A DNA stretch of 64,000 bases from Xenococcaceae cyanobacterium MO_167.B27 (lineage in GTDB: Bacteria > Cyanobacteriota > Cyanobacteriia > Cyanobacteriales > Xenococcaceae). The position numbers and the translations under genes were made by a program. The notes beneath the pieces were generated by a model. It was not told the DNA's origin. It did no database searches and saw only the letters and a program-made list of their open reading frames with translations. How positions within the stretch are numbered: position 1 is the first letter of the stretch; every line of letters starts with the position of its first letter. Positions 1 to 64,000 of the stretch are shown here, in pieces. The stretch lies in NCBI GenBank assembly GCA_030065935.1, contig JASJCP010000007.1:38538-102537 (forward strand). Reading direction: 5' to 3'.

Positions 1-506
1 GAAGTCATAATCTTGTTCCAGATGTCTTGATGCTTAAAACTCTAAAATATGGATTTGAATTATCTTGATTGCACTGAAAAATAACAATTTAAAATTTTCA
101 GTAAAGCTGATTTGGCTTGGGTTGTTAATTTCAAATCTGAATCCCCTATGTGATACCAATTAGATATGGAGCTTAAATTGTAAGTTGGGTTAAATTAAGG
201 ATTCAGAACCCAACCTATCAAGTCTCCAATTACTTCTCATAAACTGTATGAAGTTTTTTGATTTGTTGATTTAAAGTTTTCCAATTCCTTGGGTTATACC
301 AAATCAAACAATGTTTGCGACACATAAAATTTGATCTATAGGTTTGGCGATGCCCCACCCTTACGATATCTGTTGCATTCTTTTTTCAAATTGGGACTAA
401 TGTCGATTGAAAAATGAAGTTTAGGCATTAATTTTGATACGAAAAGCCAAGTACTATTTTTATATAAATAATAAACAATGTAATTATATCTTTTCAAGAT
501 TTCTGA
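1..506. other. Non-coding 5' stretch
   Basis: No convincing gene in these 506 bases. The stretch is AT-rich and lies downstream of the minus-strand CheW-like gene. It contains one small inverted repeat built on AGTTGGGTT / AACCCAACCT (about 183-216), related to a longer hairpin at 3131-3180. In pix/pil-type operons a chemoreceptor gene (pixJ/pilJ) often follows the CheW gene; none starts within this stretch. Confidence 0.6.
183..216. repeat. Small inverted repeat of the GGTTGGGTT family
   Basis: Left arm AGTTGGGTT (183-191) pairs with AACCCAACCT (207-216). A second, more perfect copy is at 3131-3180. Both lie between genes of the signalling cluster, which suggests a dispersed cyanobacterial hairpin repeat or transcript-end structure. 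Confidence 0.5.
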
Positions 507-1082
507 CTATTTATAACTACTGAAATTTGGGTTAATCGCAAAAAAGTGAAAAATCTCTTTCCCATTAATTACCATCACTATGTTGTTGCTTTTATCGGTT
601 AAATATCCATTAATAAAAGGTAAGATATCTTCAGAAAAAATTTCCGAGGAAGGTGATTTAAACTGCTCTAAATCTTGTTCGGTAATGTTATCAATTTGAG
701 GAATCACCAATCCTAGTGATTGTCCTTCTATTTGAACTACCATCACCAAGATAGTTTTATCAGTTATGGACAAAGAAGGAGGATAACCTAGAAGATTCTC
801 TAAATCCACAATCCAAAGCATTTCACTACGCCAACTATAGATGCCAAGAATACAATAAGGCATCTGAGGCACAGATAAAATTTCTGATACAGAGACAGTA
901 ATAACCTCTGTGACGATTTCCGCTTCTATTAAGGCGAGGTCTTTACCATTAGAAGCACTAGTAACGCTATCGTTGCTCCCAAGATAAAATTGCAGAAATT
1001 TATCAACTTGTTGAGTTGTTGATTCTTGATCAATCTTGGAATTAATACTGACGGATAAAGGACTAGAAGAAGTGCTTAACAT
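507..1082 (-). CDS. CheW-like scaffold protein (PixI/PilI type)
   Basis: 191 aa. The middle and C-terminal parts read like a CheW domain: a stretch around residues 75-100 with a short linker (LGIYSWRSEMLWIVDLENLLG) followed by a hydrophobic strand and an IPQIDNI segment. CheW proteins couple a methyl-accepting receptor to a CheA-type kinase at the membrane. It lies 10 nt after a CheY-like gene and follows a PATAN-REC gene on the same strand, the gene order of cyanobacterial pixG-pixH-pixI or pilG-pilH-pilI operons. I cannot tell from this segment whether it serves phototaxis or pilus control. The N-terminal 60 residues look unstructured. No receptor or CheA gene is visible downstream within the window. 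Confidence 0.7.
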   Translation of the reverse strand: MLSTSSSPLSVSINSKIDQESTTQQVDKFLQFYLGSNDSVTSASNGKDLALIEAEIVTEVITVSVSEILSVPQMPYCILGIYSWRSEMLWIVDLENLLGYPPSLSITDKTILVMVVQIEGQSLGLVIPQIDNITEQDLEQFKSPSSEIFSEDILPFINGYLTDKSNNIVMVINGKEIFHFFAINPNFSSYK

Positions 1083-1092
1083 AACATTTTTC

Positions 1093-1455
1093 TTAAGTAA
1101 TTAGTTGCTGTATTTTTCCCAATAATTCATCCCGATTAACAGGCTTTGTTAGGTAAGCATCTGCTCCTACAACATCCCCCCACATCTTGTCAGCTTCAGT
1201 AGATTTGGAAGAACAAAGAATCACTGGAATGGGTTTTGTGCTTTGATCTGCTTTGAGGCTACGACACAATTCAAAACCACTTTGACCCCCCATCACTACG
1301 TCTAAAACTATCAGTTGAGGTTGATAGTCAGCGATTTTTTCCATTGCTTCTTCTGCGCTTTCTGCATCTAGTACAGTTAAGCCAGCTTCTGTAAGATAGG
1401 TAGTTAAAACTTGTCTATCCATTAAGCTGTCATCAACAACTAACACTTTACTCAT
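1093..1455 (-). CDS. CheY-like single-domain response regulator (PixH/PilH type)
   Basis: 120 aa, the usual length of a stand-alone receiver domain. Key residues are present: acidic pair D8-D9, phospho-acceptor D52 in the segment LIVLDVVMGG, a hydroxyl residue in the SSK segment near 82, and K104 in YLTKPVN. It would accept phosphate from a CheA-type kinase and act in the cytoplasm on a motor or pilus target. It sits between a PATAN-REC gene upstream and a CheW-like gene 10 nt downstream, so the three are probably co-transcribed. The position matches pixH/pilH; which of the two pathways it serves is not decided by the sequence. Confidence 0.8.
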   Translation of the reverse strand: MSKVLVVDDSLMDRQVLTTYLTEAGLTVLDAESAEEAMEKIADYQPQLIVLDVVMGGQSGFELCRSLKADQSTKPIPVILCSSKSTEADKMWGDVVGADAYLTKPVNRDELLGKIQQLIT

Positions 1456-1578
1456 AATCTGGTTGCTCTAAGGCAAAATACGTAAATTGAACTATTTAAA
1501 GAGTTCCCAAAAACTTTTTGAAACTAACAATGAGATTTACAAAAGTTTAAGGGGATTAAATTATGGAGCATGACTAAG

Positions 1579-2790
1579 TTATACTGGGTTAGGAGTCATC
1601 TGGCTCTGAGTTTCATCAGCTTGACCCTTAGAAGGCAGATTTTGAGCGATCGCCTCATGAATTTTCTCGATCTCAACAGGCTTTGCTACAAAGTCGTTAG
1701 CTCCTACCACCTTGGCTCTGACACGATCTACGATTCCATCATTTCCTGTGAGAATAATGATGGGAATATGTTTGAGTTTAGAGACTCTTTTAATCTGAGA
1801 ACAAATTTCGTAACCATTGACAATTGGCATCCCAATATCGAGAAAAATTAAATCAGGATTAGCAGCAATCAACCCAGGAACAGCTTGTATAGCTTGTTGA
1901 ATTCCCACAAATCTATATCCTGCTTTAGTAATAATTTGTTCCATGATGTTACAAATTTGGGGACTATCATCAATGCAAGCAATTAAGGGTTTATTACCAG
2001 AAGTTCTTGATTGGGAAGAATTAGACTTTTGAACTTTAAGATTAGGTGGTTCGATATCATCAATCATCAACAGTTCCAGTAGTCCTTTATTAAGATAGGG
2101 GACTAGTGAAGAAGTTAGTCTGCGTACATCTTTGTTCATCCGCGCTGCTAAATCAATGAGGGTTCTTTGACCGTCAAGAAGTTTGAGAAAATTTTGAAAG
2201 ACTATACCAGATACTTCTTCTCGTAATTTCTCTTGTTGTTTCATCATGGGTGCTAAATGAGGCGACCATTTTCCTAGTCCTTTTTCTTGCCAAATCAACC
2301 ATGCTTGTTCCGACTCTACTAGTACTTCTTCGATATTGACTAAAGAAATGGACATCTGTAAGCCAGATGTTAAAAAGGATGAGGTAGATGCTGTTTCTGG
2401 GGTAATTTTTAGAGTACTTTGGCTTTCGTGTTGTAAGAGGTCAAAAAAAACTTCACTAGCTCTAGCTCTGATTACTTCTGTTGCTTGTTCTCGTTGGAGT
2501 AATTTTCTCTGTAATAAGACGGTTAAAGCGTAATAATCCCCATATTCAAACTGGGAATCCTGTATAATCTGAATGTTTTTACCATTAACTTGAGGACAAT
2601 ATTTATCCATTAGTCTTTTCCATGAACGATTGGGATGAATTCCGCCATCAGTCCAAACTAATCTGCCCAAACAAAGATAAAGTGACCATTCAACTCCTTT
2701 GGCGGATTGTACTTTGACTTTGCCTGTAAATTGTTTTTGTTTGATAAAGACTAATTGATTTGCTAATCGACTATTAGATTGATGCACCAT
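1579..2790 (-). CDS. PATAN-domain response regulator (PixG/PilG/PatA-like)
   Basis: 403 aa. Residues 1 to about 250 form a PATAN/DUF4388-type region (motif GRLVWTDGGIHPNRSW near the N-terminus). Residues about 268-390 form a C-terminal receiver domain: ACIDDSPQICNIM supplies the acidic pocket, FLDIGMP the phospho-acceptor Asp, and FVAKPVEIEKI the conserved Lys. Cyanobacterial PixG, PilG and PatA share this architecture and act in phototaxis, pilus motility or, in filamentous species, heterocyst patterning. It is the first gene of a three-gene cluster with a CheY and a CheW protein. A second PATAN protein without receiver lies just upstream (3199-3960). The exact pathway is inferred only from gene order. 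Confidence 0.75.
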   Translation of the reverse strand: MVHQSNSRLANQLVFIKQKQFTGKVKVQSAKGVEWSLYLCLGRLVWTDGGIHPNRSWKRLMDKYCPQVNGKNIQIIQDSQFEYGDYYALTVLLQRKLLQREQATEVIRARASEVFFDLLQHESQSTLKITPETASTSSFLTSGLQMSISLVNIEEVLVESEQAWLIWQEKGLGKWSPHLAPMMKQQEKLREEVSGIVFQNFLKLLDGQRTLIDLAARMNKDVRRLTSSLVPYLNKGLLELLMIDDIEPPNLKVQKSNSSQSRTSGNKPLIACIDDSPQICNIMEQIITKAGYRFVGIQQAIQAVPGLIAANPDLIFLDIGMPIVNGYEICSQIKRVSKLKHIPIIILTGNDGIVDRVRAKVVGANDFVAKPVEIEKIHEAIAQNLPSKGQADETQSQMTPNPV

Positions 2791-3198
2791 AACTAAACCA
2801 TACTTTTATAGATACGAAAACAAAATATAAAGTGCCGTGAAAAGATATTGATTTATTACAAAATCAATTTTTTTATCTTAGCTGGTATTATTATGGCATA
2901 GAGTTTTTTTTTTATCCCTTAAAAATCAGCATCATAATATATCATTTTTTTTTAATGTTTTCGTGCAATTTCTTAATTATGATATTTTTTTAGGCAGTGG
3001 TTACTATTACTTAAGGAAGATTACGTAGTTAAGATTGTCTTAGGGTGATTTGTCTGAAACCCTGGTTTTCGCGCTCTTGCTAATTGCTAATTGCTCTATT
3101 GTTCATTGTGGTGTACTTTATAAGACTAAGGTAGGTTGGGTTAAACATTGTGTTGGTTTGAGGAACGAAACCCAACCTACTAGCTTGTCAGCAGAAAA
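2791..3198. other. Intergenic region with T-tracts and a hairpin repeat
   Basis: 408 bases without a gene. The left half is strongly AT-rich with runs of T (about 2905-2960), as expected for a promoter region of the minus-strand PATAN-REC operon. The right half holds the inverted repeat at 3131-3180, directly after the stop codon of the upstream PATAN gene. Confidence 0.5.
3131..3180. repeat. Perfect 12-bp inverted repeat GTAGGTTGGGTT
   Basis: GTAGGTTGGGTT (3131-3142) is followed 26 nt later by its exact complement AACCCAACCTAC (3169-3180). A weaker copy lies at 183-216. It sits at the 3' end of the minus-strand gene 3199-3960, so it may act as a terminator or be a small non-autonomous mobile repeat. 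Confidence 0.6.
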
Positions 3199-3960
3199 CT
3201 ATTGTTGTATTTTGAGATAAATTTTAGGGATATCGGGAATTTCTAAGAGTCTCAAATAACCTTTGAAAAAGTAGGGCATTAAACCATTAGCCACTTCTAA
3301 TACATCTTTATCCATTTTGATTGCTAAGTCTCTAAGGGTACTTTTTCCATCAAGTAATCTCAGCATATTTTGAAATATTATGGGGGATAACTGTTTCTTA
3401 AGTTCTTGATAGTTTTTGAGTAGTGGAGCTAAATTAGGAGAACAAGAAGCTAATCCTTTATTAGTCCAATTAACCCATTGTCCCTCTGCTTCTTTAAGTA
3501 ATTTTGGGGTTTCTGATGGGGTCAATGATAAATTAAACCCAGATTTTAATAGAAATAAAGGTTGCTGCTCTTGAATAGTAAAATCAATCTTGGCTTTGGC
3601 TTCATTTTGTAATATTTCAAAGAAAGTATCTATAGCACTACAATTAATTAATTTTAATAATTTTTCTCTGCTAACTAATTTATTTTCCCGTAGGGTGTTA
3701 ATTAAATAATAGTCAGAAATATCATTGTTTTTAACCTTTTCAAATTTGTGTTGTGTTGTGGTAACTTGAGGGCATAGTTTAGATAAATTTCTTTGCCAAA
3801 AGCGATTCCTGTGGATGCTGCTTTCTGTCCATAGTAGTTGACCTAAATACAAATATATATTCCAAGATTGAGAATTTTTTGTAGTTATAGTAACTATCCC
3901 TGTAAATTGGTTATGGTGAAGAGAAGCTAATTTACTGATTAGCTGACTGTTCAAGTTCAT
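3199..3960 (-). CDS. PATAN (DUF4388-like) domain protein without receiver
   Basis: 253 aa. It aligns by eye with the N-terminal half of the neighbouring PATAN-REC protein: LYLGQLLWTESSIHRNRFWQ here matches LCLGRLVWTDGGIHPNRSWK there, and LLDGKSTLRDLAIKMDKDV matches LLDGQRTLIDLAARMNKDV. It stops where the receiver domain would begin. It is therefore a stand-alone PATAN paralogue, probably a protein-interaction module that works with, or competes with, the downstream response regulator. Both lie on the same strand but are separated by 408 bp, so they may be transcribed separately. Confidence 0.7.
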   Translation of the reverse strand: MNLNSQLISKLASLHHNQFTGIVTITTKNSQSWNIYLYLGQLLWTESSIHRNRFWQRNLSKLCPQVTTTQHKFEKVKNNDISDYYLINTLRENKLVSREKLLKLINCSAIDTFFEILQNEAKAKIDFTIQEQQPLFLLKSGFNLSLTPSETPKLLKEAEGQWVNWTNKGLASCSPNLAPLLKNYQELKKQLSPIIFQNMLRLLDGKSTLRDLAIKMDKDVLEVANGLMPYFFKGYLRLLEIPDIPKIYLKIQQ

Positions 3961-4062
3961 TTAAAGCAAAAATTATAGATATTAATATAATTAAGGGTTT
4001 AACAGGTTTAAAATACAAGACTCCATTTCCCTGTTTTAACTTATAAATTAGAATACTAGTAG

Positions 4063-4920
4063 ATGAAGGAAGTGGCGATTTTAGGAAAATTGTATTTGGT
4101 GGGAACACCAATTGGGAATTTGGAGGATATGACTTGGCGAGGGGTGCGTATTCTTCAGGAAGTTGATCTTATTGCAGCAGAAGACACTCGCCATACGGGA
4201 AAACTACTACAACATTTTAAAATTACTACACCTCAAATTAGCTATCACGAGCATAACAAACAGTCTCGTACTGTGGAATTAGTCCAGAAACTACAAGAGG
4301 GGATGAATATTGCTGTAGTCAGTGACGCAGGAATGCCTAGTATTTCTGATCCTGGTCAAGAAATTGTCGTAGCAGCGATCGCTGCTGGAGTTACAATAAT
4401 ACCGATTCCTGGTGTCAGTGCTAGTTTGACTGCTTTAACTGCTTCTGGGTTGGTGACGGAGCGTTTTGTTTTTGAGGGGTTTCTCCCCACTAAACACAGT
4501 CTGCGGAAAGAAAGGCTAGAAAGTTTAAAACAGGAAACTAGAACTTTAATTTTTTACGAAGCACCCCATCGTCTTTCTACTACTCTAAAAGATTTGAGCA
4601 TTGTCATGGGTCAAGACCGCCCAGTAGTTTTGGGAAGGGAGTTAACTAAGATCCATGAGGAATTTTGGCGTGGTACTTTGGGAGAGGCGATCGCACTTTA
4701 TCAGGAAACTCGTCAACCGAAAGGGGAATATACTTTAGTGGTAGCTGGTGCTATTACAGAAGCTTTGCTCTCATCAGAAGCAGAAATCAAACAGGAATTA
4801 AGAGAGTTGTTGCAACAGGGAATGACGAGATCGCAAGCTAGTCGCCATTTAGCAAAACTCACTTCTTTTTCCCGCAGAGAGATTTATCAATTGGCTTTAG
4901 AGATAGAGGTTTCAGGATAA
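4063..4920 (+). CDS. rsmI: 16S rRNA (cytidine(1402)-2'-O)-methyltransferase RsmI
   Basis: 285 aa, the usual RsmI length. The tetrapyrrole-methylase fold is evident: LYLVGTPIGNLEDMT (residues about 9-23), EDTRHTGKLL, a VSDAGMPSISDPG segment, PIPGVSASLTAL and FYEAPHRL, all RsmI signatures. The enzyme methylates the ribose of C1402 in the decoding centre of 16S rRNA using S-adenosylmethionine. The 3' end overlaps the convergent cobL gene by 34 nt. The ATG at 4063 adds a few residues before the conserved start; a slightly shorter start is possible. Confidence 0.93.
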   Translation: MKEVAILGKLYLVGTPIGNLEDMTWRGVRILQEVDLIAAEDTRHTGKLLQHFKITTPQISYHEHNKQSRTVELVQKLQEGMNIAVVSDAGMPSISDPGQEIVVAAIAAGVTIIPIPGVSASLTALTASGLVTERFVFEGFLPTKHSLRKERLESLKQETRTLIFYEAPHRLSTTLKDLSIVMGQDRPVVLGRELTKIHEEFWRGTLGEAIALYQETRQPKGEYTLVVAGAITEALLSSEAEIKQELRELLQQGMTRSQASRHLAKLTSFSRREIYQLALEIEVSG

Positions 4921-6179
4921 GTTGTAATCAAGGTGACAGGATTGAGGGGAGAGATACGGGTTAAATTAGCGATCGCAGTAGAACGAGATATTTGCAATTG
5001 CAATAGGTTATAGTGCCAGTTGTGGGTTTTAATCCAGTGGAGAGTTTCATAACAGTGTTCTATAGTTGCTAAAGCGATCACTAATAATCCTTGGGGTAAA
5101 AGTTTCTGGGAACAGACTTCTAAAATTGATGCTAAATTGCCACCACTCCCACCGATAAAAATGCGATCTGGATTAGGTAATTGAGATAGTATTTCTGGTG
5201 CTTGACTATTAAACACTTTGACATTTTCTACTTGAAACCGCCGACAGTTTTGTTTGATTAAGGAATAGCCAATTGCAGTTTTTTCTACAGCAAAAATTTC
5301 TGACTGAGGACACATCCGCGCTATTTCTATAGATACCGATCCTGTTCCTGCGCCGATATCCCAGATTACTTGGGATGATTGTAATGCTAGTTGTCCTAAG
5401 ATAGCAATTCTAATTTCTTTTTTGGTCATTAAACCAGGGCGATCGCGATAGCTTAAAAATGCGCTATCTGGTAAGCCAAACTTTGGTAATGCTTCTAGTT
5501 TTAAGATTTTTTCTGAAGCATAATTACGTAGTAAAATCAGAATATTCAAACTACTAAAACTCTCAGATTTGGAGTAGGCTAATTTCTCAATTTTATCTGA
5601 AGCAAAATAGCTAATCTTTTCATCTTCACCTGCAAGATTTTCACAAATATAAAAATCGTACTCTATAGGTATATCTAAATCTAAACATAGTTTTGCAATT
5701 TCTCTAGGGTTATAATCACTGTCAGTAAATACAGCAATTTTTTCTACACCTTGTTTTAAGGTTTTAATTAATTCTTCAGTACTGCGACCATGAACACTTA
5801 TAAATTGAGCATCTTGCCAAGGAATTTTAATCCTACTAAAAGCTAACTGAATCGAACTAACATGAGGATGAAACCGTAATCTTTCTGAAGGAAGTTGAGA
5901 TAATAAAAGCCGACCAATACCAAAAAAAAGAGGGTCGCCACTAGCTAGAATAACAATATATTCATCTGGCTTTTGAGATATGAGATCGAGAATGCGATCG
6001 ATTCCTTGTTGTAAATTCTGTAGGGTAATTTTTTGAGCAGGATGATCTCGAAAGTAGCTTAGGTGGCGCGGACTCCCGATTAATACTTTAGCGGAATCAA
6101 TGATGTTAAGAGTCTTAGTATTCAGTCCTGCTACGCCATCTAAACCAATACCAATTACTTCGATTTGGCTCACATTCAA
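4887..6179 (-). CDS. cobL: Precorrin-6Y C5,15-methyltransferase (decarboxylating), CbiE-CbiT fusion
   Basis: 430 aa. The N-terminal half (about 1-210) is a CbiE-type tetrapyrrole methylase (VIGIGLDGVAGL, then ASGDPLFFGIGRLL). The C-terminal half is CbiT-like with the SAM-binding loop DIGAGTGSVSIEIA and RIFIGGSGGNL. Together they methylate C5 and C15 of precorrin-6Y (or the cobalt analogue) and remove the acetate side chain in corrin-ring synthesis for cobalamin or pseudocobalamin. It overlaps rsmI tail-to-tail. A small membrane-protein gene lies 15 nt upstream on the same strand. I see no cobalamin riboswitch upstream. Confidence 0.92.
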   Translation of the reverse strand: MNVSQIEVIGIGLDGVAGLNTKTLNIIDSAKVLIGSPRHLSYFRDHPAQKITLQNLQQGIDRILDLISQKPDEYIVILASGDPLFFGIGRLLLSQLPSERLRFHPHVSSIQLAFSRIKIPWQDAQFISVHGRSTEELIKTLKQGVEKIAVFTDSDYNPREIAKLCLDLDIPIEYDFYICENLAGEDEKISYFASDKIEKLAYSKSESFSSLNILILLRNYASEKILKLEALPKFGLPDSAFLSYRDRPGLMTKKEIRIAILGQLALQSSQVIWDIGAGTGSVSIEIARMCPQSEIFAVEKTAIGYSLIKQNCRRFQVENVKVFNSQAPEILSQLPNPDRIFIGGSGGNLASILEVCSQKLLPQGLLVIALATIEHCYETLHWIKTHNWHYNLLQLQISRSTAIANLTRISPLNPVTLITTYPETSISKAN

Positions 6180-6193
6180 TATTTATGATACTG

Positions 6194-6565
6194 TTATTTG
6201 GTTTCAGAAGCAGAAAATAAATATTTGTATAATCCATAAAGAATCAAACTAAAAATAGCTAAAGTAATCAGCTTGGTAATCAAACTCACAAAAAGATTAA
6301 GAACAGAAAACCCTACTATAACTCCTACAATTCCGACAATCAGTTTACCTGCTTGGGGGAGTTTATTAAACCAATTACGAATTGCACTAATTCCATTACT
6401 TATCTGTGGGGAAAAACCAAATTCTGTTTCTGTGTAAGGGGGGGTGCTTTGTTCTTGGGTAGTTTGATATACTTGGGCTTCTAGCTCTTCTAATTTCTGC
6501 TGAAGATCACGGTCATTTTGTGCTTTAGGTTCGTTGAAATCTTCCTGATAATTATTGTGTGCCAT
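6194..6565 (-). CDS. Small membrane protein, unknown function
   Basis: 123 aa, not recognised. The first 60 residues are polar and acidic (NNYQEDFNEPKAQNDRDL) with heptad-like Leu/Glu residues around 20-35. Two adjacent hydrophobic segments follow (about 72-92 and 94-114), each long enough to span a membrane. It is the gene just upstream of cobL (15 nt gap) and likely shares its transcript. No enzymatic motif is visible. Confidence 0.6.
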   Translation of the reverse strand: MAHNNYQEDFNEPKAQNDRDLQQKLEELEAQVYQTTQEQSTPPYTETEFGFSPQISNGISAIRNWFNKLPQAGKLIVGIVGVIVGFSVLNLFVSLITKLITLAIFSLILYGLYKYLFSASETK

Positions 6566-6727
6566 TGATGATTAGTTCCTTACTACTTATTTTTATCTTA
6601 TCTATTTACCGTAACTTCTCAAAAAATCAATATTTTTGTCTCAGAGGGAGTTTACTGTAATATATAGAAATATTTTTTAATAAATGTTAATAATATAAGT
6701 TGAGCATAGATAGGGACTCTTAATTCA

Positions 6728-7390
6728 ATGTTATCTGCGATACTTTTTGACCTGGATGGAACATTAGCTAATACTGACCCGATACATTTTGCGGTGTGGC
6801 AAGATATCTTGAGTCAATATAGTCTAAGTATAGACACAGCTTTTTTTCAAAAACATATTTCTGGTAAAACCAATGCTCAAATAACCAGAGATATCTTACC
6901 TCAATTGTCTCAAGAGGAAGCATGGCAATTAGCTGTAGATAAGGAAGTGCGATATCGACAGTTAGCTAAAATATTGCAACCGATGCCTGGTTTAGAGAAA
7001 ATACTGAAATTAACCGATACTGCTTCTCTTAAAAGAGCCGTTGTCACTAACGCACCCGAGGAAAATGCGGTACATATGTTGGAAAATTTACAACTGACTA
7101 ACGTATTTCCCCTAGTGATTATGGCAAAGGATGCGCCCCCAGGAAAACCCCATCCTGCACCTTATATGTTAGCTTTAGAGCGTTTGGGAGTAGAAGCTCA
7201 AAATGCGATCGCCTTTGAAGATTCTCCTTCTGGTATTACTTCGGCGGTAGCTGCTGGTATTTATACTATTGCGATCGCATCATCTCACGATCCGAATCAT
7301 CTTTTAGAAGTAGGAGCTAATATGGCGATCAAGGACTTTAAGAGTCAGGAATTGTGGGAGTTTTTGGCAAGTAAAGGAGTAGTATCATAA
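6728..7390 (+). CDS. HAD-family hydrolase (beta-phosphoglucomutase-like)
   Basis: 220 aa. HAD motif I is FDLDGTLANTD (nucleophile Asp 8, general acid Asp 10). Motif II lies in VVTNAPEENA. Motif III Lys is in the KDAPPGKPHPAPY segment and motif IV in AIAFEDSPSGITSA. A helical cap domain sits between motifs I and II, as in subfamily IA enzymes such as beta-phosphoglucomutase and phosphoglycolate phosphatase. The substrate cannot be read from the sequence. It stands alone on the plus strand; the next 390 bp are repeats. Confidence 0.85.
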   Translation: MLSAILFDLDGTLANTDPIHFAVWQDILSQYSLSIDTAFFQKHISGKTNAQITRDILPQLSQEEAWQLAVDKEVRYRQLAKILQPMPGLEKILKLTDTASLKRAVVTNAPEENAVHMLENLQLTNVFPLVIMAKDAPPGKPHPAPYMLALERLGVEAQNAIAFEDSPSGITSAVAAGIYTIAIASSHDPNHLLEVGANMAIKDFKSQELWEFLASKGVVS

Positions 7391-7784
7391 GGATGAATCA
7401 GTTATCAGTTATCAGTTAGCAGTTAGCAGTTATCAGTAAAGAGTGAGGGATGAAAGATTCGCGGATGAATAAGTATTCAGCCTTATTTCCCCCATTTCTC
7501 CAATCCCCAATCCCCCCGGGAGGAGAGTTAATAAATCTAGGTATTGAAACCAAAAGAGGAGGACACGGGTGAGCCGTGCGACGGCTCACCGTGTTCGGTG
7601 AAGGGTGCGAAGCGATGTCTGTATCGACTTTGTAATGAAGTCTCCTTCCCGCCCCAATCCCTATTCCCTATTCACCATTCCCCATTCCCTATTCCCGAAT
7701 CTCACTATGTAATTTATTCTGTCTTCCTATATTTTGGCTACTAGAATAAAGTCAGACTATTTGAATAGGCGAATCACTCTAATT
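7391..7784. other. Intergenic repeats
   Basis: Contains a short tandem tract of TTATCAG / TTAGCAG units (about 7398-7436), C-rich tracts, and a dispersed hairpin repeat with a nested insertion (7512-7650). Apparent reading frames here are made of repeat sequence and are not called as genes. Confidence 0.6.
7512..7650 (-). repeat. Dispersed MITE-like repeat, copy with nested insertion
   Basis: The outer parts (CCCGGGAGGAGA... at the left, TTTGTAATGAAGTCTCC at the right) match in inverted orientation the uninterrupted copies at 53554-53632 and 56195-56272. In this copy about 68 bases (about 7556-7623) replace roughly 9 bases of the intact copies. The inserted piece carries its own palindrome (GGTGAGCCGT ... 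ACGGCTCACC, about 7564-7592). Confidence 0.7.
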
Positions 7785-8423
7785 ATGCAAGTAGCCTTAG
7801 AGAAAATTATTGTCAAACCAGGTCAGCAATTATTATTACAGGATATTAGCTGGCAAGAGTTTGAAGAAATTTTGGAAGAGTTAGGAGAACAACGCAGTTC
7901 CAGAATTTCTTACAGCAATGGAGTTTTAGAAATCATGGTTCCTTTACCAGAACATGAAAAAGATAAAGAGATAATTGGGGATATAGTAAAAATATTGCTT
8001 GAGGAATTAGAAATTGATTTTGAACCATTAGGTTCGACAACATTTAAAAATGAGCAAATGACTCAGGCTGTAGAACCAGATGCTTGTTTTTATATCCAAA
8101 ATTATCCAGCAGTTATTGGTAAGGATAGATTAGATTTAAGTAGCGACCCTCCACCAGATTTAGCAATAGAAATAGACATAACTAATAGAACAAAATTAAA
8201 TAACTATTTGCTGTTAGGAGTTCCTGAATTGTGGAGATATACTAGAAAAGGTTTTCAGATTAATCTAAGAGAAGGCGATCGCTATATTGAATCCCAAACA
8301 AGTCCTAATTTTCCCAATATTCCTATTGTTGAACTAATAGAACGCCACGTCAAACAAGTTCAAACTGAAGGCAGAAGTAAAGCAATTAGAGCTTTTAAAA
8401 AGTGGGTTAAGGAAAATCTTTAA
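7785..8423 (+). CDS. Uma2 family (DUF820) restriction-like endonuclease
   Basis: 212 aa from the ATG at 7785; an upstream in-frame extension is not convincing. Uma2 features: YSNGVLEIMVPLPEHE near residues 44-60, VEPDACFYI (catalytic Asp region), PPDLAIEIDIT (second acidic motif), then LLGVPELWRYTRKGF. Members adopt a PD-(D/E)XK nuclease fold and occur in many copies in cyanobacterial genomes. Their biological role is not settled. The gene is preceded and followed by repeat tracts. Confidence 0.85.
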   Translation: MQVALEKIIVKPGQQLLLQDISWQEFEEILEELGEQRSSRISYSNGVLEIMVPLPEHEKDKEIIGDIVKILLEELEIDFEPLGSTTFKNEQMTQAVEPDACFYIQNYPAVIGKDRLDLSSDPPPDLAIEIDITNRTKLNNYLLLGVPELWRYTRKGFQINLREGDRYIESQTSPNFPNIPIVELIERHVKQVQTEGRSKAIRAFKKWVKENL

Positions 8424-8647
8424 TTAATAGAGGGAATGGGGAGACTGGGGGATTGGGGATTGGGGAGATTGGGGGACTGGGGAGATTAGGGGAGTCAGGA
8501 GACTAGGGGACTGGGGGGACTAGGGAGGTCGCTAGACTTCGTCGCCCTTCACCGAACGCGCACCTTCGGTGGTGGGGAGACTGGGGAAGTAACACTGAAT
8601 ACTGCTTACTAACTACTAACCACTAACTACTAACTAATACCTACTTG
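8424..8647. repeat. G-rich short tandem repeat tract
   Basis: Dominated by imperfect repeats of GGGGAGATT / GGGGACT type from about 8432 to 8590, ending in ACTAACTACTAACC-type repeats. A small palindromic segment around CGTCGCCCTTCACC and CACCTTCGGTGGTG interrupts it. This separates the convergent Uma2 and ttcA genes. No gene seen. Confidence 0.6.
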
Positions 8648-9454
8648 TTACTTATCCTGTTTGTTATCCAAACCAGCGAAATCAAATAATTCCCTATCTG
8701 CTAACTGAGAAGGGGAGATATTTTGAATACTGCGAAATAGACTATCTGTTCTGCCTGGATTTTCTTTTTCCCAAGTCTGTAACATTTCCTTGATTTTAGC
8801 CCGTTGTAAATTTTCTTGTGAACCACAAAGATTACAGGGAATAATGGGAAAATTTCGCGCATTAGCGTAGCGTTGAATGTCTTTTTCGGGGCAATAAGCT
8901 AGGGGACGAATTACAATATGTTTTTGGTCATCGGTGAGGAGCTTGGGGGGCATAGCTTTGATTCTTCCCCCATGAAACATATTGAGAAATAAAGTCTCTA
9001 CAATATCATCTCGATGATGACCCAAGGCAATTTTAGTTGCTCCCTCTTCGGTGGCGACTCGATATAAAATACCACGACGCAGACGAGAACATAAACCACA
9101 GAAAGTTTTACCTTCAGGAATTACCCTAGTCACAATGCTGTAGGTATCTTCTTCTACGATGCGATAGGAAATACCTAAAGATGATAGGTATTCTGGTAGG
9201 ACATTTTCGGGAAATCCTGGCTGTTTTTGATCTAGGTTGACTGCTAAAATTTCAAAGTTAATGGGCGCACTACGTTGCAGACTCAGAAGCAGATCGAGCA
9301 TAGTATAGGAGTCTTTTCCTCCTGAAAGACAGACCATAACGCGATCGCCTTCTTGAATCATATTATAGTCGTAAATGGCTTTACCAACTAAACCCCGCAT
9401 ACGGGCTTGTAATTTCTTAAAATTTTTAGAAGTACGCTCTTTAGTTGCTTCCAT
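8648..9454 (-). CDS. ttcA: tRNA 2-thiocytidine(32) synthetase TtcA
   Basis: 268 aa. PP-loop motif [14 protein letters not shown] at about residues 43-56 binds ATP. Two Cys pairs, [11 protein letters not shown] and CNLCGSQ, are where TtcA binds its Fe-S cluster. [13 protein letters not shown] is a further family signature. TtcA thiolates C32 in the anticodon loop of certain tRNAs. The gene lies 29 nt downstream of dnaJ on the same strand. Confidence 0.9.
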
Positions 9455-9483
9455 TGCCTAATTTTGGGCTAATATAACGAAAA

Positions 9484-10392
9484 TTATAAACTTTTAATTA
9501 AATTTTGACGAGGTTTAAAGGTTTCTATCTCTTGGATTTTTTCGTATAGTATTTTTTCTTCTTCGGTAATTTCTTTAGGAGTGAGAATAGAAATTTCGAC
9601 TAATTGATCTCCGCGATCGCCGTTACGGTCAGGATAACCTTTATTTGCTAAACGCAGTCTTTGACCTGAACGAACCCCCGAGGGGAGGGTCATTTTTACC
9701 AAACCATCAATGGTGGGAACTTCGATCGCTCCTCCTAGTACGGCTTCAATGGGAGTGATGGGAACAGTGCAATAGATATCGTTTCCTTGAACATCAAAGA
9801 AGGGGTGACGGGCTACAGTAATCTTAAGATAGAGATCGCCCCCATCTAGTCCTTGTCCTCGGAGGCGAATACGCTGACCATTAAACATTGCAGGAGGCAT
9901 ATCTACTTCCAGCGATCGCCCGTCTTCGAGACGGATTCTTTCTCTACCACCTTTATAAGCTTTGCTGAGAGGAAGGGTTAATTTAGCTTCGATATCCCGC
10001 CCAGGAGGACGAGAGACGATTCTTTCTCTTCTGGTAGTCCCTGGGCGGTAATTTTGGGTTTCTACCCGTACACGGGGGCGTTCTGTGGTGGTAGCGGTTT
10101 GGCTTCTGGGGGGTGGTGAACTGCGACTAAAAGGATCAAATGGATTGTATTTGTTGTTAGTCTTTCTACCCCGAATTTGGTTTACTTGGTCGTATTCTAA
10201 TCTTTTGGTGGCATCAGAAAGAACTTCGTAAGCTTCGTTGATGTCTTTAAATTTTTCTTCGGCAATTTTATTTCCTGGGTTGCGGTCAGGATGATACCTT
10301 CTAGCTAGAGAGCGATAAGCCCTTTTAATGTCTTCGCTAGAAGCTTTTTTGGTAACACCTAAGATTTCATAATAATTCCGCAAGTTTTGCAT
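9484..10392 (-). CDS. dnaJ: DnaJ-type co-chaperone without zinc finger
   Basis: 302 aa. An N-terminal J domain with the HPD motif ([11 protein letters not shown], residues about 32-42) is followed by a G/F-type and Ser/Arg-rich linker and then the two peptide-binding C-terminal domains. The Cys-rich zinc finger of classical DnaJ is absent, making this a type II (CbpA-like) J protein. It lies 83 nt after dnaK and would stimulate that partner's ATPase. The linkage resembles dnaK3-dnaJ of Synechocystis. ttcA follows closely and may be on the same transcript. Confidence 0.88.
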
Positions 10393-10475
10393 CTTACAGT
10401 TTTCAGTTATCGGTTATCAGTTATTAATGGCGTATTTTTAGTTTGATCCGAAATCGGGAAATATTATTTGCCGTT

Positions 10476-12857
10476 TTAGAACCATTCATCATCATCGTCA
10501 TCCCAGTCATTTTGATAGGGAATTCTCCGAGAGCGATCGCTACTTTTATAGTAACGCTGTTCTACACCATCTCTTGAATTGGGATATCTCGACGGAGGGC
10601 TTTCTCCTCTTCCTGAAGTGCGCGGAGGTTCTCCGTAACTATCTTGGGGATAATCCGCTCTACGGCGAGTTTCCCCATAATCATCAGAGTAACTATCCCT
10701 GTAACCATTTCTTCTCGGGGTATTTCTAGGATTATCTTGGGAATAATCCCCTGTACGACGTGGTTCTTGGTAACTATCTTGAGAATAATCCCCTGTACGA
10801 CGTGGTTCTCTATAATCATCAGAATAACTATCCCGATAACCGTTATTTCTGGGAGAAGCCCCGTAATCTTGTTGATAAGCTCCACTGCTTCTGGGGTCTT
10901 CTTCATAGGGAGAATAACTGTAGTTATCCCGATAATCTCTCTGACGAGAGTCATAGGTATAGTCGTCGTCTATTCTGTCATCTTCATCACCAAGGAAAGT
11001 CTTACGAATTGCACCAAAGAAATCATCATCATCTTCTTCTTCATACTGCAATCTTACTTCTCGGTTGAGTTCGTAGAGAATATCTTGCAAATCTGCTTGC
11101 GCTCTGTCTAAAGTGCGCTCATCGTCTTTTTGCAAGCTATCAAGGATTTCTTCACACAAAACATCAATGCGACGACGATAATAGCTAGCGAACTGACTAC
11201 CAAAATCAAGAGTTACTTCTTTGAGTCTGCGCTGTGCTTGATCTGTTAAAGCTTTAGCTCCATTGCGTTTTTCGACTCTTTCCCTTCTTGAGCGGTCTTG
11301 TTCTGCAAATTGTTCTGCATCTTTGATCATGCGATTGATGTCGGTGTCACTGAGATTAGAAGCTCCTTGAACTGTAATTCCTTGTTCTCGACCAGTGGTT
11401 TTATCCCTCGCTGTAACTTGCAAAATTCCGTTAGCATCAATATCAAAGGAAACTTGAATTTGGGGTACTCCTCTAGGAGCGGGGGGAATTCCTGTTAGTT
11501 TAAATCTACCTAGAGATTTATTCCCCGATGCCATTTCCCTTTCCCCTTGTAGGACGTGAATTTCTACTACTGTTTGATTATTTTCCCCTGTGGAGAAAGT
11601 ATCAGAGCGTCTTACGGGTATTGTGGTGTTGCGAGGAAGTAGTTTTTTCATCACTCCCCCAATAGTTTCTAGTCCCATAGACAGGGGAGTAACATCTAGT
11701 AAGAGGATATCCTTAACTTCGTTGGTTAAAATTCCTGCTTGAATTGCTGCGCCGATAGCTACAACTTCATCGGGGTTTACATTTTGGTTGGGTTCGAGGT
11801 CGATATAGCTACGTACTAAATCTTGTACCATAGGAATTCTTGTTGAACCCCCTACCAGGACTACTTCATCAATGTCCATCGGATTAATTCCCGCATCAGA
11901 AATAGCTCGTTTTAGAGGACGACGCAAACGGGATACTAAGTCTCCACAGAGTTCTTCAAATTTAGCGCGGTCTAGTCTGGTTTCTATGTGTTTGGGACCA
12001 TTTTCATCTGCTGCAATGAAAGGTAAATTAATGTCTGTAACTGCCACTCCCGAAAGCTCGATTTTGGCTTTTTCGGCTGCTTCTGTCAGACGTTGTAGAG
12101 ATTGACGCTCTTTTCTGAGATCGACTTTTTCTTGTTCGAAAAATTCTTCTGCTAACCAATTAACAATTCTTTGGTCGAAGTCATTTCCTCCCAATTGAGT
12201 GTCTCCACTGGTAGCTCTGACTTCAAATACTCCGTCACCAACTTCTAATATGGAAACATCAAAAGTTCCCCCACCAAGGTCAAAGACCATAATAGTTTGA
12301 GGTCTTTTACGGTCTAAACCATAAGCTAAAGCTGCTGCGGTGGGTTCGTTGATAATTCTCAGAACATCTAATCCTGCAATTCTCCCTGCGTCTCTAGTGG
12401 CTTGTCTTTGAGAATCATTAAAATAAGCAGGTACGGTAATTACTGCACCTGTGACGTTTTCTCCTAAATATCTTTCTGCTTCTTCGGTTAATTTTCGCAG
12501 AATCATCGCGGATATTTCTTCTGGGGCGAATTCTTTTTTGAGACGAGGACAGCGAATTTTGATATTACCAATTTCATCCCGTCTAATAGTGTAAGGGACT
12601 TTTTTTGATTCGGGTTGCAACTCACTGTATTTGCGCCCCATATATCTTTTGATGCCATAAAAGGTGTTTTGGGGGTTTAGTACGGCTTGTCGTCTCGCTA
12701 GTTGTCCTACTACTAACTCTTCATCTTTACTAAAACCTACTACAGAGGGTGTGGTACGCATTCCTTCTGCATTAGCAATGACAACGGGTTTTCCCCCTTC
12801 CATGACGGCGACGACAGAATTAGTTGTTCCTAAGTCGATGCCTACTACTTTTCCCAT
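10476..12857 (-). CDS. dnaK: Hsp70 chaperone DnaK (DnaK3-like, long charged tail)
   Basis: 793 aa, about 150 longer than classical DnaK. Nucleotide-binding signatures are all present: [13 protein letters not shown] at the start, [13 protein letters not shown] near 190, and [14 protein letters not shown] near 330. The substrate-binding domain follows to about residue 600. The last 180 residues are unusual: an acidic stretch, then Tyr/Arg/Asp-rich near-repeats of the type [14 protein letters not shown], ending in DDDDDEWF. Such tails occur in cyanobacterial DnaK3, which has been linked to thylakoid membranes and polysomes. The repeats are also visible at DNA level (about 10660-10860). dnaJ follows directly. 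Confidence 0.9.
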
Positions 12858-13314
12858 GGGTTTAACCGTCTCCTAATACTTTCCCCGCTAGTTGTTGTTT
12901 TAAACTTAACTTTCTTTATCTTAGAGTAACTCATAAGAGTCAAATTTATCGGCTATGGGGGTTTACCAGAAATTAGCTTCTGTCTAATTTAAACTAGTTT
13001 ATCCATACAGTGGGCTACTTTTTTGGTAAAGTTCCCTAAATTGTATTTTTTTTCAGCAAGATAACCATCTTTTTGACCTATTTCTTGAGTTGCTTTGGGA
13101 TGCTCTAAGAGATATTTGACAGCTTTTGACCTCTCTACGTCTTAATAAGAGCCTGGATTTTGTACTCTTAGAGTAGTGAAAACTCGATAAATCGACGTTT
13201 TCTTTCAAGAAAGTCAACAGAAGATTCCTAACACCCTTGGTTAGATAAAATATCTAACTGTGGCGTTACGTCTTACTTGAACCTTGAAGATTTTAGGTAT
13301 CATCAGGCTTAATT

Positions 13315-13445
13315 ACTTCTCAATGCAACCCTTGCTTCTTCAATTGTCAAGGCTGCTGCTGTGATTATTGAATCTATTTTTAAACACTCCCTAATAACAC
13401 TTTGCTTACGATTTGATAGTCTAGCAATTAAGTAGCATTATTTTG
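13315..13445 (-). pseudogene. Short stop-bounded protein fragment
   Basis: On the minus strand a 43-codon open frame lies between two stop codons and reads ARLSNRKQSVIRECLK followed by an Ala/Glu-rich helix ending in ARVALRSN. It has no ATG, GTG or TTG start in a sensible place. The composition is protein-like, so it may be the tail of a degraded gene, but I do not recognise the family. Chance cannot be excluded. Confidence 0.2.
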
Positions 13446-13539
13446 GAGTAAAACGTAGCCAAACTAGATATTCCCGACATTTGTTTGGGGTAAGCTCCTA
13501 ATATTCCTGAATAAATCCAGAGAAAACTATAGCCGTTAA

Positions 13540-13930
13540 CTACTGTTTTCTCCTGATTACTGAATTAACAGCTTCTCCTTTTAGGAGTAATGTTAGCTTC
13601 GACAATGCTTTATAGGCTTGGCACTGAGGTCGGTTTTTCTCCTGGGTAAATCAGTTAATGTTCCTCCTCTGACCGCTTAGGGCTAGCGAACCCTATTAAG
13701 GTCATGACCTAAAAAGCGTAGTACCTGGGTACGTCCCTCTGGTGTAGCCGATCCCCCCTTTAGTTCCCCCCTTATTAAGGGAGGTTAGGGGGGATTCCGA
13801 TTAACTACGAATTGCTCAGTTTTAGCGACTACTCATACTGACGAGCTTACCTCCGTTGTTTCTATTTCGTCGGAGTTTCACCGCTAATTGTTAGATCAAC
13901 CGTGCCACTGGACTTATACCAATATTTTAC
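13540..13930 (-). other. Palindrome-rich non-coding segment, possible structured RNA or element end
   Basis: Includes the perfect palindrome AGGTCATGACCT (near 13704), the near-palindrome GTACCTGGGTAC, the long C/G hairpin at 13751-13794, and CTCCG...CGGAG type arms around 13848-13880. On the minus strand the right part reads GGCACGGTTGATC ... GCGGTGAAACTCCGACG, then GAGTAGTCGCTAAAACTGAG. This style resembles the conserved 3' ends of IS200/IS605-type elements in cyanobacteria, but no tnpA or tnpB is left. I looked for and did not find the hallmarks of tmRNA or RNase P RNA. Confidence 0.25.
13751..13794. repeat. C/G-rich hairpin repeat
   Basis: ATCCCCCCTTTAGTTCCCC is followed by an imperfect complement ending GGTTAGGGGGGAT. 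A related shorter perfect hairpin (CCCCCCTTAATAAGGGGGG) is at 50381-50399. These are dispersed hairpins of the kind common in cyanobacterial genomes. Confidence 0.6.
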
Positions 13931-14051
13931 AGGAGTTGAAAGCCTTGTTTCATAAAAATTTGATGTCGAAAATGTATAGGAGATAAGTTACAAGTTAATT
14001 TTAGTAATAGTTTCATTTATTATCTGGAGTTTCTAGTTAATTTTAAAACTT

Positions 14052-14831
14052 ATGCGCTATTTTAATATCTTAGGCTTGTTTTGGCAGACTGCGATCGCTG
14101 CTGAATTGGAATATCGACTCAATTTTGCGATCGCAGTTTTCACCAGTATCGCCAATTTAATGGGAAGTATCTTTAGCTTATTTCTGTTTTATCGTACTGG
14201 TTATACTTTCAGTGGTTGGAGTTGGGATGAAGCCATAATTGTTTTAGGAATATTTACTCTTTTACAAGGGTTTTCTGCAACTTTTTTAGTACCTAATCTC
14301 AACCGTATTGTAGAACAAATAGAAAGGGGAACACTGGATTTTGTGTTACTCAAACCTATAAATAGTCAATTTTGGCTATCCACTAGAGTTATATCACCTT
14401 GGGGATTTCCTGACTTGATATTCGGCATTCTTTTGATTATTTATACAGGAACAAAATTAGAATTATCTTGGCAAAATTATTTACTTAGTGCTGTTCCTCT
14501 TGGGTTTGGTTTTATCATGCTTTATAGTCTCTGGTTTATCTTGGGTACTACTAGCATTTGGTTTGTCAAAACCTACAATATTACAGAAGTTTTGCGAGGA
14601 TTGTTGGAAGCTGGTAAAAATCCTATTGTTGCTTATCCTACTGTGTATCGTTTCTTTTTTACTTTTATTGTTCCTGTGGCGTTTCTCACTACTGTACCAG
14701 CAGAAGTGATGTTGGGACGTACTCAAATAAGTTGGATATTGGGTTCGGGAATCTTGGCTGTTATTGCTTTTATTATTTCTATCTTTTTCTGGCGGTTTGC
14801 TCTAAGATTTTATACTAGTGCTTCTAGTTAG
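14052..14831 (+). CDS. ABC-2 family (DUF990-type) transporter permease
   Basis: 259 aa with about six hydrophobic segments. The opening MRYFNILGLFWQTAIAAELE, the loop IERGTLDFVLLKPINSQFW and the segment SIWFVKTYNITEV are typical of ABC-2/DUF990 permeases. In such systems two permeases and one ATPase form an exporter. No ATPase or partner permease is adjacent in this window, so the partners must be encoded elsewhere. The substrate is unknown. The start is supported by an AT-rich upstream region and the family's usual N-terminus. Confidence 0.8.
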   Translation: MRYFNILGLFWQTAIAAELEYRLNFAIAVFTSIANLMGSIFSLFLFYRTGYTFSGWSWDEAIIVLGIFTLLQGFSATFLVPNLNRIVEQIERGTLDFVLLKPINSQFWLSTRVISPWGFPDLIFGILLIIYTGTKLELSWQNYLLSAVPLGFGFIMLYSLWFILGTTSIWFVKTYNITEVLRGLLEAGKNPIVAYPTVYRFFFTFIVPVAFLTTVPAEVMLGRTQISWILGSGILAVIAFIISIFFWRFALRFYTSASS

Positions 14832-15203
14832 AATATTTTGTTTTGTTGATGCCTAAATTTACATTATCCTGAATTTAACTAAATCTTATGCACTAGTCCC
14901 AGAGAGATTGGAGAGGGCAAAGATTTTTTGTCGTGCCGATTGTTTCAGTTTTGAAGTTTTTTTAGTTTCGCGCCAAGTCGCCAATAATTGTTAGATTAAA
15001 GCAATTGACTGGAGCAAAATTAAACCTGAAAAAAGCATCATAAATTTAAGAGATAACAAGTCAACTTGATTAGCGCGGACATCATAATCTTGGGAAAAAG
15101 GGAATAGGCACTTTTGAAATAGGAAGTTAATATAAAATGTCTTAATTTTGGCTTCGACTGCTATACAATATATTTTATCAAGAATTAATAATTAACAAAA
15201 ATA
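14832..15203. other. Intergenic region upstream of egtC
   Basis: 372 bases with no gene seen. AT-rich toward the right, where the egtC promoter would lie. No strong hairpin or repeat noticed. Confidence 0.5.
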
Positions 15204-15995
15204 ATGTGTCGTTTATTAGCATATATCGGTTCAAAAATTCAGTTAGATACACTACTATATAAACCAGAACATTCTTTAATTACTCAAAGTTATCAACCTC
15301 AAGAAATGACAGCAGGGATACTTAATGCTGATGGTTTTGGTTTGGGTTGGTATCATTCAGATAAACAAGATTTACCTTATACCTATAAACATACTTTACC
15401 AATTTGGAGCGATATAAATCTTCATCAATTAGCCCGTTATGCTGAGTCTAAATGTTTTTTAGGCTATGTTCGTAGTGCTACCCCTGGTTTACCTGTTGAT
15501 TTGGTTAACTGTCAGCCATTCACTGACCAAAATTTAATGTTTATTCATAATGGTTATATTGACAAATTTCGCCACACTTTATACCGTCCGATTCGTAATC
15601 TTTTGAATGATTATACTTATCAAGCAATTCATGGTACTACCGATTCTGAACATATCTTTGCTTTAATTATTAATCAGTTACAAAATGACCCTGATTGTAG
15701 TTTAGAAACAGCTTTACAAAATTCAATACTACAGCTTAAAGAATTAGCTGATAAGCATCAAATATATGTTTCTGCTAATATTATCTTATCAGATGGCGAT
15801 CGCCTTATAGCTTCTCGTTTTGCTAATCTCGATCCTCAACCTACATTATATTGGCTAGAGGACGCTCCGATGTATCCTAATGGAGTAATTCTTGCGTCAG
15901 AACCAATGTTTGAGGGAAACTGGAATAGTCTTGCTCAGAGTACTATTATCACAGTAGGAAAAAATCTTGAAGTCAATATCCAATCTATCTGCTAA
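15204..15995 (+). CDS. egtC: Ergothioneine biosynthesis glutamine amidohydrolase EgtC
   Basis: 263 aa. It begins MCRLLAYIG; after Met removal Cys 2 is the N-terminal nucleophile of class II glutamine amidotransferases. DGFGLGWYHSD and FLGYVRSATPG match the family, and FIHNGYIDKF is the conserved loop. In the ergothioneine pathway EgtC removes the gamma-glutamyl group from the EgtB product. The 3' end overlaps the start of egtB by 29 nt, so the two are translationally coupled. The order C then B and the overlap strongly support the call. Confidence 0.85.
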   Translation: MCRLLAYIGSKIQLDTLLYKPEHSLITQSYQPQEMTAGILNADGFGLGWYHSDKQDLPYTYKHTLPIWSDINLHQLARYAESKCFLGYVRSATPGLPVDLVNCQPFTDQNLMFIHNGYIDKFRHTLYRPIRNLLNDYTYQAIHGTTDSEHIFALIINQLQNDPDCSLETALQNSILQLKELADKHQIYVSANIILSDGDRLIASRFANLDPQPTLYWLEDAPMYPNGVILASEPMFEGNWNSLAQSTIITVGKNLEVNIQSIC

Positions 15996-17196
15996 AGAAG
16001 CAATATCCCAGGCTTTAATTAAATGTCGTCAACAAACTTTAGCTTTATTCTCTGATATCAATGAAGATGTTTTCACACAACAATCTCATCCTGATTTTAG
16101 CCCCATAGGATGGCATTTAGGACATATTGCATTTACGGAGGCACAATGGATATTAGAATATCTTGCAGGATATGCAGCTTTATTTCCTGAATACCATAAA
16201 TTATTTGCTGCTGATGGACTACCCAAAGCCCAAAGACAAAATTTACCTGATTTTACTGTTATCAAAGACTATTTAGCTACAGTCAGAAACAAGGTTTTAA
16301 AATATTTAGAATCTGCTCCTATTGAACAGCAATATCGTCTTTGGTGGTGGTTAGTTCAACATGAATGTCAGCATAATGAGACTATAACTTTAGTAAGGCA
16401 ACTCCATAAAGTCAACACAAACAATTTCTACTTAAATCAGTCTAGTATTAAGACAGAAACTTCTAAGATTATTCCTGAGATGGTGGAGATAGAAGCAGGA
16501 GAATTTATCATGGGTAATAATGATATAAACGCTCAAGATAATGAACGTCCTGCTCATAAAATATATTTAGATAGTTATGCCATAGATCGTTATCCTGTTA
16601 CTTGCGGACAATATAAAGAATTCATGCTAGCAGATGGCTATAAAAATTCTCAGTATTGGTCACAAGAAGGTTGGCAATGGTTACAGACTAATCCTATATC
16701 TCAACCTCTATATTGGCAAGATGCTTCCCAATGGGATAATCATCCTGTATGTGGGGTAAATTATTACGAAGCAGAAGCCTATGCTAATTTTGTTGGGAAA
16801 AGATTACCCACTGAAGCAGAATGGGAAAAAGCAGCACAATTTGAAACTAAAGTATTAAGAAACTGGGAGAAAAAACAGTTAGATGCTTTAGATAATCAAG
16901 ATAATAACTTATTCAATACTGTTCCCGTTAATGCTAACTTTGAGACTAAAACTATTTGGGGTTGCTACAGTATGTTAGGTAACGTTTGGGAGTGGACAGC
17001 TTCTTGGTTTATGGGCTATGAAGGCTTTGAATACTATCTCTATCCTGGTTATTCCCAAGTTTATTTTGATAGTCAACATCGAGTATTAAGGGGTGGAAGT
17101 TGGGCGACTCTTCCTTGGGCTTTAAGAAGTAGCTTTCGCAACTGGTATCATCCTTGGGTAAGACAAATTTTTGTTGGTTTTCGTTGTGCTAAGTAA
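15967..17196 (+). CDS. egtB: Ergothioneine biosynthesis sulfoxide synthase EgtB
   Basis: 409 aa. An N-terminal DinB-like domain carries the three iron-binding histidines: H50 in FSPIGWHLGHI and H132 plus H136 in QHECQHNETI. The C-terminal FGE-sulfatase-like domain starts near residue 170 (MVEIEAGEFIMGNND) and ends RGGSWATLPWALRSSFRNWY...FVGFRCAK. EgtB couples hercynine to a thiol donor with oxygen using non-haem iron. No egtD (histidine methyltransferase) is next to it; it may be elsewhere or the gene may serve a related thiol pathway. Start chosen by overlap with egtC. Confidence 0.85.
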   Translation: MKSISNLSAKEAISQALIKCRQQTLALFSDINEDVFTQQSHPDFSPIGWHLGHIAFTEAQWILEYLAGYAALFPEYHKLFAADGLPKAQRQNLPDFTVIKDYLATVRNKVLKYLESAPIEQQYRLWWWLVQHECQHNETITLVRQLHKVNTNNFYLNQSSIKTETSKIIPEMVEIEAGEFIMGNNDINAQDNERPAHKIYLDSYAIDRYPVTCGQYKEFMLADGYKNSQYWSQEGWQWLQTNPISQPLYWQDASQWDNHPVCGVNYYEAEAYANFVGKRLPTEAEWEKAAQFETKVLRNWEKKQLDALDNQDNNLFNTVPVNANFETKTIWGCYSMLGNVWEWTASWFMGYEGFEYYLYPGYSQVYFDSQHRVLRGGSWATLPWALRSSFRNWYHPWVRQIFVGFRCAK

Positions 17197-17270
17197 TAAT
17201 TAATAATTTGCAATTACATCTTTGTTCATCTGCTATGGGCTGTGAATAATATTTAATAAAATACTATCTA

Positions 17271-17525
17271 TCATAACAAAGCATCATAATCATCTTGTGA
17301 GCCTATCCAAAACCAATAATAATCCTCTCCCTTTTTCAAAGCTAATGCTCGATAGTCTTGGGTAATTCTAACTAACCAAAGATTTTTTCCTACCTTCTTA
17401 AAATGTAAAGAGGGGTGATATTGATTATTTTGCCATAGTTGATAAGCTTTCTTCGTTTGCTTCTTAATTTCTGGTGGTAATGCTGCATAAGATTTCCAAA
17501 AATCAGTTGTCGTTAAAGATTTCAT
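17271..17525 (-). CDS. RelE/ParE-type toxin of a type II toxin-antitoxin pair
   Basis: 84 aa. The sequence FWKSYAALPPEIKKQTKKAY, then SLHFKKVGKNLWLVRITQ and YRALALKKGEDYYWFWIGSQ fits the RelE/ParE fold (helical hairpin, then beta-sheet with conserved basic residues). RelE-type proteins cut mRNA at the ribosome; ParE-type proteins poison gyrase. Which applies is not decided. The start overlaps the upstream antitoxin gene by 23 nt. Confidence 0.75.
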   Translation of the reverse strand: MKSLTTTDFWKSYAALPPEIKKQTKKAYQLWQNNQYHPSLHFKKVGKNLWLVRITQDYRALALKKGEDYYWFWIGSQDDYDALL

Positions 17526-17724
17526 TAATATCTTTTACATTATCTTTTGCGATATCTACTTCAGCTTGAGCAATAAGCTTATCTAATTTACCTGATTGCA
17601 AATCTTCTTCTATTTGCTTGTCCCAAATATCATTTATATATTCTTGAAGCCATATAGAAAGTTGACGAATATCCTTTTCTGGTAATTGCTTAATAGCAGT
17701 TTTAATATCTAAATAAGTTGTCAT
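17503..17724 (-). CDS. Antitoxin of the adjacent RelE/ParE-type toxin
   Basis: 73 aa, acidic, beginning MTTYLDIKTAIKQLPEKDIR, with a C-terminal disordered acidic tail. It directly precedes and overlaps the toxin gene, the usual antitoxin-first order. The N-terminal segment resembles small antitoxins that accompany RelE-type toxins in cyanobacteria. Such antitoxins normally repress their own promoter. Confidence 0.65.
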   Translation of the reverse strand: MTTYLDIKTAIKQLPEKDIRQLSIWLQEYINDIWDKQIEEDLQSGKLDKLIAQAEVDIAKDNVKDINEIFNDN

Positions 17725-17804
17725 GGCTTTGAAAAACTGAATGAGTTATTTTAAATTATTTTTACTCTATTAAATTTAATTTGTATTTGATAATCAAGTA
17801 CGAC

Positions 17805-17840
17805 ATCCCCCATTAAGACAGTAAATATTCTGTATGCTTC
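17805..17840 (-). pseudogene. 36-bp fragment of the 3' end of gyrB
   Basis: Positions 17805-17840 match the gyrB coding sequence at 45969-46004 at 33 of 36 bases, including an uninterrupted 24-base block. On the minus strand it encodes RIFTVLMGD, the same peptide as near the GyrB C-terminus. Similarity ends on both sides. It lies in the intergenic gap between the antitoxin promoter and the kinase gene, in the same orientation as gyrB. Confidence 0.7.
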
Positions 17841-17875
17841 CCTTGCTTAATCATCATTACTCTGTCTAAATTTAA

Positions 17876-18430
17876 CTATAGATAATCTTGAAGCATTTTA
17901 AAAATTGCCTCGTAATTAATATGTTTAAAATGAGTAGTATCGAGTTTGAAAGTGCGATCGCAAATATCTAAAATTTCATAGCCTCCTTGCTTCAAGTTCA
18001 ATTCCATTTCTTCATAAATTAAATGATCTACATGACCAGGGTGTCTTTCGCCAGATTCCGCCCTCTGTTTAAATCTTTTCAAAGCCAATGGTATTTCAAC
18101 ATAGCAGTGAATTTGTAATAAATAGCATTGATATGTATCTTTTAATTGCTTCAGTTTCTCAGTATCGGTTTCTGATTTAAAATTGCTTTCAACAATTATT
18201 GAATTACCCGTAGCTAATAATTTTTCTGTAAACAAATAAAGTAAATCATAGCTAGCAGCACCTAGCTTTTTTGACCATTCTCTGTCTGAATATCCTAGAG
18301 AATCATATAGAGATTCTTGAAAATCGTCTCTACCTATAACTGGTAGCGAATAATATTTACCTATCTTCTTGGCTAAAGCTGTTTTACCAGTACAAGAAAA
18401 ACCTGAAACAATAATTAACGTGGGTTTCAT
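17876..18430 (-). CDS. P-loop kinase, zeta-toxin-like AAA family
   Basis: 184 aa. Walker A is GFSCTGKTALAKKIG (residues about 10-24). The following segments (YYSLPVIGRDDFQESL, then SIIVESNFKSETD) and the basic segment LKRFKQRAESGERHPGH match small AAA-33/zeta-like kinases. Zeta toxins phosphorylate UDP-N-acetylglucosamine, but many look-alikes are ordinary small-molecule kinases. No epsilon-type antitoxin is adjacent, so toxin function is not claimed. Confidence 0.7.
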   Translation of the reverse strand: MKPTLIIVSGFSCTGKTALAKKIGKYYSLPVIGRDDFQESLYDSLGYSDREWSKKLGAASYDLLYLFTEKLLATGNSIIVESNFKSETDTEKLKQLKDTYQCYLLQIHCYVEIPLALKRFKQRAESGERHPGHVDHLIYEEMELNLKQGGYEILDICDRTFKLDTTHFKHINYEAIFKMLQDYL

Positions 18431-18590
18431 AATTGATGCTAGTCATTTAAGCAAGGAAGAAAGAGGGCTTGTCAGAAAGTGCGAGTTTGCCGAAATTCAT
18501 AATAGCTTCATATTTATTTGTCGTATCTTTACTGATGTTGTTTGGTTAAGCCTAATTCCACAATTAAGAAAAAAGTCTTATTTCCTATAA

Positions 18591-19610
18591 ATGTCAAAGG
18601 ATTCTCAACGTAATTCAGCATTAAACGCTGCTGCTAGTTCAAAAGTTTATCATGCTCGATTAAAAGATATTAGTCAGTTTACTCCAGAAAAAATCAATCA
18701 TTTACGTAGAGGTGGAATACGTCATGGTGCAGGACGCACTACAGCAGAAATGCAACAAATGTTAGATAAAATTCCAGCTTCTCAAAGAGCAGGTGTAGAT
18801 GAACAATCTGCTGCCTATAAAGTTAAAGAATACTTATCTGATAAAGATGCCAGTCACATAATATCTCACAACAGAGGAGGCTCTGGTCATCCAGACAATA
18901 TCAAGTGGGAAAATAAATCAATTAACCGCGCTCGTGGCGATCGCAATATGAGCCGTCAAGAGCAAAGAAACTTAAATGTTACAGCACAGTTTGAAAACTT
19001 AACTGGAGCAATTAAAGCAGGTTTTCGTGCAGCCCCAAAAGGAGCAGTAATAGGTGCTGTTACGGCTGCTCCCTTTTCGATGTTAAGAAATGGACTTCGG
19101 GTTGTACGAGGAGAAATATCCGCTCAAGAAGCAGCAATGGAAACGGGTAAGGAAACAGGAATTGGTGCGGGTGTTGGTGCAGCAACAGCTTTTACCGTGA
19201 CAACTGTAGCAACAGCTTGTCCTCCTATCGCCATAGCACTAGGGGCAATTTCCCCTGCTTTATGGGCTGTAGGTGGTGCTGGTATGATTCATCAGTTTTT
19301 CAAGATTCTCGACGACCATAAACAACAAGTCAAAGCCTATTATGAGTCAATGACTGAGCAAGAATTGCAATATCTCAGTCAAGTAGAAGCAGAGTTGATC
19401 TATGAACATGAAAAAACCATGTCTATTTTAGATCGACAGCAAGAGTTAACAGAAGTAATTGTTAATCGTCCTCGCGAGTCTGGCGTACAAAGTGCTTTGC
19501 AAAGATATATGGAATCTCGGCAGATTTATCAGTCTCTTCAAAACCCATCAACAAAATCTAAATCTCTCAAACCTTCTCAGCAAAATCTCTTACCTCCAAT
19601 TACCGAATAA
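18591..19610 (+). CDS. HNH-like nuclease domain protein with membrane-active C-terminal region
   Basis: 339 aa, not assignable to a named family. Residues about 85-125 read DASHIISHNRGGSGHPDNIK then WENKSINRARGDRNM, which looks like an HNH/EndoVII-type core (His, Asn and a second polar group with GG spacing). Residues about 150-240 are Gly/Ala-rich and hydrophobic (GAVIGAVTAAPFS, GIGAGVGAATAFTV, PPIAIALGAISPALWAVGG), like a membrane-inserting region. The C-terminus is a helical coiled-coil-like segment. The gene is 16 nt upstream of a coiled-coil FGE-sulfatase gene, suggesting a two-gene operon. A nuclease effector or toxin role is inference. Confidence 0.5.
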   Translation: MSKDSQRNSALNAAASSKVYHARLKDISQFTPEKINHLRRGGIRHGAGRTTAEMQQMLDKIPASQRAGVDEQSAAYKVKEYLSDKDASHIISHNRGGSGHPDNIKWENKSINRARGDRNMSRQEQRNLNVTAQFENLTGAIKAGFRAAPKGAVIGAVTAAPFSMLRNGLRVVRGEISAQEAAMETGKETGIGAGVGAATAFTVTTVATACPPIAIALGAISPALWAVGGAGMIHQFFKILDDHKQQVKAYYESMTEQELQYLSQVEAELIYEHEKTMSILDRQQELTEVIVNRPRESGVQSALQRYMESRQIYQSLQNPSTKSKSLKPSQQNLLPPITE

Positions 19611-20882
19611 ATTATAGGAGTTATTTATGTTACCTCTAATCATGGCAGCTTGCGGTGCTGCTGGTGCAGTCGCAGGCGCACTTACAACTCATGCAGCTAA
19701 AGAAAAAGATCGACAAGCTGTAAAACGATATGAAAAAGTTAATGCAGAATTAATTAACAGTCGAGATAAACTACAAAAACAATATTATGAACTTTCCGAC
19801 AGAAGTAAAAAGCAGATAAACGATCTGAATCTCAAACTAGCTGAGTCGGAAATGGAAAAAGACTTAGTTTATTTAGCCCTTAGTTTATATCATGAACTGA
19901 TGGCTTTGAGAGAAGACATAGATATCAATCCTTCTTTTGAAGTTTTAGTAGAATTTCACAAAGCGATCATTATTACTAACTATGTTTTGAAACAGCTTGA
20001 CAAACATTTAGTCCCAGTTTCTCAAGATTATTTTAGTCGTACTCTCAATAGTATTGACGAAAGAGATAACCTCAGCAAAGAACAACTATTCAGTTTTATG
20101 GCTGTATTAATGAATCCTCAACAGGATACTGTAACTTCTATTCTGGGTGAAGTTCAGAATGAAATGTTTTCTCAACAACACAAGACTGTTGTTTCAAGTG
20201 CTGAGACTACTACTTCCTTACAAAGGTTCGCGTTTGAGGTGATAACTTTAGATGAAAGAGGTCAGGAAATTAAACGACAATCAAGTCAAGCCCAATATTT
20301 CACTGAAGACCTGGGCAATGGTGTTACCTTAGATATGGTTTCTCTTCCTGGTGGTAGTTTTATAATGGGTTCACCAGAAGAAGAATCAGGCAGAAAATCA
20401 GAAAAACCACAACACCAAGTAACAGTTAAACCCTTCTTTATCGCAAAATACCAAGTAACTCAAGCACAATGGAACGCAATCGCATCTTTGCCCAAAGTTA
20501 ATCATGTACTCAACCCCAATCCTTCCCACTTCAAAGGTGATAATCATCCTGTAGAGAAGGTATCTTGGGAAGATGCAGTAGAATTTTGCGGTCGTTTATC
20601 TAAGCAGACAGGAAAAAAATATCGTTTACCAACGGAAGCAGAATGGGAATACGCAGTTCGTGCAGGAACTATAACTCCCTTTCATTTTGGCGAGACGATT
20701 ACAGAATATTTAGCTAACTATGATGCAAGGTATATTTATGCTAATAAACCATCTGGAGAGTATCGAAAAAAAACTGCTCCTGTAGGTGTAACCGTTCATT
20801 CCCCCTCCAACAAAGCAAGGGAAATCTTGGACATGGCGATCGTGTACATGCCTCGCCCCAACGCGATCGCCATGTCCATTAA

Positions 20883-22430
20883 TTAACTGCCAACAGGAAA
20901 TGGGGGTGGAGAAAGACCTTGTCGCGCTCCTGCCAAAACCTCTGCGATGTAAATCCAAGGATTAATATTTCTAAGACGACAAGTTTCAATCACGCTCAAT
21001 AAAGAACTGTAAGCCAAACTGCCCTCTGATGTACGAGTGCCAAAGCCAATATTTCTGGCAATTACAGCATGGCGTAATGCCCTTTCTGCTTCATTATTGG
21101 TAGGTGGTAATTCAGGATGGTTAACAAAAGCTACCACAGCATCCCAATCATTTAAAATCTCTTTGCCTAATGCTTGTAATTTCTGATGGTCAGCTTTTTG
21201 ACCTAGATGACAGACTCGCCTCAGACCTGCAAGTAATTTACGAATCAGACGATTATCTTCACTGGACTCAGCAATAGTGGCAATTAATTCTCTTAAATCA
21301 TCTAAAATCCATTGTCCAATTTGTGCTGCTTTTTGGTTAATCGCACCAGTTACAGCGATCCCGCAGGGATCCGCGAAGCGGCGCGCCTTACGAATTAGAT
21401 GAGCTAAACACCTCTGTCGTTTTGGATGAGAGCGATAGGCACCATAGCCATCAGTTATTAACCAACCCAAAAAAGCTTCTGTTACCAGATAGGATAATTC
21501 TTCTTTTCTGCGAGAACCAATATGAAATACAGCGGTTTTGCTGGTTACTGCCACCCAGAGCCAATGAAGTTTTCCCCTCTCATACCAATGGGTTTCATCC
21601 AGATGTAGAATATCGGCTTTTTGCAGTTGGCTCACTAACTCCTCAACTACTGGCACACAAGCAATTCCCGTCTCTCGGACACATCTATCTATGGTTCCGA
21701 TGCTCAATTCAGTGTTGGTCCAATCTTTTAAAAACTCTTGAATTTTAGTCCGACTCATTCGGTAGCGAACACTTAAGGAAGCGATCAAGGTTGCTAGGAA
21801 TGACCCTACTAAAACATACTCTGTAAGTTGTAAATCTTTGCTTCTTCCTTCTACTACAGAAACTAACCCTGTTCCTGGTTTCCCATGGGTGCAATGACCA
21901 CAACTGCAAGTTGTCCGATAGTAGTGATGTAACTGAGTAACGATCCTAAAGCCAAATAATTGTGGTTCTAACTCCAGGACATAATATCCCATATATCTAA
22001 AAGAATCTGATTCCCTTAACTCCTGATTACAAGCGGCACATAAATCTGGATAGTGTGGAATAATTACTTCCGCCTTCAGCGGTTGTGAGCGACCAAACCC
22101 TTTTCCTCCTGGTTGCTTCCCTGGCTTTCTCTTTGATTTTTTCTTCTTTTCTGGGACTATAGATTGCTCTACTTTTTCCGAGTCAGTTTGAGCTGAACTG
22201 GATTCAGATTGTTCGATTTTTTCCGACTCTTCTGTTGTTGTTTTTGAATCGTAAGGATTATCTTTTGATGGAGGCTGGGAGCTATTTTCCGAATTCTGTT
22301 GCTGCTTTTCCCATAACTCTGTCGCTAATTTATGCAAGTTATCCGCAACTTCCACCAATCTCTCCTGAGACAACGATTGGAAGTAACTCCGATTCATTTG
22401 TGATAGATCATCTTTGTTTAGTCCAGCCAT
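20883..22430 (-). CDS. IS66-family transposase (TnpC-like)
   Basis: 515 aa. N-terminal helical segment, then a Glu/Ser/Lys-rich linker ([20 protein letters not shown] onwards), a zinc-finger-like region ([14 protein letters not shown]), and the DDE catalytic core: [20 protein letters not shown] for the first Asp, LITDGYGAY for the second, and [20 protein letters not shown] for the Glu region. [12 protein letters not shown] is the family insertion. It looks full-length and intact. A palindromic repeat lies inside the gene, in frame (about 21355-21390). Confidence 0.9.
21355..21390. repeat. REP-like palindrome inside the IS66 transposase gene
   Basis: The segment reads GCGATCCCGCAGGGATCC followed by GCGAAGCGGCGCGCC. 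It is richer in GC than its surroundings and resembles short palindromes dispersed in cyanobacterial genomes. It encodes [11 protein letters not shown] without breaking the frame, at a point where IS66 transposases are variable. Confidence 0.45.
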
Positions 22431-22895
22431 GATTCATAGCATACATCAATTCGCTGGAATGAAATTATTTAGCTTCGAGTTCTGGTTTTTTAGGAGGGGG
22501 GAAATGAACGATTACCCTGTAGGTAGTTTTCCTCCCAATGCTTTTGGTTTATACGATATGCACGGAAATGTCTGGGAATGGTGCGAAGATGATTGGCATG
22601 ATAATTATCAAGGTGCGCCTACTAATGGTAGTGCTTGGTTATCAAGAACTAGTAAGACTAAAGTAATACGTGATATTTCATGATACAACGATCCTGATAA
22701 CTGCCGTTCTGCCTATCGCTTCAACTTTTCGCGCGCGAGTCGATACTACAGTATTGGTTTTCGTGTAGTATGTGTGGCGGGTAGTACTACATAGCACTTT
22801 GCTCTTTTTGCCCTCTTGCACTTTGCCAATCGCGCAAAATTTTTATTCAGTAAATATGTGCTATAAACTAATATTTCTAAATTAAACAAAGAATC

Positions 22896-22925
22896 AAAAA
22901 CCCTGGTAGAAGAGCCAGGGTTTTG
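22896..22925. terminator. Strong hairpin with A/T flanks
   Basis: AAAACCCTGG and CCAGGGTTTT are exact complements around an 8-nt loop. With A-runs on one side and T-runs on the other it could terminate transcription in either direction. It lies between the broken FGE gene and the MazF remnant. Confidence 0.6.
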
Positions 22926-22979
22926 CTGTAAAGCGGTCAGACCCCGCGTCGCCGTCAGGCGCAAGGTAACGCTGACCAA

Positions 22980-23054
22980 GACAGGGAATGGTACAACTAC
23001 GACATCTCCCTTTACAAATGTTGCCACGCTTAATCCTCCTCTGGAGTTGACCAA
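22980..23054 (-). pseudogene. MazF/PemK-type toxin remnant
   Basis: The minus strand encodes FVKGDVVVVPFP, the N-terminal signature of MazF/PemK ribonuclease toxins, starting from an ATG at 23054. After Pro the sequence becomes unrelated and low in protein character. Only about 24 codons of the family remain, so this is a degraded relic. No antitoxin is recognisable upstream. Confidence 0.5.
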
Positions 23055-23304
23055 TCTTTGGCTAATACTGACTCGCTGAGTAAGTGGTTGTTGATACTTA
23101 ACCTACCCAACACCATAAACACAAAATCTCTTTCCTTACCAACAAACACCTCTTAACCTCTCTGCGCCTGGTGCGCCTGGAGCGTGAGATAATACGAAAC
23201 TTGTTGCACCTTACTTAAACTTGTATTCCGCAAACTCTATACACTCATTAAAAAAGGCTAGCTTTTTAATTCTAGCCGTACATATAAATTAACTTGATCG
23301 CCTT

Positions 23305-23437
23305 TGTGGGTTTACTCATAAGTTAAAAATTTACGAATGAAAAAACGTTATTACAGCCCACGCCATTTACGCATAAGTCAAAACGTATTACTCATAAGTT
23401 AAAAATTTAATTACTTTTTTACTTATAAGTTAAAATT
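23305..23437 (+). repeat. Transposon left end with four dispersed TnsB-type sites
   Basis: TGTGGG terminus at 23305, then sites of the form TTTAC(T/G)CATAAGTTAAAA at 23311-23330, 23366-23385, 23387-23406 and 23418-23437 (the last with TTATAAG). The first two are separated by 35 bp. The spaced layout is that of the Tn7 left end. The same sites occur inverted and tightly packed at 45804-45886. Confidence 0.85.
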
Positions 23438-23681
23438 TTTTATATTATTCGATTTGGAAAACTTCCAAACCCTTATGAGATAAGAAGTATAGATTTTATC
23501 GGATTGTTGAGTACACCCAATCAACTATCAACAAGAATTAGGACTTCAAAATTTACCTCATTCAAAATTTAAATAAGAACCCCCATATCATAATCTACAA
23601 TTTTGGAAATTCGCTTCTAGACTAATTAATGTTTATTTGTAGTCTGTGAATAATAAAATGAGTCAGACTACCTCAAAATTA
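23438..23681. other. Spacer between left end and CRISPR array
   Basis: AT-rich, no gene seen and no further TnsB-type site. In CASTs this small gap holds no cargo; here it is about 245 bp. Confidence 0.5.
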
Positions 23682-24004
23682 ATGCTTAACGCCATAAGGC
23701 ATCTAAGGTGGTTGCAGATTACCTGGGGAAAGCAGCAGGAGTGGGCAACGGAGGGTGCTTAACGCCATAAGGCATCTGAGGTGGTTGCAGGATATTGAAT
23801 GGATGCTAAGTTGGAGTCCCATAAAGGTGCTTAACGCCATAAGGCATCTGAGGTGGTTGCAGAAGTTTGAACCTTATTATAGTTCTTATTTAATTCGTGC
23901 TTAACGCCATAAGGCATCTGAGGTGGTTGCAGAGTTAGACCAGGAACAGATAAAACGCCACCTATAACGTGCTTAACGCCATAAGGCATCTGAGGTGGTT
24001 GCAG
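23682..24004 (-). CRISPR. CRISPR array, five repeats and four spacers
   Basis: 36-nt repeats at 23682-23717, 23755-23790, 23827-23862, 23897-23932 and 23969-24004. Repeat start GTGCTTAACGCC, middle palindrome GCCATAAGGC, end GAGGTGGTTGCAG. Spacers are 37, 36, 34 and 36 nt. The repeat at 23682 differs at its first base and at 23705 (G to A), so it is the old, leader-distal end. Transcription is therefore inferred from the cas side, on the minus strand, with the leader at 24005-24266. Without cas1 and cas2 the array cannot grow by itself. Confidence 0.95.
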
Positions 24005-24266
24005 GGCAAAATCTGCAAAGCCCAATTGGTATGGACTTGTAGACAATTTTACATGCACCATGATTGTAGTATACTTATTTTGAGATGAACTGAATAATAA
24101 ATTTATAAATTTTAACTTAAAACCGTTTCTCCATAAGCATTTGAGCAAATTCAAGCACCTCTAAAAAAAATTATTTCGATGTAACCCTTACAGGAAAATG
24201 GTTTGAGCCTCTTTTTTCCATTATTATTTCAAAACAATCATAGATCCTTGCAAAAAAATATTGATT
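24005..24266 (-). promoter_or_regulatory. Probable CRISPR leader
   Basis: About 260 AT-rich bases between cas5 and the first leader-side repeat. The orientation is inferred from the degenerate repeat at the opposite end of the array. No gene seen. No degenerate extra repeat was noticed in it. Confidence 0.5.
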
Positions 24267-24968
24267 CTAACTATTTGCCTTCTCAAACATTGATAGCCAT
24301 TCACCATCTGGAATGAAAGTCATAGCATTCTTGGTAGCAGAAAAGAGAAGGCTTTTTGTTTGACTGGGGTTATTACGGTCGATCTCAACTGTCAAATTTA
24401 TAGCACCTGGCTCTAGTTCAAGATTTGAATTAACTTGTACGAACCAATGAGTTGGAAGGGGTTTTTCTAAACAGTCGATTCTATCGAATAGAAAATTATT
24501 ATCTCCTGCAAAGGGAAAACCATAGAAAGGGCGATCGCATTCACCATTCAATCCTTGGCGAATGCAGGAAATTAATTCTGAATCGGCTTGTACTCCAAGC
24601 ATCATATCTAAGTTAACAATAACTTCGCGGTAAGTCGGTTCAATCCAGTATTTGTTTCCATGGGTTTTTGCCTTACGCTCTTTACCAGTCTGACCGATTG
24701 GATAACTGTGCATATTTTGAAGCAGAACGCTTATCTCACTATTATTTCCTGCTACTCTGCCAAAGGCTAGTTTTATAGTAGGCAGATCGGAGCGAATTGG
24801 TGTGATGCTTTTTTTGAGACTACCCCGCATTTCGATTCCAGCTAGATTGAGAATTAATCCATAAGCAGCAGAGGGAGGCATTATAGGCATGGTATCCCGA
24901 TAAGTACCAGTTCTCAAAGAAGAAAAGCTCGCAAATGGAGCGCGAACGTACAGCCAGAGTGTCTCCAT
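24267..24968 (-). CDS. cas5: Cas5, Cascade subunit (type I-B CAST)
   Basis: 233 aa. The N-terminus METLWLYVRAPFASFSSLRTGTYRDTMPIMPPSAAYGLILNLAGIE is the Cas5 RAMP signature (binding of the crRNA 5' handle, Pro-rich loop, then GLILNLAG). Later PIGQTGKERKAKTHGNKYWI and YREVIVNLDMMLGVQ fit Cas5 of the group once called MYXAN/Cmx5. Its ATG overlaps the stop codon of cas7 (TAATG). It is the last gene of cas6-cas8-cas7-cas5 and lies next to the array. Confidence 0.85.
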   Translation of the reverse strand: METLWLYVRAPFASFSSLRTGTYRDTMPIMPPSAAYGLILNLAGIEMRGSLKKSITPIRSDLPTIKLAFGRVAGNNSEISVLLQNMHSYPIGQTGKERKAKTHGNKYWIEPTYREVIVNLDMMLGVQADSELISCIRQGLNGECDRPFYGFPFAGDNNFLFDRIDCLEKPLPTHWFVQVNSNLELEPGAINLTVEIDRNNPSQTKSLLFSATKNAMTFIPDGEWLSMFEKANS

Positions 24969-25888
24969 TACGTTTCTTCTTTGGATAAAAACTGTTGAGA
25001 TATTTCTGCTAAAAGGGTTTCGGGATTATTGTTCAATTTAACCTTATTGGTTTCTAATTGTTGCTTAATTTCTTGAGGCATCTGACGAATAATTTCTCCA
25101 CCCAGCCAAAATTCTTCTCCTGGTAGCTCCTTCTCAGTTAGCCGATCTAATTCTTTAAATTCTCCTTCTTCATCAAACCCATAGGTATCGTAGCCTGGAA
25201 CTCGACATGGTGTTAGTCGGGCTATAAGGCTTCTAGGACTCATCTGGACATAACTAACGCTTTGACCACCAGCCACTTCGCTCAGTTGTGCGATCGCTTT
25301 GATTAAAGCCTTTGTCCACTTGGGTTGGGAGATACAGTCTGATCGCGATAGAGCAAAGGGATATTGATAAGCAGTATAGCTTACTTGTCTGTAAAGTAGA
25401 GTTGTTTCGCTAATGTTATTCCAAGGACTTTTTTCTGTATTTCTCGGGGCTTGTTGTAAGTGAATATTGATATCAGAGGACAGACCAACTGCTAGGTTAT
25501 TTCTTAAAATACTGTCTCTTTTAGGTGGTAGATCGGGATTAGCAGCGATCGCCGTTCTATCAGTGACACAAAAACCAAAGAAAAAGTCATCAATGTATTT
25601 TTCAGCATTAGGAAAAGCTTGATACTCTACTTCTGGTGCGCCAGCCGTTTGAACCCGCGTGCGATTGCAAGGCAATCCTTCTTCATGCAATATACGTCTT
25701 AAAGCATCCCGAATAGCATAAGGGCTGATAACGGCGTAATCTCTACCTTTTTTGGAAATTGTCTGAAGTACTTTGTTATTGTCGTCTCCTTTATTATGGT
25801 GATTCGCGCTTGGGGCAGCATAGGTCAAAATTGTTGCGAAAAGATTCAGTCTTTTGACTTTAGCTTTTTCAGGAGTACTTTCTGTCAT
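24968..25888 (-). CDS. cas7: Cas7 (DevR/Cst2-like), Cascade backbone
   Basis: 306 aa. LNLFATILTYAAPSANHHNKG at the start, then GRDYAVISPYAIRDALRRIL and YEYQAFPNAEKYIDD-type text, match DevR/Cst2-type Cas7 proteins that polymerise along crRNA. Typical length about 300. It is followed with a 1-nt overlap by cas5 and preceded, 31 nt away, by cas8. No frameshift or obvious gap seen. Confidence 0.87.
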   Translation of the reverse strand: MTESTPEKAKVKRLNLFATILTYAAPSANHHNKGDDNNKVLQTISKKGRDYAVISPYAIRDALRRILHEEGLPCNRTRVQTAGAPEVEYQAFPNAEKYIDDFFFGFCVTDRTAIAANPDLPPKRDSILRNNLAVGLSSDINIHLQQAPRNTEKSPWNNISETTLLYRQVSYTAYQYPFALSRSDCISQPKWTKALIKAIAQLSEVAGGQSVSYVQMSPRSLIARLTPCRVPGYDTYGFDEEGEFKELDRLTEKELPGEEFWLGGEIIRQMPQEIKQQLETNKVKLNNNPETLLAEISQQFLSKEET

Positions 25889-25919
25889 AGTTTACCAATA
25901 GTTAGGCGGTTAAAAATAA

Positions 25920-27719
25920 TTAGATGACAGGCAATGCTAACAAACACAGTATGCGAATTTGCTCTGGCTCAGTCTGTATTAGCTTGGCAAGTAATAGATA
26001 TTCTTCAGTAGTTATGTATTGATACACATCGGTAAACTTCGCAGCAAAATAAGCTAAGAATTCATGGACTTGGCGAGGGCGACAAAGATCGTGATGGAGA
26101 TCTGTTATTATCTGCTGTCGCTTTTTTTTGTATTCCTGATAAGCAGCTATTTCTTTTAGTTCTTTTGTCTTAATATTATTCCAATTTTCGTCCCATTTCA
26201 ACTTGAATCCGCGTTCTAATTGATGTCGAGTGTAAGTCTTTAAAAGGCGTAGTAACAGACTTTCTATAGAAATTTCTTTAGGTTGATTTAACTCTGAATT
26301 GTTGGTGGAATCGGGTTTTTCATTCTCTTTGGAAGTTATAACTTCAGTTTCTTTCTGTTCCATAGCATTGTTGTTGGGACTAAATACAGTTCGGAAGTCT
26401 TGGCAAAACCAACCATTTTTAATTGTCTCGGCAGTAGGAGAATCTCGTAAGAGAGTATAAAATCCTTCAATTCTGGGTCGATCGCGAGTTAAGTTTTGCC
26501 AGTATTGTTGGCGAAATAAGGGGCTGTAAAGCTTGTCTTGCAGTTTGGTAAATTCAGCGATCGCATTCCTGTGAGGTAGATAACGCTTAATACTCAGTAT
26601 CTGGGGTTTGCTTTGGGGTTTATCTTGGGGTCTGAATATATGAAAAACATCTATACCAAATAGTAGTTTGTCTATGTTTAATTCTGACTTTATTTGAGAT
26701 AGATAAGAATGAATTGAGCCTAATGAATCTAATCCCGTTTCTTCTAAGTTACGAACGATCGCACTACGAGGTTTACCCCATAGTTCTTTCGTTTTTCTTT
26801 CTCGCAAGATGGCAGGAAAATGATGGCAGAAAGCAGCTAAATGACGAATATCGGGAATGGCGATCGCATAACCATTTAATTTCACTTTGCCTTTGATATC
26901 TACTATTATGGGCAGGTAAATTCGAGCAACATAACTCCAAAAGTTGAGCAAAAATCGCTCTCTTGCCAAATCGGTAAACGACACTCCTTCATTATTTTTG
27001 GCTTGCGCTCCCAACATATAAGTACTAGATAATGGTACTTTTGAATCTGGTTTATCTTGTAGCAGATTCCAGATTTTTTCGATTTCTGAAGGCTCTGTGT
27101 CGTTAGCCATTGCCTTAAATGGCAGTCTTTGTTTGTCGCGAGGACGCAATACTGCCCAGGTTACTTCTTGCCATAATTTTGTCCAAACTAGATTTTGGCT
27201 ATTGGCTGGCTCAAAGCTTCGTACTAAATTTCCTTGAGGCACGATGTCTGTGTAGATATAGAAAGTAGTAAGCTTACTTCTGCCCGTATCGGAATTGCGA
27301 ACTTTTCGCTTAATCGTTTGGAATTTTTGCTTGCTGTTTGCCCTTTTCTTTTCACGTTCTCTTTCCTCAAAAGCAGCACTGAAATGAGCTTTCATTAGGG
27401 CGGTAAATCCAGCTAAATTGAATTGAACTGTAACTGTATCGGCATCGAGATCGGTAACTTTTAATTTTGCATTAGCCAAGTTTTTAAACTCCGATCGCTT
27501 TTGAAGCCACTGTATTATTAGTACCAACCCTGCTAAACCCGCTCGATGTTGGGAGGATGGTAGCTGACTCAATACGTATTTAAGCGTTACTAGATTCTTG
27601 TTCTTTGTCACCTTCATTCTCTTGCAGATCCAGACTACTAATAGGCGAGAAAAATCCGCATCCCATTTTGCCTTTGCCCCCACAGCCATTGACTTGAAGA
27701 GCGATCGAGTTGAGGGCAT
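25920..27719 (-). CDS. cas8: Cas8, large Cascade subunit (Cmx8-like)
   Basis: Up to 599 aa. The likely start is the internal ATG at 27617 (565 aa, KVTKNKNLVTLKYVLSQLPS), which overlaps the end of cas6 by 38 nt; the upstream part up to 27719 only mirrors cas6 in another frame. Recognisable segments include SSQHRAGLAGLVLIIQWL, YAIAIPDIRHLAAFC and a C-terminal helical bundle, as in Cas8 of type I-B/MYXAN systems. Cas8 recognises the PAM and holds target DNA; in CASTs it also contacts TniQ. The reading frame is uninterrupted. Confidence 0.8.
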   Translation of the reverse strand: MPSTRSLFKSMAVGAKAKWDADFSRLLVVWICKRMKVTKNKNLVTLKYVLSQLPSSQHRAGLAGLVLIIQWLQKRSEFKNLANAKLKVTDLDADTVTVQFNLAGFTALMKAHFSAAFEEREREKKRANSKQKFQTIKRKVRNSDTGRSKLTTFYIYTDIVPQGNLVRSFEPANSQNLVWTKLWQEVTWAVLRPRDKQRLPFKAMANDTEPSEIEKIWNLLQDKPDSKVPLSSTYMLGAQAKNNEGVSFTDLARERFLLNFWSYVARIYLPIIVDIKGKVKLNGYAIAIPDIRHLAAFCHHFPAILRERKTKELWGKPRSAIVRNLEETGLDSLGSIHSYLSQIKSELNIDKLLFGIDVFHIFRPQDKPQSKPQILSIKRYLPHRNAIAEFTKLQDKLYSPLFRQQYWQNLTRDRPRIEGFYTLLRDSPTAETIKNGWFCQDFRTVFSPNNNAMEQKETEVITSKENEKPDSTNNSELNQPKEISIESLLLRLLKTYTRHQLERGFKLKWDENWNNIKTKELKEIAAYQEYKKKRQQIITDLHHDLCRPRQVHEFLAYFAAKFTDVYQYITTEEYLLLAKLIQTEPEQIRILCLLALPVI

Positions 27720-28269
27720 TTAATCCTGTAACCACCACCCCAAAACCGACAACTTTATGCTGGTGTACTTTGATGATTTTGCGATCGCTTTCTCCCAAAG
27801 CATTATTAGGAACATAAGCTTCGCAGTCTTCAATTCCTAGCTTTTGAAGGTGATATTTCACAGCACCAATAAAAGGTTCGGGTTCTTTAAATCCTTTGAT
27901 TACTAACAATCGCGCCTTTAAAATTTTAGATGGACAGATTGGATGAATTTCTGGAGGTTCGAGAACTAAAGAATGCTTGCCTACTTTGAGTAGCTTTTGA
28001 ACTAATCTTAGAAATAGCGGAATTTGCTCCCATCCCGCTCTGATTCTCAGTCGAGAATATTCTGTCAGCGTGATTTCTCCTCGACCAGTTAACGTTCCAC
28101 CAATTGTTGCCATTCTCCAGCCATTAGACTCATGGATCGCAGGAACAATCCTAGACATTGCACCATACAGTTTATGTCCATGATCTGCTGGTAACGATTT
28201 GCCAACTAATGGATATCTGAGTTCCCAGTAGCTTTTAGTTAAATCTTTAGTTGAAGACAAAACAAGCAC
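27580..28269 (-). CDS. cas6: Cas6, crRNA-processing endoribonuclease
   Basis: 229 aa. LYGAMSRIVPAIHESNGWRM near residues 34-53 carries the candidate catalytic His. RGEITLTEYSRLRIRAGWEQ follows, and the Gly-rich loop NGCGGKGKMGCGFFSPI lies near the C-terminus. These are Cas6/Cmx6 features. Cas6 cuts the repeat transcript and usually stays on the 3' hairpin of the crRNA. It is the first gene of the Cascade set, just downstream of brxL but separated from it by about 110 bp. Confidence 0.83.
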   Translation of the reverse strand: MLVLSSTKDLTKSYWELRYPLVGKSLPADHGHKLYGAMSRIVPAIHESNGWRMATIGGTLTGRGEITLTEYSRLRIRAGWEQIPLFLRLVQKLLKVGKHSLVLEPPEIHPICPSKILKARLLVIKGFKEPEPFIGAVKYHLQKLGIEDCEAYVPNNALGESDRKIIKVHQHKVVGFGVVVTGLNALNSIALQVNGCGGKGKMGCGFFSPISSLDLQENEGDKEQESSNA

Positions 28270-28380
28270 AAGAATATTTGTACTTTTTTAGTTTACCTTT
28301 TACAAGTGTTCTGATCGATCTTGAGTAATTAATGTGAGTTAGATGAAGCTTTTCTAAAACTTCGGTTTTAATTCTTTGGT

Positions 28381-30438
28381 TTATTTACTGTGTAAAAAAG
28401 TAACTTCAAATGCTTTACAGTTTCTAAACTCCTGCAATCTGTTCGATATGGAGAATACGTCATTCATTTCATAATGTTGAAAGATATCAAGTCCGCGATC
28501 AAGAGATATCTTCCAGTTAGTGTCGGTAACTATGTGACGAGCATGAATAGTATTTGTACCATCAAATTCCCAGGTGAATTCAATACCAGCAATAGAGGCT
28601 GATTTCTTAATACTTTCAAGATATTCTATCTGAGACTCACCTTTAAATTCGTCTAATGTAGTGATTAGATGGATATTTAGCTCATCTTCTTTTACCTTCT
28701 GTTTGATTGCGGTTTCGATAAATTCCATCAGATTTCTTGCCTGATAAAAAAGACGAATGTAGGGATCGGTAATTACAATCTTCTTGGCATTCTTTAGGTA
28801 TGGTCCAAATAGCGAATCAAATGAAACACCTCGCTGATTTTCTTGATATACAAGATGCTGCTCTTTTAAGACACAAGAAGTTGTTTGTTCTTTTTGGTTG
28901 TCAATCGAAGCTGATTCAGATTTCTTAACTTTTTTTGAAGTTGCTTCGCTACCAAGGGTTTCTAGTTTTTGATAGTAGTAAGCAGGATATTCTTCTTCTT
29001 CGAGAGTAGTAACAGCCTGAGAAATACCTTCATTGTCATCGTAGGAGAAGTGAACCTCAGCATAGGTAGAATCGATCCGAAGCAGCTGGTCTTTAACGCG
29101 CTTGCGCCCTTCCATTGAAAAACGCAGTAATTCTTCTGTCTCCTGTTTGGTTGCCCTGCCATTGGGGAAGAGGATCTTCATCAAGCCTGAGAAAGTTTTG
29201 TGAATAGCATCGCGATCGCGAGTCGAAATATCCGATGAGAGAGTAAAGTGGTTTTGGTAGCGATCTGAATAATCGTAGTTTCGCATCGATCGCAGAATTT
29301 CGGCGAGGTAATCGACGACAAATCCGTAGTTACAAGAGAACATTTCACCCCTAATAATATCCACCTCCCATCCTGGGATATAGAAATGGATTCGATCTAA
29401 AAATGCCGAGTCGTGAAATTTATCGGGCAATTCCTCAAATAAATCTGAGTGTTTGAGCATGTAAGGAACGTTATGCTTAGTGTTGCCGACAAATACCATT
29501 GAAGCCTCAGCACCTAAAGTTTCTACACCCCGCGAGAAGGTTTTGTTTGCCATAAAGTTCTTCATGATGTCTACCAGTGCCTTGTTAACTCTCTTTTGTT
29601 GCCCAGCAAACTCATCAAAAGCTACGACATCCCAGTATCCAACCAGACCAATTTTGCCACTGGAATTATTGACAAACAGCTTGGCAACAGTCACTTCTCC
29701 ACCCGATATTAGGGTGCCGTGAGGAGAAAACTCGGAGAAAATGTGAGATTTCCCCGTCCCTTTAGGACCTAGTTCGATTAAGTTATAGTTCCGTTCGCAG
29801 AAGGGAATAAGACGTATAAGCTGGGTTAATTTACTGCGTTTGCCAAACAGTTCGGGATTGAAGCCAATACTCTGCATGAGCAGGTCGATCCATTCTTCAG
29901 TAGAGAAGTGTTGGCGGGCTTCTACATAACCATCAAAGTCAAAATGAGATAGCTGAATTGGCTTAAGCGAGGACAAAATCCAGGGAGAGATCTTTTTATC
30001 TTCTGTGAATTCATATTCAACATCGGCAATACACCAGACACCGCTTACCAGAAGCTTGGGGTGTTTTTTTACCGTTGTAGAATCCACAACTACCTTTTTA
30101 ATTCCCAAGTTGGCAAAAGTAGCTTCGTAAACATCTGCTTTTTCATTGAGGGAGACTTGAATTCTATCGATGACTTTGTAGCGACCTCTTTCTTTGATGT
30201 TTGAACGGATTAGTCCTGCTTCGTTGCGATGAACATAGTGTTGGCGTAAAATTTCTTTTACGGTATCGATGCCCTGCTCAATCGTAGCTTCATCGTTGGT
30301 AGCGCAATATTGTCCGAGCAGATACTCCAAGACATAGGAAGGAACAATCGCGTTACCTTTGACCATTTTCACCAGATCTTTGCGTACAACAAGACCTTGA
30401 AAGTGCTGGTTAATTTTGAGATCAAATTGATTCTTCAA
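28381..30438 (-). CDS. brxL: BrxL, Lon-like AAA+ protein of type I BREX
   Basis: 685 aa, full length for the family. Walker A GPKGTGKS at residues 224-231 lies in NLIELGPKGTGKSHIFSEFS, Walker B in DVVAFDEFAGQ near 270, followed by DLFEELPDKFHDSAFLDRIH. The Lon-protease-like C-terminal part starts after 500. BrxL forms ring-shaped ATPase assemblies on DNA and is needed for phage blocking in type I BREX. It is the last gene of the BREX series, 13 nt after the pglZ remnant. No disruption visible. Confidence 0.88.
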   Translation of the reverse strand: MKNQFDLKINQHFQGLVVRKDLVKMVKGNAIVPSYVLEYLLGQYCATNDEATIEQGIDTVKEILRQHYVHRNEAGLIRSNIKERGRYKVIDRIQVSLNEKADVYEATFANLGIKKVVVDSTTVKKHPKLLVSGVWCIADVEYEFTEDKKISPWILSSLKPIQLSHFDFDGYVEARQHFSTEEWIDLLMQSIGFNPELFGKRSKLTQLIRLIPFCERNYNLIELGPKGTGKSHIFSEFSPHGTLISGGEVTVAKLFVNNSSGKIGLVGYWDVVAFDEFAGQQKRVNKALVDIMKNFMANKTFSRGVETLGAEASMVFVGNTKHNVPYMLKHSDLFEELPDKFHDSAFLDRIHFYIPGWEVDIIRGEMFSCNYGFVVDYLAEILRSMRNYDYSDRYQNHFTLSSDISTRDRDAIHKTFSGLMKILFPNGRATKQETEELLRFSMEGRKRVKDQLLRIDSTYAEVHFSYDDNEGISQAVTTLEEEEYPAYYYQKLETLGSEATSKKVKKSESASIDNQKEQTTSCVLKEQHLVYQENQRGVSFDSLFGPYLKNAKKIVITDPYIRLFYQARNLMEFIETAIKQKVKEDELNIHLITTLDEFKGESQIEYLESIKKSASIAGIEFTWEFDGTNTIHARHIVTDTNWKISLDRGLDIFQHYEMNDVFSISNRLQEFRNCKAFEVTFLHSK

Positions 30439-30451
30439 GATTTACCCTCCT

Positions 30452-32236
30452 TTAAAAATCAAAATCACTGGTAAACGAACGGCGCATAGTATATTTTAGT
30501 GACTTATACTCTTTGTATTGGGATGTCCCTGCATGTTTTTGTTCGAGACGTAAAGTTACCTCTTGTCCGTTTAATTCATCTGCTTTCTTGGTTAGGATAA
30601 ACATTACCCTTTGCTCTCGTTCTCTTGAATTAGGAGAGGTAATGTCGAAAGAAAGTTCATGGGCATCGGAGATTAGTTCGTCATTTTGAGCATAAATTCC
30701 CGCTCTTAGGTATCTAGGATGTATTTTTTCGGTGATAGCTTCTGTTTGATAGATAGTAACTACCAGTTGTTTGGAAGAAATAATCGAACTTGCCCCAGGA
30801 ATAATGTTTACCTCAACTAAAGTTGTATCGCTCTGGCGTTTTTTGTTGATTTTAAGCACGGGGATGACTATTTCTTGTAACGATGCCCCTCCATGAACGT
30901 ATCGGCTCCCAGAACCTTTGCGCCGTAATCGATTGATTGATTTAGGAATTTGTACCTCCAAGTTTCCTGAGAGTCCTAGTTCTTCTGAAGTAAACTTTCG
31001 TAGGCTAGAATTTTCCTCAAGACCTCTTCCGAGGATAAAACGGCGATCGCGAAACAGAATTTCTTCTCCTTGGGGTTCGACGCTGGCAAAATCACTCTCG
31101 TCGAGGCTGCGGTTTTGGTAAATAAACCCGTGATCTGCCGTAATCAAAATGTTACTAACATTTGCATTTGCCAGTTTCTTAACCAGTTGAATTAACTCTT
31201 TGAGGGTATCTTCTACCGCTTCAAAAACCCTCTCTTCTGAGTCTCGCTTGTCACCTGTAGCATCGATACGGTTGTGATAGACATATACAACATCGTGGTT
31301 GCGAACTAGCGATCGCCTATCTTCTTGATTGAGCTTCATCAATTCTTCTGCTTTGACCGCAGTAGCCCGTTCAGGAAGAGCGCGATCTAATTGCTTTTGG
31401 CGGTTTACTAGCCCTTGGGAGCTTTGATCGTCTACCTCAACATTGCCTTTGTCGGTTAGGCTTAGAGAACCATTGGGTAGCAACGCTGCCATGCCTAGTT
31501 GAGTATAGCTGGGTAACATGGTCATGGCAGCTTCAAGATCTGCTTCGTAACGGTCTTCGCTGCGAATTAACCTTAAAAACTCTTCCCCGATTTCATAGCG
31601 TAGGGCATCGGAAATAATTACAAATACCTTGCGATTCTTCTTCAAGAATGGTTTTATCCAACGGGAGAAAAATTTTCTCTGAAGAATCACGTCAGCAGCA
31701 GACCATTTCCCTGTAGCATCTACCAAATTTTGCCAGCGATCGTTTAGAGGCAAAAGGTAGTTGTTAACGTAATGATTCTCAACTAGATCGCTCAAACTTT
31801 CCATTACAGTAGATTCCGCAGATTGAAGCACATGGTAAACGAATTTACGATAGAGTTGGTCTAGGCGAAACCAAGAGTGACAATATTTTTGAAATCCTTC
31901 TGTAAGAGAATCCATTGTCAAGTATGCTTCATTTAACTCTTTTATCAACTGAGCTGCTGCATCAATAGCTTTGTATAAATGTTCAAACTCTTTATACCAA
32001 TAGCTTTGTTTGCGCTGCCGAATCCAGGAAGTAACATCAAAAGAAGATGCGGTTTTAGTTACAACACCGCGAACAAGATCGCTAATAATTTTGTTCTCGA
32101 TTACTCGAAAGTAATCTATGTCAATCAGATCCGTAATCTCTCGCGTTGCTAAATCTTGCTCGATTCTGGGGTCTTCAGCGCATTGTTTTGATAGGGTTTT
32201 AAAAGATTCTTGCCATTTAATGAAATAACTGCCCTC
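30452..32236 (-). pseudogene. pglZ: PglZ (BrxZ), N-terminally truncated
   Basis: The homologous frame runs from about 32236 down to the stop at 30452, but no ATG, GTG or usable TTG precedes the first conserved block; the first ATG downstream would start at about 31948 (498 aa). The remaining protein holds the alkaline-phosphatase-like core: VFVIISDALRYEIGEEFL (metal/catalytic loop), YHNRIDATGDKRDSEER and ILITADHGFIY. About 250-350 N-terminal residues present in normal PglZ are missing. The frame is joined out of register to the broken pglX at about 32217-32236. Translation could still occur by coupling, as an AGGAGG lies at the junction. Confidence 0.85.
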
Positions 32237-33533
32237 CTATATCCTTACTCTCTAGCAGTTCCAGCATATTCTCTACATCGGTTACGACTGGTCGAATCAA
32301 AGAACCAAAGTTGTCGGCTTCTTTAAACTGATTTAGTGTTTCCAATAGGGGAGCTGTAAACAAGTCTTGCCCGATAAAATTCATGTATTGGGTCAACTCA
32401 TCATCAGTAAATTCAATCGGCTTTAACACGCAAATATTGGGCTGTACTGGTTTGCGGAGAAACCTACGGTACTTTTCCCGCGCCTTCATAGTCAGGGCAA
32501 AGGCTGCTAGCTCTCCCGCCCGTTCGTCGATTTCAATGCCGTAGAGATTGTGGGTTAAAATCTTTTCGGGAATTTCCGATGGTTCATACCCTTCTTCTTC
32601 GTAGATAGCGTAGAGTAAATCGAAGGCGTACACTAGCATATGACCGCTACCGCAGGCAGGGTCACAAATTTTGATCTCTTCAGGTGTTTTTACCTGGAGA
32701 AAATCCGTCTCTACTTCTTCGGGGGGAATATAGTATTCCATCTTGTCCGCCAACTTAGATCCTGGATGATTCAACATCCACAACCGCCCCAAAGAATTTT
32801 CTACCAAATATCGCACGATCCAATGGGGCGTAAAAAGTTGGGTAGCTGCGGGGATATTCTCGGTCGTAATTTTCTGTTTCTTTTTCAGTCCCGCAAAAAC
32901 CTGATCTTTTTTCTCAGAGATATAAAACTGATACAGCCAACCAATTACCTCCACATTCTGACAAGCCTCTGGAGTCATCGCTTCGCGAGTAGCAGCCAGA
33001 ATCGATTCAGACGAAAGCAGGTCATCGGGAATTAAAAGTTCTACGTAGTCAGCTATCTTCTCGAACAGGTAGGGCATAGCTTTGTGATATTCATTGCAAA
33101 CCGCTACCAACAGCAGACGATAGGCTTCTCCCTGGGGGTCTGGGCTGGGAGTTTCTCCACTTAAAAGGGCAACAATCTCCCCCTGAGTCTTAGCTGACAC
33201 CATCTTGTCCTCAATGTGACCCATCTTAGCTTCAGCTAAAATCTCTGGTTGCGATCTTCCCTCCGCAGCAGAAACTACGCCAATCTTTGTATAGCGATTG
33301 ACATCCATAAAGCGCAAAGCACAAAAGCGGTTAAACCAGATGTAAGCTACTTTATCAATGACCCGTTCTTTGGAAAGAGTGGAAATTTCTTTTTCTAACT
33401 GTTCTACCGCATGAGGATATTGACGACGGGCAGCACTATTATCGGCAAGCACTAAAGTCAGTTTATTAGTAACCTGCTCGATTAGACTTCGGCGAGCATT
33501 TTGGGCAAATTTTTTCAGATTCATGGTGTCCAT
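32217..33533 (-). pseudogene. pglX: PglX (BrxX) DNA methyltransferase, C-terminally truncated
   Basis: 438 codons instead of about 1,200. The N-terminal helical region and SAM-binding motif I (DPACGSGHML, residues 291-300), then NLYGIEIDERAGELAAFAL (motif II), are intact. The protein stops at DIGGQLFH before the catalytic NPPY motif and before the whole target-recognition region. It therefore cannot methylate. In BREX, PglX modifies host DNA and marks self; its loss here is due to a deletion that also removed the start of pglZ. Its start follows brxC by 12 nt. Confidence 0.88.
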
Positions 33534-33545
33534 GATAATAACCTC

Positions 33546-36500
33546 CTAAATGCTGATTCTTTTGCCGTTTTCAATCTCCCGTCGTAAAACCTCACCTAAG
33601 CTTTTAAGATAGGAATCCACGTCCGATGGTTCGCTGAGGAAAGGCTTATCAAAAGCAACTTGAATATCTCGGCAAGAAACATATTCAATCTCTGATTCAT
33701 TTGTCGATTCTGGATTAACCCAGTTATGAATTTTAGTCAGCAGATGGTTGTATTCACGTTCTTCAAAGCTGCGTAAGGTATCGCGAATAACAGCGATGGT
33801 ATTTTGTGTCTCAACTTTTTCTTTCAAGTTAGAAAAAGGTTGGCAGACTTCAGCTTGTTGCTGTGGGGAGAGTACCTCATAATCTGGATGGTTAATGAGC
33901 CTATTTTCTAAATCATTGAACTTTTGTTCGGCTTTCTGAATCTCCTGTTCTATTTGCGCTGACACTTTCTCTTGTAGATTGTCTAGCAAGGCTTTTAGAT
34001 CCTTCATCAAACAGCCCTTGAAACACTGCTCGTTGTTTAAAATCTCTGCGATCTGCTCTACTTCATCCCCCTCGATGTAGGCAAAATTGGCTTCCTGCTC
34101 TTTTAAATAGCTGTGGGCGTTATCGAATATATCTCTTTGCGACCCTTTCATAAATTTGCTAATCGGGTCAAGAATATCTTCCTTGAGGTCTAGCAGGTCA
34201 TCTTCTCGATCTAATAGTTCGGTGAGATACCAGGCATAGGGTTTACCACTAACCTCCTTCAAAATCGCGATCGCCTTGTCTAATTTTTCTTGAAAAGGAT
34301 AATGGTCTTTTCCTGAAGTAAGACTCTCTAGTTCAGCGAGCGATCGCCCCATAGCTTCTCCTGTCGCTTGAGCCACTTCTTTCGCTTCTCCTGGAGCAGG
34401 GTGTTCATCAAAGAATTCTTCATAAAAAACTTTAAGTGCGCGAACTTGAGAGTTAGTAAAATCAAGCTGTGGGTCTAGAATTAGGTTGCTATGTTCTTTT
34501 GAATTTTGCAGAGATTTAAGTAGTTTATTCCCCTCAAGAATATTTCCATCCGCACGAAGTTCCAGTTTGCCCCGCGCCAATAGACTGCCCACCGTGCAGA
34601 GAATAGCAGCATATCCCCAGCCATAGGGTTTACGTTCAAAAGTATCTAGAAGCTTTTTAACGGTCGTTCTAACACCAGTATTTTTGTTAGTTTGAATCTT
34701 GCTCAGTACTTCCGTTTCTGCATCCGAAAGAGCGGTTGCAAACAACCCAGTAGATTGATTTAATACTCCTTCTAAATCTTGTTCGCGATAGATCGTTCCT
34801 CGCAGCATTTGTAGATGGGGATATGTTTTAGTGATTAGCTGCTGGAATCCTTTAACAATAGAAATTTGGGCATGCTCACTACTCACATCAACATCACTCC
34901 CATTAATAATTAATTTGGCTTTTCCTAATAGTGTTTCGATACGCTGTCGTAACTCGCTATATCGTTGATTATTATGAGCATTCTTGGCTGCAAGTATTCT
35001 TTTTACGGCTTCCTTTTGAGTAATGAATATGTTTTGCTTAACAAATTTTTCTGTACGCTTGTACATGGGCAGATCTCGCATAAGCCTTTCGTCGGCTGGC
35101 ATAACAATCAAAAGTTCATCACTATGCCCCATACTCTGCATTCTTAGGATATCTTCGCTCTCTGCATGTTCGCTAAATGGAGTAATAACATGTATGGTAA
35201 GTTCTTGCTGACTGCCGTACAGACGATCGTCCATCTTTCTAGAAAAAGGATAGTCCTTACCATTGGACTCAGAACGGATCTTTTTCTGCTTGAGGGTATG
35301 GTCAAAAATGAGTTTGGCTAATTCTTGACTGACAACCGCTTGCTCTACTTCCGTATTCTTAATCTCTTGCTCGATATCTTTTTCTTCGTCGGTAAGATAT
35401 TCATATAGCTCTCCCGCTCTTTGAATGTAGGTTTCTCGTTCTAAAAGACTTAATCCTGCTTCGACTTGTTTGCGTAGCTGTACTAAGTCCCTGTCAAATT
35501 CATCTAGCATTAATACGCAAAGATTTCGTGGAGTTGGCTTAAACTCCTTAACGTACTTCACTAAAAAAAGTGCTTTAAGCAATTTAAGGGTAAATTTGTC
35601 TTCCAGATCCCGTTCTGCTCGCAAAATAGATTTTTGAATGCTCGATTTGAGTGCAGAACTAATTCCTTCAAACATGAGATCGAAGGTGGCAAGCTGACCT
35701 ATGTTGTAGTCTTGAATTTTGATAGCAACTTCTTGGAACACTCCTAACATCGAGCGTTCTCCAACAGAACTGTGTTTCCCCTCAAAGGCATTGTGTACCG
35801 ATAGATTTTGAATCGCAGATTGAAAAAGAGCGAATTGATAAGGAACAAAGGGATAGCAATGAATAAAATGATCGCAATCTTGAAAGTTACTGTAAGTTCG
35901 AGAGCCATCGCTAAAGTCAAACAGCGTTTTGAAGTTATTTGATTGCTCATCATAAAGCTTAGAAAGCTCGCTTAAGCCCTTTTGATTTTTCAAAAGCAAT
36001 CGTTTCTGAATGACTTCCGCAACATCTTGACTATTCAGCTTCATCCGATTGGCAAAACGAGCTTGGATCTTAGAAAAGTCATTACCCTGCTGATGGCTTT
36101 GTTCGCCTACAACCATATCCATATCTTCTTGAGCTGTGACAATTATCCAAGCACGACCCTGACACTTGGTAGCTAGACTTTCAGCAATCGTTTGTAAATT
36201 AGTCATTAGCTTCACGTTGTCTGCGATGTACTGTCCTACCTCATCAACAAAGAAATTTAAGCGAAAGTTAGCAGGCTGCTGCTCCAGGTATGCATATACT
36301 TGATCGGCAAAGTCCTCAATTGATACTTTGTGCTGATTGCGATATTTATCCAGAATTCCTTCTGCACTGGAGGCATCGTTGCCCGTAACTCGACTGTAAG
36401 CTTTAGCAATGTTTTGGGACTCTAAAATTGCCTGTTCTCTTCCCTCTTGCCAATCTATCCCTGCTATCTCTTGATATGCTGCTTTAAAGTCCTCATAATT

Positions 36501-37016
36501 GCTGCGTTTATCCAAGTCACGTTCAAATTGAGCGATGTAGCCTTGTTTGCCATAGTAGCCACACATTTCATCAAAAACCTTTACAAAAACTGCCAGTAGG
36601 GCATCTATCTGAGTTTTGCTGATGACATCTGCTTTTTGGTCGATGTTAAACAGAATGCTCTTGGAAGGAATTCTTGCAGCCTTTTGAAAACCTCCCTTCA
36701 AAAATGCGTTTTTTTCACATTTGGGTAAAAAGCTTTCTAGTACGGAAAGATCGTTTATAACTCTATTTTCCAGAAGAAGAGCTAGCATTTTTAGTAGATG
36801 GGATTTTCCCGAACCAAAGAAGCCCGATATCCATACTCCATTGGCTCCCTTATAACTGTTATAGGCATCTAAAAAATTTTCAAGACGCTTTTCTATTTCT
36901 TCAGTCAATACATACTCTTCAATTTCAATCCCCAGACTTTTGCGATCGTCTGCTTTGATAACTCCATCAATAGGTCGGTCTATCGGTTTGGTAAAAATGC
37001 TTTTTAAACTCATCAT
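33546..37016 (-). CDS. brxC: BrxC, large ATPase of type I BREX
   Basis: 1156 aa, the expected size. Walker A is GFFGSGKS at residues 65-72 within VWISGFFGSGKSHLLKML. FRLNFFVDEVGQYIADN is the Walker B segment and WIIVTAQEDMDMVVGEQSHQ follows. Long helical and coiled-coil stretches fill the C-terminal half. BrxC is a core component of BREX complexes with BrxB, PglZ and PglX. brxB lies 11 nt upstream and pglX 12 nt downstream, a tight operon. The frame is intact. Confidence 0.92.
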   Translation of the reverse strand: MMSLKSIFTKPIDRPIDGVIKADDRKSLGIEIEEYVLTEEIEKRLENFLDAYNSYKGANGVWISGFFGSGKSHLLKMLALLLENRVINDLSVLESFLPKCEKNAFLKGGFQKAARIPSKSILFNIDQKADVISKTQIDALLAVFVKVFDEMCGYYGKQGYIAQFERDLDKRSNYEDFKAAYQEIAGIDWQEGREQAILESQNIAKAYSRVTGNDASSAEGILDKYRNQHKVSIEDFADQVYAYLEQQPANFRLNFFVDEVGQYIADNVKLMTNLQTIAESLATKCQGRAWIIVTAQEDMDMVVGEQSHQQGNDFSKIQARFANRMKLNSQDVAEVIQKRLLLKNQKGLSELSKLYDEQSNNFKTLFDFSDGSRTYSNFQDCDHFIHCYPFVPYQFALFQSAIQNLSVHNAFEGKHSSVGERSMLGVFQEVAIKIQDYNIGQLATFDLMFEGISSALKSSIQKSILRAERDLEDKFTLKLLKALFLVKYVKEFKPTPRNLCVLMLDEFDRDLVQLRKQVEAGLSLLERETYIQRAGELYEYLTDEEKDIEQEIKNTEVEQAVVSQELAKLIFDHTLKQKKIRSESNGKDYPFSRKMDDRLYGSQQELTIHVITPFSEHAESEDILRMQSMGHSDELLIVMPADERLMRDLPMYKRTEKFVKQNIFITQKEAVKRILAAKNAHNNQRYSELRQRIETLLGKAKLIINGSDVDVSSEHAQISIVKGFQQLITKTYPHLQMLRGTIYREQDLEGVLNQSTGLFATALSDAETEVLSKIQTNKNTGVRTTVKKLLDTFERKPYGWGYAAILCTVGSLLARGKLELRADGNILEGNKLLKSLQNSKEHSNLILDPQLDFTNSQVRALKVFYEEFFDEHPAPGEAKEVAQATGEAMGRSLAELESLTSGKDHYPFQEKLDKAIAILKEVSGKPYAWYLTELLDREDDLLDLKEDILDPISKFMKGSQRDIFDNAHSYLKEQEANFAYIEGDEVEQIAEILNNEQCFKGCLMKDLKALLDNLQEKVSAQIEQEIQKAEQKFNDLENRLINHPDYEVLSPQQQAEVCQPFSNLKEKVETQNTIAVIRDTLRSFEEREYNHLLTKIHNWVNPESTNESEIEYVSCRDIQVAFDKPFLSEPSDVDSYLKSLGEVLRREIENGKRISI

Positions 37017-37027
37017 CTATTTCCTCG

Positions 37028-37639
37028 TTATGCTTCATAGTGAAAAATGTTGAACGCTCGATAGTATTTGTCATCGTGCAGCTTTTCAAAAAGATCGAGA
37101 GAAGCACCAGATTCCAAAGAGTGAGTATAAGCACCAGGAAAAAATACCACCGTTGGCTGCTCTTTTGCAGTACTCTGCAAATTGTTCAAAATATTGTGCG
37201 AGCGAATATAGGGAAATACCTCACCTACTCCAGATAGGAACATTACCTGAAATTCTGAATTAGACATTTTGTTGGCAATTCCAGGTATCAAATGAGCTTC
37301 GGGATCGAGAACTCCCTGCAACAGCTCCTTCAACTGATCTTTCGATACCGATTTTTCTCGATCGAGAACTTTATCCCAGATTCCACGCTGTTTTAGTAGC
37401 TCGATTGAGAAATCATAGAGGTTTATTTCCAATACAGACACTCCTTGCTTTGTCAACTTATTACGGAGCGATTTTCTCGAACGTTCCATCTCGATTGATT
37501 CTTCAGGTTTATAAGGACAGATAAAAAATGGCACTTCGTTACCCAAACCCTGTTTTTTTAAAAAGCGATCGCTAGAAATAACTGTTTCAAGATGCTCAAA
37601 GCGTCTTTTTAATGGTTCTGTAGCTATATCTCTTACCAA
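37028..37639 (-). CDS. brxB: BrxB, BREX core protein
   Basis: 203 aa. FEHLETVISSDRFLKKQGLGNEVPFFICPYKPEE at the N-terminus and VVFFPGAYTHSLESGASLDLF near the C-terminus match BrxB (DUF1788). It bridges BrxC and PglZ in described systems. The start overlaps the end of brxA by 7 nt; brxC follows 11 nt later. Confidence 0.88.
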   Translation of the reverse strand: MVRDIATEPLKRRFEHLETVISSDRFLKKQGLGNEVPFFICPYKPEESIEMERSRKSLRNKLTKQGVSVLEINLYDFSIELLKQRGIWDKVLDREKSVSKDQLKELLQGVLDPEAHLIPGIANKMSNSEFQVMFLSGVGEVFPYIRSHNILNNLQSTAKEQPTVVFFPGAYTHSLESGASLDLFEKLHDDKYYRAFNIFHYEA

Positions 37640-38286
37640 TTTCCTACCCCAAGCTGAGATTCTAATAATGGAAAAAATAAAGCTTCCTTTTGCCTTTCTA
37701 AAAAAACTGTGTTTATTAAAGAAGTGCTTGGTAGAGCTGGATGAATTCTGTTTTCGGTGCTTAAAAGATCGGCTTCTCGCAGCATCTTGAAAAGTGTTCG
37801 CTGCCCTTTAATCTTAGTTTCTGGCTTGAGAGCTTCTAATTCATCATGCCACTCTGCTTTTTGATTGAAAAAAAACTCAAAATCTTCGATTTGAAGTTCT
37901 GTCTCTAGATTTAGAAGTTTTTCTCTTAAAACTTCAACAGCAAAGTCGCGAATGAATTTATAGCGTCGGCACAGTGCTAGCCAAAGAATATAACCTTTAT
38001 CCTTGACTGTTCCGTCAACTAGTAAATCTAATTCTTTCTCGCCAAGGGTCTTTAATCTAGAACAAATCTCTCTACAAAGCCTTACAGAAGATTTTTGGGT
38101 TCTGGTCTGAAGCAGATTTTGATCGACAACTAGATTTCGCACATGATTCCAATTGCCAAACTCTGCAAAAAGAGTAGCGAGTCTGACCGACTCTTGATAA
38201 AGAAGACCTCCAGTCGTAAATGAAAAAGAATATTTCTTAGTATTAGAAGTCGTTTTGAGTCTATTAACAGTACTTTGAAACTTCAC
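37633..38286 (-). CDS. brxA: BrxA, BREX nucleic-acid-binding protein
   Basis: 217 aa. FTTGGLLYQESVRLATLFAEFGNWNHVRNLV and LLVDGTVKDKGYILWLALCRRYKFIRDFAVEVLREK are typical of BrxA (DUF1819), a small helical protein resembling NusB in fold. First gene of the BREX operon. About 230 bp of AT-rich sequence separates it from tnsD and should contain the operon promoter. Confidence 0.88.
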   Translation of the reverse strand: MKFQSTVNRLKTTSNTKKYSFSFTTGGLLYQESVRLATLFAEFGNWNHVRNLVVDQNLLQTRTQKSSVRLCREICSRLKTLGEKELDLLVDGTVKDKGYILWLALCRRYKFIRDFAVEVLREKLLNLETELQIEDFEFFFNQKAEWHDELEALKPETKIKGQRTLFKMLREADLLSTENRIHPALPSTSLINTVFLERQKEALFFPLLESQLGVGNW

Positions 38287-38516
38287 TTTTTAAGGTAAAT
38301 GTTCACTACTACCCAAGTGTTCCCGTTTTTGAAAATAAATTTGCGAATAGTCATGATAATACGCATCGCAGAATAGTCGTAATTATTCTGTATTACCTTA
38401 TTTAATTTATAGTTAAAAATTGCTTTCGAGTAGCTCTTGCTTAAGAGCGAGTATTTCATTCATTGCATTGTTTTGAATGTTTTTTTGTGGTTAGGCAGCA
38501 CTTAGAAATAATAATT
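38287..38516 (-). promoter_or_regulatory. Probable BREX promoter region
   Basis: 230 AT-rich bases upstream of brxA and downstream of tnsD, both on the minus strand. A clear promoter could not be chosen. It contains short GAATAGTC repeats (about 38342 and 38372). Confidence 0.35.
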
Positions 38517-40379
38517 TCAGTAAAAACAAGCAACTACCTGCTGTTTCAAAAATAGATATTGCCTTCCACCATCAACTTGCTTTCCACTAATGGGAAAAAC
38601 ATTTTTTTCATTTAACAAACTAATTACCTTTCTGGGAGAAGTATGTATCTGACAAGCTAATTCAACAGCAGTGACATATTGGGTATGAAATTTTGCTATC
38701 GACGACTTTAAGACTTTTCTATGACGATGATGTTGGTGAATCTCGATCTCCGCCTCAATAAAACCGCGATCGATCCAAAATGCAGCTACTTGTTGCTTTA
38801 CCCCTAGCAGGATCGCAACATCTAATACGGTTAAAATTTCTTCGTCTCCTTTGAAGTATTCCTCTACCAGACGATTTACATCTCGGACATCGAAGCAATA
38901 CTGTTTCAATCCAATTCCTTTGTCTTTGCTAATTGGAACTATGGTTTTATCTAAAATTGCCTCAACCAAACTACCAATTGTGCATCCAGAACCACTCAAT
39001 CTGCGAATTGCCAAGTCGAAAGAACATTTGTTGGTTATCTCATTATTTATTGTTTCATTCAATAGAGTATCAATATGGTTCAATAGCTCAACTGGTGCAT
39101 TGCGATTTATCAGCCATTTTTGATGTCCATCTACAGTACGTCCTCGAAAAGCAGTCAAACAAGAGTGTTCGATTAGATTAACTACAGCTTTGCGTCCAAT
39201 CCCTAAAATCGTAGCTACGTCCTTGGGAGAAATAGCATTTTTCAGGTTTTGTAGATAAGCTTCTGCACTCTCTCTTTCGACTAATATCGATGTTCTTTTG
39301 CCCATTTTACGCAACCGACCCTTTAAAGTACCACACTCAACCGATCGCAATACCCAAGCTTCAGTCATTTTAAGCAACTTTGCCGTTTCTACTCCAGAAA
39401 GAAATTTGCGATCGCTACCATCAGGTATTTCAATCCGTCCCAGTTTTGAATTTAAGTAACCTCCATCCCATTGAGTCGCTAAATAATTTTCAAAAGCTTC
39501 GTGTAGAAAGCCAAAAGTCTGTCTAGGAAAATTTTTATAAAGTCGGCGATAAAAGTTACCAAAATCTCTAGCTATTCCCGTATCTCTCTCTGGGTGAGAA
39601 CTTCTATTTTTGTACCATTCTAAGAAACGCTCAAAGCCATGAGGAAATTCTTGGAGATAATTCCAAGCAGAAAGAAATAGTTCGTGTAATTCAACATTGC
39701 TACGATTGGTAGCGATAAATTTACCTGTTGTGTCACCAACATCAATTAGTTGACCTGCAAAAAAGGAAAAAAGACTAATCAGGTGTTCCAATTCTAAATT
39801 CAAAATCGGGTGGCAATCGCCAATTAGTTGAAGTTCGGCTTTTCGCAATTTTCCTAAACCGCAAGCTGCGAATAACAAATGAGAAGGAATAGTTTTTGGT
39901 AATTCAAGGATTTTCGATCTAATATCGCACCAATCTAGCTTGCAATACTTACATTCATTGACAGAATTACGATCCCAACGAATAGGGCGATCGCATTGAG
40001 GGCAAACATCTACAAGCAAGCAATGGTGAATCGGACAGACTGTAAGGGGAATTAAATTCCAAATCTTTCGACAATAAGACTTTTCTGCCAGACAACAGGG
40101 ACATATCTTTGCCTTAAGCTTAGATAGATTATAGGTGGGTAAAGATCTGCCAAAAAATTTGACTCTAGCAACTTTGCTCGATTTGTACTCCCGAAAAGCC
40201 ATTTTCCATAGCGTAGACTCTTCAACTGAAAGTAATCGAGCCAATTTAGAAAAATCCTGAGTAGTGCGATCGCAAAAGTTCCCATTAGCTGCATACTGAG
40301 GAATTTCTGCCAGACTATAAATCCATTGGGGTGAAGAATAACGGTTGACTTGGCTTAGACGAAGAACATAGCCAGCCAA
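38517..40379 (-). CDS. tnsD: TnsD-like target selector (TniQ domain plus DNA-binding modules)
   Basis: At least 620 aa. The homologous frame extends beyond the first TTG at 40379: upstream in-frame codons encode LLRRPRPYADED, which with LAGYVLRLSQVN makes the conserved TniQ N-terminus. The frame closes at a TAA at 40424 with only ATA (40418) as a possible start. The TniQ domain carries zinc-binding Cys/His (ICPCCLAEKSYC, CPIHHC, CPQC, CKYCKLDWC). The C-terminal half has repeated winged-helix/MerR-like modules (FLSGVETAKLLKMTEAWVLR, ISPKDVATILGIGRKAVVNL, LTVLDVAILLGVKQQVAAFW, VTAVELACQIHTSPRKVISL). It should choose the chromosomal homing site, here probably gyrB. Confidence 0.85.
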   Translation of the reverse strand: MAGYVLRLSQVNRYSSPQWIYSLAEIPQYAANGNFCDRTTQDFSKLARLLSVEESTLWKMAFREYKSSKVARVKFFGRSLPTYNLSKLKAKICPCCLAEKSYCRKIWNLIPLTVCPIHHCLLVDVCPQCDRPIRWDRNSVNECKYCKLDWCDIRSKILELPKTIPSHLLFAACGLGKLRKAELQLIGDCHPILNLELEHLISLFSFFAGQLIDVGDTTGKFIATNRSNVELHELFLSAWNYLQEFPHGFERFLEWYKNRSSHPERDTGIARDFGNFYRRLYKNFPRQTFGFLHEAFENYLATQWDGGYLNSKLGRIEIPDGSDRKFLSGVETAKLLKMTEAWVLRSVECGTLKGRLRKMGKRTSILVERESAEAYLQNLKNAISPKDVATILGIGRKAVVNLIEHSCLTAFRGRTVDGHQKWLINRNAPVELLNHIDTLLNETINNEITNKCSFDLAIRRLSGSGCTIGSLVEAILDKTIVPISKDKGIGLKQYCFDVRDVNRLVEEYFKGDEEILTVLDVAILLGVKQQVAAFWIDRGFIEAEIEIHQHHRHRKVLKSSIAKFHTQYVTAVELACQIHTSPRKVISLLNEKNVFPISGKQVDGGRQYLFLKQQVVACFY

Positions 40380-40494
40380 ATCCTCATCTGCGTAAGGTCT
40401 GGGACGGCGAAGTAATATATTTTATTCCAAATTCCCGCTCTTCATCTAATTTTGCAGCGATCGCTATAAACATCTCTTTTTCATATAATATCAC

Positions 40495-40522
40495 ATATTT
40501 ACATCAGATATGATGTAAATAT
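40495..40522. promoter_or_regulatory. Candidate operator palindrome between tnsD and the RHH gene
   Basis: ATATTTACATC (40495-40505) and its exact complement GATGTAAATAT (40512-40522) with a 6-nt spacer. It lies between divergently read tnsD and the ribbon-helix-helix gene, where a repressor site would be expected. Binding by that protein is inference. Confidence 0.6.
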
Positions 40523-40588
40523 ATTACTATGAGATATAGATAATAGATTGTGAAACGCGGAGTATTAACATAGTTAAAGAAATAAGTT

Positions 40589-40801
40589 ATGAGTAGTGAT
40601 AAATCTGTGAGCAAGCGAATCAATGTAACCTTGCCAGATTCGGTGGTGGATGAATTGGAAGATTGGGCGAACGCTCAAGGACGTTCTCTGGCAAATCTGG
40701 CAGCCTTTTTATTGGAGATGGCACTAAAAGAAGCTAAAGACAAAGGCGAAATTCCATCTCAGGGATTTTCAAGGCAGCAAAAAAAGAATCAACAGGACTG
40801 A
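40589..40801 (+). CDS. Ribbon-helix-helix (CopG/Arc-like) transcription regulator
   Basis: 70 aa. SVSKRINVTLPDSVVDELED forms the beta strand and first helix of a CopG/Arc DNA-binding domain; AQGRSLANLAAFLLEMAL forms the second helix. It is the only plus-strand gene in the transposon, placed between tnsD and tniQ. A perfect palindrome lies 66 bp upstream. Likely role: repression of transposition genes and/or itself. CAST elements often carry small regulators near the tns genes. Confidence 0.75.
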   Translation: MSSDKSVSKRINVTLPDSVVDELEDWANAQGRSLANLAAFLLEMALKEAKDKGEIPSQGFSRQQKKNQQD

Positions 40802-40848
40802 AGTTGTGTTGTGTCAATCTTGATATAGATTGCAATCTCTTGGAGTCA

Positions 40849-41532
40849 TTATTTCAGATGAAGGTCTTCTAACTTGCGTCGGAAGGTGGCAACGAGGCTT
40901 AATTTCTGTAAATGGTTTTTTCTTTGTCCAAATCGCTTGTACTCCACTCGATAAAAGCGATCGAACCATTCTATAAAATACGATAAATTGCTAGTTCCAG
41001 TTTCATATATCTGTGCCGATTTTGATAGCAATTTGTGTAGCTTTCGATTAGTCAATGGTAATTGAAGTCGATATAAACTATCTCCTGGATTGTGTAGCGA
41101 TAGGGCAGTAGATATCATTAGCAGCGATATTTGGGATAAGCTAAGGTCAGAAAGTGGAGATTTAGAACTTAGAGATGTTGATTTCCCCTCTGTTAATTTG
41201 CAGCTACGAGCTACTACTTCACTTAAGTCATTTTCTTCTTGCTTTATTTTGGTAACTAACGTCTCACCAAACTGCCATCCGCATTTACATTTCCAGTCAT
41301 TCTTCAACTCATCCCAATTCCACACAGACTGACATTGGGGGCAGGTATCAACTAATAAGCATTGGTGAATATAACAACTGGTATAGCACCACAAACACTG
41401 GTCTTTGTGATAATAACCATCAGTAGCAAAACAAGTAGGGCAAATCTTTATTTTTTCCCGCTCTAACCACTCATAATCCAAAACAGAGCGATAAGCTTTG
41501 ACTTTGCGATCGCCCATTTCTGAAAATACCAT
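40849..41532 (-). CDS. tniQ: TniQ, N-terminally truncated, overlapping tnsC
   Basis: 227 aa from ATG 41532. Zinc-binding Cys/His are present: ICPTCFATDGYYHKDQCLWC, CYIHQCLLVDTCPQC, CKCGW. Comparison with the neighbouring TnsD (STLWKMAFREYKSSKVARV) shows that the frame upstream of the ATG still encodes a match (GHLWEMVFSEM) and then closes at TAA 41565. The first 60-80 residues of a normal TniQ, including the ESL..Y..RL..N segment, are missing. In I-B CASTs this shorter TniQ binds Cascade for RNA-guided insertion. It probably cannot do so in this form. Confidence 0.75.
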   Translation of the reverse strand: MVFSEMGDRKVKAYRSVLDYEWLEREKIKICPTCFATDGYYHKDQCLWCYTSCYIHQCLLVDTCPQCQSVWNWDELKNDWKCKCGWQFGETLVTKIKQEENDLSEVVARSCKLTEGKSTSLSSKSPLSDLSLSQISLLMISTALSLHNPGDSLYRLQLPLTNRKLHKLLSKSAQIYETGTSNLSYFIEWFDRFYRVEYKRFGQRKNHLQKLSLVATFRRKLEDLHLK

Positions 41533-42499
41533 CTCCCATAAATGCCCTTCTTCTTTGTTTACTTATATCAAACGCATAACTTCCCTCAAAATCTAGTCTT
41601 TTAACCAGAAACGGCTCGGTATATTTAAAAGGCTTTTCATGCTTGAGGTGTCTCTCGTAAACAGTATTCAAAATCTCTAAATCGAGTCGTTTTAGGTCTT
41701 GTTTGATCGCTAAAGTAGCCCCTTTACGAATTAGTGTCATAATATGGGCAATAGTGCCGTCAGTTGCGTAATAAATACGTTCAGCCATAGACTTGTTAGC
41801 TAATCCAGATTTTTCTGCCAAAGGTAACTGCTCTTCTATATCACTGAGAAATTGTCGAAACAACTTCATTCCCGAATCATTGCGAGGAAAAGGAATCAAT
41901 TCATGACGATAAGTAAATCTACGGCTTAACTGTGAATTATCAACCTCCAAAATCCTTTTAGACTCAGGTAATCCAAATAACACAACGGGTATCCGGGTAT
42001 TTAAAATTAGATTCTTTAACCAATCGCAAACGTTTCTCAAAACTCGTTGAGATTCGCGATCGATAAAATGGTGAAATTCATCCAGTACAATAAGTTCGAC
42101 TTGACAAGCAGCTAATAGATCGTATGCCCTACTGGTCTGATTAGTAGTTGTTCCTTTGTTGTATAGAGGATCGCCAAGCTTTTTTAAGATAGCTTCCACT
42201 AGCCCTTTTACCGTTGCGGGGACGGGAATTGGTGTATACACTATAGGGACAATACTCCCCTCATCTGTTTCTTGTCTGGGATAGTTTTGAGCGTAAGTTT
42301 TGTAAATTGTTGTCTTTCCTGCTCCCGCTTCGCCAATTAACAAAAGACAATCGGGATCGCTGTCTGCGTTAGTTTCGGGACTGTAATGACATTCGTAAAT
42401 ATCTTCTAGCACGCGATTAAATAAAGGATAGGTAGCATAGATTTGATTTGCAGCTATTATTTTTTCCTTAGTTGTAGCGTATTTAGTATCTTTAGACAT
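41471..42499 (-). CDS. tnsC: TnsC, AAA+ regulator of Tn7-like transposition
   Basis: 342 aa. Walker A GEAGAGKT at residues 56-63, Walker B VELIVLDEFHHF (D140, E141), then VVLFGLPESKRIL and SRRFTYRHELIPF as in TnsC/TniB. TnsC polymerises on DNA and links the target selector to TnsB. The last about 22 residues (MGDGIFRNGRSQ onward) lie in sequence that belongs to tniQ in another frame, so the original C-terminus and stop codon appear to have been lost in a deletion. The ATPase core is intact. Confidence 0.88.
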   Translation of the reverse strand: MSKDTKYATTKEKIIAANQIYATYPLFNRVLEDIYECHYSPETNADSDPDCLLLIGEAGAGKTTIYKTYAQNYPRQETDEGSIVPIVYTPIPVPATVKGLVEAILKKLGDPLYNKGTTTNQTSRAYDLLAACQVELIVLDEFHHFIDRESQRVLRNVCDWLKNLILNTRIPVVLFGLPESKRILEVDNSQLSRRFTYRHELIPFPRNDSGMKLFRQFLSDIEEQLPLAEKSGLANKSMAERIYYATDGTIAHIMTLIRKGATLAIKQDLKRLDLEILNTVYERHLKHEKPFKYTEPFLVKRLDFEGSYAFDISKQRRRAFMGDGIFRNGRSQSQSLSLCFGL

Positions 42500-42577
42500 A
42501 AATTTCAGTATTGAAATAAGTTTGAATTTCTAATGTTATGAAAGCCATCTCAAACGTGGCTCGATCTCACCGCTAAA

Positions 42578-44947
42578 TTATCGGGAAGGAGGTTTCCATT
42601 GAGGCAATCCAATACTGGCTCTCGATTTTGTCTCTTGTTTTGGCGGTTGCTCTTGTTTCTTATTTGTAGATGAACTTGTTTCAGCTAGATTATCTATAAT
42701 GTGCTGCTTTTCTCTCAGAGATTCTTGTTGCTTCTTGTTAGCAGTTGAACTGGTCTTATTTTTTCGCTCTGATTTGGATTTGCGAGCTATCGATTTTTTC
42801 CCAGCTTTTGACTGGGACTTTTTCTGAGTCTTTGAAGGTTTAGTTTCGCTTTTGGTATTAACAGAATTCTCTGGCAATATTTCAACAGAAATTTCTTCAG
42901 CTTTAGCGTCTAACTCTACAGCACTGGAGAAATCAGATATACCCGCATTGATATTAGATAATACTGGCTCTGCATCAACTGTAATTTCATCAAATGGATT
43001 GGCAGGCTCGATCCCCTTTGATCTTTCTTGGGCGAAAATTATATCTTCACCCCTACCTGTTCCCATATATTTGATTACTTGCTTAGAAGTTTTTGCTGCT
43101 TTTGTTTTCTTTATTGCATCGCCAACAATATTTTGAATTTGCTGTTTGGCTAATGCTAGTGCGACAACATCTACATTTTGCCCATTTTGAATTATTCCTT
43201 GATTTAAAGCATATCGATGAATAATTCTATGTTGAGCCAGTGAGAGACTCTGAGTGTAATTCTGATTTATCGCTGGAACTGCTACATATTCTCTTGTCTG
43301 AGGATCGAAGACATGAATAACTGAAATATCGTTCCGATTATATTTAAACTTAGCTTTTTCTCTTCCTCTAATTTTGTCTCTTCTACGGAAATCGCCTGCC
43401 TCATAGCGATCGCGTAATGCTTGTAGGCGATCGCTATTGTAAAACAAATAATAAAACTCAATTCCTTTTCTACTGATAGTTCTCTCTTCAATATCTCCTA
43501 ATAAAACCTTTAAAGTATCATCAGAACTGGGCAAGGAAATAGGATAGGATAGGACTCCATGATCCCAAACTGAAGCGCGAGGATTTTTAAATTTAGTATG
43601 GGAACTTTGATTATGTATATCTATTAGGAAGATATGAATGATTTCTTGTAGTTCGTCTAGCGTTACAACCGCCTGCTTTTTGGGATCGTAATCATTTTCT
43701 TCCAAAAACTTGGCGCAACTTCCTGGAATTTTGCCATTCAACTGTTTCTGAATACTGCCAAAATATCTCTCAACTGTAGGTTTATACCAAGGTGTTCTAA
43801 CAGGACAAAATTCTAAATTTACTTTTAGTTCACGACAAGCGTCTTCTAATGATTTGCCTCGAAAATCTCTACCATTATCGACTTTGAGGGTTTCCATTAA
43901 ACCAAAAGAAGTCCAATTATTTTTGACGCGAGCATACTCCGATTTTACGTATTCTTTCGCTCGAATGCTATGCAACAAGCAATACATAACTGAAAGATAA
44001 CTAGGTGGGTCAAAAGTTAAGTAATATCCAACGACCGTTTGTGAATACACATCGATTGCAGATGTAAGCCAGGGTAAACCTACTGGTAATCTATGCTCAT
44101 TGTCCAAAACAAAGAAAGGTAACTTACAGTGATCGATTTCTACGACCTCCAATGGTCTAGTAGGATTGAGGCTCTTACCAGCACTCACAGGGCGATGAAT
44201 CAAATCTGAGGTTCTCTTTCCTAAACGTGCTTCATCTCTCTTTTGAGAAGGAATTTTTTTGATGATATTCCGAATTGCCATATAGTTAGGAATTTTTAGC
44301 TCTGGCAAACTTAAAGATTGTCTATACTGATTTTCTTCTACAATCAAAACAATCACGCGATCGTAGGTATCTTTGATAGAACCTTGGTTACGATTGAGGT
44401 ATATCTCATCAATTGCTTGTTGGATAATATTGTGAACTTCTGGAGCTAATCTGGAGTTACGATTGCCTTTCTTTTTAGTATTTGATACTAAAGAATGAAT
44501 ACTCCCTTCAGATTGCTTGTATTTCTTGACCCATTGATAAACCGAACTATATGAAGGTTTAGGTTTATTCTGAATTTCTTGTGGGATATTCTCGTCTAGT
44601 TTTATCTGACGATATACTTCTTTAATGATTGGTTCTAAAGCTTGTTTAGTAGACTTATTTATCCCCTCTTCTAAGACTTTCTTGACATATTTTTCTCGCC
44701 AAATTGCATTGTTTCTATCTGTTTCATTCAGATCGGGGAAAGCGATATGTTGTTGAAACTTTGCCGTAATGAACTGAAGTTCCCCTTTAAACAAAAGGTC
44801 TATAATATCAGTTTCTGACAAGCTAGTTTCTTTTATTGTAACTACATTGCGGATTTTCCAGTCTCCTGGAGGTATGCGTGCGATTAATTCATATTCTTGT
44901 CCATACAGTTCAAACTTTAAACCATCTCGCAACGTTATTTTAGACAT
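42578..44947 (-). CDS. tnsB: TnsB, DDE transposase
   Basis: 789 aa. Catalytic triad: D272 in LEVVEIDHCKLPF, D357 in LKVDNGRDFRG, E393 in TPWYKPTVERYFGS. N-terminal helix-turn-helix regions bind the transposon ends; residues 131-150 (PSYSSVYQWVKKYKQSEGSI) look like one. The last about 110 residues are Ser/Lys/Gln-rich and disordered, the region that contacts TnsC in related systems. It joins and cuts 3' ends. The start overlaps tnsA by 8 nt; tnsC follows after 78 nt. No damage seen. Confidence 0.93.
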   Translation of the reverse strand: MSKITLRDGLKFELYGQEYELIARIPPGDWKIRNVVTIKETSLSETDIIDLLFKGELQFITAKFQQHIAFPDLNETDRNNAIWREKYVKKVLEEGINKSTKQALEPIIKEVYRQIKLDENIPQEIQNKPKPSYSSVYQWVKKYKQSEGSIHSLVSNTKKKGNRNSRLAPEVHNIIQQAIDEIYLNRNQGSIKDTYDRVIVLIVEENQYRQSLSLPELKIPNYMAIRNIIKKIPSQKRDEARLGKRTSDLIHRPVSAGKSLNPTRPLEVVEIDHCKLPFFVLDNEHRLPVGLPWLTSAIDVYSQTVVGYYLTFDPPSYLSVMYCLLHSIRAKEYVKSEYARVKNNWTSFGLMETLKVDNGRDFRGKSLEDACRELKVNLEFCPVRTPWYKPTVERYFGSIQKQLNGKIPGSCAKFLEENDYDPKKQAVVTLDELQEIIHIFLIDIHNQSSHTKFKNPRASVWDHGVLSYPISLPSSDDTLKVLLGDIEERTISRKGIEFYYLFYNSDRLQALRDRYEAGDFRRRDKIRGREKAKFKYNRNDISVIHVFDPQTREYVAVPAINQNYTQSLSLAQHRIIHRYALNQGIIQNGQNVDVVALALAKQQIQNIVGDAIKKTKAAKTSKQVIKYMGTGRGEDIIFAQERSKGIEPANPFDEITVDAEPVLSNINAGISDFSSAVELDAKAEEISVEILPENSVNTKSETKPSKTQKKSQSKAGKKSIARKSKSERKNKTSSTANKKQQESLREKQHIIDNLAETSSSTNKKQEQPPKQETKSRASIGLPQWKPPSR

Positions 44948-45536
44948 TTAATAATCTCTCCCAATCAATTTTTTCTGAGACTGCTGTGATCTCACTGTCT
45001 AACTGAATAGGTTGCTTGAGATCTATCTCGACTGAGCAACAGAATATCAACTTGAGCAATACATTACGAGGAATTTTATGGCAGTCAAGAATTTGATAAA
45101 TATTTGCTAACGAAGTTGGGACTTGAGATCTAACCACTTCCAAACAGTCTCGATATTCATTAATACTGAAGCTTTCTCGTGCATATCGATAAAGTAGCTT
45201 GATATTAGAGAAGATTGGCTCTTTTCTCACTTCCAACTCGCTCAAGGCAACAAATGTCCATCCCGTATTATTACAAATACTAGTTAATTGCTGGTACCGT
45301 CGCTTATATCGATTGCCCTGAAGTGTTTTTCTAGATTTAACATCGATAATTTGTTTCTTCCGACAGCGAATAACCTGGAAATCGGGAACATATTGTTTGA
45401 GTTTGCCTGACTCGTAAAAATTAAATGACATAGCTATCGTTGTATAAGATACAACATCTGGATCGAATTCCAGCCAGTACATAAAATCTCTTTTGAGCGC
45501 GGAATCATACCAAACACCCGTTTTGGGACTTGCGCT
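44940..45536 (-). pseudogene. tnsA: TnsA endonuclease, 5'-truncated with altered catalytic residue
   Basis: The conserved frame runs from about 45536 to 44940; the first ATG is at 45482 (180 aa). Upstream codons still encode KTGVWYDSALKRDF, the family block SxLExDF with Lys in place of the first catalytic Glu (codon AAA at 45494-45492). The other active-site residues are visible: Asp in YVPDFQVI and Lys in IIDVKSRK. The frame is closed by a TAA that coincides with the edge of the 78-bp hairpin at 45539-45616. Beyond the hairpin an ATG (45636) followed by MKGRSK could be the original start. TnsA cuts the 5' strands to give cut-and-paste transposition. Confidence 0.75.
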
Positions 45537-45538
45537 TT

Positions 45539-45616
45539 ATTAAAATACCAGCCTTTTAACTAATCCATTTAATTGTTAGGCTCTTACTGCTAACTGATGA
45601 AGGCTGGTATTTTAAT
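45539..45616. repeat. 78-bp hairpin (MITE-like) at the 5' edge of tnsA
   Basis: ATTAAAATACCAGCCTT (45539-45555) and its exact complement AAGGCTGGTATTTTAAT (45600-45616) with a 44-nt middle. The tnsA frame ends precisely at its left edge. Flanks are A/T runs, so a target duplication cannot be read clearly. Confidence 0.7.
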
Positions 45617-45717
45617 TTTTTGCTCCTTCCTTTCATTTTGCAGCTACTAAAATTGCCGACAGTCTGCTTGTATCCGCGATTCCCAACTAGTCTTCTAGAA
45701 ACAGCCATAAGATAAGG

Positions 45718-45787
45718 GTATCTCTTATAATTGTGAGGGGTCTCGCCTAAACTTGCTTCAGGTGTTCATGAACCCCGTGAGATACCC
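45718..45787. repeat. Imperfect hairpin between tnsA and the right end
   Basis: GGGTATCTC (45718-45726) pairs with GAGATACCC (45779-45787), with further inner pairing of GGGGT and ACCCC. It might be a small repeat or a transcript-end structure. No gene is seen in 45637-45803. Confidence 0.5.
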
Positions 45788-45803
45788 TAGATTGTACCTT
45801 AAA

Positions 45804-45892
45804 TATTTAAGCTTATGAGTAAAAAATATTTAAGCTTATGCGTAAATATTTTAACTTATGCGTAAATATTTAGGCTTATGAGTAAAAAGACA
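45804..45892 (-). repeat. Transposon right end with four packed TnsB-type sites
   Basis: Sites of the form TATTTAAGCTTATG(A/C)GTAAA at 45804-45823, 45827-45846, 45847-45866 and 45867-45886, then AAGACA with the terminal ACA at 45890-45892. Read inward the end is TGTCTTTTTACTCATAAG. Tight packing is characteristic of the Tn7 right end, the end that lies next to the attachment gene. The first base outside is 4 bp from the gyrB stop codon (45897-45899). Confidence 0.88.
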
Positions 45893-45896
45893 ATAA

Positions 45897-50165
<4,269 letters not shown>

Positions 50166-50380
50166 TTATGACAAAAGACTTAAAAATTTTAACACAAAAG
50201 GGTATGAGGCTGTTTAAATGTTGTTTGGTAATATGTTTCTTAATGAATGCAACCCCTTTTTCAGCTACCAGTCAGTAGTAATCAGTAATCAGGGATATTT
50301 TAATACTATTGTATCATTTACTTGGTAAAGAAGTGAGGGATAGGCGATCGCTAACACAGAATTGTTTAAACTCGCGCAAT

Positions 50381-50399
50381 CCCCCCTTAATAAGGGGGG
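50381..50399. repeat. Perfect hairpin CCCCCCTTAATAAGGGGGG
   Basis: A 19-base near-palindrome, related to the longer hairpin at 13751-13794. Likely a dispersed repeat. Confidence 0.6.
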
Positions 50400-50675
50400 T
50401 GCGCAAAGAAAAACGCCAAGTTTTTATAGTAATGGAAAGCTAATTGTAATTGTGTTTAAAATAATGCGATCGCCTTATTTTATAACTATAGATTATCAGT
50501 TAGTAAAAAAAATAATATTAGTTTATTTAATACCAAAAAACTATAAGATAACGCTTATTTTTAATTAAAATAACTACGATAAAAATCAATATTATTAGTT
50601 AACTTACTACTGTTTTCTAGTTATTTATTAGTAGGATGGGTAGAATTATAATTAAACCTCATATTTTGCACTATC

Positions 50676-50780
50676 CGCGATAAATCACCAAGAAATAAAT
50701 TTCTTGGCTAATACAGAAAAGTCCTCTCAAGAGGACTCTTCTGTAGTTTTAATCACAGTTATAGTCTATTTTAATAGACT
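50676..50780. repeat. Multi-hairpin dispersed repeat, copy 1
   Basis: Contains CCAAGAAATAAATTTCTTGG (perfect hairpin), AGTCCTCTCAAGAGGACT (perfect hairpin) and AGTCTATTTTAATAGACT (hairpin). A second copy at 59912-60017 shares the same order with changes. It lies past the 3' end of the GST-like gene. Confidence 0.7.
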
Positions 50781-50839
50781 TATTCCAACGCTAATCTTTC
50801 AGATATAGCGTGGGGCTCCTGGCGACGTTAGCTGATTCA

Positions 50840-52042
50840 TCATTTATTAGCAAAATTAGCAGGGTCTTGATCGCGTCTGTGTTGAAATGGAATAGGTGTA
50901 CCTTGCTTATCTCCTACTAAAGCAGCCGTATCTTCTAAAGATTGTCTCAATCGCTTGGCTGCATAAATAGACATATCCCGAGGCACATTAATTCTATCTC
51001 GTAAATAGCGCAGTGCAACATCTGAACCCGCAGGAGGTTTACACATTTCTCCTGTCATCATATTGGTCAAAGCACAACGCAGAGCCTCATCGAATAATTT
51101 ATCATCAGCAGGATTAACTTTAATAATATTAGCGCGATGCTTAATGACCCTCTGGAGAGCTTCAGCGCGAGAAGTTTCAGGCTCAGTATAAGTGACATCT
51201 GGGAGTCCTAACCAGGGACCATTGTCTATTCTTGCTTTATTAATTTTCATTTGTGGTGTGCCATTTTCCCAACAGCCTCCCATTTGTGGGGGTAAATCGT
51301 GGGAGTGGGTGTGAAAGTCACTTTGAGTACCTCGGTAGGTGCTTCGGCTTTCCATAGCGTCAAACCAGTCGGACAAGCGGGGGTTTTCTTCTCTGAGAGA
51401 ATAACCTTTGTAATAGTAAAGGCTGGCATTCATCCTTTCTACATAGGGTGTAAAGATTACATCAGCCGTACTAAAATCATCGAGAAAATAAGGGGATGGA
51501 GTTTTTGCTAGAGCTTCTTCTACCATAGCTACTACTTCTGTAAATTGTTCGCGATTGCGTTTTTCTGCACCAGGTAGTCTTGCCGGATAGCATAGCCAAG
51601 TACACCAGGCTCTAAATAATAGTCTTTCTAGTTGACGCAAAGGAATAACTCTTGGGTCGCTCATGCCATAATTTAATGTGCCATAAACTTGCTCTAAGGC
51701 AATTAAGATGTCATCACTTTCTGTAATAATGCGCCCGTCTAACTCAATGGCTGGTAACATACCTGATGGCACTATTTGTTTATACCATCTTTCTTTTGTC
51801 CCATAACAAAACATGGTGACTTTCTCAATGCGATAGGGGATTTGTTTTTCTTCTAGCCATAGCCAAACTTTTTGACAGTAAGGACACCAAGCATGATTAT
51901 CCCGATATAGGGTGACTCGTATATCTGATTCGTTATGACCAAATAAACGCAATCTGGCTTGAGAGTTGGTAACTCCGTTAATTCTGTCTATTTGCCAGTC
52001 TGTTAATTTTTCTAGTTCTTGCCAGCTTAAAGCTTTAGTCAT
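50840..52042 (-). CDS. Glutathione S-transferase family protein
   Basis: 400 aa. The N-terminal thioredoxin-like domain has the redox motif [21 protein letters not shown] (near 50-70) and [21 protein letters not shown], typical of the glutathione-binding fold. The C-terminal helical domain contains [17 protein letters not shown] further about 130-residue C-terminal extension ([20 protein letters not shown]) is specific to a cyanobacterial/plant subgroup. A glutathione-dependent reductase or transferase role is likely; the substrate is unknown. Confidence 0.8.
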
Positions 52043-52369
52043 TTTAAATTATTATTTAATAATTAATACTAAGTGATGTATATTATACATTTTTATGAAA
52101 AATTAATGAATTTTATGTTGTAATCTATCTGGTTCTTAGATATATTTGTTATTTGGTATAATGACAGTTTATGAATTAATACTACCCATCAAATTTTACT
52201 ACCCAGATATTGCTTTTATTGTCCGACAAAATAAGCGATCGCCTATTGTCATGGTTCAGCAGATTGCAACATACAAAAAAATCAATAGTAACAATTTGTA
52301 ACTAAGTATCTTACTTTTAGAGTAAAATACTTTACCCTCAAAGTCAAAATTAGATAACGAGTAGTAGGA
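52043..52369. other. Intergenic region between divergent genes
   Basis: 327 AT-rich bases between the GST gene (minus) and a secreted-protein gene (plus). Promoters for both are expected. One HIP1-like GCGATCGC at about 52234. Nothing else seen. Confidence 0.5.
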
Positions 52370-53005
52370 ATGAGGTTTTTAAAGACGAGTATTATAGTTT
52401 GCCTATTGATTATCATAGGCACAGCCATTAAAGTAGTAGCTTATGATGATGTGGGAATTCATGTTGAATTTAGCGAAATTAAAGATACATTTCATCGTCA
52501 TTTAGTTAAGTATGTTGGTGATTGTCCAGGGGAAACATGGTCGGGGTTGGCTGCTGATGGTGATTTACGGTTTATTTCTTATAACACTGAGCCTAATAAA
52601 AGATTGGAAGTTAATTTAATTAATCTTAGAACAGGAAAGAAAATTACTAGAGATTATAAAAAAGTTCAACTAGGATCGAATGATTTTAATTTACGTCAAT
52701 TGGGCAATGAAGATGGAGAGCATAATGTAGAATATCAGATTTATAATAAAGATACGAAACAAACTATAGAGTCAGGAAATTTTACTTACACTATTACTAC
52801 TTCTGAAGAAATTAAACAGCGTAATGCCAACTGGAAACTAGAATTATTTTGCGCTCAAGATGGTAATAGAAAAATTAGATACTGTGATACTGTAGGTAAA
52901 CGGGAAATAAAATATTGCCAAGGAAGAAAAACAGGAGAAACTCGTAATCAAGGAATCATTAATCTCGATCAAAATTTAGTACGAATCGATCTTTACTCAA
53001 ATTGA
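52370..53005 (+). CDS. Secreted hypothetical protein
   Basis: 211 aa, not recognised. A signal peptide is clear: MRFLKTSIIVCLLIIIGTAI followed by KVVAYDD with a plausible cleavage after VVA. The mature part is polar and strand-rich (EYQIYNKDTKQTIESGNFTY). Four Cys cluster at the C-terminus (FCAQDGNRKIRYCDTVGKRE, KYCQGRK), perhaps two disulfides. It ends 32 nt before a GNAT gene. Confidence 0.6.
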   Translation: MRFLKTSIIVCLLIIIGTAIKVVAYDDVGIHVEFSEIKDTFHRHLVKYVGDCPGETWSGLAADGDLRFISYNTEPNKRLEVNLINLRTGKKITRDYKKVQLGSNDFNLRQLGNEDGEHNVEYQIYNKDTKQTIESGNFTYTITTSEEIKQRNANWKLELFCAQDGNRKIRYCDTVGKREIKYCQGRKTGETRNQGIINLDQNLVRIDLYSN

Positions 53006-53037
53006 TACCTGAATATACAAAATAGACTTTAAATATA

Positions 53038-53526
53038 ATGAATAATTTTAAGATTCGCGGTGCTGTTCCTGCTGATGTTCAAGCTATTTTTAGGCTCATA
53101 AAAGCTCTAGCAGAATACGAAAAACTATCTCACTTAGTTACAGGAAATATTCAAGATTTAGAAAACCATTTATTTGGAGAGCAACCTTATATAGAAGCAA
53201 TAGTAGCTGAAGTAGAAGCTAAAGTTGTTGGCTTTGGTTTATTCTTTTATAACTATTCAACCTTTCTTACTAAACCAGGAATTTATTTAGAAGACATATT
53301 TGTTTTACCTGAGTATCGCCGTCAGGGTATTGGTAAAGCCATATTAAGTTATTTAGCAGATTTAGCTGTGGCTAGAGATGCAGGGCGTTTAGAATGGAGT
53401 GTTTTAGATTGGAATGAAAGTGCTATTTCTTTTTATCAACAAATGGGTGCTACTGTTTTACCAGACTGGCGTATTTGTCGGGTAACAGGAAAATCTTTGA
53501 TTCTCATGGCGCAAAGTCTTCATTAG
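53038..53526 (+). CDS. GNAT family N-acetyltransferase
   Basis: 162 aa. The GNAT fold is visible: FKIRGAVPADVQAIFRLIKA at the start, YLEDIFVLPEYRRQGIGKAI with the acetyl-CoA-binding R/QxxGxG/A loop (YRRQGIGKA), and LDWNESAISFYQQMGA. The pattern LEDIFV...WNE..I.FY is that of the spermidine/diamine acetyltransferase-like subgroup. The substrate is not determined. Confidence 0.85.
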   Translation: MNNFKIRGAVPADVQAIFRLIKALAEYEKLSHLVTGNIQDLENHLFGEQPYIEAIVAEVEAKVVGFGLFFYNYSTFLTKPGIYLEDIFVLPEYRRQGIGKAILSYLADLAVARDAGRLEWSVLDWNESAISFYQQMGATVLPDWRICRVTGKSLILMAQSLH

Positions 53527-53956
53527 ATAAGTAATAGGGAATTGGGGATTGGGGCACCGAAGGAGACTTCATTACAAAACCGATCTATTTTGGGTTCAAT
53601 ACCTAGATCTATTAAGTCTCCTCCCGGGGGGATTGGGGATTGGGAATTGGGGATTGGGGGAATGGGGGAGTGAGAGAGAGAAATACTGGTAGATGATAAC
53701 TGATGACTGATAACTGATAACTGATAACTGATAACTGATAACTGATAACTGATTCATCCTTTATCCTTCATCCTTCATCCTTGGGAATTAAAACCACAGC
53801 ACAACATACAAATCCTCCTTCACGGATTATTGTTTCTATCCTTAATCTTTAAATGCGATCGCTGTTAGAACTTATGTACTTAGCGATCGCCATTAGCTGG
53901 AATTATACCAATTCCCTACTTCCTCACTTCCCCAGTCTCCTGACTCAGTAGAGAGA
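53527..53956. other. Repeat-filled intergenic region
   Basis: Holds the dispersed repeat at 53554-53632, flanking GGGGATTGG tracts, a tandem array of CTGATAA units (about 53700-53750), and HIP1 sites around 53856-53890. No gene seen. Confidence 0.6.
53554..53632 (+). repeat. Dispersed MITE-like repeat, intact copy A
   Basis: 79 bp from GCACCGAAGGAGACTT to AAGTCTCCTCCCGGGG. AGGAGACTT and AAGTCTCCT are terminal inverted repeats. Second intact copy at 56195-56272 (about 85% identical by eye) and an interrupted inverted copy at 7512-7650. Confidence 0.75.
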
Positions 53957-55972
53957 TTAACCCTGACGCAACTTATCTAATACGCTCAAGTCTTCCATAG
54001 TGGAGATATCCCCTACTAGTTCTTCTCCTGCTGCTAAATTTCGCAAGAAACGGCGGATAATCTTACCAGAACGGGTTTTAGGTAAGGCATCAGTAAAGCG
54101 GATTTCCCCTGGACGAGCGATCGCCCCAATCTCTTTAACTACGTGCTGTTTGAGTTCTGCTTTCAGTTCATCACTGGGAGTATGAGTACCTTCTAGGGTA
54201 ACGAAAGCATAGACATCTTCTCCTTTTACCTCATCTGGGCGAGATACTACTGCTGCTTCTGCTACTGCTGGATGAGATACTAAAGCTGATTCTACTTCCA
54301 TTGTGCCTAAACGGTGTCCTGAGATGTTCATCACATCATCAACTCGACCCATTACCCAAAAATAACCGTCTTTGTCTTTTCTCGCTCCATCTCCAGCAAA
54401 ATAAAGGTATTTACCGTCTTTGGGTGGTATATGCTCCCAATAGGTACGGCGGAAACGTTCTTCATTTTTATAAACAGTCCGCATCATACTGGGCCAAGGA
54501 TGCTTAATTACTAAGTAACCACCTTCATTTTCTCCGACGGGATTACCATCTAAATCTACCACATCGGCTAAAATGCCAGGGAAAGGAAAAGTTGCTGAAC
54601 CTGGTTTGGTAGAAGTTGCACCAGGTAAGGGAGTGATCATAAATCCCCCTGTTTCAGTTTGCCACCAAGTATCTACAATGGGGCATTTTTCATTACCAAT
54701 TACTTTGTGATACCACATCCAAGCTTCGGGGTTGATGGGTTCACCTACAGTGCCTAAAATGCGGAGAGAAGAAAGATCGCGGGCGTTGGGGTGTTCGTCT
54801 CCCATCTTGATAAAAGCTCGAATTGCAGTGGGTGCAGTATAGAAGATAGTTACGCCATATTTTTCTACTACATCCCAAAAACAACCAGGGTTAGAAGCTC
54901 TCGGCGCACCTTCATACATTAAGCTAGTTGCACCATTGGAAAGAGGACCATAAACAATATAACTGTGTCCTGTAATCCAACCTACATCAGCAGTACACCA
55001 ATATACATCCGTATCTTTGAGGTCAAATGTCCATTTAGTAGTTACATGAGTATAGAGATTGTAACCCCCTGTGGTGTGAACAACTCCTTTGGGCTTTCCT
55101 GTTGTACCGCTTGTGTAGAGAATAAACAGCATATCTTCACTGTCCATTGGTTCAGCAGCACAATCTGCTGATGCTGTGGGTTGTAGTTCGTGCCACCAAA
55201 CATCGCGCCCTGATACCATATCAATATCTTGTTTGGTACGCTGCACTACTAAGACTTTTTCTACAGTGGGAACAGCATTATCTTTGAGTGCTTCATCTAC
55301 TGCTGCTTTTAAATGCACTATTTTATCTTTGCGGAAACCACCATCAGCAGTGATTACTACTTTGGCTTCTGCATCTTGTAATCTAGTTTTTAAGGCTTCG
55401 GAACTAAATCCCCCAAATACTACACTGTGGGGCGCGCCAATTCTGGCACAGGCTAGCATGGCGATCGCAGCCTCAGGAATCATGGGCATATAGATCCCTA
55501 CGCGATCGCCTTTTTTGACTCCTAAATCTTTTAAGACATTTGCCATCTTACAAACTTCCCGATGCAGTTGGGCATAGGTTAAAGTACGAGAGTCTCCTGG
55601 TTCACCTTCCCAAATTAGGGCTGCTTTGTTTTTGCGCCAAGTAGTAAGATGTCGGTCTAAACAGTTGTAGGAAATATTAATTTTGCCATTGACAAACCAT
55701 TTTGCAAAAGGAGGTTGCCAATCTAAGACTTGATCCCACTTCTCAAACCAATGTAATTCTGATTCTGCTAATTCTGCCCAAAATGTCTCAGGATTATCTT
55801 TAGCTTTGTCATACAGAGTTTGATACTGGCTTAGACTTGTAATATGCGCCTGTAGTGAAAATTCTCCTGATGGAGGGAATAGACGTTCTTCATGAAGGAT
55901 TGATTCTATGGTTACTTCTGACATAACTGGGTTTAGGTTAAAGGTGTAATCATCATCATTCAGCAACGCCAA
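53957..55972 (-). CDS. acs: Acetyl-CoA synthetase
   Basis: 671 aa, the usual length. The AMP-binding loop [20 protein letters not shown], the segment [19 protein letters not shown], and [16 protein letters not shown] followed by the C-terminal [14 protein letters not shown] with the acetylatable Lys, all mark an acetate-CoA ligase. It converts acetate, ATP and CoA into acetyl-CoA and AMP. No neighbour of the same pathway is seen. Confidence 0.95.
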
Positions 55973-56446
55973 TCTTGCCAGAGAATCTTTAATTTATTTA
56001 AGTTAGCAATAATTATTTAATTTTTGTCTTGACTAAAGTTTATCTAAGGGAGTAGGGAGTAAGGAATGGGGATTGGGTATTGGGGAGACCTCCGGTAGTC
56101 GCTTCGCGATTGGGGTGTGGGGAGACTAGGGAATTGGGGAATTAGGGAATTGGGGAATTAGGGAATTGGGGAATTAGGGAATTGGGGAATTAGGGCACCG
56201 AAGGAGACTTTACAACAAAATCGATCTGTTTTGGCTTCAATACCTAGATATATTAAGTCTCCTCCCGGGGGGAATTAGGGAATTAGGGAACTAGGGAATT
56301 GGGGAATTGGGGAAATAAGGCTGATTATTTATTCATCCGCAAATCTTTCATACCTCACTGCTAACTGTTCACTAATAACTGTTCACTGATAACTGATAAC
56401 TGATTACTGATTACTTCCTCATCCTTCATCCCTTATCTTTCATCCT
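55973..56446. other. Repeat-filled intergenic region
   Basis: Upstream of acs. Contains tandem GGGGAATTAGGGAATT units (about 56115-56190), the dispersed repeat at 56195-56272, and CTGATAACTG tracts (about 56370-56410). No gene seen. Confidence 0.6.
56195..56272 (+). repeat. Dispersed MITE-like repeat, intact copy B
   Basis: Same structure as 53554-53632: AAGGAGACTT at the left, AAGTCTCCTCCCGGGG at the right, with TCAATACCTAGAT in the middle. It is embedded in a GGGGAATTA tandem tract. Confidence 0.75.
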
Positions 56447-57787
56447 TTAACGACTAACTACTACAGGAGTAGAATTGTGCATGGGGTTGAGAACCTGACT
56501 ATATTTTTTGGCGATAATTTTGGGAGTAAAGTTAGCTTCTAAATATTTACGCCCTGCTTTACCCATCGCCACGGCTCGACTAGGGTTGGAAGCCAAACTC
56601 AGAATAAAGTTGGCTAAACCTTGGCTATCGTTGTTATCGAAACAAGCACCGCATTGAGCTTTAGCTAGTAATTGTCGTAGATAAGAATGAGGTTCACAAA
56701 TAGCTGCGATCGCTCTTCCTGCTGCCATTACGCCATAAAGTTTACTAGGAACTACAACTCCTTCCATTTTTGGTGCAATGCTTACTAAAGCCAAGTCACA
56801 GGCGGTAAGAGAATAAGGAAGATTCCTTCTATCTTGATAGGGCAAAAATTGACAATTATTTAAACCTAATTCTTTAGCTTTTTGTTGACACAATTTGTGC
56901 TTTGCTCCTGCACCGATAAAGACAAATTTTATTGGTTCTTCTTTTAATATTTCTATTGCTCCTAGCATAGTTTCTAAGTCGTGACAACGACCAAGATTTC
57001 CTGAGTAAAGAACTGTAAATTTGCGGTCAATACCATGTTGGCGAGCAAACCAATTTTGCTTTTTAGTAATAGGTTTAATCCAGTCAGCATTTGCCCAGTT
57101 ATGAATTACTGATATCTTGAAACTGACTTGAGAGTGTCTAGCTACAATACGGTCTTTCATAGTCTTGCTTAAAACAATAATGCTTTTAGCTCTAGACCAA
57201 ACTCGTAAATTAATCCAGTTCCACAATTTAGTAATAGGATGTTGTGGCGAAATAAGACCAAACTCTGTGGCGACATCAGGATAAAGATCGTAAATCAAAC
57301 AGACATAGGGAATGCCAAAAAAGAAATTAGCTATATACCCTATGATGCAGAGAAATGGTGGAGCAGTTGTTAAGAGTAGTACGTCATTTTTATTTCTACG
57401 ACTCAAGATATGTAATCCAGCCCTTAAACTAAACAAAACACCATTAAGTGTTTTACCTAATATGCGTTTAGAAAATAACTGTGAAGTACGAGATCGTCTG
57501 ACTTTTACCCCATTAACTCGTTCAACTTTTGGGGCTTTCTTTTGCTTAAAAGCATATCCTGGTTGTCCTGTAAATATATTTACTTTAATATCATCTTGTC
57601 TAAGTTGGGTTGCTAGTTCTTGAATTAATTGACCTGTAGCAGCATAGTCTGGAGGGTAGAATTGCGTAATTATGGAAACACTGAATTTTTGTGGTGTTGA
57701 GTTTTCAGTGATTGGAGCATAGCCATATTTTTTCCAAAAATATGGCTTAATTACACTGTCTTCACTCATTGAATTTTTAACCATCAC
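56447..57787 (-). CDS. Glycosyltransferase family 4 (WcaI-like)
   Basis: 446 aa. The N-terminal domain begins SVSIITQFYPPDYAATGQLI, the family opening of WcaI-type enzymes; the C-terminal GT-B domain has TVLYSGNLGRCHDLETML and the nucleotide-sugar site GVVVPSKLYGVMAAGRAIAA. Likely transfers a sugar in exopolysaccharide or capsule assembly at the cytoplasmic membrane. The initial about 30 residues are probably an extension; a start at Met 2 or 5 is equally possible. No other polysaccharide gene is adjacent. Confidence 0.82.
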   Translation of the reverse strand: MMVKNSMSEDSVIKPYFWKKYGYAPITENSTPQKFSVSIITQFYPPDYAATGQLIQELATQLRQDDIKVNIFTGQPGYAFKQKKAPKVERVNGVKVRRSRTSQLFSKRILGKTLNGVLFSLRAGLHILSRRNKNDVLLLTTAPPFLCIIGYIANFFFGIPYVCLIYDLYPDVATEFGLISPQHPITKLWNWINLRVWSRAKSIIVLSKTMKDRIVARHSQVSFKISVIHNWANADWIKPITKKQNWFARQHGIDRKFTVLYSGNLGRCHDLETMLGAIEILKEEPIKFVFIGAGAKHKLCQQKAKELGLNNCQFLPYQDRRNLPYSLTACDLALVSIAPKMEGVVVPSKLYGVMAAGRAIAAICEPHSYLRQLLAKAQCGACFDNNDSQGLANFILSLASNPSRAVAMGKAGRKYLEANFTPKIIAKKYSQVLNPMHNSTPVVVSR

Positions 57788-58173
57788 TTACTTACCTAAT
57801 CAAGATTAAAGTTTTTTTGGTTGATCTCTGTATATAGTTCCCAAAGTTTCGATATTTCTCTCAAGTTATAAGTTTTTTTGTTTAAGTATGTTTCAGGATT
57901 AGGATTAGATAACTAGATAGTTATTACTAGGTTTATTTAAGGATTTTTATCTAGTAAATCTTACTGATTTAATATTTTATTGGCGAATTTACAGTTATTT
58001 AATAAAGACCGTTAGAATTATTTATTTAATGTGAAGCTTGATACTTAATTGCTTTACAATTTTACTTTTATTGTGAAGATACAGTGTTTTTTTGGTCAGT
58101 AATTACTCTTAAGTCAAAATACGTAATAGAATATTTGTTAGATAAACACGATTAAGATATTTCTTAATATTCA
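57788..58173. other. AT-rich intergenic region between divergent genes
   Basis: 386 bases with promoters expected for the glycosyltransferase gene (minus) and the secreted-protein gene (plus). No repeat or gene recognised. Confidence 0.5.
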
Positions 58174-59031
58174 ATGAAATTAATAAAAGATTTAGTGGGT
58201 GCAATCACAATAGTTACAACAACTCTTGTACCTCTAAAAGTTCATTCTGTAACTGTTGATACAAATCAAGGTTCTAGTCAATACGAATGCACTCAAATAT
58301 TAGAAGACAAAGCTAGTAAAAAAGTATTAAATTACACCAATTTTCCTTTTAACAAAAGTGTATTTTTTAACATCCAAAAATCAGGAATTATTGCTACTTT
58401 TGCGCCCAAAAATCATAGAGGAGAAAAAATAGATTTAGAGCAACTAGCATCAGCTTTGGGTTATGAACGTTTTGCTTGGGTTAATTATGTAGAACAAGAT
58501 CCTCATGGGATACGCGATCGCAATGGTAAAATCGTACAAACTCCTTATAATGACCCCCCTGCTGGTGGTTATCAATATGACGCAGCAGACAACCATCCTT
58601 TTTATTGGGATATTGAAAGGTGTGATAATTGCTACTCCAGACATCATTACCAACATCCTAAGATTAAAAGCAAATATCAATTAGTTTTTGAAGACCATCC
58701 TTCTGATCCTAGGCTTCAATCTGGAGAATCAGTTAATTTTGTGACCCACCTAGTAGGAGTTAAAAGCAACTCTGTAGAAAGTAATCAAGCAGACTGGGAA
58801 ATCTTGACCACTTTTAGCTGGAAACTTACTAGTCCCAACATAAAAAAAGGTCGAGTGTCTTTAGTAGCAAACAACATCGACCCATTACAGTTATCACCAG
58901 CTTTACTAGCTCAAATTGAAGCTGATGGAGGTAGTATCACTAATTATCAAATTGCTGGTAAATACAGCCTTGATAACCACCAATGCCTACAACAAAATCA
59001 TCAAAGTCAGCATCTTGACGGTCTGGATTGA
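58174..59031 (+). CDS. Secreted hypothetical protein
   Basis: 285 aa, not recognised. Signal-peptide-like start (MKLIKDLVGAITIVTTTLVP followed by LKVHS). The mature chain has few Cys and a motif FYWDIERCDNCYSRHHYQHP with two close Cys. FEDHPSDPRLQSGESVNFVT and WEILTTFSWKL suggest a beta-rich exported protein. Its last 92 nt overlap the end of a convergent gene (58940-59671), an unusually long overlap, so the two transcripts are antisense at their 3' ends. Confidence 0.6.
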   Translation: MKLIKDLVGAITIVTTTLVPLKVHSVTVDTNQGSSQYECTQILEDKASKKVLNYTNFPFNKSVFFNIQKSGIIATFAPKNHRGEKIDLEQLASALGYERFAWVNYVEQDPHGIRDRNGKIVQTPYNDPPAGGYQYDAADNHPFYWDIERCDNCYSRHHYQHPKIKSKYQLVFEDHPSDPRLQSGESVNFVTHLVGVKSNSVESNQADWEILTTFSWKLTSPNIKKGRVSLVANNIDPLQLSPALLAQIEADGGSITNYQIAGKYSLDNHQCLQQNHQSQHLDGLD

Positions 59032-59671
59032 CTAATTTAGAACCAGTATCATCAAAACGAAGCAATATGCCACCATTAACTAACGCTTCAAATTGATTAG
59101 TATCAGTAGTTGTGGTATTTCTGCGAGACGCTAACTGACTAGTGGGGGCTTCTTCGTTGAAGAAAGCCTGTCTATTACCTTGAGGATTGATCAAATCCGT
59201 AGAATAGACGATATCAAACTCATCGCCATACTGGGACTCTAAATAAAAAGCATATTTTCTTCCTGCCCTAAAAGTAAATTCTACTAAAGGTTCGGGAACT
59301 GCATCCCCAGGAGTACCCAGAAAATCTGACATATCAAGGTCATTAAAGTCGTCTTTGTAGGTAGAGCGACGAAATACAGTTTCATTGTTGTCAGAAGGCT
59401 TGACTTCACGAATCAGGGGAGTCTTTCTACAAGAATCAAAGATAATTGCTCTATCTGGGGTAGTTTCACAAGAATCTAAATCAATAACCCCAAAAGTCGA
59501 TTGATATGCTCCATGAGAGACAATAAACTCAAACTCAATGGTGGTATCCTGCTCAAACTGAATACCTTGATTTCCAATATAATCTGCTGCGGTTGCTGCT
59601 GGAGCGAAAATATTGAGTAATCCTATAGTGCCTAGGGAAGCCCCTAAACTAGCAATATTAAATAGCTTCAT
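58940..59671 (-). CDS. Secreted DUF4114-like protein
   Basis: 243 aa. Signal peptide (MKLFNIASLGASLGTIGLLN, then IFAPAATAADY). The C-terminal part GGILLRFDDTGS...DADFDDFVVGIGG is a DUF4114-type motif with Asp-rich, probably calcium-binding loops, found in exported cyanobacterial and PEP-CTERM-linked proteins. No PEP-CTERM tail is present here. The 3' end overlaps the convergent gene 58174-59031 by 92 nt. Four Cys in the N-terminal half may form disulfides. Confidence 0.65.
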   Translation of the reverse strand: MKLFNIASLGASLGTIGLLNIFAPAATAADYIGNQGIQFEQDTTIEFEFIVSHGAYQSTFGVIDLDSCETTPDRAIIFDSCRKTPLIREVKPSDNNETVFRRSTYKDDFNDLDMSDFLGTPGDAVPEPLVEFTFRAGRKYAFYLESQYGDEFDIVYSTDLINPQGNRQAFFNEEAPTSQLASRRNTTTTDTNQFEALVNGGILLRFDDTGSKLVNPDRQDADFDDFVVGIGGYQGCIYQQFDN

Positions 59672-60119
59672 TTTTTTCGGTTCCTAATCCAAAATTGTTT
59701 CTGTATTGAAGGTAATTGGGGAGAAGGGGACTCTTTACTGGTGAGAGATGGGGAGAAGGAGAGGGAAAGATTTATAGCAATTGATTGTGGAATTGCTACA
59801 AGTACCAAGGGAAAAATTATTTGTACATTCCCTATTCTCTATTGCAAGAGTGCCTATCTCAACTATTGTTCTTAATGAACCCATAACTACTTAACTCATA
59901 TCAAGTACTAGCGCGATACATCACCAAGAAATAAATTTCTTGGCTGATATTATTAAGTCCTCTCAAAGATGACTAAAACCTAGGTTTCATAAAATTTGTA
60001 GTCTATTAAAATAGACTCACTGTTTTAGATAAAAACTTGAGTTTGGTGGCGGTATGGCTTCTTTGTACAAGATAGGAGGAAACCTAAAACCTAACACCTA
60101 AAACAAGAATTGGTATCAG
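59672..60119. other. Intergenic region with a multi-hairpin repeat
   Basis: 448 bases. A G-rich segment at about 59715-59770, then the repeat at 59912-60017. No gene seen. Confidence 0.55.
59912..60017. repeat. Multi-hairpin dispersed repeat, copy 2
   Basis: Same order as 50676-50780: CACCAAGAAATAAATTTCTTGGC, AAGTCCTCTCAAAGATGACT (hairpin degraded here), AGTCTATTAAAATAGACT. In the third hairpin the loop bases differ while the stem is kept. Confidence 0.68.
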
Positions 60120-60848
60120 TTACCAGATACTATTGTCTGGCTTCAATTTTTCCATTTGTTCCACAAAATCTCTATACTGCTCTAGCTTGGTTGTAACTTC
60201 CCGACGAGCTTCGACAGCAGGACTAATACAATTATTGGAGCTTCGTCTGACAATTCTTCTGGGTTGATTGGCTACTACTTGCTCTAATGATTCTGCTGCT
60301 GCTAAATCATTTAAAGACCGACTAAGGTCCTCTTCAATTAACTTTGCCAAATCATTGAGAGTGATTGCTTTCCCGCCATCTTCACTGGGCAGACATGGAG
60401 CTGATGCACAGATAACAATTTCGCTGGAGTTTACCTCATTTAAAACTCCATCTTGTCCTGTGGTAGAGTTATCATTTGTGCCTACTCCTGTGGTAGAGTT
60501 ATCGATTGTTCCTAATGCTCCACTACTCCCATCACCACTAGTGGTATTATTGTTGCCAAAACTGTCATTTAAACTGACATTGGGAATTAAGTTAACTACT
60601 TCTGGTGAAATACCAAAGTCTCCAGTAGCTCCAGTAGCACTATTAAAATCAAAGCTTTCTGTACTCGAATCAAAACTTCCTGTAAAGTCGCCCCCTGTGA
60701 AAGTACTGTTAATTATCGAAGAATTGGTGGCTGAGTTATCACCAGTAATATCTGATAGATTAGCTTGAGCCTTAGCAGATTGTGCCAAAGTTAGTTGACC
60801 CAATGCCAGAATACTGAGACTAATCAGTAGGGGAGTTGGTTGTTTCAT
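60120..60848 (-). CDS. Secreted hypothetical protein, Ser/Thr/Gly-rich
   Basis: 242 aa, not recognised. Signal peptide MKQPTPLLISLSILALGQLT with cleavage likely after AKAQ. Residues 30-140 are low complexity with repeats (TGGDFTGSF, GTIDNSTTGVGTNDNSTTG). The C-terminal 100 residues are helical and charged with RRIVRRSSNNC. It starts 29 nt after a beta-barrel-like gene, so the two form an operon. Confidence 0.55.
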   Translation of the reverse strand: MKQPTPLLISLSILALGQLTLAQSAKAQANLSDITGDNSATNSSIINSTFTGGDFTGSFDSSTESFDFNSATGATGDFGISPEVVNLIPNVSLNDSFGNNNTTSGDGSSGALGTIDNSTTGVGTNDNSTTGQDGVLNEVNSSEIVICASAPCLPSEDGGKAITLNDLAKLIEEDLSRSLNDLAAAESLEQVVANQPRRIVRRSSNNCISPAVEARREVTTKLEQYRDFVEQMEKLKPDNSIW

Positions 60849-60877
60849 AATCTGTATTTCTTGAGTTGATTTATCCT

Positions 60878-61846
60878 TTAAAATCCTGTTCCTACCCCAA
60901 ACACTACGCGGGGTTCATCTCCAGCACCAGCAAGGTCACGGACTGAAACATTAAAAGTTACAGGAATACGCCTCAAAGGAGACACCGAAGCTCCTACTGC
61001 TAAATCTTGTCCTGTCCATTCCACAATGCCACTGACTGGTCGAGCAACACGGAAAGCAAGACTACCAAAAACATTAAATCCTTCATTGTCGTCTTCAATA
61101 GCGGATTCAGTGCGAAATTGTCCATTACCTACACCTACCGTAACCGCCATACGACTAAAAGCAGAATTCAGTTTTTCTCTAGTACGAAAGACTTTAGTAC
61201 TAGTTAAATAAAGCGAATCCTGAAAGTCGTTGTCCCCTCCGATATTTAAAAACCCATTCCAGCCAGCAGCTACAGCCCAGTTACCAGGAAACTGACGATG
61301 TACTTTTGTATTAAAACCACCACTACCAAAATCTCTACTACCACCAAAACTTGCCATAGTGTAGCTGAATTCTACTCCAACGGCTTTTCGTGAATTGCCA
61401 AAAGCAAAACCCAATCCTAAAGTACCATCGTCTTGATTTTCATCATCCCCAAATCTAGTATCAGTCTGATAACTAAAGCCAGTAAAAAATTGACCGCCAT
61501 CAGAACCAAAGCCAGAAGGATTAGCTATGGTAAGACTAGGTGAACCTCGGCTAGGAACAAAATTGTATTGACTAATCCCTTGTAGTTGAAACAAAACTTC
61601 TTCTACTTCTTGCTGATTAACAGAATCGGAATCAGACCAAGAATTATCTGCAACACTATCTTCGCCCTGAGCTACAGTATTATCAAGGGACTCTGCTGTA
61701 GTTTTCCATTGCTGTTGTTGCAAAAACTCGGCTTTCTGAACTGAAATACTTTCTTCTGGAGTTATTTCTGTGTTGTTAGCTTGCACAGTCGAGCTTAATA
61801 GAGGAAATAAAGCTACAGTGCAACTGATGGAAGTTAATATACGCAT
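60878..61846 (-). CDS. Outer-membrane-like secreted protein
   Basis: 322 aa from the ATG at 61846; an upstream TTG would add eight residues before the signal peptide MRILTSISCTVALFPLLSST. The mature C-terminal 200 residues alternate polar and hydrophobic residues (FFTGFSYQTDTRFGDD, WAVAAGWNGFLNIGG, ARVAR..VVFGVGTGF) and end with Phe, as outer-membrane beta-barrels do. The function is not known. Its partner gene 60120-60848 follows closely. Confidence 0.55.
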   Translation of the reverse strand: MRILTSISCTVALFPLLSSTVQANNTEITPEESISVQKAEFLQQQQWKTTAESLDNTVAQGEDSVADNSWSDSDSVNQQEVEEVLFQLQGISQYNFVPSRGSPSLTIANPSGFGSDGGQFFTGFSYQTDTRFGDDENQDDGTLGLGFAFGNSRKAVGVEFSYTMASFGGSRDFGSGGFNTKVHRQFPGNWAVAAGWNGFLNIGGDNDFQDSLYLTSTKVFRTREKLNSAFSRMAVTVGVGNGQFRTESAIEDDNEGFNVFGSLAFRVARPVSGIVEWTGQDLAVGASVSPLRRIPVTFNVSVRDLAGAGDEPRVVFGVGTGF

Positions 61847-61870
61847 AAATTTATAGTAACTATCAATCAA

Positions 61871-62140
61871 AACTTGTTTGAAACTAAACTATATTGCAAT
61901 CCCACTTTTAGATAGAGCCAGATTTAGCCTATTGCTTTGCTGCTATCGATATATTCAACTAAATTGAGATTACTTCGTAAAAAATCAAACTTAGTGTTAC
62001 TGTTGCTGTTATACTCTGATTATTTTTTAGGTTCAAGGAATTATAACAAATTTAGTTAATTTTACGGATATGATTCCTAGTTTTTACGTAATTTTGCATA
62101 GCAATATTCTCAGAGTTTTCTTAAAAATTATTAATTAGGG
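61871..62140. other. Intergenic region upstream of the exosortase gene
   Basis: About 270 AT-rich bases between divergent genes; promoters for both are expected. No repeat recognised. Confidence 0.45.
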
Positions 62141-62998
62141 ATGATGAAAATAGGGAGATACCCAGATAAATTGATTTTTGGGGCGTGTTTAATTAATATT
62201 GCGTTATTTTACTTAAGTATTACCTGGCGAGTTACAGGAAATTTGGATCGAGTAATTACAGATAGTTTATTCTATGGTGCAATTGGCTATCTTTTATGGC
62301 AGCGTAAGAATAAAATCAAGTTTAAAAGTGATTTACTATCTAGTTTTTTAGGCACAATTTTGATTACAGTTGTAATAATCAAGAGTCTAACTTTATTTAG
62401 TTTTGAGAATAAATTAATTTTTTTAATTCCGTTTTTGACGACTATTAGTTTATCTTTACTGGCTTCTGGATTTTCTGGATTAGGACAGTATAAACAAGAA
62501 TTATTTTTAACTGGAGTTGTCTTTTTTCCTCAAGAAGTTATAGGAATATTTTTAGAAAAATTATTTTCAATAACTATCTTAAATACTAAAGTTGCTACAT
62601 ATTTTTTATATTATATTGGTTTTAATGTTGCTAGCCAAGGCAATCAAATATTTTTATCTGTCCCAGATTTAGGTCAGTTTAAGGCAATAGTTAACTATTC
62701 TTGTTCGGGAATACCGATGATAATTCTTTTATTAAAGCTTTCCCTATTACTAATTTGTTTTTTTCCTTTTAGTAATAAGAAGTGTATATTAATTCCTATA
62801 GCATCTGTGTCTATTGGTTTTATGTTGGGGGTAATTAGGGTATGTATTTTAACTTTATTAATTCCCCATCCCATAAGTTTTGATTATTGGCATGGTAATG
62901 ATGGGTCGCAAATCTTTTCAACTTTAGCAATTATGATTTTTTCAGTGGTTGCTTATTGGTTAATTCAGAAACAAGGTTTTTTAGACATTAAACAATAA
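62141..62998 (+). CDS. Cyanoexosortase (transpeptidase-like membrane protease)
   Basis: 285 aa with eight or so transmembrane segments. The exosortase catalytic residues are visible: C188 in NYSCSGIPMIILL, R233 in GVIRVCILTLL, and H251 in YWHGNDGSQIFS. Exosortases cut and attach PEP-CTERM-type proteins during export; cyanobacterial forms (A and B) travel with a small partner protein, and that partner follows at 63166. Whether this is cyanoexosortase A or B cannot be decided here. No PEP-CTERM substrate is encoded in the window. Confidence 0.85.
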   Translation: MMKIGRYPDKLIFGACLINIALFYLSITWRVTGNLDRVITDSLFYGAIGYLLWQRKNKIKFKSDLLSSFLGTILITVVIIKSLTLFSFENKLIFLIPFLTTISLSLLASGFSGLGQYKQELFLTGVVFFPQEVIGIFLEKLFSITILNTKVATYFLYYIGFNVASQGNQIFLSVPDLGQFKAIVNYSCSGIPMIILLLKLSLLLICFFPFSNKKCILIPIASVSIGFMLGVIRVCILTLLIPHPISFDYWHGNDGSQIFSTLAIMIFSVVAYWLIQKQGFLDIKQ

Positions 62999-63165
62999 TT
63001 ACTAACTAATAATTACTAATTACTAATTACTAACCATTAACCACGATCTAGGGCGCAGGTTTTATTGCGCGGATACTATTAACTACTAACTACTAATTAC
63101 TAATTACTAATTACTAACCACTAACCATTAACTACTAACCACTAACTATTAACCACTAACGACTT
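62999..63165. repeat. Tandem ACTAATT/ACTAACC repeat tract
   Basis: Nearly the whole 167-bp gap consists of TACTAATTACTAACC-type units, interrupted by a short unique block (GATCTAGGGCGCAGG, about 63044-63060). It separates the exosortase gene from its partner. Confidence 0.7.
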
Positions 63166-63843
63166 ATGCAGACTTTAATAAAAAATAGTTTGTTGATTTT
63201 TACTAATATTGTTATTGGTTCAGCAACTATATATTCTCTGATTGCACCAGAAGCAGGAAATCGCATGGTTAATTCTTTTATTTTTCCTGAGCAAGTTCCT
63301 TTAAATGCTTGGAATCAAATTAAGAGTAATAGTCTATCAGTTAAGCCTAAAATTACTCCAGAGCTAGAAAAAGAATCAATTGCATCTGTCAAGCATTATC
63401 AGTATAGTCAAGACGATTTAAGTATAGATGCTAAGATTTTCTATGTTGTAGATACTAGAGGTAACGTTAATCAATTAATAGAAACCTATACCCATATTGC
63501 TCAAGAGGTTATCAAGCAACAAGAGATAAAAAAATATAATGATATTGGTTTTTATAGTCTATTTCACGATCGCGATCGCGCTTATCTCAGTAGTTGTCTC
63601 AAGGCACAAGGTAATACCATAGTAACAGCACAACAATTTTCCGCCAGTCTGAATCAAGTTAAAATTACCCCGAGTCTTTTAGGTAATTGGTTACTGGGAA
63701 AAGCTAGTATTCGCGATCGACGTTGTCTCTGGATACACTTATCTATTCCTCTACAGTCAGAAATAAATAGTACTTATTCTATTCTAGAAAATACTTGGAT
63801 TGATTTAGTTGAATGGTGGATTCCCAATTTTCCGCCACTATAA
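63166..63843 (+). CDS. Cyanoexosortase-associated protein
   Basis: 225 aa. One N-terminal membrane anchor (LIKNSLLIFTNIVIGSATIYSL) and an exoplasmic domain with LSIDAKIFYVVDTRGNVNQL and DRRCLWIHLSIPL. Two Cys (SSCLKAQGN, RRCLW) may pair. Its position directly after the exosortase identifies it as the conserved partner; the exact biochemical role of this family is not known to me. Confidence 0.75.
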   Translation: MQTLIKNSLLIFTNIVIGSATIYSLIAPEAGNRMVNSFIFPEQVPLNAWNQIKSNSLSVKPKITPELEKESIASVKHYQYSQDDLSIDAKIFYVVDTRGNVNQLIETYTHIAQEVIKQQEIKKYNDIGFYSLFHDRDRAYLSSCLKAQGNTIVTAQQFSASLNQVKITPSLLGNWLLGKASIRDRRCLWIHLSIPLQSEINSTYSILENTWIDLVEWWIPNFPPL

Positions 63844-64000
63844 GATTCAGTAGAAGTCAGGGGGTGCAATCAAAAGTAGTTGCTGCTCCAGAAAGGCGAT
63901 CGCGCTAAAGCAGCAAAACTAAACCGTCTAGTTTGATAGCGGACAAGAAAATTTTTATTAGGGTTTACTTGATATTTAAAAGTAAAAAACTAAGAGTTTA
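63844..64000. other. Window end, no gene seen
   Basis: 157 bases after the exosortase partner gene with a HIP1-like site near 63898. No gene seen before the window ends. Confidence 0.4.

What the first reader, a model, noticed from the sequence alone, without database searches (positions are those of the whole stretch)
23305..45892. A type I-B CRISPR-associated transposon carrying a BREX system between Cascade and the tns genes
Seen: CRISPR array, cas5-7-8-6, then brxL-pglZ-pglX-brxC-brxB-brxA in exact type I BREX order, then tnsD, tniQ, tnsC, tnsB, tnsA, all inside matched ends. Known: Tn7-like elements and CASTs carry cargo, often defence genes. Inference: BREX travelled as cargo of an RNA-guided transposon. 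BREX usually sits outside the cas/tns block of such elements; here it lies between the two halves of the targeting machinery, so the two systems may share regulation.
Basis: partly seen in the sequence, partly recalled or inferred. Interest (0 to 1): 0.93.

Follow-up and report, generated by a model that had tools for sequence, protein, structure and literature searches.

The report
gyrB-homing CRISPR transposon, third I-B capture
In a cyanobacterium, a damaged transposon that carries CRISPR genes and a partly deleted BREX phage-defence system sits four bases past the end of the DNA-gyrase gene gyrB; it is likely a third, separate capture of type I-B CRISPR machinery by a transposon, predicted to have homed on gyrB, and the BREX genes lie in what is likely its ordinary cargo slot.

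Summary
Three things change. (1) The element is a relic: a MITE-bearing insert interrupts tnsA, a 254-bp deletion removes the end of tnsC and the start of tniQ, tnsD has an early in-frame stop, and pglX lacks its last ~60% and pglZ its first part. Neither transposon nor BREX is likely to work; the flanking 5-mers do not match. (2) BREX between tns and cas is not odd: an I-B2 CAST read here has cargo there too, and two relatives have other genes after tnsD. (3) It fits neither known I-B CAST type. Its Cas8 scores 202-315 bits against 7 Cas3-bearing I-B systems but at most 6.4 bits against 4 I-B1/I-B2-type Cas8 proteins; TnsA and TnsB are separate; TnsB is ~24% identical to I-B1/I-B2. Its right end lies exactly 4 nt after the gyrB stop codon, as in 13 of 23 readable gyrB ends of the host family. 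I read it as a dead member of a third I-B CAST lineage that homed on gyrB. RNA-guided movement is inferred. Key surveys of cyanobacterial CASTs could not be opened.

The parts
23305..23440 (+). left end: TGTGGG terminus and 4 widely spaced TnsB-site-like repeats (23311, 23366, 23387, 23418)
23682..24004 (+). CRISPR array, 5 repeats of 36 nt, 4 spacers of 34-37 nt; the repeat family occurs nowhere else in the genome (5 matches, up to 3 mismatches)
24267..24968 (-). cas5
24968..25888 (-). cas7 (Cst2/DevR type)
25920..27719 (-). cas8 (Cas8b/Cmx8); ORF of 599 aa, relatives 555-582 aa, so the true start is probably later
27580..28269 (-). cas6 (Cmx6); no cas3 between cas6 and cas8
28381..30438 (-). 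brxL
30452..31948 (-). pglZ, first ~350 residues not in this ORF; homologous frame runs on upstream to about 32200
32217..33533 (-). pglX, first 438 of ~1160-1210 residues only
33546..37016 (-). brxC
37028..37639 (-). brxB
37633..38286 (-). brxA
38517..40445 (-). tnsD: TniQ head plus a C-terminal run of predicted winged-helix modules; in-frame TAA at 40422-40424 near the start, ORF after it 620 aa (38517-40379)
40849..41532 (-). tniQ remnant (227 aa), first part lost in a 254-bp deletion at 41554/41555
41471..42499 (-). tnsC; native part 41555-42499, the last residues are out of frame because of the deletion
42578..44947 (-). tnsB
44940..45708 (-). tnsA, interrupted by a ~109-bp insert that holds a 72-bp palindromic MITE-like repeat (45542-45613; 17 copies in the genome)
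45812..45892 (-). right end: TGTC terminus and 4 closely spaced TnsB-site-like repeats
45897..50123 (-). gyrB (with intein domains), attachment site; stop codon at 45897-45899, right end begins 4 nt after it

Best explanation
This is a damaged Tn7-like transposon that carries a type I-B Cascade without Cas3 and a partly deleted BREX system and lies 4 nt past gyrB; it is likely a dead member of a third type I-B CAST lineage, whose TnsD is predicted to have steered insertion to gyrB and whose TniQ and Cascade would have steered RNA-guided jumps. Shown: the gene content, the lesions, the end at +4 nt after the gyrB stop codon here and in 12 other genomes of the family, and the distance of both the Cas and the Tns proteins from I-B1 and I-B2 CASTs. 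Inferred: in intact relatives TnsD, through its tandem winged-helix tail, binds the 3' end of gyrB and brings in TnsC and TnsAB, which join the ends just behind the stop codon without harming the gene. Inferred: the short TniQ binds crRNA-loaded Cascade, so that spacers send the element elsewhere, as in other CASTs. Inferred: the stretch between tnsD and cas6 is the cargo slot, filled here by BREX.
For: Right end TGT...CAT at exactly 4 nt after the gyrB stop in 13 of 23 readable gyrB 3' ends (27 family genomes searched, 24 with a gyrB match, 1 of these cut short); the same test was met by 34 of 46000 shuffled ends. tns genes follow gyrB in 4 of the 12 other genomes with the end: G046 tnsA and tnsB 1-626, G103, G238 and G175 parts of tnsA. 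G280 (no end at +4) has a 41-residue remnant of the TnsD tail 350 nt behind gyrB. Cas8: 202-315 bits against 7 Cas3-bearing I-B systems, -0.1 to 6.4 bits against 4 I-B1/I-B2-type Cas8; Cas7 285-350 against 28-48 bits. cas3 lies beside cas8 in 19 of 20 fetched relatives outside the family; none over the cut-off anywhere in G000. TnsB: 68 bits against both I-B1 (L135, same genome) and I-B2 (L132), 264 against an I-F3 CAST; best solved matches I-F3 TnsB and TnsC. Linkage elsewhere: G175 has tnsA-B-C-tniQ-tnsD and cas8-7-5-array on contigs C71 and C93; TnsB P0161, TnsD P0013 and Cas8 P0043 are all listed with an 88,043-bp contig of Cyanobacteria bacterium J06621_8. Cas8 clade: 55 of 120 listed hits at 51-92% identity, then a gap to 35% and less.
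Against: No transposition or guide was tested. The 4 spacers match nothing in the phage or plasmid collections or the window. The TnsB tree does not resolve: I-F3 as sister has support 65/51, and grouping with I-B2 or I-B1 instead is not rejected (p-AU 0.44 and 0.24). Loss of Cas3 alone is not proof of co-option: G266, with no tns hit nearby, lacks it too, and G175 has a Cas3 on another contig. No target-site duplication. Every gyrB-adjacent copy of this kind that I could read is damaged or cut by a contig end; intact TnsD and Cas8 are known here only as proteins. In most genomes with the end at gyrB no tns gene of this kind is left, so the link of those ends to this lineage rests on the end sequence and position.
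Confidence: 0.7

Rival explanations
1. A Tn7-like transposon that homes on gyrB by TnsD, in which the Cascade is ordinary cargo and takes no part in target choice.
For: The nearest cousins by TnsB and TnsC in named plasmids (Nostoc N6, Nostoc HK-01) have tnsA, tnsB, tnsC-type and tniQ-type genes and no annotated cas genes. Cas genes as mere cargo occur in Tn7-like elements (PMC10293859, passage). No spacer target is known.
Against: Cascade without Cas3 in both G000 and G175 next to two TniQ-family genes (short TniQ and long TnsD), the layout of dual-pathway CASTs (PMC11406308, passages). A distinct Cas8 clade of 55 clusters, of which one is listed with the same named contig as TnsB and TnsD.
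Confidence: 0.17
2. A diverged I-B1 or I-B2 CAST.
For: Same Cascade subtype and the same kind of gene set; the TnsB tree cannot exclude grouping with either.
Against: Cas8 at most 6.4 bits to 4 such proteins, Cas7 about 23% identical to I-B2, TnsA and TnsB separate (against I-B2), TnsC and TnsB scores far below those to I-F3, site at gyrB and not at glmS or a tRNA gene (literature sites).
Confidence: 0.04
3. An intact, working BREX-carrying CAST, whose lesions are assembly or sequencing errors of a draft genome.
For: The genome is a draft of 282 contigs; the tnsD stop is a single codon.
Against: The tnsA insert contains a repeat with 17 copies in this genome; the 254-bp deletion and the pglX/pglZ loss are large and inside one contig; relatives are damaged too.
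Confidence: 0.05
4. BREX and the transposon are co-regulated.
For: All genes run in one direction.
Against: BREX is set off from tnsD by 230 nt and from cas6 by 111 nt, the slot holds other genes in relatives, and pglX and pglZ are broken. No promoter scan or expression data were used.
Confidence: 0.04

Closest known systems
Type I-B1 CAST (example in the same genome, L135 = G000:C64)
   Same: Cas3-less I-B Cascade, separate TnsA and TnsB, TnsC, TniQ; inserted beside a conserved gene (a SIS-domain, GlmS-like gene)
   Different: Cas8 unrelated by score (0.0 bits), TnsB 68 bits, long Tn7-type TnsC (567 aa) and full Tn7-type TnsA domains; site GlmS-like and not gyrB
Type I-B2 CAST (L132 = G169; Cas7 74% to PDB 8fcj_C, which I recall as PmcCAST)
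   Same: I-B Cascade, short TniQ plus long TnsD, cargo between tns and cas
   Different: TnsA and TnsB fused in one 926-aa protein; Cas8 5.0 bits, Cas7 23% identity, TnsB 68 bits; tRNA site by the review passages
Type I-F3 CAST (Tn6677; Aeromonas caviae plasmid L121)
   Same: separate TnsA, TnsB and TniB-type TnsC; best TnsB and TnsC matches among solved CAST proteins; some I-F3 elements use a TnsD for parE, the paralogue of gyrB (PMC11406308, passage)
   Different: I-F Cascade (Csy3, Cas6f) instead of I-B; TnsB only 34% identical
Canonical cyanobacterial type I-B (Cmx8) CRISPR-Cas
   Same: Cas5, Cas7, Cas8 and Cas6 of the same family and order
   Different: those have cas3 between cas6 and cas8 (19 of 20 loci) and no tns genes of this kind nearby
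Type 1 BREX
   Same: brxA-brxB-brxC-pglX-pglZ-brxL order and best model matches
   Different: pglX and pglZ truncated

Membership tests
CAST (RNA-guided Tn7-like transposon), any type | Tn7-like core tnsA-tnsB-tnsC-tniQ | tested here: met
   present, though tnsA, tnsC and tniQ are damaged
CAST, any type | crRNA effector without target-cleaving and adaptation genes, plus array, inside the ends | tested here: met
   cas6-8-7-5 and array inside the ends; no Cas3 over the cut-off in the genome. Cas1 and Cas2 were not searched genome-wide; none among the ORFs scanned in the element
CAST, any type | RNA-guided insertion | not testable with these tools
   no spacer target found
Type I-B1 CAST | Tn7-clade transposase, glmS-type site | tested here: not met
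   TnsB 68 bits to L135, Tn7 TnsB E 2.4e-14 against I-F3 2.3e-68; site is gyrB
Type I-B2 CAST | fused TnsAB, tRNA site | tested here: not met
   tnsA and tnsB are separate ORFs; no tRNA in the window
Type I-F3 CAST | I-F Cascade | tested here: not met
   Cas8b/Cmx8 and Cmx6
Type 1 BREX | six-gene set brxA-brxB-brxC-pglX-pglZ-brxL | tested here: met
Type 1 BREX | full-length PglX and PglZ | tested here: not met
   1-471 of 1210 and 353-843 of 844 profile positions; 1161 and 849 aa in Methylomonas koyamae

The most novel reading that the evidence does not exclude
A third, independent capture of a type I-B Cascade by a transposon ('I-B3'): an element of a CRISPR-free cyanobacterial Tn7-like stock took up a Cmx8-type Cascade, lost cas3, and pairs it with a TnsD that reads the 3' end of gyrB, so that elements land 4 nt behind the stop codon; the site has been hit so often that 13 of 23 family genomes bear an end there. 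It carries exchangeable defence cargo, BREX here.
Probability: 0.62. Interest if true: 0.8.

Novelty: new variant of a known kind. Interest (0 to 1): 0.7.

Why it matters
The papers that I could search count two captures of type I-B Cascade (PMC12452197, passage). A third with a different Cas8 and a different transposase stock would show how easily TniQ and Cascade can be joined, and gives a new pair to compare. A TnsD that places large DNA 4 nt behind gyrB, an essential conserved gene, would be a new safe-site integrator. The many bare ends at gyrB give a fossil record of how such elements come and go.

Tried and rejected
Rejected: a working BREX and BREX position as a novelty. Spacer matching to gyrB, which would have meant an RNA-guided insertion here: best 21-22 matches of 34-37 anywhere in the window, array masked. 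Trees: the mixture-model trees of TnsC and TnsB were saturated (one TnsC row, L120, and three of 70 aa were wrong ORFs picked by my script, and one was empty); the plain-model TnsB tree did not resolve. So the I-F3 kinship rests on scores alone. The genome-contig scans gave nothing with TnsB and only the G259 contig with TnsD. AlphaFold of TnsD: mean pLDDT 55.1, first half under 50; the tail (326-620) mostly 60-88 with repeated helix-helix-wing units; Foldseek gave no match at E <= 0.001, only local ones over 50-52 residues to BldC and Xis, so the winged-helix tail is a weak prediction. Rfam: none in 22000-46200. First MITE pattern had too short a gap and found nothing; repeated with a longer gap.

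Results against or loose ends: G266 lacks Cas3 without being a CAST. G090, with broken Cas8 pieces, was not fetched. In one search the four spellings of the inner motif were chosen after seeing the sequences, so the shuffle rate is a guide only.

Literature: nine searches; none of the listed titles describes a gyrB-homing CAST or a third I-B capture, but the lists were cut at 10-20 rows. Only passages were seen of PMC8649781, PMC11406308, PMC10293859, PMC12669027, PMC12452197 and PMC11903412. Not held and not seen: Hsieh and Peters 2023 (PMC9881144), Saito 2021 (PMC8276595), Rybarski 2021 (PMC8670466). Any of these may hold this lineage.
Full report
What is there. The stretch 23305-45892 holds, on the minus strand, tnsA, tnsB, tnsC, tniQ, tnsD, brxA, brxB, brxC, pglX, pglZ, brxL, cas6, cas8, cas7 and cas5, then a 5-repeat array. 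Four copies of TTTACKCATAAG-like sites mark each end, widely spaced on the left and tightly on the right, as in Tn7 (recalled). The gyrB stop codon is at 45897-45899 and the right end starts 4 nt behind it.

It is damaged. tnsA carries an insert of about 109 bp that is absent from the 4 relatives whose tnsA start could be aligned (G046, G103, G175, G238); 72 bp of it form a palindromic repeat with 17 copies in the genome. Against G175, 254 bp are missing across the tnsC end and tniQ start. tnsD has an in-frame TAA near its start, where full-length relatives read through without a stop. pglX keeps its first 438 residues and the pglZ ORF starts at profile position 353; in Methylomonas koyamae the two are 1161 and 849 aa. 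That one deletion event caused both is inferred from the two broken ends lying side by side. The 5-mers outside the ends differ, so the left flank has probably been rearranged.

BREX position. The I-B2 CAST L132 has tnsAB-tnsC-tniQ on one side, cas6-8-7-5 on the other and a NACHT-type gene between. After tnsD, G259 has SspD-, GmrSD- and DndA/SspA-like genes and G175 a PF00144 gene. The G175 and G259 contigs end before cas genes are reached on that side, so that the slot lies between tns and cas there too is inferred. BREX in Tn7-like cargo is known (PMC8649781, passage).

Not I-B1 or I-B2. The same genome offers an I-B1 CAST beside a SIS-domain, GlmS-like gene (L135) and G169 an I-B2 CAST with fused TnsAB (L132). 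The window Cas8 scores 315.5, 311.7, 296.3, 295.6, 248.1, 207.6 and 202.3 bits against 7 Cas3-bearing I-B systems, and 6.4, 5.0, 0.0 and -0.1 bits against the Cas8 of 3 I-B2-like loci and the I-B1 locus; Cas7 285-350 bits against 28-48; TnsB 264.5 against the I-F3 CAST of Aeromonas (L121), 90.7 V-K-like, 68.5 I-B2, 67.9 I-B1; TnsC 82 I-F3, 60 V-K-like, 21 I-B2, 17 I-B1. Cas6 separates less well (115-167 bits to 6 canonical proteins and 38.5 to a partial ORF, 118 to I-B1, 95 and 105 to I-B2-like). Cas3 beside cas8 in 19 of 20 fetched relatives, not in G266; none over the cut-off in G000. The tree of TnsB does not settle its sister.

Site. Of 27 genomes of the host family 24 gave a gyrB end; 23 could be read and 13 have TGT at exactly +4 nt with a TnsB-site-like CAT motif at one and the same place; 34 of 46000 shuffled ends did so (motif spellings chosen after the fact). 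tns genes of this kind follow in the window and in G046 (tnsA, tnsB 1-626), G103, G238 and G175 (parts of tnsA). The other 8 show only the end; in G259 the contig stops 25 nt behind the coding part of gyrB, inside that end. G280, without an end at +4, has 41 residues of a TnsD tail 350 nt behind gyrB. Within the family's 27 genomes, TnsD of this kind was found in G000, G175 and G259, and the tail remnant in G280.

The lineage. TnsD: 30 of 36 hits at 66% identity or more, the window's own included. Cas8: 55 of 120 listed hits (446 in all) at 51-92%, then 35% or less. TnsB: 47 hits at E <= 1e-200. In some searches only the ~8000 candidates sharing most words were scored. Equal contig lengths join TnsB, TnsD and Cas8 in Cyanobacteria bacterium J06621_8 (88,043 bp; all three carry that name), TnsD and Cas8 at 5,535,731 bp, TnsB and TnsD at 87,084 and 9,931 bp, TnsB and Cas8 at 20,484 bp; apart from the named one, that equal length means one contig is inferred.

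Mechanism. Shown: anatomy, site, lesions. Inferred from CASTs in general: TnsD reads gyrB and recruits TnsC and TnsAB; TniQ with Cascade sends the element to spacer-matched DNA; cargo rides between tnsD and cas6. The winged-helix tail of TnsD is a weak prediction. Nothing suggests that BREX and transposition share control.

Verdict. An ordinary-looking cargo placement, a broken BREX, and behind them a gyrB-homing CAST lineage that resembles neither known I-B type.

Noticed in passing
G000 contigs C35, C64, C31, C204, C15, C106, C262, C231, C187: The genome has 9 TniQ-domain matches over the cut-off and holds an I-B1 CAST, I-B2-like cas/TnsD loci and V-K-like tnsC/tniQ besides this element.
   Followed up: partly
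window 45542-45613: 72-bp palindromic MITE-like repeat, 17 copies in the genome, two of them on the contig with V-K-like genes (C15).
   Followed up: partly
window 45897-50123: gyrB is 1408 codons long with intein, LAGLIDADG and HTH domains; other family genomes have open frames from about 640-660 aa up to about 1660 aa at gyrB.
   Followed up: no
window 19627-23054: Left of the element: FGE-sulfatase-domain gene, IS66 transposase and open frames resembling broken copies; the genes behind gyrB in G280 (DUF411, a second ORF) are not in the window.
   Followed up: partly
L066 and L202 (G175 contigs C93 and C107): Both contigs end at residue 95 of a tnsA, one coming from gyrB and the right end, the other from the array and left-end side, which hints at two elements side by side; cas8 has a frame break and tnsA an in-frame stop there.
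   Followed up: partly
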